From Bacteroidales bacterium (GTDB lineage: Bacteria > Bacteroidota > Bacteroidia > Bacteroidales > VadinHA17): a stretch of DNA of 36,704 bases. Below, piece after piece: positions 1 to 36,704 of this stretch; within the stretch, counting starts at the first letter, position 1, and each line of letters starts with the position of its first letter. The DNA lies in the NCBI GenBank assembly GCA_019429325.1, contig JAHYJA010000014.1:1-36704 (forward strand). The letters are read 5' to 3'. The notes under the pieces are model-generated. The model was not told the origin of the DNA. It made no database searches and saw only the letters and a list, made by a program, of their open reading frames with translations. The position numbers and the translations under genes were made by a program.

Positions 1-975
1 CGGGTCGCCTTCCATCTTACCGGCCGGAAGAATATAATCAGGTATAACAGGGGTTGTTCCCGATCCGTACTGTGCATGGTTAGGCGCTACTCCCCTGTTC
101 TTGTATGACAGCCATACTGCTTCTGCATACTCCCGGGTGTTCAGCAGGTCATACTGGTTTGCATCCATGTGAATACCTGTCCTGGCGCTGAACTCGATCA
201 GAGGTTGTTGTCCCAACCGGCCTCGTTTGGTAGTAACCAGGACGACACCATTTGCTCCCCTTGCGCCGTAAATGGCAGCCGAAGCAGCATCCTTAAGAAT
301 GGTAATGGATTCAATATCGCTGGAACTAAGGTTATTACCAACTCCTGACGGAACACCGTCAATTACATATAATGGCTCAGGATCATTGATGGTCCCGATG
401 CCACGTATGCGGACAATGGCATCACCGCCCGGCCTGTTGGCTGTCGACACGGTAACACCTGAAGCAATTCCCTGCAATGAAGCAAGCGCGGCAGGCTCCT
501 GTCTCATTTTCAGCTGATCGGCCTGTACTGTTGAAATTGATCCGGAAAGGTTCCTCCTTACCTGGGTGGTGTAACCAACAACCACAATCTCCTCGAGCGC
601 TGAAATACTCTCCTGAAGCACCACATCGACAGTGGTCCGCGTTCCGACAATCTCTTCAGCCGTCGTGTATCCTACAAATGAAAAAACAAGGACGGGATTT
701 GCTGTAGTCAGAGTGAGGGTATATCCCCCGTCAACATTCGAAATCGCTCCGTTAGTGGTCCCTTTTTCAACAACATTTACGCCAACAAGACCGTTGCCTC
801 CCTCATCTGTAATCCGGCCGGTAACAGTCCTTTGCTGATCGTTGTCCGGGAAGGTGTTCACAGCGGAAAGCTGTATGGTCCCAAACAACAAAATCATGGT
901 TATCAGTCTCATTACCAGCCTCCACCTTTTTGGTTTGTCTGATGATGAAACCGGAAATTCAATTTTTCTTGTCAT
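1..975 (-). CDS. SusC/RagA-family TonB-dependent outer-membrane receptor, N-terminal part (runs off window)
   Basis: This is an open frame of 325 codons from ATG at 975 to the window edge with no stop, so only the N-terminus is present. I translated it by hand on the minus strand. After a basic leader of about 20 residues comes a hydrophobic signal segment (LVMRLITMILLFGTIQL). Next is a carboxypeptidase-regulatory-like domain (VTGRITDEGGNGLVGVNV, then VLVFSFVGYTT). The TonB-box region LEEIVVVGYTTQ follows, then the plug domain with VRIRGIGTINDPEPLYVIDG and ITILKDAASAAIYGARGANG, both SusC hallmarks. By family knowledge it imports glycans or peptides across the outer membrane with a SusD partner, which would lie beyond the left edge. 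It is transcribed divergently from the complete SusC at 1791. The substrate cannot be told. Confidence 0.93.
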   Translation of the reverse strand, partial: MTRKIEFPVSSSDKPKRWRLVMRLITMILLFGTIQLSAVNTFPDNDQQRTVTGRITDEGGNGLVGVNVVEKGTTNGAISNVDGGYTLTLTTANPVLVFSFVGYTTAEEIVGTRTTVDVVLQESISALEEIVVVGYTTQVRRNLSGSISTVQADQLKMRQEPAALASLQGIASGVTVSTANRPGGDAIVRIRGIGTINDPEPLYVIDGVPSGVGNNLSSSDIESITILKDAASAAIYGARGANGVVLVTTKRGRLGQQPLIEFSARTGIHMDANQYDLLNTREYAEAVWLSYKNRGVAPNHAQYGSGTTPVIPDYILPAGKMEGDP

Positions 976-1790
976 ACTTTTTATGTATTAGGGTTAGATT
1001 TTTTACGTGATTCTTCATGGAAAAGCATCGGATATTTCAGTAATAACATTACGAAAGTATCTGCCACTTTAATAAATAGATTAGTAAGAAGTTGATAAGA
1101 CTTCGGTTTAGGTCAGTTAAAGGTGGATTGTTTCATAGGCCTGGAAATTTAAAAGGTTAATAAGCTCGGTCTCAACTAACTACCAAAATCCTCCAGAAAC
1201 ACGATCAGGATTCCTTAATGTTTTCACCCTGAAAGCGTGCAAATTAACTAAAATATTTGATTCATGCAAGAATGCAATGTAAAAATCAGCTTCTGCCCGG
1301 ACAAGAGCAGGATATTACCAATATTTAATCCGCTCAAACATTTTATCTGCAAGATATTACACAATAACTGAAAAAAGAGAGGAGCAAATATTTGTTTTTT
1401 TAACAGGAATCAATATATTTGAAAAGTTAAAAGTAATTTTATTCTCTGATTAGTTTTGAGCTATTATTCGCTGAGATTTTGTGTAATTTATTCAACCGGC
1501 TCTGAGCTTTATAAGAATAATAGTCTTTTCTGAAACAGCAGGAAAATATGTTTTTGAATTTTTGCAGTGAAATTAAATACCGGGGGATATTGAAAATAAC
1601 TACCTGCGAAATTATCATCGGACAATAATAAATAACAAAATAGTATTAATCCTTAAAAATCTTTGCCTATGGTTGACCCTTTCATCAGCTGATCCGGGCG
1701 GAGTTTTGTACTGCTCCCGGTCCGGTATATTCGTAAGTACAGCGCTGAATAATTCAGAAACCTGATTATAAAACTAACTAACCTTAAATT
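976..1790. other. AT-rich intergenic region between divergent susC genes
   Basis: This 815-bp stretch contains no credible ORF. It must hold both divergent promoters and long 5' leaders for two SusC genes. On the minus strand, TACTTTCG at 1052-1059 is one mismatch from the Bacteroidota -7 element TAnnTTTG. On the plus strand, AATCTTTG near 1658-1665 is also one mismatch away. Neither has a convincing -33 TTTG at the usual 19-20 bp. Around 1695-1725 an imperfect inverted repeat (CCGGG...CCCGG) could form a leader hairpin. No tRNA or known riboswitch core is visible. Confidence 0.6.
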
Positions 1791-4700
1791 ATGAATAAAA
1801 AAAACGTGCGAGTATTTTCATTCATGGCAGGTATTCCAAAAGTGAAAATCGTCATGAAGCTCATAACCATGCTTTTGCTGCTGGTAACGATCCAGGCATT
1901 CTCAGTGCCGGTTCCATCCTCAGAAGATGTGCAGCAATTGCGGATCACCGGAAAGGTGACTGATCCTGCGGGAGAGGCCCTGGCTGGTGTGAACATTCTT
2001 GAAAAAGGAACGCTTAACGGCGCTATTTCAGATGCAAATGGTAATTTCGCCATTTCTGTTGCCTCCGCAAACTCCGTTCTCTCCTTTTCATTCGTGGGGT
2101 ATGTTACCCGCGAAGTAGTTGTCGGGGCCCAGACTAACATTACGGTCGCACTTGATGAGGCTGTTTCAGCACTGGATGAGATCGTTGTCGTGGGTTATTC
2201 CACGCAGGCAAGGAAAACCCTTACGGGTTCGGTATCGACTGTCAACGCGGCAGCCATCTCTGAAAGTGCCGCAACTAACCCGATCCAACGTATCCAGGGT
2301 AAAGTGGCCGGTGTAACGATCCTGAACCAGCACACACCCGGTGCAGGTGCAACTATCCGTATCCGCGGTATGACCACCATCAACGACTCCAATCCTCTTT
2401 ACGTGGTGGATGGCGTTCCGGGTGGAACTTACTCACCCAACGACGTTGAGTCAATAACCATTCTGAAAGACGCAGCCGCACAATCCATCTATGGTGCAAG
2501 GGCAGCAAATGGCGTTGTTCTTATTACAACAAAGAGTGGTCGTAAAAATCAGAAGGTATCATTTAACGTTAATGTAAGACAGGGCGTTACTGTTCCCGGA
2601 AAATTCTACGACCTGCTGAATGCCCAGGAGTGGGGTGAAATGCTCTGGCTCGAGGCAAAAAATGCCGAAGTACCCAATTACAGCCACCCCCAGTATGGCA
2701 GCGGGGCCACACCTGTCGTTCCTTACTATATATACCCCACAGCAGGGGTACAGGGCGACCCGCGGGCAGATATGTCATTATATGATAACAAGATGTCACT
2801 TGAGGACGGAACCGATACCTACCTTATTACAAGATCAAGCCCCGGAACCGACTGGTATGGCGAAGCTACACGGAATGCAAGCTATAAAGAATATACCATG
2901 GACATAGCCGGTGGTTCACAGAACACATCCTATTCTTTCCTGATGGGCTACACAAATGATGAGGGTATATTCAATTACACGGGTTTTGAAAGGTATAATT
3001 TCCGTACCAATATCTCTTCATCACCTGCAACCTGGATAAGCGTCGGAACAAACATAGGGGTGCAGTATTATACCTACTATGGTCAACGGAACGACAACTC
3101 TGAATCATCGCTTGTCTCATGGTCCTATAGGATGCCGCCGATAGTACCCGTTTATGATGAGTCAGGAACAACCTTTGCCGGATCAAGACCAACAAGTATG
3201 GGTAACTCACAAAACGTTATGCACCTGCAATATTTTAACCAGTGGGATAATACAAAACGGCTGACTGCCAGCGGTAATGCTTTTCTCCAGTTAAATCCTG
3301 TTAAGGGCCTCGCGCTTAAAACCCTTATTGGAGTTAACACTTATGGCCAGAAGGGACAGGATTATTACTTTGTTGAAGTTGCCGCTGCTGAGAGAGGGAC
3401 CTATGATTCATATTCCATCAGCGGAGCTTTCAATCTTAACTGGACCTGGACAAACACGATCGAGTATTCTCTTGTAACCGGTCAGCATAATATAAAAGCT
3501 ATTGCAGGGACTGAGGCTTATGAAAGTAACTCCAGCAACTTTAGTGCAAACCAGTCATGGTATCCTTTCAAGAACATCAATTACATGACACTGAGCACAG
3601 GTTTGCGTACCTTCGGAGCCTCCGACAGTTACAGCGAGTATAGTCTCTTCTCCATTTTCGGCCGTGTTAATTATCAGTTTGCTGACAGGTACCTGCTGGA
3701 AGCAGTGGTCAGGCGTGACGGCTCATCGCGTTTCGGTAATCAGAAGTACGGAGTCTTCCCTGCATTCTCTCTTGGATGGAGAGTAACGGAGGAGGCCTTC
3801 ATGGCTTCCGCCAAGTCGTGGCTGAATGAGTTGAAAGTACGTGTCGGGTATGGTGTTGTAGGTAACGACCGTATGGGTAATTATAACTCATATACAAACT
3901 TCGCATTCCACGAAAGACATGCAAATTATCCTATGAGTGGAAGTAACAGTTCCGCAAGCATGGGATTCCGCCAGTCAACCTTTGGAAACACCGATGTTAA
4001 ATGGGAGACGACCAGAACCACAAATATCGGAATTGATGCGACTCTGATGAATCACTTTACATTGAATCTCGACCTGTGGCAGCGTAACACAGAGGATATG
4101 CTTTATCCGAAACAGCTGCCGCTTGTTCTTGGTACAGCCAGCAGGCCCTCCATCAACATCGGTTCAATGAAGAATACCGGTTTCGATGCAGAGATCGGAT
4201 ACAGCAACAGCGCTCTGAACGGAGACCTTACCTATAATGCAGGACTGGTATTCTCGCGCTATGTGAATGAGCTCGTCAAGCTTACCGACGTTGAGTCAGA
4301 CTTCTACCAGGGAAGCTCCTTTCGTGAGAAGCCCTACACAAGAACCCAGACAGGCAGGGCATTCCCTGAATTCTATGGTTATATTGTCGAGGGGATCTTC
4401 CAGTCGCAGGCAGAGGTTGACGCCTGGCCTAAAGCGTTCGGTGAGAACGGAACATATAACGCCCCGGGGCACTTCAAATACAAGGATGTTGACGGCAACG
4501 GATGGATCGATGCCAACGACCGTACATACATCGGGTCACCTCATCCCGATTTCACAGCAGGTCTGAGCCTGAGTCTCGATTATAAGGGATTTAGTGTTTC
4601 CACAACCCTTTATGCTTCGGTTGGTAACGATATGGTGAACTATGTTAGCCGGTATATTGATTTTACGCAGTTCGCGTCAGGAAAAAGCAAAAAGAGGCTC

Positions 4701-5042
4701 TATGAATCATGGGGCAGTCCTTATCTATCCGATAACAGGGACGCCACTATGCCGATCATCTATAACAATGATACGCCTCATCAGGAGCCTTCCACCTTCT
4801 TCCTTGAAGATGCTTCATTCCTTCGCATGAAAACCCTCAGGATAGGTTACGACATTAACAGACTTCTGAATAACAGGTTCAATTCCCTTCAGCTTTATTT
4901 CCAGGGTTCAAACCTGTTCACTATGACCAAGTATTCAGGACTGGATCCGGAAATATCTTCCGGAGGCATCAACATGGGAGTGGATGCAGGCGCATGGCCC
5001 ACATCGCAGCAATTTCTCTTCGGGATATCTTTTGGCCTTTGA
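1791..5042 (+). CDS. SusC/RagA-family TonB-linked outer-membrane receptor
   Basis: This 1083-residue protein has the usual length for SusC. A 22-residue basic extension precedes a hydrophobic signal segment (residues 23-38). The carboxypeptidase-regulatory-like domain spans about 50-122. The TonB-box region DEIVVVGYSTQ lies near 129-139. The plug carries RIRGMTTINDSNPLYVVDG and ITILKDAAAQSIYGARAANG, followed by the 22-strand barrel (family knowledge) ending in QQFLFGISFGL. I kept the ATG at 1791 because the divergent SusC has a comparable N-terminal extension. The susD-like gene starts 36 bp after the stop, so the two should form one transcript and one SusCD pedal-bin transporter. No anti-sigma factor, hybrid two-component system or glycoside hydrolase adjoins the pair, so the substrate is unknown. 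Confidence 0.96.
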   Translation: MNKKNVRVFSFMAGIPKVKIVMKLITMLLLLVTIQAFSVPVPSSEDVQQLRITGKVTDPAGEALAGVNILEKGTLNGAISDANGNFAISVASANSVLSFSFVGYVTREVVVGAQTNITVALDEAVSALDEIVVVGYSTQARKTLTGSVSTVNAAAISESAATNPIQRIQGKVAGVTILNQHTPGAGATIRIRGMTTINDSNPLYVVDGVPGGTYSPNDVESITILKDAAAQSIYGARAANGVVLITTKSGRKNQKVSFNVNVRQGVTVPGKFYDLLNAQEWGEMLWLEAKNAEVPNYSHPQYGSGATPVVPYYIYPTAGVQGDPRADMSLYDNKMSLEDGTDTYLITRSSPGTDWYGEATRNASYKEYTMDIAGGSQNTSYSFLMGYTNDEGIFNYTGFERYNFRTNISSSPATWISVGTNIGVQYYTYYGQRNDNSESSLVSWSYRMPPIVPVYDESGTTFAGSRPTSMGNSQNVMHLQYFNQWDNTKRLTASGNAFLQLNPVKGLALKTLIGVNTYGQKGQDYYFVEVAAAERGTYDSYSISGAFNLNWTWTNTIEYSLVTGQHNIKAIAGTEAYESNSSNFSANQSWYPFKNINYMTLSTGLRTFGASDSYSEYSLFSIFGRVNYQFADRYLLEAVVRRDGSSRFGNQKYGVFPAFSLGWRVTEEAFMASAKSWLNELKVRVGYGVVGNDRMGNYNSYTNFAFHERHANYPMSGSNSSASMGFRQSTFGNTDVKWETTRTTNIGIDATLMNHFTLNLDLWQRNTEDMLYPKQLPLVLGTASRPSINIGSMKNTGFDAEIGYSNSALNGDLTYNAGLVFSRYVNELVKLTDVESDFYQGSSFREKPYTRTQTGRAFPEFYGYIVEGIFQSQAEVDAWPKAFGENGTYNAPGHFKYKDVDGNGWIDANDRTYIGSPHPDFTAGLSLSLDYKGFSVSTTLYASVGNDMVNYVSRYIDFTQFASGKSKKRLYESWGSPYLSDNRDATMPIIYNNDTPHQEPSTFFLEDASFLRMKTLRIGYDINRLLNNRFNSLQLYFQGSNLFTMTKYSGLDPEISSGGINMGVDAGAWPTSQQFLFGISFGL

Positions 5043-5078
5043 TGTTTGAATTATTATGAATAATTAAAAAAGATAAAT

Positions 5079-6857
5079 ATGAAAAAGACAATTAAATTAT
5101 TATCATTGACTCTGCTTCTCGGAAGTCTGCTGATGATATATTCCTGCAATGATGAGTTCCTTACCAAGGAACCACCGGGAGTTGCGGCAGGATCAGTTAT
5201 GCAGTCCCCGGAAGGTATGGAATCACTTGTCGTCAGTGTTTACGAAAGGATGCAGAACGACCAGCAGTCAATGTTCGGAGCTGCAATGACAAGCGACTGG
5301 ACCTATGCCGGCGGATGTTCCGACGATGCATATAAAGGGACCTCTCCAGGTGACCAGAGTGCCTTCAACCTGATCGAACGGTATGAGGCCCTGCCCAACA
5401 ATCCTTATATGCAAAACAGGTGGAATGCCTGCTACGACGGGGTTGCCCGTGCCAACGTGACTCTTGAATTCCTCTGGGAAACACAGGCAGGTTCCAATCC
5501 TCTGCCTGCTGCCAGAGCCACAACAATGGAGGCAGAACTGAAGTTTCTGAGAGCATGGTTCCATTTTCAGGCAACCAAGATCTTTGAAAAGATCCCTTAT
5601 ATTAAAACAACCGTCGAACTGGGTGATCTGGCTCCAGAGAAAGTTCCGAACACCGATGAGGGATGGGATCAGATTGAAGCTGACCTGCAGTATGCACTAG
5701 ACAACCTGCCTGAAACGAAAATCAATGGCGAGGTTGGCCGCGCTGACAAATGGGCCGCCCTGGCAGTAAAAGCACAGGCCCACATGTATCAGAACGAGCT
5801 CGCCCAGGCCAAACCGCTTCTCGACGAGATAATCACCAGCGGGAAATTCAGCCTTGCTTCGGAATACACATGGAACTTCGACATGACTCATGAGAATAAT
5901 TCCGAATCTATTTTCGAATTACAGTGCCACACAACCGGAACCACTCGTTCTTCAGTTAATGGTTCCGGGTGCAATTTCCACCAGAAGGGTCCGGCAAGCT
6001 GTGGCGGCTGGGGTTTCTATCAGCCATCCCAGTGGCTCTTCGAAGCATTCCAGGTTGACAACGACGGACTTCCCAAACTCGATGTGGCTGACCGCGTTGC
6101 TCTTGCCTCCGACATGGGTGTAGGGAGCGGGGATGACTTCACTCCTACACAGGAACTTCTTGATCCGCGTGTTGACTGGATCATTGCACGCCGTGGCGTC
6201 GACTTCCTGGGCTGGGGCATCCACCCGGGTAACGACTGGATACGTGAGCAGCCAAATGGCGGCCCATACATGACCAAGATATTCATGCACAGGAAAGAGA
6301 ACCAGGCATTGAACAATTACGGAAGCGGATTCTATAATGGTAAAAATTTCAGGACCTACCGTTACGCAAGCATCCTTCTCTGGAGGGCTGAATGTGCAGT
6401 AGCTGACAATCAGCTTGATCTTGCCAGAGATTACGTGAACATGATACGTGACCGTGCCAAGAACAGCACTCCGGTAATGGGTCTCTGCACCAGCTATCAG
6501 AACCTGGGATCCGATCCTGTGGTTGACTATAATCAACCGGCCGCTAATTATAAGGTTGAACCTTATCCGGATGTTGCCGGAGCATATCCGTTTGATAATG
6601 CTGCCAACGCCATGAAGGCTATCCAGGAAGAGACCAGGCTTGAATTTGCCTGCCAGAACCACAGGTTCTTTGACCTGAGACGCTGGGGAATAATAGCTCC
6701 GACCCTTAATGCATATATTGAGCATGATAAGAATTTCAGGTCATTCCTGGCAACCGGAACAGTGGTGTTCAATGCAACTGAAGATGATTACTGGCCAATA
6801 CCACAGAGCCAGATCGACCTTCAGAAAGGTGTTCTTACACAAGACCCGGCTTATTAA
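5079..6857 (+). CDS. SusD/RagB-family surface glycan-binding lipoprotein
   Basis: This 592-residue protein has a lipoprotein signal, with lipidated Cys23 in MIYSCNDEF. The acidic residues just after the Cys match the Bacteroidota surface-export preference. SusD hallmarks are the FLTKEPPG start of the mature chain, tetratricopeptide-like helices with MEAELKFLRAWFHFQ near 150, and the conserved C-terminal block EETRLEFACQNHRFFDLRRWG. By family knowledge it lids the SusC barrel and captures the ligand at the cell surface. It is 36 bp downstream of the SusC gene and is followed by a strong hairpin terminator, so the operon is a bare SusCD pair. Its ligand class (glycan, glycoprotein or peptide) cannot be inferred from the sequence. 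Confidence 0.95.
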   Translation: MKKTIKLLSLTLLLGSLLMIYSCNDEFLTKEPPGVAAGSVMQSPEGMESLVVSVYERMQNDQQSMFGAAMTSDWTYAGGCSDDAYKGTSPGDQSAFNLIERYEALPNNPYMQNRWNACYDGVARANVTLEFLWETQAGSNPLPAARATTMEAELKFLRAWFHFQATKIFEKIPYIKTTVELGDLAPEKVPNTDEGWDQIEADLQYALDNLPETKINGEVGRADKWAALAVKAQAHMYQNELAQAKPLLDEIITSGKFSLASEYTWNFDMTHENNSESIFELQCHTTGTTRSSVNGSGCNFHQKGPASCGGWGFYQPSQWLFEAFQVDNDGLPKLDVADRVALASDMGVGSGDDFTPTQELLDPRVDWIIARRGVDFLGWGIHPGNDWIREQPNGGPYMTKIFMHRKENQALNNYGSGFYNGKNFRTYRYASILLWRAECAVADNQLDLARDYVNMIRDRAKNSTPVMGLCTSYQNLGSDPVVDYNQPAANYKVEPYPDVAGAYPFDNAANAMKAIQEETRLEFACQNHRFFDLRRWGIIAPTLNAYIEHDKNFRSFLATGTVVFNATEDDYWPIPQSQIDLQKGVLTQDPAY

Positions 6858-6876
6858 TAATCAATTAAGACAGGGT

Positions 6877-6923
6877 GGTACAAAAAAAGAGACGCGCAGA
6901 TTGCGCGTCTCTTTTTTTGTACC
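6877..6923. terminator. Perfect 22-bp-stem bidirectional terminator hairpin
   Basis: Bases 6877-6898 pair perfectly with 6902-6923 around a GAT loop. A GC-rich top (GAGACGCGC/GCGCGTCTC) sits on a seven-A/seven-T tract, so a T-run follows the GC stem on either strand. It lies 19 bp after the SusD stop and about 50 bp from the stop of the convergent DUF6057-like gene. It can therefore end both transcripts. Confidence 0.9.
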
Positions 6924-6970
6924 CTCAAATAAATTCCCGCGGAGCGGTTCCACCATTAATTGGCGATTAT

Positions 6971-8752
6971 CTATCTAAAATGAAAATAATACCAGAAGGT
7001 GTTACCGAAATCCTTCTCCATCTTTTCCCTCATGGTTGCCGGATTCTGCCTGGCTGAAAGATAAGCTGCCAGATACTTGTCAAAACGGGCAGGTGTTTCG
7101 CGGTTCATCCTCAGCTTACCAAGATCCGGAAATATCCCGGTACTGTTGTAATATACAAGTATTGCCTCTTCAATGTGGCGCGGAATAGATGAATAGCCCG
7201 AATCCTCCATATTGACGATATTATTCACAATAATCTCGACCTTTTTCGATAGAAGCAGGCCAGCAAGATAATATTCAATAGCCCTCCTGTTTTCCGGGTT
7301 ACCTTCGAGAAGATATGGAAGATTGTTCTGGGGTTCATTGAACTGGATGAAAAAATTGTTTTCTGGCACCAGATCCATCCTTGGGCCAAGGTCATTATGT
7401 GCTTTTATAAGCTCCGGTTCATCTGCCAGTTTCTTATACTCTTTAGCCCATTTTCTGTAATAAAGGGTCTTTTCAAGTATATTGAGATATTTACGGGCCA
7501 TACGGAAGTCTTCGTTGATAAGGCTCGTTCTCGCAAGCATCTTTATGTTCTGCGGCCTGTAACCGTAAACCACCATCTCCTCATAAGCCCATCTGTGAGC
7601 TTCATTGATCAGTCCGACCGAATAATAGAAGTACCCTCCCCTGTTGAGATGCTCACCGCCCCAGGGCAGAACAAGTGCACCGGCACTGAAATCCTGACGT
7701 CCGAAAAACAACCTGTCGCAAAGCTGATCACTCTCTGAAAGAGCATAGTTGTAGAAGTACTGCCCTATAAGATTTCTCGAAGGTCTCATTTCATGCAACC
7801 TGGCTGCTTCCTCAAATTTTCCTGTAAACACATGTTTTTCCAGCTCAACTACCCTGGCAGTCTGCGGATTGTAAATCTTCAAAACAGAATAAACAGCTGC
7901 AGCTGTTAAGATAAGGGTAGTGACAACGGGATAGATCCGCCTTCTGTTGTATCTTCTGATCCTTATCCCGCCCAATGCTCTGCTGATCGCCGGGTAAAAA
8001 GCAACGTAGGCTGTCAGAAGGGCAAAAACAGCCCTGTAAAACGGATTCTCCAGCAAAGGGAGGGGTGAAAGTATTATCTGCTGAACAGGCTGGAGAAAGA
8101 TTATCTTCCAGAAAAGGAGAAAAGAGAAACCTGCTGTTCCCAGAATGAATATTGACCGGACAAATCTTTCTTTGCCTTTTTCAATAAAAAGATTGTGAAC
8201 AAGATACATGCCCAGAAAGATCATGAAATAAGCTCCGGTAAGGTAATAGAGCAGCGGCATAAGAATCAGTTTCACTATAAATTTAAGCCTCCTGCCGTAT
8301 AAAATAAATACAAGATATAATACAAGTACTGCCACAAATCCCAGATTATATTCCATCATGTGATAGTAATTAGTCTGCATAACCATCAGAATGAGTGACG
8401 GTACCATCAGAAGAGGCAGTGAGAATCCATTTTCCGGAACAAGCCGCTTATTGATCCTGTACAACATTATTGCCGGCAGTGTCAGGACAACCGACACCAT
8501 CACCGATCCTGTTATCCTTCCGGCATAGAATTGCTCCAGGAATCTTGCAATATATTCGAGTGGTCCGCCTGGCTTCAGCAGATACTTGTGAAGATATTCT
8601 CCGGTAAAAAGAAACAGTGTCTGGTTCTCCTGAAAATAAAGGATATAGTTTCCAGGGAAGCAAAACCAGGCAAATGCCGCTAAAAAAAAGAAGAACGGAG
8701 CGGCTATCACTCCCCTCTCTTTTTCAGTTACAGGTTTTTTTATCATTCTCAC
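6971..8752 (-). CDS. DUF6057-like polytopic membrane protein with C-terminal soluble domain
   Basis: This is a 593-residue protein. The first ~300 residues hold roughly eight to nine hydrophobic segments (for example AAPFFFFLAAFAWFCFPG near 17-34, and several between 115 and 250). The last ~300 residues are hydrophilic and helical, with repeat-like helices (EEAARLHEMRP, DFRMARKYLNILEKTLYY) reminiscent of TPR-type folding. The overall layout resembles Bacteroidota membrane proteins catalogued as DUF6057. That assignment is from memory of the family, with no catalytic motif to confirm it. The start overlaps the stop of the PD40 lipoprotein gene by 4 bp (ATGA), which suggests translational coupling and joint function. 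Its biochemical role is unknown. Confidence 0.75.
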   Translation of the reverse strand: MRMIKKPVTEKERGVIAAPFFFFLAAFAWFCFPGNYILYFQENQTLFLFTGEYLHKYLLKPGGPLEYIARFLEQFYAGRITGSVMVSVVLTLPAIMLYRINKRLVPENGFSLPLLMVPSLILMVMQTNYYHMMEYNLGFVAVLVLYLVFILYGRRLKFIVKLILMPLLYYLTGAYFMIFLGMYLVHNLFIEKGKERFVRSIFILGTAGFSFLLFWKIIFLQPVQQIILSPLPLLENPFYRAVFALLTAYVAFYPAISRALGGIRIRRYNRRRIYPVVTTLILTAAAVYSVLKIYNPQTARVVELEKHVFTGKFEEAARLHEMRPSRNLIGQYFYNYALSESDQLCDRLFFGRQDFSAGALVLPWGGEHLNRGGYFYYSVGLINEAHRWAYEEMVVYGYRPQNIKMLARTSLINEDFRMARKYLNILEKTLYYRKWAKEYKKLADEPELIKAHNDLGPRMDLVPENNFFIQFNEPQNNLPYLLEGNPENRRAIEYYLAGLLLSKKVEIIVNNIVNMEDSGYSSIPRHIEEAILVYYNSTGIFPDLGKLRMNRETPARFDKYLAAYLSARQNPATMREKMEKDFGNTFWYYFHFR

Positions 8753-10317
8753 TCGTGAATTGGTCTTACGTTATCCTCAATGGCCGCCTTTATTTTTTTC
8801 TCGTTGCGCAGTTGTTCAGGTGTGGCATCTCCGCCGGGCTGAGCCCTGAGTATATCCTGTTTTGATGCTGCAGCAAAATCCCTCGGTCTCAGTTTAATTT
8901 GTCCGTTGACAAATTCAGGTATATTGAAAGACTCGAGCATTTTGTCATAAAAGGCAGGATCTTTCTGGGGAAGTATAAATTCCCTTCCCTGATTTCCTTT
9001 CGGATCGATATATGCAATGAAAGGTCTGCTGCTTCTGCCGTCAGTTCGTCTGCTGCTGAACACGATCCACCTGCCATTATTTGACCAGGTATGGTAACTC
9101 TCCGTCTCCGGGCTGTTTATATCCATTCTCCGGGCTTCTCCTGTTGTCAGGTCCAGCAAATAAAGATCCGCTTCGCGGTGCCATACCGGGAATGTCCCAT
9201 AATCTGCAAGAGTGAAAACCAGATATCTTCCTACAGGTGAGACCCTGGGGAAAGAAGCGCTTTTCATGATTTCCGATGCCCTGAAAATTATCTCGGTATC
9301 TCCGAATGTCCTTGAAAAGGGGTCGAATGACTTTCTGGCAAGATCATAACGGGTATTCATTATCTCCTCCATCTCCGGATTGTAACCTGATTCATACTGA
9401 GACGCCCTGCAAAAATAGAGATGCTTCCCGTCCGGTGACCACGACGGAAAGGTCTGCAGGTATTCGTCCGGATCGCTGTCCGTAATGTTTATTGTTTCAT
9501 TCTTTTCCCTGTCATAGAGGATAAGGGATGAAACGAGATCAAACACCTCAATGCTCTTTTCCGGGATGGAGTAGAAACTTTGCCGTACCTGGTTTGATGA
9601 AAATGCAAGGAATCTTCCGCCGGGGTGCCATGCAGGATAGGTCGCCCCTCCGGGCATTCCGTCGATTTTCGGATCAGCCTTTGTAATCCTGCCGTCCTCG
9701 GCGAAATATGTTCCTCCGAGCGATCCCCTTATATGTATCATGAATCTGTCGGGACTGTTACTGTTGAAAGAGTGACAGTTGGCACAATTTTTTTCGATTA
9801 CCTGGTTCTCGATAACCGATTTTACCCTGAAGCTTTCAACTGAACGCTGGACTATCTTTATATTTGACCAGCTGTAATAACCGGGATGGATAAGCCTGTA
9901 AGCAAGGTAAGGATCAACCGGGTCATCAGCAACATGCATATAAAACGGATCATATTGTGTAAATCCTTTCCGGCCATCCGAAGCATAAACGGTGATTGTT
10001 ATTTTGTCTCCCCTGCTCTCTTCAAGAAGCTTTTTCCATCTCCGTGCCGGAAACCTGATCTTGCCGTTTGATGCTCTGATCCTTATGAGGTGACCCCCGG
10101 GTGAGGTCGCCGTTACCCTGTAAGAGATCCCGTCTTCCCTGATCATAAAATTCATCGGGGCAATGTTTGGCGGTATGGTAACACCAATGTAATCAGGCTC
10201 AACCAGAGGTGTATGACCAGCATTCCGGATATCAGCACGCTTCTCCGTTCTGCAGCCGGGAAAAAACAGAATCCCACATACAAGGGTCAACACTATGAAA
10301 CTTCTTTTCGCTGTCAT
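8749..10317 (-). CDS. PD40/TolB-like beta-propeller lipoprotein with CxxCH site
   Basis: This is a 522-residue lipoprotein with lipidated Cys22 (ILFFPGC). An N-terminal beta-rich region is followed by a single CxxCH motif at 178-182 (NCANCHSF), the signature of covalent c-type haem attachment or, less likely, a bare Cys/His pair. A propeller then shows at least four PD40-type blades: ATYPAWHPGGRFLAFSSN, TFPSWSPDGKHLYFCRA, SFPRVSPVGRYLVFTLAD and YHTWSNNGRWIVFSSRR. It would act in the periplasm or at the outer membrane. It shares a 4-bp overlap with the downstream DUF6057-like gene. A good promoter candidate lies about 75-105 bp upstream. The function of the pair is not known; the propeller may bind peptide or another protein. 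Confidence 0.82.
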   Translation of the reverse strand: MTAKRSFIVLTLVCGILFFPGCRTEKRADIRNAGHTPLVEPDYIGVTIPPNIAPMNFMIREDGISYRVTATSPGGHLIRIRASNGKIRFPARRWKKLLEESRGDKITITVYASDGRKGFTQYDPFYMHVADDPVDPYLAYRLIHPGYYSWSNIKIVQRSVESFRVKSVIENQVIEKNCANCHSFNSNSPDRFMIHIRGSLGGTYFAEDGRITKADPKIDGMPGGATYPAWHPGGRFLAFSSNQVRQSFYSIPEKSIEVFDLVSSLILYDREKNETINITDSDPDEYLQTFPSWSPDGKHLYFCRASQYESGYNPEMEEIMNTRYDLARKSFDPFSRTFGDTEIIFRASEIMKSASFPRVSPVGRYLVFTLADYGTFPVWHREADLYLLDLTTGEARRMDINSPETESYHTWSNNGRWIVFSSRRTDGRSSRPFIAYIDPKGNQGREFILPQKDPAFYDKMLESFNIPEFVNGQIKLRPRDFAAASKQDILRAQPGGDATPEQLRNEKKIKAAIEDNVRPIHE

Positions 10318-10390
10318 TCCCTATTTTTAGGATTTATTAAAGGTTGTCTGGTTCCGGGTCTTTCCCATAAACAACCAGTCCACTTTGCGC

Positions 10391-10422
10391 TAAAGGTAGA
10401 ATTTTTAATTTAACCGCACAAA
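10391..10422 (-). promoter_or_regulatory. Candidate Bacteroidota promoter for the PD40-DUF6057 operon
   Basis: On the minus strand TTTG (10419-10422) is followed after exactly 20 bases by TACCTTTA (10391-10398). This fits the Bacteroidota -33 TTTG / -7 TAnnTTTG consensus with one mismatch in the -7 element. It lies about 75 bp upstream of the PD40 lipoprotein start, in a gap where a promoter is expected. Confidence 0.55.
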
Positions 10423-10443
10423 GCCCAATCAACCAGGATTGAC

Positions 10444-11085
10444 TCACAGCCCGATGGTACGTCTCCATACCCTCAGCCCGATAAAGGACATTGCACAGTA
10501 TATTGCATACAGGGCGACCGTAGGATAGAGACCTCTCATAATAAAGAGCAGGGCCGAAACAATGTTGACGATGATCCACAGATACCAGTGTTCATAGATC
10601 TTCCGGGCCAGCATCCATGTTGCAATCACCGACAGGGAAGTGATAAACGAATCCCATAACGGCACCGGCGAATCGGTCCATTCCGAAAGAACAAACCAGA
10701 CCAGGGAGAAGAGTCCGGAAAAAACCATCGTCAGAACAATTCCGGTTCTCATCTTCAACCTGGTTACAGCCAGTTTTTCCTTCCCTGTGCTCTTCGCTCT
10801 AAGCTCTCCGCTCTCCGCCCCCTGCCCCCTGCCCTCCGCTCCCTGCTCCCTGCCCCTTGCCCACCAGTACCATCCCAGACAGCTGATGACAAGATAATAT
10901 CCCTGAAGGCTCATATCTGCATAGATCTTATGAGTAAAGAAAACCCAGATATAAACCGCTGAAGTCACTATACCGACCGGCCACAGCCAGAGATTCTGCC
11001 TGACCTCCAGGAAAACATAGATTATTCCGGTTACAGCTCCGAAGATCTCTATCCAGTTATCTGATATCCAGTATGATATTGTCAT
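10444..11085 (-). CDS. pnuT: PnuC-family inner-membrane vitamin transporter, probably thiamine (PnuT)
   Basis: This 213-residue protein has about seven membrane segments and PnuC-family motifs (ENWLWPVGIV-like NLWLWPVGIV, QGYYLVISCLGWYWW, and the C-terminal YEHWYLWIIVNIVSA). PnuC proteins carry nicotinamide riboside. The relatives named PnuT in Bacteroides carry thiamine and sit with an OMthi receptor under TPP-riboswitch control, which is exactly the context here. The gene follows the riboswitch-controlled receptor by 137 bp. It is odd in having a hydrophilic insert at residues 77-102 (REQGAEGRGQGAESGE...) encoded by an 11-unit 7-bp tandem repeat. The insert falls in a cytoplasmic or periplasmic loop after the third membrane segment. 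The usual third partner, a thiamine pyrophosphokinase gene (tnr3), is absent downstream. Confidence 0.88.
   Translation of the reverse strand: MTISYWISDNWIEIFGAVTGIIYVFLEVRQNLWLWPVGIVTSAVYIWVFFTHKIYADMSLQGYYLVISCLGWYWWARGREQGAEGRGQGAESGELRAKSTGKEKLAVTRLKMRTGIVLTMVFSGLFSLVWFVLSEWTDSPVPLWDSFITSLSVIATWMLARKIYEHWYLWIIVNIVSALLFIMRGLYPTVALYAIYCAMSFIGLRVWRRTIGL
10788..10864. repeat. 7-bp-period tandem repeat inside pnuT coding sequence
   Basis: Eleven consecutive heptamers of the form NGCYCYN read on the plus strand: TGCTCTT, CGCTCTA, AGCTCTC, CGCTCTC, CGCCCCC, TGCCCCC and so on, without a slip. On the coding strand they give GAG/GGG-rich units. The array encodes the hydrophilic insert of PnuT. It resembles the intergenic 7-bp arrays elsewhere in the window. 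Confidence 0.9.
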
Positions 11086-11106
11086 AGGACTGCTAAAAGG
11101 TTATAA

Positions 11107-11200
11107 GAAGACCGAAGACCGAAGGAATGAAAGGGAGAGGGGGAGAGGGAGCGAGGGAGCGATGGGGAGAGGGAGCGATGAGCGGTGAGCGGTGAGTAAC
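11107..11200. repeat. Degenerate 7-bp-period tandem repeat between the OMthi-like gene and pnuT
   Basis: The array begins with two GAAGACC units. Purine-rich heptamers follow (GGGAGAG/GGAGCGA types), then TGAGCGG twice and TGAGTAA. It fills most of the 137-bp gap between the receptor stop and the pnuT start. Bases 11107-11146 are an exact inverted copy of 19010-19049 at the end of dedA. Confidence 0.85.
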
Positions 11201-11222
11201 TGGACTGCATGACTGCACGACT

Positions 11223-13652
11223 TTAAAATTTGACGTTAAGTCTGATCATATAATTTATGCCAGCCTGCGGAAAATAATATGCCCAGGTCTTTTCAATGCC
11301 ATCCTCATACCAGTTACCCCCGTAGGCATTGCTTTCATACACGGCATTAAACAGGTTGTTGATCAGGAGCTGCATTGTTATGTCCCCGGGCTTACTGATT
11401 TGAGGCTCAAGATCAAACCTCAGGTTGTTGACAAGGTATGGTGAAAGCCTTCTTTCCCTGCTCATTGTATTGTCAAAGTACTGCATCCCCACATATTTGC
11501 TGATGAAATGGATTCTCAGCCACGATGCCGCTTTGAAAGCCAGGTTGCTGCTACCTGTCAGCCGGGGTGAATAAGCGATGTCGACATCCCGCGGCTCCCT
11601 GCTTCTGTATTCTGCCGACCAGTCGGATGTGTTATAATCGGTATAATACTCCACAAAATCCACGATCCTGTTCCTGCTGAGCGTTGAGTTAACACTCCAC
11701 TCAAGAAAGTCAACGGGTCTGAAGCCCGCATTTAATTCGACACCGATCCGGTAGCTGTTGCGGACGTTGGTCATGATGGGGTAGCCGACATCACTGAGTT
11801 CACCGGTAGGAACAAGCTGGTTCCTGTAAAGCATCGAATAAATATTAAGGCCGGTTGAAACCCTGTCTCTCCTGAACCTGTAGCCGAGTTCATGGTCGAA
11901 CAGTCTCTCAGGTAATGGAGTCGCATCATCATCACCCGCGGCCTCTTTGAAGTCGGTGCGTGTCGGCTCACGGTTTGCCAAGGAGAATGAGTAATAAAGA
12001 TCCTGGTTCTGGTCAATATTGAAAAAGATTCCCATCTTCGGATTGAAAAAGTTATATCTGTGCACCTGGCCGATCTCCTTCAGATCGTCATCCTCTCCGT
12101 CGAGCCTGTAACTAATATGCCTGTACTGCAAATCTCCGAACACGCTAATCCTGTCAGTCAGGGAGTAGGTGAGCTTCCCATAGATGCTTGCCTCGTCTTT
12201 TATTCCTGTATTCATATACCACTGGTAATCCTTCTTGTAATTGCCCGACCAGGCCATCCAGAGTATCCTTCCATAATGGTCGCCGGTATAGCTGTTGGCC
12301 CCGCCTCCGATAACAGCTTCGATACGGGGCTTGCGGTAATTAACAGACCAGACAATGCCATAAAAATCGTTCGCCATCCATTTTCTTCGTATCATATCTG
12401 TCTTATCGGTAATGGTGCCGTTAATATTCAGAGGCAGCAGTCCATAGTCCTCATAATATCTGTCTTCCCTGTATTCCTCATAATAGCCCTTACCTCGGGT
12501 ATAATGCAATGCAGTCTGTAACGAAACCGCATCGGTGGCTTTAAGATTGTAAATTAGCTGGTAATGGTTCTGGACATAATTGTCTGTTTCATTGTCATAA
12601 TACTGTGTGTTACCGTTCTGATCAGTATATTCTCCTGCAGGATTATACCGCCGGTTGATGGACATCATCTCCTGCGGAACGCCCCACCAGCCAATGCCGG
12701 TTTTCTCCTCGCCAAGGATAATATTTGCCTTCAGTCCTGATCTGTTGCCTTTGTAGATCCCGCTGATAAAAGCGGACCTGTGTTCAGAGCCTGTTCTTTC
12801 TATATACCCGTCGCTTTTTAGCGCAGAAAAGCGCATCTGCAGGGCGAATTTCTCAGCAAGGAGGCCTGTTCCGGCTGCAACCATACCTTTGAAGGTATTA
12901 AATGATCCTGCTGAGAAGTCTGCTTCCGCAAAAGGCTTATTATCAGGGTTTCTGGTCTGAATGTTAATTGAAGCGCCAAAGGCTCCCGCTCCGTTGGTTG
13001 AGGTGCCGGCGCCACGCTGAACCTGGATATTATCCACTGATGATGCCAGGTCAGGAAGATCAACCCAGAACACCTGCTGGGACTCAGGATCGTTAAGCGG
13101 GATCCCGTCGATAGTAACATTGATGCGGTTTCCTTCCGTGCCTCTGATCCGCAGTGCAGTATATCCGATGCCATTACCCGATTCGGAGGTCTCGACGAGC
13201 GATGGGGTCATACTGAGAAGGAACGGGAGGTCCCTTCCGCTGTTTTTCCTGCGCAGCTCTTCATCCGATATGTCAGAAAATGCCACCGGGGTCCGGTTAC
13301 CGGCCCGCAGGGCATTTATTATAACCTCCCCGGCAACCAGGATATCCGGTTCGAGCACTGCATCTGCAATAGCTTCGCCCGACAACGTAAGCTCCATTGT
13401 CAGGGTTTTGTAACCGACAAAAGAGAACCGCACACTGTATATGCCGTCCTTCAGCCCGGTGACCGTGTAGGTACCGTCGTTTCCCGCCACTGCACCCAGG
13501 TAAGTCCTTGTGATAGTAACTGATGTCCCGGGCAGGGGATTGCCCTCCCGGTCTGTTACTCTCCCCTTTATTACAGATCCGTCCTGAAACCCCGATGCAC
13601 GAAGCCCCAGCGTTAACCCGGTCAAAAGGACCAGAAATAATATCCTGCTCAT
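11223..13652 (-). CDS. TonB-dependent outer-membrane receptor for thiamine (OMthi-like)
   Basis: This 809-residue protein has a signal peptide (residues 1-~20, FLVLLTGLTLGLRASG). A carboxypeptidase-regulatory-like domain follows (about 27-110, with KGRVTDREGNPLPGTSVTI and VRFSFVGYKT). The plug includes LRIRGTEGNRINVTIDGIPL and VDNIQVQRGAGTSTNGAGAFG, and the barrel ends in the aromatic terminus MIRLNVKF. TonB receptors of this length take up siderophores, vitamins or metals. Thiamine is inferred because a TPP riboswitch lies in its 5' leader and a PnuC/PnuT permease follows, matching the OMthi-PnuT arrangement known from Bacteroides. The ATG at 13652 is the first after the riboswitch and gives a clean signal peptide. 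Confidence 0.9.
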   Translation of the reverse strand: MSRILFLVLLTGLTLGLRASGFQDGSVIKGRVTDREGNPLPGTSVTITRTYLGAVAGNDGTYTVTGLKDGIYSVRFSFVGYKTLTMELTLSGEAIADAVLEPDILVAGEVIINALRAGNRTPVAFSDISDEELRRKNSGRDLPFLLSMTPSLVETSESGNGIGYTALRIRGTEGNRINVTIDGIPLNDPESQQVFWVDLPDLASSVDNIQVQRGAGTSTNGAGAFGASINIQTRNPDNKPFAEADFSAGSFNTFKGMVAAGTGLLAEKFALQMRFSALKSDGYIERTGSEHRSAFISGIYKGNRSGLKANIILGEEKTGIGWWGVPQEMMSINRRYNPAGEYTDQNGNTQYYDNETDNYVQNHYQLIYNLKATDAVSLQTALHYTRGKGYYEEYREDRYYEDYGLLPLNINGTITDKTDMIRRKWMANDFYGIVWSVNYRKPRIEAVIGGGANSYTGDHYGRILWMAWSGNYKKDYQWYMNTGIKDEASIYGKLTYSLTDRISVFGDLQYRHISYRLDGEDDDLKEIGQVHRYNFFNPKMGIFFNIDQNQDLYYSFSLANREPTRTDFKEAAGDDDATPLPERLFDHELGYRFRRDRVSTGLNIYSMLYRNQLVPTGELSDVGYPIMTNVRNSYRIGVELNAGFRPVDFLEWSVNSTLSRNRIVDFVEYYTDYNTSDWSAEYRSREPRDVDIAYSPRLTGSSNLAFKAASWLRIHFISKYVGMQYFDNTMSRERRLSPYLVNNLRFDLEPQISKPGDITMQLLINNLFNAVYESNAYGGNWYEDGIEKTWAYYFPQAGINYMIRLNVKF

Positions 13653-13719
13653 CTCATAAAGAATTAATAAAACATTATAAATGAGGCACTCTGGATTTTA
13701 GCTGAATAAAGATTACTCT

Positions 13720-13795
13720 TTCTTCCCTCCGCCGGCATTACCCGGATCAGGTTCAAGGGTTTGATCTCAGCCCGTAGTATTAAGGCACCCCATTG
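13720..13795 (-). promoter_or_regulatory. TPP (thiamine pyrophosphate) riboswitch aptamer
   Basis: The minus strand carries the THI-element conserved blocks in order: GGGGTGCC (13784-13791), GGCTGAGATC (13763-13772 region), ACCCTTGAACCTGATC (13745-13760) and GGGTAATGCCGGCG (13730-13743), closing with GAGGGAA (13723-13729). The aptamer lies about 70 bp upstream of the OMthi-like start, so TPP binding should switch off thiamine uptake. I see no clear rho-independent terminator between aptamer and ATG. Control of translation initiation is therefore more likely than attenuation. Confidence 0.96.
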
Positions 13796-13805
13796 TTAGT
13801 TATTG

Positions 13806-13813
13806 CAAAGATA
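13806..13813 (-). promoter_or_regulatory. -7 promoter element of the riboswitch transcript
   Basis: Read on the minus strand, TATCTTTG matches the Bacteroidota -7 consensus TAnnTTTG perfectly. It ends about 10 bp before the riboswitch aptamer, so the transcript would start almost at the aptamer. A TTTG lies 23 bp further upstream, slightly beyond the usual -33 spacing. Confidence 0.7.
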
Positions 13814-13853
13814 TAAATTTTAATTAAATTAGCGATCAAATATCCTGACCTGT

Positions 13854-14276
13854 ATGAAAAGCCTTCCGGAGAAACTCAATTTCAAGGGGCAGAACAGAAT
13901 TGCGGTTATAAATGCAGCAGAGGACTTTATCCTCGCTCTATCCACGGAATTGAAAGATGTCCGCATTGATACTGAGATCGATCAGCGATACCCTTACACT
14001 TTCATGATAATTTTCGTGAGAAAAATAACTGAAGTCAGGCAGATTACGCCTGTGGTCCTTCATAACCTGGCCCTCGATGGCGTACTCTGGTTCTGTTACC
14101 CGAAAAAGAGCCCAAAAAAACTCTCTTCCGGCACTACCAGGGATAACGGCTGGAAAACGCTTAACGACAGCGGTTTTTTTGGTGTAAGAATGGTCTCCGT
14201 TGATGATAACTGGTCGGCGCTGAGGTTCAGGAACGTCAGGTTCATTAAATCGACCTCGGACAGATTCAAGGTCTGA
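13854..14276 (+). CDS. DUF3052-like small cytoplasmic protein
   Basis: This 140-residue protein has no signal peptide or membrane segment. The recognisable blocks are IAVINAAEDF near 16-25, DGVLWFCYPKKS at 75-86, TRDNGWKTL near 95-103, and VDDNWSALRFR at 116-126. This layout is the one I recall for DUF3052-like proteins: a Rossmann-like small domain in which a predicted strand ends in W-x-x-YPK, followed by a late DD-x-WSA-x-RFR motif. No catalytic role is established. The start is 41 bp from the divergent riboswitch promoter element. It is followed by a 375-bp repeat-rich gap, so it is probably monocistronic. Confidence 0.7.
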   Translation: MKSLPEKLNFKGQNRIAVINAAEDFILALSTELKDVRIDTEIDQRYPYTFMIIFVRKITEVRQITPVVLHNLALDGVLWFCYPKKSPKKLSSGTTRDNGWKTLNDSGFFGVRMVSVDDNWSALRFRNVRFIKSTSDRFKV

Positions 14277-14330
14277 TAGCGTAGAGTGTGCTTTGCCAGC
14301 CAAAGCTGGCCGGAGGACAGCGACGGCTGG

Positions 14331-14365
14331 GAGCGTAGAGCGTAGAGCGTAGAGCGTAGAGCAGA
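14331..14365. repeat. Tandem GAGCGTA 7-bp repeat
   Basis: Four perfect copies of GAGCGTA are followed by one GAGCAGA. A degenerate copy (TAGCGTAGAGTGTG) lies about 50 bp upstream, right after the stop of the DUF3052-like gene. The period matches the other heptamer arrays in the window. Confidence 0.92.
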
Positions 14366-14383
14366 GGCGACTGTAAAGGATAT

Positions 14384-14413
14384 GAGGATTGCTTCGCTTC
14401 GCTCGCAATGACG
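14384..14413. repeat. CGTCATTGCGA-type palindromic interspersed element
   Basis: On the minus strand it reads CGTCATTGCGAGCGAAGCG followed by AAGCAATCCTC. ATTGC and GCAAT can pair around a GCGAAGCGAA core. I recall closely similar short palindromes in intergenic regions of many unrelated bacterial genomes. Here it is a single copy. Confidence 0.65.
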
Positions 14414-14449
14414 GTAGAATTATTTATAATCAGTGTTATGCTCAGGAAT

Positions 14450-14561
14450 CCATCGTACCGTCGTACCGTCGTACCGTCGCACCATCGTACCGTCGTACCG
14501 TCGCACCATCGTACCGTCGTACCGTCGCACCATCGTACCGTCGTACCGTCGTACCGTCGTA
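14450..14561. repeat. 8-bp tandem repeat with 24-bp higher-order structure
   Basis: Fourteen consecutive octamers of the form CCRTCGYA occur without a slip. The variants CCATCGTA, CCGTCGTA and CCGTCGCA recur in the order A-B-C, giving a 24-bp higher-order unit repeated about three times. Only the first and last blocks contain extra B units. A degenerate tail (CCGTTACG, CCGC...) continues to about 14600. Confidence 0.93.
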
Positions 14562-14651
14562 CCGTTACGCCGCAAGGCCGCTATGCCGCTGCACCATCCT
14601 GAACAACCGGTATTCATAACAAAATCAATAATGTAATAAAACTAATTTCCA

Positions 14652-15008
14652 ATGAAATCTTTCCAGTCTTCTAAAAGTTATCTTCTTCTCCTGGCGCTTT
14701 TCGCCCTGTTATTCATAACAGGCTGTGCCCAGAGCGAACCGGTAAAGCATTGTCTTACAGGACATACCTATGGGTTCTTCGGTGGATTATGGCATGGATT
14801 CATCGCTCCTTTCGACTTTATTGCAATGCTTTTCAACGATAAAATTACAATGTATGCCCAGAATAATAACGGAGGACTATACGCACTCGGATTTCTGATT
14901 GGTGGGGGTGGCTGGGGATTTCTGGGAGGCAGGGGTGTAAAACAGGTGCGCCATACCCGGGTTAATATTCACAATGCCAGGTTTGATAAGGCGGAGATTG
15001 TTGAGTAG
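14652..15008 (+). CDS. Small glycine-rich lipoprotein of unknown function
   Basis: This 118-residue protein has a lipoprotein signal, with lipidated Cys25 (LLFITGCAQSE). The mature part carries HTYGFFGGLWHGFIAPFDFI at 38-57, then NNGGLYALGF and a glycine-rich hydrophobic stretch near 80-95 that could form a membrane hairpin. Small lipoproteins with the G-x-W-HG-x-IAPF-x-FI pattern occur widely, but I know of no assigned function. The stop at 15008 is followed within 7 bp by a heptamer repeat array. Confidence 0.75.
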   Translation: MKSFQSSKSYLLLLALFALLFITGCAQSEPVKHCLTGHTYGFFGGLWHGFIAPFDFIAMLFNDKITMYAQNNNGGLYALGFLIGGGGWGFLGGRGVKQVRHTRVNIHNARFDKAEIVE

Positions 15009-15014
15009 ATACCT

Positions 15015-15056
15015 GGTGACCGGAGACCGGTGATCGGTGATCGGTGGTCGGTAATT
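15015..15056. repeat. 7-bp tandem repeat (GGTGATC family)
   Basis: Six consecutive heptamers are present: GGTGACC, GGAGACC, GGTGATC, GGTGATC, GGTGGTC and GGTAATT. The array starts 6 bp after the lipoprotein stop codon. Its reverse complement resembles the array at 16958-16992 after the pirin gene. Confidence 0.9.
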
Positions 15057-15085
15057 CATTAATTAAGAAACTGTTACTGAAATGA

Positions 15086-16054
15086 ATGGATATGTTACGA
15101 CGATTATATAATCCGGGGATTTTCCAGGGAAAAATGACTTACCGGAACTATTTTGAAGGCTGGTATTTCAAACATGTTTCGGCGGACCTGAAGCATGTCT
15201 GGTCATTTATTCCGGGTATCTCTCTGGCCGACAACGATTCACATTCATTTATACAAATAATAAACGGGATCACGGGTGAAACGGATTATGTGGAATATCC
15301 TACAGATGAATTTGCCTGGGACAGAATAAGACTTTATGTGAAAGTGGGCCGTTCAGTATTTACCGATAGTTATATAGATCTGAATATAAGAAGTGAAAAA
15401 CACACTGTTTCAGGAAAAATAAAGTTTAAGAACCTGATCAGATATCCGAAAACCCTTCTTGCCCCGGGTATCATGGGATGGTATTCATTCGTCCCCTTTA
15501 TGGAGTGTAAACACGGTGTCGTCTCTGTCGGTCATGACCTTTCCGGCGGGATTTCCGTAAACGGGGTTATGACAGATTTCACCAGAGGAAAGGGCTATAT
15601 TGAAAAGGACTGGGGAACCTCTTTCCCGGAAGCATGGATCTGGATACAGAGTAATAATTTCAGCATTCCTCATACTTCCTTTATGCTTTCCGTGGCCAAG
15701 ATACCATGGCTGGGCAAATTCTTCACAGGATTGATCTCCTTTCTTTGCCTTAAGGGAGAGTTTTATCTTTTTAGCACTTACAACAATTCTTCCCTTTCGG
15801 ATGTTAAGTACGAGGACGGCAGACTTGAAATGACACTCCGAAATAAAGATTATTCCCTCAGGCTGACAGCAGTGAAGAACCTCTCCGGAGAACTCCGTGC
15901 GCCCCAAACAGGCAAAATGTCGAGGCATATAAAGGAGAGTATCGATTCGGAAATCAGCGTAAGTCTGTTTGATAATAAGAACCGCCTTATATGGGAGGAT
16001 ACAGGTAAGCGGGCGGGTCTTGAGATAATTGATAAAATATTTGAGTATATATAA
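15086..16054 (+). CDS. Tocopherol-cyclase-like protein
   Basis: This is a 322-residue protein without a signal peptide. Family-diagnostic blocks are NYFEGWYFKHV near 21-31, HSFIQIINGITG near 53-64, GWYSFVPFMECKHGVVS at 131-147, and the signature GKGYIEKDWGTSFPEAWIW at 168-186 followed by QSN. Plant homologues cyclise prenylated quinols to tocopherols. Bacterial relatives in non-photosynthetic species have no known substrate and share a lipocalin-like double-barrel fold. A pirin gene begins 14 bp downstream, so the two are almost certainly co-transcribed. A role in modifying a quinone or other hydrophobic ring compound is only inference. Confidence 0.85.
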   Translation: MDMLRRLYNPGIFQGKMTYRNYFEGWYFKHVSADLKHVWSFIPGISLADNDSHSFIQIINGITGETDYVEYPTDEFAWDRIRLYVKVGRSVFTDSYIDLNIRSEKHTVSGKIKFKNLIRYPKTLLAPGIMGWYSFVPFMECKHGVVSVGHDLSGGISVNGVMTDFTRGKGYIEKDWGTSFPEAWIWIQSNNFSIPHTSFMLSVAKIPWLGKFFTGLISFLCLKGEFYLFSTYNNSSLSDVKYEDGRLEMTLRNKDYSLRLTAVKNLSGELRAPQTGKMSRHIKESIDSEISVSLFDNKNRLIWEDTGKRAGLEIIDKIFEYI

Positions 16055-16068
16055 ATGACCGGCAGATT

Positions 16069-16953
16069 ATGGAAACAAGAATAAAAGGAGTGGAGGCAGT
16101 TCTTCCTCCACCCCCGACACACATGGTTGGCGATGGTTTCAAAGTCCACAATTTCTTCCCTTCGCTGAGTATAATAGGTGATTATGGCATGAGCCCGTTC
16201 TTTCTCCTTGATTATAACTCAAAATGGATACTGCCTCCATCTGAGAGGCCCCGGGGTGTGGGTGTGCATCCTCACAGGGGAATAGAGACTGTTACTCTTG
16301 CCTATCACGGCAGGATTGCTCATCATGACAGCGCAGGTAACAGCGGAGTTATTGGAGAGGGAGATGTACAATGGATGACAGCCGGAGGAGCAGTTCTTCA
16401 TAAAGAGTATCACGAAAAGGAGTTCAGCAAGACCGGAGGATTGTTCCAGATGGTACAGCTGTGGATAAACCTTCCCGGGAAATTTAAAATGACCCCGGCA
16501 AAATATCAGGCTATTGAAAACGCACAAATGGCTAAATATATTTCCGAAGACGGAAAAAGCCACATAGACCTGATTGCAGGAGAGTACAAGGGACTTAAGG
16601 GCCCGGCTTTCTCGTTTTCACCTGTAAACCTGTTCAACGCCAGGTTAAAAAGCGGAGCAGTTGCTGACTTCAGTTTCAGCAGGGATTTTAACACAGCCAT
16701 TCTCATTATTGAGGGTGAAATCAAAGTCAATGGATCGCAGGTCGTCCCGGCCGACCATCTGGCTTATTTCAATCATGAGGGGGAAGAATTCCTGGTTGAA
16801 GCGCTGAATGATTCCATAGTTCTCATTATGAGCGGGGAACCCCTGAACGAACCGGTTGCAGCCTACGGGCCGTTCGTAATGAATACCGATGAAGAGATCC
16901 GGCAGACTTACAATGATTATTACAGCGGGAAGTTCGGCTACCTGGAGGATTGA
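16069..16953 (+). CDS. Pirin-family cupin protein
   Basis: This 294-residue bicupin has the N-terminal metal site intact: His67 and His69 in GVHPHRGIETV, and His111 and Glu113 in QWMTAGGAVLHKEYHEK. The C-terminal pirin domain contains GPFVMNTDEEIRQTYNDY. Pirins bind Fe or Ni/Cu. Some bacterial members oxidise quercetin, others act as redox regulators or partners of metabolic enzymes. The gene starts 14 bp after the tocopherol-cyclase-like gene, suggesting that both act on related aromatic or quinone compounds. A heptamer repeat begins 4 bp after its stop. Confidence 0.93.
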   Translation: METRIKGVEAVLPPPPTHMVGDGFKVHNFFPSLSIIGDYGMSPFFLLDYNSKWILPPSERPRGVGVHPHRGIETVTLAYHGRIAHHDSAGNSGVIGEGDVQWMTAGGAVLHKEYHEKEFSKTGGLFQMVQLWINLPGKFKMTPAKYQAIENAQMAKYISEDGKSHIDLIAGEYKGLKGPAFSFSPVNLFNARLKSGAVADFSFSRDFNTAILIIEGEIKVNGSQVVPADHLAYFNHEGEEFLVEALNDSIVLIMSGEPLNEPVAAYGPFVMNTDEEIRQTYNDYYSGKFGYLED

Positions 16954-16957
16954 ACCA

Positions 16958-16992
16958 CTGATTACTGATTACCGTTCACCGATTACTTATTA
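16958..16992. repeat. 7-bp tandem repeat (CTGATTA family)
   Basis: Five heptamers, CTGATTA, CTGATTA, CCGTTCA, CCGATTA and CTTATTA, start 4 bp after the pirin stop and end 19 bp before the M61 start. They look like the reverse complement of the array at 15015. Confidence 0.85.
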
Positions 16993-17011
16993 ACGGAAAA
17001 CCATTATCTTC

Positions 17012-18868
17012 ATGGCTCAAAACAGAACCCCTGAAAATATGAAAACCGTTCCCGCCTTCAGAGCCCTGAAAAATCATTCAGTAATTATTTCAGTTGCATT
17101 AATCCTGGCTTTTGCATCGTGGAGCAGTGACCAGCAGAAGAGGTCCGGCAGCACTATTGAGTACACCGTGTCGATGGAGAACCCCAATAACCACTATTAC
17201 CAGGTATCATTCACTTATGACGGTTTTAAGGAAAAATCCATAGAGTTTAAACTTCCCTCCTGGACCCCCGGATATTATATGATAATGGATTATGCCAAGA
17301 ACGTGGTAAACTTCAGGGCAGTAGATAATAAAGGGGAGGAACTTCCCTGGGAAAAAACACAGAAAAACAGGTGGAGGGTCAACTCAATCAGAAACGGCTT
17401 TGTAAAAGTCAGCTATGAAGTTTATTCCTTCAGGACCTCGGTAGCCGACCCCTTCCTTGACGATGGCCGGGGATTCATTTCCCCCACCGGGATATTTCTC
17501 CATCCAGGCGGGAAAAAAAGCCACCCTGTAACTGTGACCGTCATTCCATATGAGAAGTTCCCGGTCGTTTCCACCGGCCTTGAGCCGGTTCCCGGAATGA
17601 CAAACGCGTTCTATGCCTCCGATTTTGATGTGCTCTATGATTCTCCAATACTGGCCGGGAATCACGAGATCCTGAAATTTGAGCTGAATGGAATACCCTA
17701 TACTGTGGCGGCTGAGAACCTGGGCAGTATAGACCGTTCGAAATTTATTGAAGATCATAAGAAAATGATCAGTGAAGCTACTGCTGTTGTAGGTGATATC
17801 CCTTATAAACATTATACTTTCCTGATAATGAACCGCGGGGGCGGCGGGCTTGAACACACAAATTCCATGGCGGTATTTGCCAGTCCTGCCAGCTTCGGCA
17901 CTCCCAACGGATACAGGCGTTGGCTGAGCTTTGCCGCGCATGAATTCTTTCACCTGTACAACGTAAAAACCATCAGACCTGTTGAACTCGGACCTTTTGA
18001 CTACGACAAGGAGAATTACACCACAATGCTCTGGTTTTCTGAAGGGGTTACCTCCTACTACGAGAACCTGATATTGAACCGGGCAGGTTTTTTTACCCGC
18101 CAGGATGTGTTTAATGATCTGAGATCAGCCATCGCAAATTACGAGAACATTCCAGGTCGCCTCTTCCAGTCCGCAGCACAATCGAGCTTCGATGCCTGGC
18201 TCTATTTTCTTAACAGGTCCGAAAACTCCTTAAACACAACCATCTCCTATTATGACAAGGGTTGTGCACTTGGGTTACTGCTCGATCTGAAGATCCGTCA
18301 TGAGTCTGGCAACAGGCGTTCCCTCGACGATGTGATGCGTACCCTTTATAATGAATATTACAAGGAGAAGAGCAGAGGGTTTACCGATAAGGAATTCAGG
18401 GATGTCTGTGAAAAAACAGCCGGCAAATCTCTGGATGAATTGTTTGATGTTTACATCCCTACCACCCGCGAAATCGATTATGCAAAATACCTTGCCTACG
18501 CCGGTTTGAGCATTGATACAAATCCAATACCCCAACCGGGCGGATGGCTTGGCGCTGCAACCCGCCAGGAAGGCGACAATCTGATGATTACCCGTGTTGA
18601 GTGGGATTCCCCCGCTTACAGGGCCGGATTGAGCTTCCAGGATGTTATCAATGAAGTGGATGGAATGAAACTTACAGCCAGTCAGCTCGAAGAAAAGCTC
18701 TCGGGTCTGAAAAAAGGAGACAAGATCACTATTTCGGTGACTCATCGTGAAATCAGGAATACCCTGGAAATTATCCTCGGAGAGAAAACCATCAGGAGCT
18801 TCGAAATAAAACCAATGGCTGATCCGACTCCTCAGCAGACAGCCATTCTCGATAACTGGCTCAGGTAA
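17012..18868 (+). CDS. M61-family metallopeptidase with C-terminal PDZ domain
   Basis: This 618-residue protein carries a hydrophobic export segment (about residues 22-37). An N-terminal beta domain includes LPSWTPGYYMIMDYAKNV. The M61 core has GGGGLEH at 277-283, the zinc site HEFFH at 310-314 and the third ligand Glu344 in WFSEGVTSYYENL. A PDZ domain runs from about 515 to 600 (GGWLGAATRQ, SPAYRAGLSFQDVINEVDG). M61 enzymes are glycyl-type aminopeptidases; this one should act in the periplasm. An alternative ATG at 17039 gives a shorter, equally plausible signal peptide starting MKTVPAF. The Ser/Trp-rich end of the signal could also be an uncleaved anchor. All catalytic residues are present. 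Confidence 0.94.
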   Translation: MAQNRTPENMKTVPAFRALKNHSVIISVALILAFASWSSDQQKRSGSTIEYTVSMENPNNHYYQVSFTYDGFKEKSIEFKLPSWTPGYYMIMDYAKNVVNFRAVDNKGEELPWEKTQKNRWRVNSIRNGFVKVSYEVYSFRTSVADPFLDDGRGFISPTGIFLHPGGKKSHPVTVTVIPYEKFPVVSTGLEPVPGMTNAFYASDFDVLYDSPILAGNHEILKFELNGIPYTVAAENLGSIDRSKFIEDHKKMISEATAVVGDIPYKHYTFLIMNRGGGGLEHTNSMAVFASPASFGTPNGYRRWLSFAAHEFFHLYNVKTIRPVELGPFDYDKENYTTMLWFSEGVTSYYENLILNRAGFFTRQDVFNDLRSAIANYENIPGRLFQSAAQSSFDAWLYFLNRSENSLNTTISYYDKGCALGLLLDLKIRHESGNRRSLDDVMRTLYNEYYKEKSRGFTDKEFRDVCEKTAGKSLDELFDVYIPTTREIDYAKYLAYAGLSIDTNPIPQPGGWLGAATRQEGDNLMITRVEWDSPAYRAGLSFQDVINEVDGMKLTASQLEEKLSGLKKGDKITISVTHREIRNTLEIILGEKTIRSFEIKPMADPTPQQTAILDNWLR

Positions 18869-18923
18869 TATCGCCGGCTCGCTCCTTGTCTTATCTCATC
18901 AATGGCTCAGAGCAAGACTGTCT

Positions 18924-18959
18924 TGCAGGTCATGCAAGTCGTGCAAGTCGTGCAAGTCT
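18924..18959. repeat. 9-bp tandem repeat
   Basis: Four nonamers, TGCAGGTCA, TGCAAGTCG, TGCAAGTCG and TGCAAGTCT, lie between the convergent M61 and dedA genes. They are preceded by a partly palindromic CTTGCAGGTCATGCAAG and followed by pyrimidine-rich heptamers. Confidence 0.88.
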
Positions 18960-18993
18960 GAAGAAACTTCTTAATTATGCCCTTGGTATTCGA

Positions 18994-19053
18994 TCTCCCC
19001 CTCTCCCCATCTCCCCCTCTCCCTTTCATTCCTTCGGTCTTCGGTCTTCGGTC
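18994..19053. repeat. 7-bp repeat array overlapping the 3' end of dedA
   Basis: Pyrimidine-rich units (TCTCCCC types) run into three perfect TTCGGTC heptamers at 19033-19053. Bases 19010-19049 are an exact inverted copy of 11107-11146. The dedA stop codon and its last ten codons lie inside this array. Confidence 0.92.
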
Positions 19054-19652
19054 TTCTTCAGTATTCCCTTTACTATCAGATAGATCACAAAACCTGTACC
19101 CAGAGCTATAAGCCCAGGAACCAAGTAGGGGAATATCTGTTCCCTGACTTCATAAAGGAAATATCCGATAACGGCAAGTATCAGATTCCAGATGCCTGCT
19201 CCGGCTGCAGTATAGATGACAAAATCCCGCAGTTTCATCTCAGCCAGGCCGGCGGGTATTGATATTAACTGGCGGACAGCCGGGACCAGACGGCCAATGA
19301 AGGTTGATGATCTGCCGTTCCTGTTAAAATAATCCTCGGCATGCTCTACCTTCTTCTCAGAAAGGAGCAGCAGCCTGCCAAGCTTCGAGCCGGCAAATTT
19401 ATAGACTATCGGACGTCCGAGGTATTTCGCAAGATAATAGTTTATAAGCGCACCCATAAGTGCACCTAAGGTTCCTGCCAGGAAAACGCCGAAAATATTA
19501 AGGTTACCCTGGGCAGCCTTGTAGGCTGCAAACGGGATCACAGCTTCCGACGGAAAGGGCATGAACGAACTCTCAATGGTCATAAGAAGAGCCACCGTGA
19601 AATAATTCAGATTGGCCATGTACCAATCGAGCAGGGAATGAAAAAACTCCAT
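19026..19652 (-). CDS. DedA-family (SNARE-associated/VTT) inner-membrane protein
   Basis: This 208-residue polytopic protein has DedA signatures: acidic Glu27 in TIESSFMPFPSEAVIPF, a glycine-rich segment at 58-70, and the motif FIGRLVPAVRQLISIPAG at 118-135 with its conserved arginines. DedA proteins are linked to flipping or recycling of undecaprenyl phosphate or phospholipids and to membrane-potential-dependent transport. It is the last gene of a run KUP - GH51 - GH51 - DedA, only 6 bp after the GH51 stop. Its last ten residues (KKTEDRRPKE) and stop codon are encoded by a heptamer repeat. The natural C-terminus has probably been replaced or extended by that repeat. Confidence 0.93.
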   Translation of the reverse strand: MEFFHSLLDWYMANLNYFTVALLMTIESSFMPFPSEAVIPFAAYKAAQGNLNIFGVFLAGTLGALMGALINYYLAKYLGRPIVYKFAGSKLGRLLLLSEKKVEHAEDYFNRNGRSSTFIGRLVPAVRQLISIPAGLAEMKLRDFVIYTAAGAGIWNLILAVIGYFLYEVREQIFPYLVPGLIALGTGFVIYLIVKGILKKTEDRRPKE

Positions 19653-19658
19653 ATCAGA

Positions 19659-21638
19659 TCATTTCTTGTAACTTAGAACAATTACGCTCAAAGATATCGG
19701 ATCTGCTTCAAAGTTTAACCTCCTCCCTTTTACCGCGGCACTTTTTTTTGAGGGATAGATATGTCTGGGATTGGTTACTGTATTGTAATCATAAAGACCT
19801 CCTGATGTTAGAGTTTCAATATCAGCAGTTTTCAGCGGTGTTATCCCCTCCGCGTCAATGACCAGTTTCTTCGGGGATTTTGACGAATTTACCACCTTAA
19901 TATAAACTTTGCCTTCTTTTCTGTCGACCGATGCGCTTGCATACAGGCTGTCTGCACCTGTTACGGGCATTCCATCGCTCAGCGCCGGGATCACATGCGT
20001 TCCCCTGTATCCTGCGAACATTTTATGAACATAATAATTAGGCGTTCCTGCAACGTTCAGGTTGTCAAACCATATCATATCGGGCCTCCACTGCCATGCT
20101 TCAACATGAGCCAGAAGAGGAGCATATGAAGCCATGTGCACCACCTCAGCATTGCGTTCCAGACCTGTCATAAAGGCAGCTTCTGCCAGTGCGCTGAACC
20201 AGGAGTTGCGCGATTCGGCATCTTTATCCTCCCTGCCATGCGCAGCATATTCCCCGGCAAATACCTTAATGCCTTTTCTGTCGTAACTGTCATATCGTTT
20301 GGCATTGTTTAGAAACCATTCGGGGGGCATGTAATAGTGCTCATCTATGAGATCCGGGTCCAGTTTTTTCATTTCCGACCACAGATAGTCAAAAGCTTCG
20401 CCTGAAGCCCGGGGACCTGAGCCCGATACGATCTTTATCTCAGGATGTTTTTGCCTGAGTACCGTCTCAAATTCCCTGTAACGTTCAACATACTGCTCAT
20501 CCCATTGCTCATTTCCAATGCCGATATATTTCAGGTTAAAAGGTTCAGGATGACCCATTGAAGCCCTCAATCTCCCCCATTTTGTTGTTTCCGGACCGTT
20601 GGCAAACTCTATCAGATCGAGGGCATCCTGGATATATGGGTCGAGTTCTTCGGGAGGAACAACTTCGGCTGCATTGTACTGGCACGACATCCCGCAGTTA
20701 AGGATAGGCAGAGGTTCGGCACCAAGATCTTCAGCCAGCTGAAAGTATTCGAAGAATCCAAGTCCGAAAGTCTGGAAATAATCAGGGGCTTGTCTGTTGC
20801 GTATCTCCACATTCCAGCGGTTCATGATCATTTTTCTTTCCTCAACGGGTCCCACGGTTGTTTTCCACTGATACCTGTTCTCAAGGTCCCTTCCCTCCAC
20901 GATACAGCCGCCGGGAAATCTCAGAAATCCGGGGTTCAGGCCGGCTATCATTTCAACGATGTCTTTTCTTAATCCTCCGGGCCTATCCTTCCATGTGTCA
21001 GACGGGAACAGTGATACCATGTCGATATCTGTCCGCCCTGTTCCTGTGAAAAGTATTCTCAGCTGTGCCTTTGGTTCTGTTGCTGTTGCCGGCAATGAGA
21101 CCTTGCGCGTCTGCCATTCCGGCCCTAATCCACCTATGTCAGCGCCTGCAATAACGGTTCCATCCGGTTTTATCAGCTCGATCTTCATTTTAAGATCCGC
21201 ATCCCCGTGCAATCGGGCATTGACAGAAAAATCATAACGGACCCCCTCCCTTATCCCCATTCCCCGGAATCCTTCGTTCAGAAGCCCGAACCACCCTTGC
21301 GGAGCATCAACAACAAGATAAATGTAGCGTGGGTTGAGGGGACTTTCAGGAGTATAGAATGTCGGAACAACCCTTCCGCTGCCTTCTTCCCTTATCTGTC
21401 TCCAGCCCATCAGTGGCAGAGAAAACTCGAACGATCTGTTCTTAACCAGCTCTGCATATATGCCGCCATCCGCAGCGAAATTGATATCCTCAAAGAATAC
21501 ACCCCACATTGTGGGCTGGATCTCAGATACCGGCTTGTTTGCCAAAACCCTTATTTCAGTCACAGGCTGCCCGGCAACAATTACAGCCAGGAACAGCAAC
21601 AGGGTAAGAACAAAACTTTTTCTGCAAATACTTCCCAT
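19659..21638 (-). CDS. GH51 alpha-L-arabinofuranosidase with carbohydrate-binding-like insert
   Basis: This 659-residue exported enzyme has a signal peptide (residues 1-23, ending IVAGQ). The core begins at TMWGVFFEDINFAADGGIYAE (43-63). Residues ~75-215 form a beta-sandwich resembling a CBM4/9-type module. The catalytic barrel follows with LRFPGGCIVEG (239-249), the acid/base Glu377 in IGIGNEQWD and the nucleophile Glu463 in VFAGEYAAHG. It should remove terminal alpha-L-arabinofuranosyl groups from arabinan or arabinoxylan fragments in the periplasm or at the surface. It lies 7 bp after a second, different GH51 gene and 6 bp before dedA, so the three form one transcript. Confidence 0.95.
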   Translation of the reverse strand: MGSICRKSFVLTLLLFLAVIVAGQPVTEIRVLANKPVSEIQPTMWGVFFEDINFAADGGIYAELVKNRSFEFSLPLMGWRQIREEGSGRVVPTFYTPESPLNPRYIYLVVDAPQGWFGLLNEGFRGMGIREGVRYDFSVNARLHGDADLKMKIELIKPDGTVIAGADIGGLGPEWQTRKVSLPATATEPKAQLRILFTGTGRTDIDMVSLFPSDTWKDRPGGLRKDIVEMIAGLNPGFLRFPGGCIVEGRDLENRYQWKTTVGPVEERKMIMNRWNVEIRNRQAPDYFQTFGLGFFEYFQLAEDLGAEPLPILNCGMSCQYNAAEVVPPEELDPYIQDALDLIEFANGPETTKWGRLRASMGHPEPFNLKYIGIGNEQWDEQYVERYREFETVLRQKHPEIKIVSGSGPRASGEAFDYLWSEMKKLDPDLIDEHYYMPPEWFLNNAKRYDSYDRKGIKVFAGEYAAHGREDKDAESRNSWFSALAEAAFMTGLERNAEVVHMASYAPLLAHVEAWQWRPDMIWFDNLNVAGTPNYYVHKMFAGYRGTHVIPALSDGMPVTGADSLYASASVDRKEGKVYIKVVNSSKSPKKLVIDAEGITPLKTADIETLTSGGLYDYNTVTNPRHIYPSKKSAAVKGRRLNFEADPISLSVIVLSYKK

Positions 21639-21645
21639 TATTAAC

Positions 21646-23253
21646 CTATTTTATTTCAAGTAAAACAATCGATTTTGCCGGAATCACTGCAGTCAGCAGA
21701 TTGCCCTTTTTTCCTGCCCCGTCATACCCGGTAATCCGGACATTCGAAGGATTGTCAAATGTGTTTATATCTGTAATCCTGGCTGATGTAAGGATCTGCC
21801 CCTTTACTGAGCTCCATTTTACCTGATCGAGTGTTGCAGAAAGGTTGACAGGATTATTCGGATCGATATTGACCAGTGTCATATGAACGACCCCGAGGGA
21901 GTCTTTTGAAGCTGATACGTTGAGTGCCGGAAGTCTCTGGTCGCCGATCACATAGTCGGGACTGGTAAACTTCACCGGCAGCATCATTGCATCGTGGTGC
22001 GCCTTAAACATATCAAATACATGGTATGTAGGAGTAAGGATCATTTTAGGACCTTCCGTAAGCACCAGTGCCTGAAGCACATTGATGGTCTGAGCCAGCT
22101 GTGCCATCCTTACCCTGTCGCAATGATTATTAAAGATGTTAAGCGTTGATCCTGCTATTATCGCATCCCTGAGGCTGTTCTGCTGATAGAGGAACCTGGG
22201 GTTTGTCCCTGGTTCGGGATCGGTCCATATCCCCCACTCACCTACCACAAGTGCAATTCTCTTTAGTGAATCGTATTTTGTCATAACTGCATCATGCCCT
22301 TCAATGATCTCTTCGAGCCTGAGAGCATTGCGCAGTGTGGCAAAGTAGGTCTCCTCGGTAAAGCTGGTTGCTGAGGCCTGGCTCGGGATCTGAACTCCCT
22401 GCTGCTGACCCTGGGGTGGCACCCCCTGCCCGGGTATTCTGCCTCTGGGAGGCCGCGTATAATAGTGCAGATCTATCCCCCACATTGCACCGCGGCCCCC
22501 TCCGGCGGCCAATCCCTGCATAAGAACCTCGGTCCATTGGTAGTTGGCACCGCTTGCACCACAGGCAATCTTCCGCAAAGGCGCACCCGGATAGTTTTTG
22601 GCAAAGGAGGAGTATTGCCTGTACTGGGTGACATAATACTCCGGAGTCATGTTCCCTCCACAACCCCAGTTCTCATTTCCTACCCCCCAGTAGGTGACTC
22701 TCCACGGCTCATCCCTTCCGTTTTCCTTCCTGAGATTGGTCATCGGACTTACACCGTCGAAATTAAGGTATTCAATCCATCTCGACATCTCCTCCACAGT
22801 GCCACTGCCGACATTCCCAATAATGAAAGGCTCTGTGTCAAGCAATTCGCAGAGCAGCAGAAACTCATGAGTGCCAAAACTGTTGTCCTCGGTAACGTTG
22901 CCCCAGTTTGTATTAATCATGGTGGGGCGCTGCTCCCTTGGTCCTATCCCGTCGCGCCAGTGATACTCGTCAGCAAAGCATCCCCCCGGCCATCTCAGGT
23001 TCGGGATCTTAATCTTTTTCAGGGCATCAACAATATCAAGCCTGATCCTGTCCTGTTTGGGAACCTGCATGGCAGGATCAACCCAGTATCCGTCATAAAT
23101 GCACCTCCCCAGGTGTTCGGAGAAATGGCCATAGATATGCCTGCTGATCTGATGTTTTGATGCTCCCGCATCCACAACAAGCGTTACCTGCGACTGCCCC
23201 GAAGCACAGAGCGTCAGGGCAAGGATGCTCAGCAAAAGAGAAATTTTTTTCAT
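21646..23253 (-). CDS. GH51 alpha-L-arabinofuranosidase, compact type
   Basis: This 535-residue protein has a signal peptide (about residues 1-20, LALTLCASGQ). The GH51 core includes HIYGHFSEHLGRCIYDG at 39-55 and LRWPGGCFADEYHWRDGIGP near 86-105. The acid/base is Glu194 in WGVGNENWGCGGNM, and the nucleophile is Glu339 in LVVGEWGIW. A C-terminal beta-sandwich ends in the typical AKSIVLLEI. This type lacks the CBM-like insert of its neighbour. Unusually, a Gly/Pro/Gln-rich loop at about 268-297 interrupts the barrel between DLHYYTRPP and the next helix. It starts 25 bp after the KUP stop and is followed 7 bp later by the second GH51. The two paralogues may differ in linkage or chain-length preference. 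Confidence 0.95.
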   Translation of the reverse strand: MKKISLLLSILALTLCASGQSQVTLVVDAGASKHQISRHIYGHFSEHLGRCIYDGYWVDPAMQVPKQDRIRLDIVDALKKIKIPNLRWPGGCFADEYHWRDGIGPREQRPTMINTNWGNVTEDNSFGTHEFLLLCELLDTEPFIIGNVGSGTVEEMSRWIEYLNFDGVSPMTNLRKENGRDEPWRVTYWGVGNENWGCGGNMTPEYYVTQYRQYSSFAKNYPGAPLRKIACGASGANYQWTEVLMQGLAAGGGRGAMWGIDLHYYTRPPRGRIPGQGVPPQGQQQGVQIPSQASATSFTEETYFATLRNALRLEEIIEGHDAVMTKYDSLKRIALVVGEWGIWTDPEPGTNPRFLYQQNSLRDAIIAGSTLNIFNNHCDRVRMAQLAQTINVLQALVLTEGPKMILTPTYHVFDMFKAHHDAMMLPVKFTSPDYVIGDQRLPALNVSASKDSLGVVHMTLVNIDPNNPVNLSATLDQVKWSSVKGQILTSARITDINTFDNPSNVRITGYDGAGKKGNLLTAVIPAKSIVLLEIK

Positions 23254-23278
23254 AATACCTGGTTTTATTTATGAATAA

Positions 23279-25234
23279 TCAGTTGATCCGGTTAATTCTA
23301 TGATCGACAGGCTGATCGATCGTTATCGGCACCTGTTCGACAATTGTGCTGGTGGAGTCAAGCTTGAGCGCCTTGATATCACTTATGCTCAGGTATTTTG
23401 CCACGCTGTTAAGCGCCAGGGTAACTTTCTCCCAGTTCGATAGTTTCATGTCGCGCGGCATTATTCTTTCAATAAGTATAAACTTAAAATCACCCGGGAA
23501 CTCATGCTTCTTCAGGGAACCATACGAACTTTCAAGCCTGATCTCGCCGGAACTTACCAGATCTTCCAGAACCTCCCTGAAATACATATTGATCCGGGGC
23601 TCGATCTTGAATCCAATATGGAAATCGACTCTTATCAATACTCCCGGAATAATGTGGTTAACCTGGTATTCAAACCTGTCAGGTTCTTCAATTCTGTTCA
23701 CATGCAGGAACCAATAGGTGTCTGCACGTTTTGGCTGGCGATGGAAAATGGAATAGATGACCTTCGATTCAACCTGATCGCGCCTGTTGGCCCGTATAAT
23801 ATACACAAGGTTGGTGGCTGTCCTGGGAACTGATTCATCCTTCGACAGATCCCGGAAGAGATCGATATACTTGTGAAGATTGGCGAATGTGATATACCTG
23901 TTCTTGATCTTCCTCCCGAAGTACCAGCCATACATCAGGGCAAAAAAGAGTGAACCGAGAATTATCGTAAGCCATATTCCATTGGGTATCTTTAACAGAT
24001 AGGCAACCAGGAAACAGGATTCCGAGGTAAGGAAAACCATCAGGAAGAGAAGTATAAAACGATGATTGACCCCGCTCTTATACAGGTAGAGTGACAGAAG
24101 AAGGGTTGTCATGATCATCGGAATAACTACAGATAACCCATAGGGAGCAACCATACTGACCGACTCCCTGAAGAACAGCACTACCACACTGCATGCTATC
24201 CACAGGAACCAGTTCAGCATGGGTATGTAAACCTGTCCTTTTTGTTCCGTGGGATGAAACACCCTTATCTTGGGCCAGAAATTGAGCGACATGGCTTCGC
24301 TGAGAAGCGTGTATGATCCGCTGATTAGTGCCTGGCTGGCTATAATTGCAGCTGCGGTTGAGATAATTATTCCCGGGACAAGGAACCAGACGGGCATAGC
24401 TCCGTAAAAAGGATTTATCCCGTCAGTGATCACTTCCTGCCTCAGGAGCCAGGCTCCCTGCCCGAAATAATTAATTATCAGGATTATCAGAACAAATATC
24501 CAGGTCACCTTAAGCTTCTTTTGACCGATTAACCCAAGGTGCGAGTAGAGTAGCTCCGCACCAGTGGTACAAAGGAATATTGCTCCGAGCAGAACAAAGC
24601 CTCCCGGATACTCGGAGAGAAACCTGAATGCGAAAGCAGGATTTACAGCTTTGAGGATCTCCGGATGATGAAAAATCTGGACTGATCCCGTTATCACCAG
24701 CATCAGGAACCAGATGATCATAACGGGACCGATCACAACCTTTAAAATCTTCGTACCAAATTGCTGTATAAAAAAACAAAGTGCAAAGGTAAGCAGTACC
24801 AGGGGGATCACCGGTATCCCCTGATTAACAGTTCTGAATCCCTCAAGAGATGAGGTAACTGTAATTGCCGGCATTATAATCGCATTGACAAGCAGGGCAC
24901 CTGTGGCTGCCATGGTAAGTACCGCGAGCCAGGAAGACTTTTGCCGTATCAGGGTGAAGAGTGCAAATATACCGCCCTCCCCTTTATTGCTTACGGCAGA
25001 GGCGATAAAAACATACTTGATTGTCGTTTGCAGAATAATAGTCCAGAAGATCCCGGAAAGTGAGCCGAATACCAGCAACTCATCAACACCCTGATTTCCG
25101 GCAATCACTGCCTTCAAAACATAAAGGGGACTTGTCGCAAGATTGGCAAAAACAATTCCAAGAGTTATAATTATAGCTCCAAAAGAGAGTTTTTTTATGT
25201 ACAGACTTCCTGCTGTCCTGCCCATGATCTTCAT
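23279..25234 (-). CDS. kup: KUP-family potassium transporter with altered motif residues
   Basis: This 651-residue protein has about 12 membrane segments in the first ~430 residues and a soluble C-terminal domain of about 200, as in KUP/HAK/KT transporters. Family motifs are recognisable (TSPLYVLKA at 34-42, SNKGEGGIFALFTLIRQ near 82-98, GSYTLLSEAMSLNFWPKI). However, the highly conserved GDIGTSPLY is ANLATSPLY, with Asn31 replacing the Asp implicated in proton-coupled K+ transport. The later GDGIITPA-like motif is VNAIIMPA, with Asn117 for Asp. It may be a variant with different coupling. The minus strand has TAAATTTG at 25271-25278, a perfect -7 element about 37 bp upstream but without a clear -33. 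Confidence 0.9.
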   Translation of the reverse strand: MKIMGRTAGSLYIKKLSFGAIIITLGIVFANLATSPLYVLKAVIAGNQGVDELLVFGSLSGIFWTIILQTTIKYVFIASAVSNKGEGGIFALFTLIRQKSSWLAVLTMAATGALLVNAIIMPAITVTSSLEGFRTVNQGIPVIPLVLLTFALCFFIQQFGTKILKVVIGPVMIIWFLMLVITGSVQIFHHPEILKAVNPAFAFRFLSEYPGGFVLLGAIFLCTTGAELLYSHLGLIGQKKLKVTWIFVLIILIINYFGQGAWLLRQEVITDGINPFYGAMPVWFLVPGIIISTAAAIIASQALISGSYTLLSEAMSLNFWPKIRVFHPTEQKGQVYIPMLNWFLWIACSVVVLFFRESVSMVAPYGLSVVIPMIMTTLLLSLYLYKSGVNHRFILLFLMVFLTSESCFLVAYLLKIPNGIWLTIILGSLFFALMYGWYFGRKIKNRYITFANLHKYIDLFRDLSKDESVPRTATNLVYIIRANRRDQVESKVIYSIFHRQPKRADTYWFLHVNRIEEPDRFEYQVNHIIPGVLIRVDFHIGFKIEPRINMYFREVLEDLVSSGEIRLESSYGSLKKHEFPGDFKFILIERIMPRDMKLSNWEKVTLALNSVAKYLSISDIKALKLDSTSTIVEQVPITIDQPVDHRINRIN

Positions 25235-25350
25235 TTTTACAATAACCTGCCGGAAACATCAGAAAACGATCAAATTTAATAATTTATAAAATGCAGGTCC
25301 TTCTATTAAGGATTAATTTAATTATATTTCCGGAAGTTGAAAAAACTGCC

Positions 25351-26490
25351 ATGCTGCGAAAGATATTTTTTTATGCCTTTCTGGTCGTGCAATGTCCGTG
25401 GATGGCTGGTCAGGAGACAGGCGCCCGCGCTGACACCGTATCGCTGATTTTTATCGGCGACATCATGGGACATGATTCACAGATACGTGCAGCCAGGAAT
25501 AATGAGACAGGGGAGTACGACTATAATGAGGTGTTCAGCTATATCCGGGAAGAGATCTCAGATGCGGATATAGCTGTTGCCAACCTCGAGGTGACACTGG
25601 CCGGTCCTCCTTATACGGGATACCCGAGATTCAGCTCACCTGCAGCGCTCGCCTCAGCATGCCTCAATGCCGGAATAAACTGCCTTGTAACTGCAAACAA
25701 TCATTCTGCCGACCGTGAGACGGAAGGAATAATAAGCACTATTCAAAAACTTGACAGCATTGGAGTGCTTCATACCGGGACATTTATCAGCAAAGCCGCA
25801 AGGAACACACTTCATCCTCTGATGATAAAGGAAAAAGGGCTTACGATTGCCCTTTTGAACTACACATACGGAACAAACGGCATAAGGGTGAGGGAACCTG
25901 CAATAGTCAATATGCTTGATATAGACCTGATTATCAGGGATATAAAAATAGCTAAAAGCAAAAATCCTGATCTGGTTATCCTGTTTCTCCACTGGGGGAC
26001 TGAATATGAATCAGTCCCCTCTCGCACGCAGACTGATCTTGCAGATCATTTCTTTTCAGAAGGCGCTGACCTTATCATTGGCTCCCACCCGCATGTGCTC
26101 CAGAAAATGGAATGGAGCAAGCCTGATTCTTCAGGTAAAGAGAGGTTCCTGGTTTATTCCCTGGGAAATTTTGTGTCGAACCAGAGAAAAATCAGGACAG
26201 ACGGGGGGGCTATGGTCAGGCTTACTGTCATAAAACAGGACGGATCGTGGAAGATCAGCGAGGCAGGATATTTTCTTACCTGGGTATATACCCCGGATGA
26301 CGCCAATGGGAGAAAATTCTTTATTCTTCCGGGGTCAAAGTATGAAAAGATGCCGGAATTCTTTAACAATCCTGCGGATTTCGACCAGATGAAAGCATTC
26401 CTGAAGGATTCGAGAACTTTGCTGTACAATCAGAATATTAATGTCCCGGAATATGTTTTCCGGGATGATGCATGGGAGCTGTACTGGTGA
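25351..26490 (+). CDS. CapA/PGA-synthesis-like metallophosphoesterase-fold protein
   Basis: I place the start at ATG 25351 because it begins a normal signal peptide (MLRKIFFYAFLVVQ...MAGQ). The open frame extends upstream to 25291 without adding anything recognisable. That gives 379 residues. Motifs of the CapA (PGA_cap) calcineurin-like family are LIFIGDIMGHD at 32-42, VANLEVTL, ANNHSADRE, LHWGTEYE and GSHPHVLQKME. Family members take part in poly-gamma-glutamate capsule synthesis or act as uncharacterised exported phosphoesterases. No capB/capC partner is nearby, so a capsule role is not supported here. It is divergent from kup and stands alone. Confidence 0.9.
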   Translation: MLRKIFFYAFLVVQCPWMAGQETGARADTVSLIFIGDIMGHDSQIRAARNNETGEYDYNEVFSYIREEISDADIAVANLEVTLAGPPYTGYPRFSSPAALASACLNAGINCLVTANNHSADRETEGIISTIQKLDSIGVLHTGTFISKAARNTLHPLMIKEKGLTIALLNYTYGTNGIRVREPAIVNMLDIDLIIRDIKIAKSKNPDLVILFLHWGTEYESVPSRTQTDLADHFFSEGADLIIGSHPHVLQKMEWSKPDSSGKERFLVYSLGNFVSNQRKIRTDGGAMVRLTVIKQDGSWKISEAGYFLTWVYTPDDANGRKFFILPGSKYEKMPEFFNNPADFDQMKAFLKDSRTLLYNQNINVPEYVFRDDAWELYW

Positions 26491-26973
26491 AAGAGATATA
26501 CGCTGCTGACGCGGATACCCCTGGCACGCTGGCGCAGATCTGGCTTCCTAGCCTTTTACATCCCAGACAAGACCCCCCGACACGCTTTGGTGTGTCGCTC
26601 CCCTGGAAACTTCTTATGGTTTTTCGTCATACCTTACCCCCCGCCCTGCTACCGCAGGGCACCCCCCTGAGCAGGGGGGTTAATCCTCAAAGACTTTTAC
26701 AAATTGTCTTAAGGCTGGAGTTTTACCCCCCTCCCAAGGGGGAAGGGGGGTGTTGGGCTATTACAACACCAGATGAATAAGGCAACCAGCTGGGAGGTTA
26801 ACAACACCGCTGGTGCGGATTTGACTTCGTCGAGCTCGTCCCGCGATTGCGGGACTCGGTTGGCTTCTCCGAGCTCGCGGTTGTTGTATTTGTCACAATG
26901 TTATGCCATCTTGGATTTTATTGCTATAATTGCATATTGTACGAATATAATGTCCCGGTACCGGGCATAAGTT
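26491..26973. other. Gene-free region with a series of GC-rich inverted repeats
   Basis: This 483-bp gap between capA-like and metal-transporter genes contains at least six inverted repeats: CGACAC/GTGTCG (26578-26597), GCCCTGC/GCAGGGC (26643-26660), ACCCCCCT/AGGGGGGT (26661-26680), ACCCCCCT/AGGGGGGT again (26725-26751), GGTGTTG/CAACACC (26749-26770) and GTCCCGC/GCGGGAC (26838-26855). CGAGCTCG occurs twice (26831 and 26870), and the 12-bp palindrome CCCGGTACCGGG lies at 26954-26965 just before the next gene. Short ORFs crossing it have no recognisable content. It may be a mosaic of interspersed palindromes or a structured RNA. Confidence 0.75.
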
Positions 26974-27684
26974 ATGGATAACACTATATTCCTTCTGTCT
27001 GTCACTGCTGTTTCGATAGGGTTTTTCCACACCCTGCTGGGGCCGGACCATTACCTTCCCTTTATCGTTCTCAGCGAAGCCAGAAAATGGTCACTCCGAA
27101 AGACAATGATCATCACCTTTTTATGCGGCCTGGGGCATGTTCTCAGTTCTGTGTTGCTTGGTATGATAGGTATTGCTGTAGGTATCTCGGTAAACAGACT
27201 GGTTGACGTTGAATCGTTCAGAGGCAATATCGCCGCCTGGCTTTTTATAGCTTTCGGTCTGGTATATATGATTATAAGCCTCCGTAATCTTTACAGGAAA
27301 AAAAAGCATACCCATCATCATTTTCATTATGGGAGCGATGATCATGTCCACGAGCACGATCATCAGAATGATCACATCCACGTGCATGAAAAGGATGTCG
27401 TTAAAACTACGCCCTGGATCCTTTTCCTCATCTTTGTTTTTGGCCCCTGCGAACCACTTATACCAATACTGATGTATCCCGCAGCCGAGAACAATATTGC
27501 CGGTGTAATAACAGTCTCCGTTCTTTTTTCAGTTGTGACCATTGCCACCATGATGGGGGTGGTGCTGGCATTCAGGCTCGGTCTCAGCAGAATAAACCTG
27601 AAACCGGTCGAGAGGTACAGTCATGTTATTGCCGGTGCAGTCATCTTCCTTTCAGGTATTGCAATACAGTTCCTGGGTCTCTGA
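26974..27684 (+). CDS. NicO/UreH-type metal transporter with His-rich loop
   Basis: This 236-residue membrane protein has about six hydrophobic segments. Transmembrane helix 1 contains HTLLGPDHYLPF at 19-30, a His...Asp-His motif like those of nickel/cobalt permeases. A cytoplasmic or periplasmic loop at 112-139 contains 12 histidines in 28 residues plus several acidic residues. The second half begins with FGPCEPLIPILMYPA, the GPC motif shared by UreH, NicO and DsbD-like families. Import or efflux of Ni, Co or another divalent metal is likely; direction and metal are not determinable. There is no urease or hydrogenase gene nearby. A sulfite/TauE-like annotation is possible but fits the His loop less well. 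Confidence 0.82.
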   Translation: MDNTIFLLSVTAVSIGFFHTLLGPDHYLPFIVLSEARKWSLRKTMIITFLCGLGHVLSSVLLGMIGIAVGISVNRLVDVESFRGNIAAWLFIAFGLVYMIISLRNLYRKKKHTHHHFHYGSDDHVHEHDHQNDHIHVHEKDVVKTTPWILFLIFVFGPCEPLIPILMYPAAENNIAGVITVSVLFSVVTIATMMGVVLAFRLGLSRINLKPVERYSHVIAGAVIFLSGIAIQFLGL

Positions 27685-27703
27685 TACCCGTCTGACGTAT
27701 CAG
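27681..27703. terminator. Hairpin over convergent stop codons
   Basis: CTGATAC (27681-27687) pairs with GTATCAG (27697-27703) around a 9-base loop. The stem includes the stop codons of both the metal transporter and the M1 peptidase, which converge with a 15-bp gap. There is no T-tract, so it is a weak candidate bidirectional terminator. Confidence 0.4.
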
Positions 27704-29292
27704 GGAAGAACCCTGAACAGAAGCTTTACTTCCGGATCGGGAATAATTTCAACAGGCTGACCGGTCTTAAGTGTGATCTTCGTTGTTTTTTGGTTTATGC
27801 TGACTGTTTTCTGAAATGATTTCCCCGGGCTCTTCACAAGGAATTCAAAATTAAACCGGTAAAGATACTCCTGCTGTTGTTCGATAATCAGGTCAGTTCT
27901 TCCTTTTCTTGAAGAAGGTGTGGTAGTGATCCTGAGATCCGGCTGGCCGGCTATCCGGAGCCACTGGTGAAAGAACTGATCCAGATCTCTTTTGCTGACC
28001 TCCTCCATGATATTCTTAAAATCCTCCGTCAGTGCATTCTTATCCCTGAACCGCTCATAATAGAGCCTCATCCCCTTCCAGAACAGCTCCTCTCCCATCT
28101 CAGACCTCAGCATATGGAGGACCCATGATCCTTTCTGATAGGAATTGTCATTTAAGAGTCTCATAAGGCTGGTAACTGACGTGTCAATCACCGGGCGCGG
28201 TGAGCGGCTGTAAAAATCCAGAACGCGTGTCCGTGATGACCCCATGCTCTCCTTCATCCTCTCCTTTCCGTAATCCATCTCCTGGTAAACTGCCGTCAGA
28301 TAGGTCGCAAAACCTTCACTGAGCCAGATATGGTGCCAGTCGTTTTCAGTAACCGAATTGCCGAACCACTGATGGGCAATCTCGTGAGCCAGAAGGTTCT
28401 CAACTTTTCCCTGACCGGTAACAGACCTCTCAGAGTAAAAGATACAGCCTGCGTTCTCAAGTCCTCCGTAAATGGTTTTCGATTGCACATTTGCCAGTTT
28501 CTCATAAGGATATGGTCCGATAAGACTGTCGAAGAATGCCAGGGGCTTCACTGCCTGGGCATAGTCGGAAAATCCCTCTGCGCGGTTTTCCCGGAAAACA
28601 TAAGTCCGGACAGGTATTCCGCTGACATTTCCGGCGTACTGCATGGCAAAGGGAGCTGCGCCAAAAGCCATTACTTTGGTGGCCAGAGGTACATCTTCCT
28701 TCCAGTGTGTCACTTTTGTCGCTGAGTCAGTAAAACTCCTCTCTGCCAGATACCCGTTTGCAACGACCTCGTAATGAACAGGAGCCGTAATAATGAAATC
28801 AACCTTTGCCTTGTCATAGGGATGATCTATACAGGGCAGGTAGTTTCTCGCCCTGTCGGGCCAGTGATCGGAAAAGAAAGTCCGCGATCCGAATCTGTTA
28901 TTGGATATTATCAGACCATCTGACGGTACCCCATGATAATAAACAACCATTTTCCGTTCTGTGCCGGCATTTGTTTTTCCCTCCCCCGTAATAACGATCC
29001 TGTTGTCGCGATGGGTCCATCCGACACTGGATCCATCAAGGAAAACTGAGTCGACAATCATTCCCTTCCCGTCATCACCGGCGTTCTTAAGGTCAAGCCC
29101 GAAGCTGCTGCTTTCATCATTGAACCTCACCAGGATACCTGCCTTCCCATAAACAACGTCACTGGTGTCGCTCACCGAAAGGCTGAATATATATTGAACG
29201 ATATCAGTCATGGGTTCCCTTTTGTAACCATCCTGCGGAAAACAGACGGCGCCTGTGAGAAGGGAGAGGATAAAAGCCACTAAAATTCTCAT
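27700..29292 (-). CDS. M1-family zinc aminopeptidase, short form
   Basis: This 530-residue exported protein (signal peptide residues 1-~20) has the M1 architecture: an N-terminal beta-saddle domain, the exopeptidase motif GGLENAG at 276-282 (a GAMEN variant), the zinc site HEIAHQWFG at 303-311 and the third ligand Glu326 in IWLSEGFATYL. It ends soon after the catalytic domain with a short beta-rich tail. It therefore lacks the long C-terminal helical domain of PepN-type enzymes, as many Bacteroidota M1 proteins do. It should trim N-terminal residues from peptides in the periplasm. The GH43 gene lies 52 bp upstream on the same strand and may share its transcript. Confidence 0.94.
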   Translation of the reverse strand: MRILVAFILSLLTGAVCFPQDGYKREPMTDIVQYIFSLSVSDTSDVVYGKAGILVRFNDESSSFGLDLKNAGDDGKGMIVDSVFLDGSSVGWTHRDNRIVITGEGKTNAGTERKMVVYYHGVPSDGLIISNNRFGSRTFFSDHWPDRARNYLPCIDHPYDKAKVDFIITAPVHYEVVANGYLAERSFTDSATKVTHWKEDVPLATKVMAFGAAPFAMQYAGNVSGIPVRTYVFRENRAEGFSDYAQAVKPLAFFDSLIGPYPYEKLANVQSKTIYGGLENAGCIFYSERSVTGQGKVENLLAHEIAHQWFGNSVTENDWHHIWLSEGFATYLTAVYQEMDYGKERMKESMGSSRTRVLDFYSRSPRPVIDTSVTSLMRLLNDNSYQKGSWVLHMLRSEMGEELFWKGMRLYYERFRDKNALTEDFKNIMEEVSKRDLDQFFHQWLRIAGQPDLRITTTPSSRKGRTDLIIEQQQEYLYRFNFEFLVKSPGKSFQKTVSINQKTTKITLKTGQPVEIIPDPEVKLLFRVLP

Positions 29293-29344
29293 ATAAGGAT
29301 ATTTATCTGATTAATTTTTTAACCTGCTTAACCTGAGTTGCTGG

Positions 29345-30322
29345 TTACTGCTTAATCTTCTGTCTCTGAACTCCTTCATTTGTAAGAATGACCTGTTTTA
29401 TTAATCCGTCTTCATCAAATTCCATAATATCGATGCACACCACCCTTGCATTGCGATCCTTCTGATCAAGTGGACGCCTGTGATAAACAATATAGTATCT
29501 GTCAACCCCCGGAACATGAATTACCGAATGATGACCGGCCCCGGTTGCAATAGCCGGATCCTGCTGAAGGATCTTTCCTATTCTCCTGAAAGGGCCAAAA
29601 GGGGTGTCACCTGTCGCATATGCCACGCTGTAGTTGGGCCCGGTCCACCCTCCTTCAGACCACATGAAATAATATTTCCCGTTACGCATGAACATGAATG
29701 GTCCCTCAACATATCCTTCCGGTGTTATTTCCCGGAAAACAGTTCCGTCATCGAATGGCTCAAATCCCGTAAAGTCATTGTTCAGCCTGGCAATATTGCA
29801 GTGGCGCCAGCCACCGTAGATGATATAATGCCGGTTATCCGAATCCCTGAAAATAAACTGATCGATTGGCTGTGCACCATTGTAGAATTTGGCTATCAGT
29901 GGTTTCCCCAGATAGTCCCTGTAAGGTCCTCCGGGATTACCGGCAACAGCAACACCAATACCCCCATATTGTGAGTCGGACTGAATATCATTTGCACCAA
30001 AAAAGAGAAAGAATTGCCCGTTATGCGCTGTTACAGACGGGGCCCACATTGCCATCTTTGCCCATTTTATGGCAGAGGTGTCGATTATTCTCTCATGCTT
30101 TTCCCATTGGACGAGATCTCTGGAGGAAAATGCATCCATGAAAACCTGATCTTTATAGGGTGCCGAATAAGTTGGAAAAATCCAGTACCGTTTGCCGAAA
30201 ACTACACCTTCAGGATCGGCATACCACCCGGGAAAGACTGGATTGCCTGACAGCTTTAAGGAAGAGCTGCATCCGGAGGATAAGATAAGAAGTGACAGAA
30301 GAGAGAGTAAGATGTACTTCAT
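29345..30322 (-). CDS. GH43-family arabinanase/arabinofuranosidase/xylosidase lipoprotein
   Basis: The true start is the ATG at 30322. The frame stays open for 90 codons upstream, but those codons overlap the divergent DUF4290 gene and encode nothing recognisable. The 325-residue product begins with a lipoprotein signal (lipidated Cys18, LLILSSGCSSS). The five-bladed propeller shows the GH43 catalytic triad: Asp36 in FPGWYADPEG (base), Asp154 in AQPIDQFIF (pKa modulator) and Glu206 in EGYVEGPFMF (acid). The exact subfamily cannot be told. The two GH51 genes 6 kb away favour arabinan or arabinoxylan as substrate. It probably sits on the outer membrane. Confidence 0.9.
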   Translation of the reverse strand: MKYILLSLLSLLILSSGCSSSLKLSGNPVFPGWYADPEGVVFGKRYWIFPTYSAPYKDQVFMDAFSSRDLVQWEKHERIIDTSAIKWAKMAMWAPSVTAHNGQFFLFFGANDIQSDSQYGGIGVAVAGNPGGPYRDYLGKPLIAKFYNGAQPIDQFIFRDSDNRHYIIYGGWRHCNIARLNNDFTGFEPFDDGTVFREITPEGYVEGPFMFMRNGKYYFMWSEGGWTGPNYSVAYATGDTPFGPFRRIGKILQQDPAIATGAGHHSVIHVPGVDRYYIVYHRRPLDQKDRNARVVCIDIMEFDEDGLIKQVILTNEGVQRQKIKQ

Positions 30323-30376
30323 AATACTTAAGTTTAACAAATAATATCCTGGGCAAGAATTAACAAAATAAGTAAT

Positions 30377-30384
30377 TAACTTTG
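30377..30384 (+). promoter_or_regulatory. -7 promoter element for DUF4290-murA
   Basis: TAACTTTG matches TAnnTTTG exactly and ends 19 bp before the DUF4290 ATG. No TTTG occurs at the expected -33 distance, so this is a partial match. Confidence 0.5.
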
Positions 30385-30403
30385 CATAAAACAATTCAAT
30401 CCT

Positions 30404-31051
30404 ATGAATTACGATTACAACACCCAGAGGAAGAAGATGACCCTGCCCGAATATGGCAGGAACGTGCAGAAGATGATTGATCATATCAAGACGATAGAGG
30501 ACAGGGATGAAAGGAACCGTGCGGCGAAAACCATTATCCAGATAATGGGCAATCTGAATCCTCATCTCCGTGATGTTGGTGATTATAAGCATAAGCTATG
30601 GGATCACCTTGCGCTTATCGCCGATTTCGGTCTGGATATTGATTCACCGTATCCTGCACCCGAGATTGAAAAGCTCACCGAAAAACCTAACCAGATCCCA
30701 TATCAGCAGGGCGGAATACGATACCTTCACTATGGCCGTATAATAGAGCTGATGATAGAGACTGCGTCCGAAATGGAGGACGGTGATGAGAAGGAGTATC
30801 TTACCACTCTCATTGTTAACCAGATGAAGAAATCATATATAACCTGGAACAGAAGCCAGGTAAGCGATGAAGTGATAATCGGAGATATGAAACTGCTCTC
30901 CCGCGGCCGCCTTAAAATGACTGACGGCGTTAAAATACTGGAAGTCAAGGATCTGATCCCGCCGGTAAAAAAGAAACCTGTACAGGTCAGGCAGCACGGG
31001 AAGCAGCAGAACAAGCAATTCGCCAGGAAGAAAGGATATAACCGTCATTGA
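30404..31051 (+). CDS. DUF4290 protein
   Basis: This 215-residue cytoplasmic protein starts YDYNTQRKKMTLPEYGRNVQ, typical of DUF4290, a family I know only from Bacteroidota. It is mainly alpha-helical (RAAKTIIQIMGNLNP, YGRIIELMIETASEME) and ends in a Lys/Arg/Gln-rich tail (KKKPVQVRQHGKQQNK...) that could bind nucleic acid or membrane. Its stop codon overlaps the murA start (TGATG), so translation of the two is likely coupled. This gene order ties DUF4290 to peptidoglycan precursor synthesis, but no function has been demonstrated to my knowledge. Confidence 0.9.
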   Translation: MNYDYNTQRKKMTLPEYGRNVQKMIDHIKTIEDRDERNRAAKTIIQIMGNLNPHLRDVGDYKHKLWDHLALIADFGLDIDSPYPAPEIEKLTEKPNQIPYQQGGIRYLHYGRIIELMIETASEMEDGDEKEYLTTLIVNQMKKSYITWNRSQVSDEVIIGDMKLLSRGRLKMTDGVKILEVKDLIPPVKKKPVQVRQHGKQQNKQFARKKGYNRH

Positions 31052-32358
31052 TGGGGACATTCATCGTTCAGGGAGGAAGGAGACTAAAGGGAGAAATAAC
31101 CCCTCAGGGAGCGAAGAATGAAGCCCTGCAGGTAATCTGCGCCACTCTTCTTACTTCTGAAAAAGTCACTATCAGAAACATCCCCGCCATCAGCGATGTT
31201 GACAGGCTTATTGAACTGCTTGGTTCTCTGGGTGTGAAGATTATCCGGGAGTCTCCCGGGGAAATAAGCTTCAGGGCTGCCACCATCGATCCGGATTATA
31301 TGCAGACCTCCGGTTTCCGCAACAAGAGCATAACCATCAGGGGATCGATCATGATGGTCGGCCCGCTCCTTGCCAGGTTTGGAAAAGCATATATTCCGAG
31401 GCCCGGAGGCGACAAGATCGGGCGGAGAAGAGTTGATACCCATTTTACAGGATTTCAGAAACTTGGCGCTTCCGTTGAGTTCGATACAGCTGATCCCTTC
31501 TTTAAAGCAGAGGCCTCTTCATTAACCGGAACCTATATCCATCTCGATGAGGCATCAGTAACCGGTACCGCAAATATTATAATGGCTGCGGTGCTTGCCC
31601 GCGGACGGACTACAATATACAACGCGGCCTGCGAGCCTTACGTTCAGCAGCTCTGCAAAATGCTGGTATCCATGGGAGCAAACATCAGTGGCATAGGCTC
31701 AAACCTTCTTTATATAGACGGGGTTGAAAGCCTTGGCGGCTGCACCCACACCATACTGCCCGATATGATAGAAATCGGGTCATTCATCGGGCTTGCTGCC
31801 ATGACCGGATCAGAGATAACCATCAGGGACGTGGCGTACGAAAACCTTGGCATTATTCCTGATTCATTCCGCAGACTCGGTATCAGGCTGGAGAGGAGAG
31901 GTGACGACATTTACATCCCCTGTCAGGACCATTATGAGATCGAAACTTTTATCGAAGGATCAATAATGACGATCGCGGATGCAATATGGCCGGGACTGAC
32001 CCCTGACCTGATAAGTGTCCTGCTCGTTACCGCCACGCAGGCAAAAGGAGCCGTACTGATACATCAGAAAATGTTCGAAAGCAGGCTGTTCTTCGTTGAC
32101 AAGCTTATTGACATGGGAGCCCGGATCATTCTCTGCGACCCCCACAGAGCAACTGTGATAGGTCTCGACAAGAACATAAGGCTCAGGGGAACCACTATGT
32201 CATCTCCCGACATAAGGGCCGGAGTGGCCCTTCTTATCGCCGCCTTGTCGGCCGAAGGAAAAAGCGTGATAAACAATATCGAACAGATCGACCGTGGATA
32301 CCAGAATATCGACCAGCGGCTCAACTCTCTCGGCGCCAGCATCGAAAGAACGGAATGA
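31051..32358 (+). CDS. murA: UDP-N-acetylglucosamine 1-carboxyvinyltransferase, Asp-type
   Basis: This 435-residue enzyme transfers enolpyruvate from PEP to UDP-GlcNAc, the first committed step of peptidoglycan synthesis. I use ATG 31051 (MGTFIVQGGRRLKG); the frame also opens at TTG 31048. The family landmarks KNEAL at 22-26 and the active-site loop PRPGGDKIGRRRVDTHF are clear. In the loop, Asp121 (codon 31411-31413) stands where E. coli has Cys115. Enzymes with Asp here stay active but are not alkylated by fosfomycin, so intrinsic resistance of this target is expected. The start overlaps the DUF4290 stop by one base. A short ATCTGC/GCAGAT hairpin (32373-32388) followed by TTTTG lies after the stop. 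Confidence 0.97.
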   Translation: MGTFIVQGGRRLKGEITPQGAKNEALQVICATLLTSEKVTIRNIPAISDVDRLIELLGSLGVKIIRESPGEISFRAATIDPDYMQTSGFRNKSITIRGSIMMVGPLLARFGKAYIPRPGGDKIGRRRVDTHFTGFQKLGASVEFDTADPFFKAEASSLTGTYIHLDEASVTGTANIIMAAVLARGRTTIYNAACEPYVQQLCKMLVSMGANISGIGSNLLYIDGVESLGGCTHTILPDMIEIGSFIGLAAMTGSEITIRDVAYENLGIIPDSFRRLGIRLERRGDDIYIPCQDHYEIETFIEGSIMTIADAIWPGLTPDLISVLLVTATQAKGAVLIHQKMFESRLFFVDKLIDMGARIILCDPHRATVIGLDKNIRLRGTTMSSPDIRAGVALLIAALSAEGKSVINNIEQIDRGYQNIDQRLNSLGASIERTE

Positions 32359-32421
32359 CAATTTGTCAATACATCTGCATTGGCAGATATTTTGTTAAAT
32401 TAAGTAAAACCAAACTGTAAT

Positions 32422-32429
32422 TACTTTTG
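32422..32429 (+). promoter_or_regulatory. -7-like element immediately upstream of grpE
   Basis: TACTTTTG fits TAnnTTTG and ends only 2-5 bp before the in-frame ATGs at 32432 and 32435. If used, the transcript would be essentially leaderless. No TTTG sits at the right -33 distance; the nearest is at 32391-32394. Confidence 0.4.
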
Positions 32430-32431
32430 TG

Positions 32432-33049
32432 ATGATGCCAAAGAAGAAACAGCATAATCAGGCAACCGATAGTAAAGAGTCTAAAAATAAACATGTTACG
32501 GATACTGCAGAGTTGAAGGAGGAGAGTGCGACGGATTCTTCACCGGGAAACGGTACCGGTAACAAGGCAGATGATAGTGTTGCCACTGACAAATCCGGTA
32601 GAGAAATAAAGGAACTTACGGAAAAACTGGCAGAGATGCAGGACAAATATCTGCGACTTTCAGCTGAGTTTGATAACTACAGGAAACGTACACTGCGCGA
32701 AAAAATAGAACTATCCAAATATGCAGGGGAGAATATTTTAACAGGAATATTGCCCTTCATGGACGATTTTGAAAGAGCTCTGAAACATATGGATACCTGC
32801 GAAGAGGGTGCTCCCGTAAAGGAGGGAATAATTCTTATCTATCAGAAGCTCATGGAATTCCTTAAACAGAACGGCGTCAAGGAGATCGAATCACAGGATG
32901 CCCTTTTTAATGTTGACCTTCACGAAGCTGTCGGAACGGTGCAGGCACCGGAAACCGATAAGAAAGGGAAGATCATCGAGGTGGTTTTAAAGGGCTATTA
33001 CCTTCAGGACAAGGTAATAAGGCATTCAAAAGTATTGGTCGGGGAGTAA
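32432..33049 (+). CDS. grpE: GrpE nucleotide-exchange factor
   Basis: This protein of about 205 residues exchanges ADP for ATP on DnaK. A low-complexity acidic/Ser/Thr-rich N-terminus (about 55 residues) precedes the long dimerising coiled coil (EIKELTEKLAEMQDKYLRLSAE, FDNYRKRT). The C-terminal beta domain follows, with the hallmarks LPFMDDFERAL, HEAVGTV and GYYLQDKVIRHSKVLV. Three possible starts lie together (GTG 32429, ATG 32432, ATG 32435); I chose the first ATG. dnaJ follows after 46 bp in the classical grpE-dnaJ order; dnaK is elsewhere. Confidence 0.97.
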   Translation: MMPKKKQHNQATDSKESKNKHVTDTAELKEESATDSSPGNGTGNKADDSVATDKSGREIKELTEKLAEMQDKYLRLSAEFDNYRKRTLREKIELSKYAGENILTGILPFMDDFERALKHMDTCEEGAPVKEGIILIYQKLMEFLKQNGVKEIESQDALFNVDLHEAVGTVQAPETDKKGKIIEVVLKGYYLQDKVIRHSKVLVGE

Positions 33050-33095
33050 TCTGCGGCAAAGCGCCCGGGAGCAACAGCAGAAATAAATAACAGGG

Positions 33096-34250
33096 ATGGA
33101 AAAGAGAGATTTTTACGAGGTGCTTGGTGTTTCTAAAGGAGCCACAAAGGAGGAGATAAAAAAGGCTTACAGGAAGCAGGCATTGAAATATCATCCCGAT
33201 AAGAACCCCGGCGACAGGAAAGCTGAAGAGAATTTCAAAGAGGCTGCTGCCGCTTATGAAGTGCTGAGCAACGATGAGAAGAGAGCCCGGTACAACCGGT
33301 ACGGACATGAGGGACTGGGAGGAATGGGCAACGGATTCGGTGGTGCCGGAATGACCATGGAAGATATCTTCTCATCCTTCGGGGATATTTTTGGTGATGC
33401 TTTCGGCGGTTTTGCCGGATTCGGTGGTTCGCGCCGCAGCAGCCGGAGAGTCAACAAGGGAAGTAACCTCAGGGTGAAAGTTAAACTCACACTGAAGGAG
33501 GTTGCTGCAGGTACCGAAAAGAAGATCAGGGTTAACAAATACCATTCATGCGATTCATGCGGCGGCTCAGGGGCTGCCGATGCCAACAGTATGACAAACT
33601 GTTCTACCTGCAACGGATCTGGACACGTTACGAGACTTACCAATACCATGCTCGGGCAGATGCAGACAACATCGGTATGCCCCACCTGCGGCGGCGAAGG
33701 GAAAACGATCACCCGGAAATGCCCTGCCTGCTACGGTGAAGGAATCGTCCAGAAAGAGGAGGTAATCAAAATTAATATTCCCGCAGGGGTCGGGAAAGGT
33801 ATGCAGATGACCCTTTCGGGCAAAGGGAACGCCCCACGTCGCGGAGGGGTTAACGGAGATCTTCTTGTAGTTATCGACGAAGAATCGCACCCGGATCTGA
33901 TCAGGGAAGGCAATGACTTGATCTATAACTTGTTTATTAGTATCCCCGATGCCGTCCTTGGCAGTCATGTAGAAGTCCCCACTGTTGAAAACAACGTGAA
34001 AATCAAGATCGAACCTGGCACCCAGCCGGGAAAAATACTGCGCCTCAGGGGCAAGGGCCTGCCCGAAGTGAACGGATACGGAAGAGGAGACCTCCTTGTA
34101 AATGTGAACGTCTGGATACCCAAAAACATATCCAGGGAGGAGATGAAACTTATTGAAAAGTTCAAAGACTCCGAATCATTCAGGCCCAGACCTGATAAAA
34201 GCGATAAAGGCTTCTTTGAACGCATGAGAGGCTACTTCGAACAGACATGA
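33096..34250 (+). CDS. dnaJ: DnaJ (Hsp40) co-chaperone
   Basis: This is a complete 384-residue class A J-protein. The J domain carries His33-Pro34-Asp35 (YHPDKNPGD). A Gly/Phe-rich linker runs through about 72-112 ([21 protein letters not shown]). The four zinc-binding repeats begin with CDSCGGSG (152), CSTCNGSG (169), CPTCGGEG (195) and CPACYGEG (209). The C-terminal substrate-binding domain contains [11 protein letters not shown]. It delivers unfolded proteins to DnaK and stimulates its ATPase. It is 46 bp downstream of grpE and is likely co-transcribed with it. No CIRCE or other heat-shock operator is visible upstream. Confidence 0.98.
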
Positions 34251-34369
34251 TCCTGCCTCATCCCCTCAGGGTAACAATGTGTATTATGCATTTAAACATC
34301 ATCCGTTAGACTGATATTTTAACGGAGTTTTTTATATTTACACTTCTTTTCACAATACATCTATCTCCT

Positions 34370-35278
34370 ATGGCACTATTTGAAGCAAAGAATGTATCAA
34401 AACAGTACGGGACGCAACTGGCTCTTGACAACGTCAGCGTATCAGTCCCCGAACAATCCATTTACGGTCTCCTGGGCCCCAACGGCGCCGGGAAAACCAC
34501 CCTCATCAGGATCATCAACCAGATAACAGGCCCCGATTCCGGTGAGCTCTTTATCGGGGGAAAGAAACTATTGCCTGAAGATGTGATGGTTATCGGATAT
34601 CTCCCCGAAGAAAGAGGTCTGTATAAAAAGATGAAGGTCGGTGAACAGGCTCTCTATTTCGCACAACTAAAGGGACTCTCAAAGGCGGAAGCAATGAGAA
34701 GACTGAAATACTGGTTCAGAAAGCTTGAGATTGTCGACTGGTGGGGCAAGAAAGTTGAGGAACTCTCCAAGGGGATGCAGCAGAAGGTCCAGTTTATCAT
34801 TACCGTGCTCCACGAGCCAAAACTTCTGATATTCGATGAGCCCTTTACCGGATTCGATCCTGTTAATATGAATATTATTAAAAATGAGATCCTTTTCCTC
34901 AGGGAAAAGGGCGCTACAGTAATATTCTCAACCCATAACATGGGTTCCGTGGAAGAGTTGTGCGACAATATCACCCTTATCAACAAGGCAAAAACAATTC
35001 TTGAGGGAAGCGTTAGTGAGATCCGGAAGCAGTGGGCTGCCAATGAATACGACCTTGTTTTTGAAGGAGAAGCGGATATCGAGGGAAACAACCACTATAA
35101 GATCATTTCCCGCCAGAGCGAAAACGGTAAGAGCAGTGTCAGGCTGAAAACCACAAGCGATATCAGGACAAATGATATTATCAGTACCGCAACAAAGTCA
35201 GGAAATCTGCTCTCATTTAATCCGGCACTGCCCTCCATGACCGAGATATTCATCAGGGTGGTTGAGACCCGTAATTAA
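34370..35278 (+). CDS. ABC transporter ATP-binding protein (NatA-like)
   Basis: This 302-residue ATPase has Walker A GPNGAGKT at 36-43, the signature LSKGMQQ at 132-138, Walker B LLIFDEP at 152-158 and the switch His189 in FSTHN. A C-terminal extension of about 80 residues resembles DUF4162, found on drug or sodium exporter ATPases. It energises the permease encoded 31 bp downstream. The length and context fit the NatA/CcmA group of ABC-2 exporters. The substrate (Na+, drug or lipid-linked compound) is not evident. The 119-bp gap after dnaJ suggests its own promoter. Confidence 0.95.
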   Translation: MALFEAKNVSKQYGTQLALDNVSVSVPEQSIYGLLGPNGAGKTTLIRIINQITGPDSGELFIGGKKLLPEDVMVIGYLPEERGLYKKMKVGEQALYFAQLKGLSKAEAMRRLKYWFRKLEIVDWWGKKVEELSKGMQQKVQFIITVLHEPKLLIFDEPFTGFDPVNMNIIKNEILFLREKGATVIFSTHNMGSVEELCDNITLINKAKTILEGSVSEIRKQWAANEYDLVFEGEADIEGNNHYKIISRQSENGKSSVRLKTTSDIRTNDIISTATKSGNLLSFNPALPSMTEIFIRVVETRN

Positions 35279-35309
35279 CCCGAATCGAAACAACTGTAAC
35301 CAACAAGTC

Positions 35310-36671
35310 ATGAATAAAATACCTGTAATAATAAAAAGGGAATACCTGACCAGGGTCAGGAAAAAATCATTCATCATAATGACCATCCTCGCGCCGGTTC
35401 TGATGGCTGCGCTGATAATCGTACCGACCGTCGTCATGCTTAATCAGGGACAGGATTTTAAAAAAATTGCTGTAATCGAAGAGCGTTCCGATCTTTTCAG
35501 AGGGGTAATTCCCAATACCAAGGAGGTCGAGTTTGACTATCTCGATAACGTCAGCGTCGAGGACATGAAAACAACATTTACCCAGGCCGGATACTATGGC
35601 ATACTATACATCTCACCTGAGATCATCAATATCCCGAACGCCATACAGCTCATTTCAAAAAGCCAGCCCCCTATCGGACTGCTGGATCATATCGAGAACT
35701 CTCTCGAGAAAGAGATCGAGAAGCAGAAGCTTCTGGCTTACAACATCGAGGACCTTGATAAGATAATGAAAAGCGTCAAGACAAATATCTCGATACAGAC
35801 AGTAAAGATCGATGCCTCCGGCGTTATAAAGGAGACCAGCACGGGCATTGCAATGGTTCTGGCCTATATCAGCGGCTTCCTTATGTATATGCTTGTTTTC
35901 ATCTTTGGCACCCAGGTTATGAGAGGTGTGATTGAAGAGAAAACCAACAGGGTGGTAGAGGTAATAATCTCTTCGGTGAAGCCGGTTCAGCTTATGATGG
36001 GGAAAATAATCGGAATTGCCCTCGTGGGTCTCACCCAATTCCTGATATGGGTGATACTTACAATAGGGATCGTTTCGGTAGTAAAAAGTACAGTCATGCA
36101 GAAAAGCAGCATTGCTGAGGTAACCCAGACGGCAACTCAAAGCCTGATGAACGCTGATCAGCTCCCTGATGATATTGCTGCGAAAACAGGGGAGATCTCC
36201 CCCGAGCTGGCTGAATTCACGAAATTGTTCAACAGCGCCATGAACCAGCGGTGGGGATTGATCATCTTTTCATTTATTTTCTATTTCATCACCGGCTACC
36301 TTCTCTATGCCTCAATCTTTGCAGCTATCGGCTCCGCAGTCGACAACGAGACGGAGACGCAGCAGTTCATGCTGCCTGTCACAATACCGATCATACTTGC
36401 TCTCATGGTCGCTATTGGCACAATGCAGAACCCCGAGAGCTCACTTTCTTTCTGGTTCTCCATCATACCTCTGACTTCACCTATTGTCATGGTAGCAAGG
36501 CTCCCCTTCGATGTACCATACTGGCAGCTGGCCCTCTCAATGTCGCTTATGCTTGTTACCTTTATGGCTTTTGTCTGGATGGCCGCCAAGATTTACCGGG
36601 TCGGGATACTTATGTACGGAAAGAAGACATCATGGAAAGAGATGTGGAAATGGCTGAGGTTTAGTGGCTGA
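35310..36671 (+). CDS. ABC-2 type permease (NatB-like)
   Basis: I start at ATG 35310 (MNKIPVIIKREYLTRVRKKS), which is the normal N-terminus of NatB-type permeases. The frame reaches back to 35262 but then overlaps the ATPase gene. The 453-residue protein has one N-terminal membrane segment (about 20-45), a large extracytoplasmic domain up to about 175, and five or six further segments. The conserved VMRGVIEEKTNRVVEVIISSVKP loop lies between the second and third. It forms the channel of the NatAB-like exporter with the upstream ATPase. Its last codons and stop run into a GGCTGAG heptamer repeat that continues to the window edge. Confidence 0.93.
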   Translation: MNKIPVIIKREYLTRVRKKSFIIMTILAPVLMAALIIVPTVVMLNQGQDFKKIAVIEERSDLFRGVIPNTKEVEFDYLDNVSVEDMKTTFTQAGYYGILYISPEIINIPNAIQLISKSQPPIGLLDHIENSLEKEIEKQKLLAYNIEDLDKIMKSVKTNISIQTVKIDASGVIKETSTGIAMVLAYISGFLMYMLVFIFGTQVMRGVIEEKTNRVVEVIISSVKPVQLMMGKIIGIALVGLTQFLIWVILTIGIVSVVKSTVMQKSSIAEVTQTATQSLMNADQLPDDIAAKTGEISPELAEFTKLFNSAMNQRWGLIIFSFIFYFITGYLLYASIFAAIGSAVDNETETQQFMLPVTIPIILALMVAIGTMQNPESSLSFWFSIIPLTSPIVMVARLPFDVPYWQLALSMSLMLVTFMAFVWMAAKIYRVGILMYGKKTSWKEMWKWLRFSG

Positions 36672-36704
36672 GGGTTGAGGGCTGAGGGCTGGGGGCTGAG
36701 GGCT
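36666..36704. repeat. 7-bp tandem repeat overlapping the permease stop codon
   Basis: Units GGCTGAG, GGTTGAG, GGCTGAG, GGCTGGG, GGCTGAG and GGCT run to the window edge and are cut there. The first unit supplies the final Gly codon and the TGA stop of the permease. Confidence 0.9.

Follow-up and report, generated by a model that had tools for sequence, protein, structure and literature searches.

The window (the whole 36,704-nucleotide stretch of Bacteroidales DNA analyzed here) contains arrays of short tandem units that are probably arms, most of them solitary or decayed, of small mobile elements encoding only the 23S rRNA intervening-sequence protein (IVP; PF05635), a four-helix bundle annotated as "four helix bundle protein". 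We give this interpretation, which is drawn from sequence comparison, a probability of about 0.7; the elements are best read as kin of the 23S rRNA intervening sequences (IVSs). No paper connecting heptamer arrays with IVP elements turned up in the literature searched.

Tandem arrays in the window and its genome

Tandem Repeats Finder confirmed the window arrays listed in the first-pass annotation, with corrections to bounds and periods (Table 1). For four arrays, the program's bounds are slightly narrower than those tabulated (10789-10862, 15015-15052, 18920-18958 and 36666-36704). The 7-bp period assigned to seven of them stood, except that one array is composite (11107-11196) and another changes period along its length (18994-19056). 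The proposal that most arrays begin next to stop codons held for those at 15013 (4 bp after), 16957 (3 bp after) and 36666 (containing the stop), but not for the array at 10789, which lies within a gene, or for those at 14331 and 18919, which start 54 and 50 bp past the stop, respectively. The array within pnuC lies in a minus-strand reading frame at 10444-11085. The units run head to tail without unique spacers between them, so that a CRISPR array was rejected. The single RNA-family match in the window at the gathering threshold is a TPP riboswitch.

Table 1. Short-period tandem arrays of the window (G000, genome that holds the window; G067, closest relative found, a sister species)
Coordinates	Strand	Period (bp) and unit	Context
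10789..10863	-	7; GGGAGCG/GGGGGCA-like on minus strand	In frame inside pnuC
11107..11196	+	Composite, 7/8/7	Between TonB-dependent receptor gene and pnuC
14331..14362	+	7; GAGCGTA, perfect	Unit dispersed in G000 and G067
14453..14565	-	8; TCGTACCG on plus strand	
15013..15056	+	7; GGTGATC	4 bp past a stop codon
16957..16992	.	7, weak (75% matches); ACTGATT	3 bp past stop of pirin-like gene
18919..18962	+	9	Belongs to compound repeat dispersed in genome
18991..19060	-	8 (18994-19023), then 7 (19032-19056)	
36664..36704	+	7; GGCTGAG	Holds stop codon of ABC-2 transporter gene; contig ends in array

The arrays are genuine and greatly exceed chance expectation. In 20 pieces of G000 (264,971 bases, 262,002 of them readable; contig L020 is all N), the genome-wide lag scan that had been proposed as a check detected arrays at lags 7 (17 arrays), 8 (6) and 9 (2), with more at lags 14, 16, 18, 21 and 24, that is, at multiples of 7, 8 and 9. 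No arrays were detected in these pieces at lags 2-6 and 10-13, and one dinucleotide shuffle per piece yielded none at any lag from 2 to 24, which rejects base composition as their source. No case could be made for an assembly artefact at contig ends, where 2 of 28 ends scored compared to 56 of 3,000 random windows; a count that did not exclude N gave 4 of 30, the two surplus ends being those of the all-N contig L020.

What unites the arrays into one family is their constant period, as the first-pass annotation suggested, but its view that they are not copies of one element was not supported, since dispersed copies make up many of them. GAGCGTA was matched 44 times in G000 and 230 times in G067 (overlapping positions counted), and the reversed control pattern has no match in either genome. 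Each of two compound junctions was matched seven times in G000; the junction sequence of 18991..19060 recurs in 11107-11200, in the opposite orientation, and at five more places in the genome. Both arms of one G067 IVP element are built of GAGCGTA; an IVP element with such arms was not found in G000.

Comparison of G000 with G067 (85-93% DNA identity in aligned blocks), of the kind that the note had suggested for related strains, showed that lengths and units differ at the same places. In G067, the pnuC array is longer by 42 bp (six heptamers), other heptamers stand in place of 11107-11200, the array at 14453 is much shorter and has a different unit, and the compound array 18919-19060 is absent. 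The PnuC loop of genus relatives carries heptamer-like inserts that differ from those of the window in unit and length. Around the tocopherol-cyclase gene, no arrays were detected at the strict threshold in 12 relatives, but the flanks do not appear to be syntenic with the window, so that the comparison cannot serve as a clean test for an empty site.

IVP genes and their paired arms

G000 encodes seven IVPs, all above the Pfam cut-off; none of these genes is in the window, and all are located between protein reading frames, outside 23S rRNA. PF05635 was matched by all 30 aligned IVPs, and structures of IVP relatives have been solved (2gsc, 2rld). Of 126 usable IVP loci surveyed across many phyla, 86 had 7 as the best period to the left of the gene and 91 to the right, compared to 10 and 11, respectively, of 118 distal controls. 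Across these 126 loci, the left arm had a mean score of 38.3 against the inverted right arm from the same locus, far more than against that of swapped partners (17.5). Inverted left-right similarity of at least 30 was observed for 6 of the 7 G000 loci and 27 of 36 genus loci, as opposed to 1 of 111 control ORFs; 25 of 80 IVP loci from other phyla missed this score, and direct similarity equaled or exceeded inverted similarity in 9 of the 36 genus loci. Folding of two IVP elements gave z-scores of -8.8 and -5.6. In Azospirillum (L086), an IVP gene with inverted 7-bp repeats lies inside 23S rRNA, and its 23S flanks were matched by none of the 80 loci from other phyla. One archaeal-binned contig (L152) also carries an IVP element.

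Several observations link the window arrays to these elements. The mean resemblance of G000 arrays to genus IVP arms was 38.4, compared to 27.4 for column-permuted copies. The array at 14453..14565 scored 54 against genus IVP arms, and that at 18919..18962 scored 51 against the arms of one genus IVP locus; in both cases, none of 20 column-permuted copies scored as well. Against the link, the window lacks an IVP gene, only 14 of 28 G000 arrays individually resembled IVP arms beyond 1 in 20 permuted copies, and for most G000 arrays no inverted partner lies within 600 bp; in the window, the sole clear case is 11146-11196, paired with 10789-10863 (score = 37, equaled in 0 of 17 other contexts).

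Filled and empty sites, the ties between arms and IVP lineage, and decay within one orthologous spacer support a mobile unit, although no insertion event was seen. Empty sites were found for the IVP elements of Nostoc and N. edaphicum, and a 418-bp element matches other plasmids by itself, without its surroundings. At non-orthologous loci, arms were shared by all 6 pairs with at least 80% IVP identity, 30 of 84 pairs with 60-80% identity, and 16 of 4,082 pairs below 40%. In the orthologous tdh-kbl spacer, one locus (L203) retains both arms with the IVP gene deleted, and another (L225) retains a solitary arm. We discarded near-identical Calothrix copies as uninformative, since they belong to a duplicated segment of 3.5 kb or more, and the Anabaena/Dolichospermum cas6-cas4 locus as a clean empty site since the other strain carries a different insert.

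An unlikely alternative is that the arrays arose independently by replication slippage, with the polymerase favoring approximately 7 nt in place, IVP genes settling in such arrays and the arms becoming alike through hairpin-templated repair. Slippage, a proposal cited in PMC4679880, fits the whole-unit length differences seen between duplicated loci (L009) as well as between G000 and G067. It also fits the finding that array density does not scale with the number of IVP genes, which counts against the mobile-element interpretation: G000 (7 IVP genes) has 23 arrays in 265 kb, five relatives carrying 10-18 IVP genes have 4 in 186 kb, and five relatives without IVP genes have 2 in 151 kb. However, entry into a pre-existing array would yield direct rather than inverted flanks, the same units are common to dozens of loci and travel with IVP, and clean empty sites are known. 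It is hardly credible that heptamer arrays are by coincidence the ends of some other mobile system, with IVP as its passenger. We know of no transposase or other catalytic domain in IVP, and gene-less inverted arrays exist (Nostoc L256; L247), both compatible with a passenger; against it, the arms track IVP lineage, and the elements examined have little room for a second gene.

Proposed element and its relation to stop codons

A full element spans about 0.4-0.6 kb and consists of a G-rich 7-mer array (more rarely an 8- or 9-mer array), the IVP gene and the array again in inverted orientation, such that its RNA could fold into one long stem with the IVP gene in the loop. It lies between genes just past a stop codon, usually co-directionally, or in 23S rRNA as a classical IVS. 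We infer that IVP recognizes the repeated unit, that slippage together with hairpin-templated repair keeps both arms alike as units drift among loci, and that the arrays of the window descend from such elements.

The arms of IVP elements lie at a median distance of 0 bp from a stop codon (47 of 64 within 30 bp), and the IVP gene is co-directional with both neighbors at 81 loci versus 7. GAGCGTA arrays between tandem genes favor the G-rich-strand orientation (24 versus 5). Under a rather doubtful extension of the mobile-element interpretation, IVP elements would target RNA, and bacterial heptamer repeats at large would be the traces they leave: the elements would insert into transcripts, either at helices of rRNA or at mRNA stop codons occupied by a terminating ribosome, and get back into DNA by reverse transcription borrowed from elsewhere, IVP playing the part of Avd. 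This would account for insertion in 23S rRNA, the arms at stops, the direction of IVP and the orientation of GAGCGTA. Against it, the mixed G000 arrays are unbiased, following no strand rule (17 usable of 25; 1 versus 4 between tandem genes), and the direction of IVP could also reflect selection for expression and against gene disruption.

Location at stop codons and strand polarity could also be expected if the arrays had a regulatory function at the ends of genes, as terminators, translation signals or G-quadruplexes, IVP genes being part of this regulation, and a similar rule is described for the mostly transcribed heptamers of Xanthomonas and Nostoc (PMC4692102). We consider this very unlikely because close relatives differ in presence, length and unit at the same place, one array is inside pnuC, and the mixed G000 arrays lack a strand rule.

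Comparison with known repeats and mobile elements

In outline, IVP elements resemble REP/RAYT systems, in which a gene lies between inverted repeats and gene-less copies are dispersed; unlike the tandem arrays, REPs are short palindromes, and RAYT is a Y1 transposase. Diversity-generating retroelements (DGRs) are connected through Avd, to which IVP is related (23 of the 30 IVPs match Pfam bAvd, best 8e-10), a resemblance noted in PMC10053308. No DGR was seen in G000; for its single RVT_1 match, the best NCBIfam model for the piece given is a group II intron reverse transcriptase.

The closest parallel, the 23S rRNA IVS with its S23p/IVP gene, shares the gene family, terminal inverted repeats and stem-loop RNA, and the Coxiella IVS has variable GACAGAT heptamers ahead of the gene (PMC4990558). 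In contrast, nearly all loci examined here lie between protein genes rather than in rRNA, the arms are long tandem arrays, and solitary arms are dispersed across the genome. In three plasmid loci of cyanobacteria, IVP lies between cas genes and has heptamer arrays alongside, and 18 IVP genes have been counted at cas loci (PMC3936711); the presence of IVP genes inside cas operons may find its explanation in IVP elements.

STRR and other heptamer repeats (Nostoc, Beggiatoaceae TAACTGA, Xanthomonas GGGAATC) are likewise degenerate 7-bp arrays of many units, intergenic and close to stops and starts (PMC4679880, PMC4692102), and G000 has such dispersed degenerate arrays in its spacers. The arrays described here differ in being tied to an IVP gene and inverted arms; the relevant text of both papers makes no mention of IVP or four-helix genes, and the terms "four helix" and "S23" are absent from PMC4692102. 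The first-pass likening to cyanobacterial STRRs is apt because arrays of this kind also flank the IVP genes of cyanobacteria. The first-pass annotation knew of no described equivalent in Bacteroidota, but TAACTGA heptamers are reported in five Bacteroidetes (MacGregor 2015, PMC4679880). IVP elements may explain a kind of repeat that has been puzzling in many bacteria for decades, and three puzzles, the origin of heptamer repeats, the role of "four helix bundle/S23" proteins and the spread of 23S IVSs, would become one testable question. If so, a common class of bacterial repeats would be the debris, across many phyla, of a tiny mobile element without a recognized transposase.

Tandem arrays in the window and its genome

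The arrays of the window, described in the first-pass annotation as a dispersed family with a strict 7-bp period and a few members of 8 or 9 bp, were recovered by Tandem Repeats Finder, and details of the description needed correcting (see table). The window is one entire contig of a 3.39-Mb genome in 263 contigs. A scan of 20 pieces of this genome (264,971 bases, 262,002 readable) detected 17, 6, and 2 arrays at lags 7, 8, and 9, respectively, further arrays at lags 14, 16, 18, 21, and 24, and none at lags 2-6 and 10-13; one shuffle of each piece yielded no arrays.

Coordinates of arrays and other features in the window and at IVP loci
Feature	Sequence	Position	Remark
Array	Window	10789-10862	Within the pnuC reading frame
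PnuC-loop inserts	Window; genus loci L087-L116	10789-10863 (window)	In-frame, heptamer-like, differing between species
Composite array	Window	11107-11196	Tandem Repeats Finder
TPP riboswitch	Window	13705-13801 (-)	Sole Rfam match in the window at gathering threshold
Array	Window	16957-16992	Weak
Composite array	Window	18994-19056	Tandem Repeats Finder
IVP locus L039	G000:C206 (own genome)	1311-1476	Left arm with 11-bp period, ~14 copies
Clustered IVP genes, L247	G001:C71	8000-27999	23 arrays in 20 kb at 80% threshold, among them gene-less inverted arrays placed back to back

The IVP gene is framed by inverted tandem arrays

The "four helix bundle" family PF05635 (23S rRNA intervening-sequence protein, IVP), which Bacteroidota genomes suggested as a candidate partner of the arrays, was then tested. 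The own genome encodes seven members, each above cut-off. The gene is framed by two arrays (arms) that are mutually inverted copies, with a unit that differs from locus to locus; the inverted score was at least 30 within 300 bp at six loci, and the seventh (L037) carries degenerate 8-mers. An IVP gene was identified in 53 of 58 genus genomes at E <= 0.001 (52 above cut-off). Among 36 loci (the seven plus one each from 29 relatives, among the matches listed), 27 passed the inverted score, compared with a single one of 111 ORFs, each 300-1200 bp long, taken from the own sample as controls, and 18 carried same-period arrays on both sides, compared with none of the controls; the direct score equaled or exceeded the inverted one at nine. 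Given the period of the L039 left arm, periods in the arm family are not strictly 7-9 bp.

The pooled set comprised 132 IVP loci, 126 of them usable once six had been removed because their flanks were short or N-rich; lags of 4-13 were compared to find the best, and the adjacent 200 bp were compared with a distal segment 700-900 bp out. Beside the gene, lag 7 was best at 86 (left) and 91 (right) of 126 loci, versus 10 and 11 of 118 distally, and clear arrays numbered 72 left, 69 right, and 50 on both sides, versus 7, 3, and 1. Across the 126 loci, left-right similarity within a locus averaged 38.3 inverted and 22.4 direct; with partners permuted, inverted similarity was 17.5, the top of 2000 permutations being 19.1. 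The upstream arm is G-rich in 85 of 102 cases and the downstream arm C-rich in 88 of 97. With mechanical ORFs as gene calls, the IVP gene is codirectional with both neighbors at 81 of 132 loci and opposed to both at 7; 22 have no neighbor in the stretch, 5 have a far neighbor, and 17 lie between divergent or convergent genes. The left arm starts a median of 0 bp from the upstream stop (<=30 bp in 47 of the 64 loci where the upstream gene is on the same strand and a left arm is detectable), and the right arm ends a median of 7 bp before the next start (<=30 bp in 45 of 73).

On plasmids, a tblastn search with one IVP matched 20 records, 15 of them cyanobacterial, with settings that include the cas6/cas4, cas10/cmr3, and nrdB/nrdA spacers and the neighborhood of a traM-like gene. 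Loci from 16 of these records were examined, and a seventeenth was added later. Inverted arms were recognized by eye at 13 of the 16, weakly at L078; the exceptions were L080, L081, and L082, the last with direct repeats instead. The score was at least 30 at 10 of the 16. An Azospirillum copy lies within 23S rRNA (LSU match 792-3990) and has inverted 7-bp repeats, and is thus a classical intervening sequence (IVS). In the genome-contig scan, the best 80 of at least 593 IVP relatives were kept. Among these 80, the inverted score was at least 30 at 55 loci, and clear arrays were found on the left at 39, on the right at 40, and on both sides at 27. According to record titles, they include members of Cyanobacteria, Acidobacteria, Pseudomonadota, Planctomycetes, Clostridia, Chloroflexi, Patescibacteria, Kiritimatiellae, Bacteroidota, Omnitrophica, and Nitrospinota, and one contig that binning assigns to a Methanophagales archaeon.

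The IVP gene and its arms move as a unit

Sequence comparison indicates that the IVP gene moves jointly with its arms. In Nostoc pNsp_a, an element breaks up a site that pNsp_c and the plasmids of C052 and C057, two further strains, carry intact; the junctions fit the presence of ~5 bp (TTCTA, located at the stop codon upstream) on either side of the element. The traM-like spacer holds a full element in strain C052, none in C057, and a gene-less stretch with inverted heptamers in ATCC 53789. In N. edaphicum the nrdA-nrdB spacer is filled, ~1 base past the stop of nrdA; a Calothrix has this spacer empty. A 418-bp element by itself, in alignments that stop at the arms, has counterparts of 78-81% identity on plasmids from Aulosira, two Trichormus, and Scytonema. 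At loci that are not orthologous, arms track the lineage of their IVP: among 128 loci whose frame is open (orthologous flanks were dropped, which left 8091 of 8128 pairs), arms were shared (score >=40) by 6 of 6 pairs with IVPs at least 80% identical, 30 of 84 at 60-80%, and 16 of 4082 below 40%. At the cas6-cas4 spacer, Anabaena sp. 90 carries an IVP element and a Dolichospermum plasmid (L251) a different insert with inverted ends, which does not make a clean empty site.

The tdh-kbl spacer, parsed in 27 of 30 genus loci fetched, holds a full IVP element in three, one of whose stretches includes 264 N, both arms with an internally deleted IVP in one, and a solitary arm in one; six are nearly empty (2-28 bp), and three others differ. 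In this one spacer, the element has decayed to a solitary arm. The remaining 13 (within L199-L224) contain a different gene-less palindrome of the CTTTGTG/CACAAAG type, possibly a distinct family or else a relative in reduced form.

The element transcript likely folds into a long hairpin (folding z = -8.8 and -5.6 for the two elements folded). IVP probably recognizes its own repeat unit, and the arms are probably kept alike by hairpin-templated repair, with slippage changing their length. bAvd matches 23 of 30 IVPs; a relationship of IVP to the retroelement protein Avd appears in excerpts of PMC10053308, and IVP is a pentamer going by the title, as given in a reference list, of the paper on the XCC0516 structure. 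The lone RVT_1 match in the own genome is nearest to the group II intron type.

Kinship of the window arrays with IVP arms

The window holds no IVP gene, and its arrays would be connected to IVP elements, probably as solitary or degenerate arms, through the kinship of arrays. Own arrays scored a mean of 38.4 against genus IVP arms, compared with 27.4 for column-permuted own arrays and 29.6 for arms of other loci; individually, 14 of 28 own arrays were matched by at most 1 of 20 permuted copies. In the sister species G067, one IVP element (L371) has GAGCGTA, a unit of the window, in both of its inverted arms; no GAGCGTA-armed element was found among the seven IVP loci of G000 (own genome). Pattern matches to GAGCGTA numbered 44 in the own genome and 230 in G067 (overlapping positions counted), versus 0 for the reversed control. 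The unit is dispersed in both genomes; in G067 (several loci, L287-L294 and L344-L380) it forms arrays that in places exceed ten copies by far. Compound junctions recur, each giving seven matches when as many as 2 mismatches are allowed. Between the window and G067, pnuC shows a six-heptamer change, and elsewhere arrays are replaced outright; L009 has two duplicated arrays with a one-unit difference. By eye, one PnuC loop has heptamer-like inserts in most of 30 aligned genus loci; the inserts vary in unit and length and are coding sequence made from such repeats.

Against this reading, array density was unrelated to IVP gene number across G000 (23 arrays in 265 kb, 7 IVP genes), five relatives with 10-18 IVP genes (4 arrays in 186 kb, 3 of these in one relative, G023), and five IVP-free relatives (2 arrays in 151 kb, one of which lies in what we read as a collagen-like coding repeat). 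In addition, most own arrays lack an inverted partner within 600 bp.

Strand was analyzed for 58 GAGCGTA arrays in 57 stretches (two are the G067 IVP arms), 45 of them usable. The upstream gene (mechanical ORFs) is on the G-rich strand in 37 and on the other strand in 8, a same-strand stop lies within 30 bp of the array start in 31 of 45, and an opposite-strand start within 30 bp in none; between tandem genes, the G-rich-strand orientation prevails 24 to 5. The 17 usable of 25 mixed own arrays showed no strand bias of this kind.

Among the open-access papers listed in our searches and judged by titles and abstract openings, none links heptamer arrays to IVP genes apart from the Coxiella IVS paper, excerpts of which describe variable GACAGAT heptamers ahead of the S23p gene; these lie inside a single IVS (PMC4990558). 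In similarly partial sources, cas loci hold 18 IVP genes (PMC3936711), a four-helix gene of Flavobacterium columnare is flanked by guanylate kinase and a nicotinate adenylyltransferase (PMC5524665), and TAACTGA heptamers occur in Beggiatoaceae, Cyanobacteria, and five Bacteroidetes, with no evident transfer mechanism (MacGregor 2015, PMC4679880). The GAGCGTA strand rule resembles that described, in the excerpted text, for Xanthomonas and Nostoc heptamers, in which the sense strand is the one found up to 50 bp from stops and the antisense strand the one found in the 50 bp ahead of ORFs (PMC4692102).
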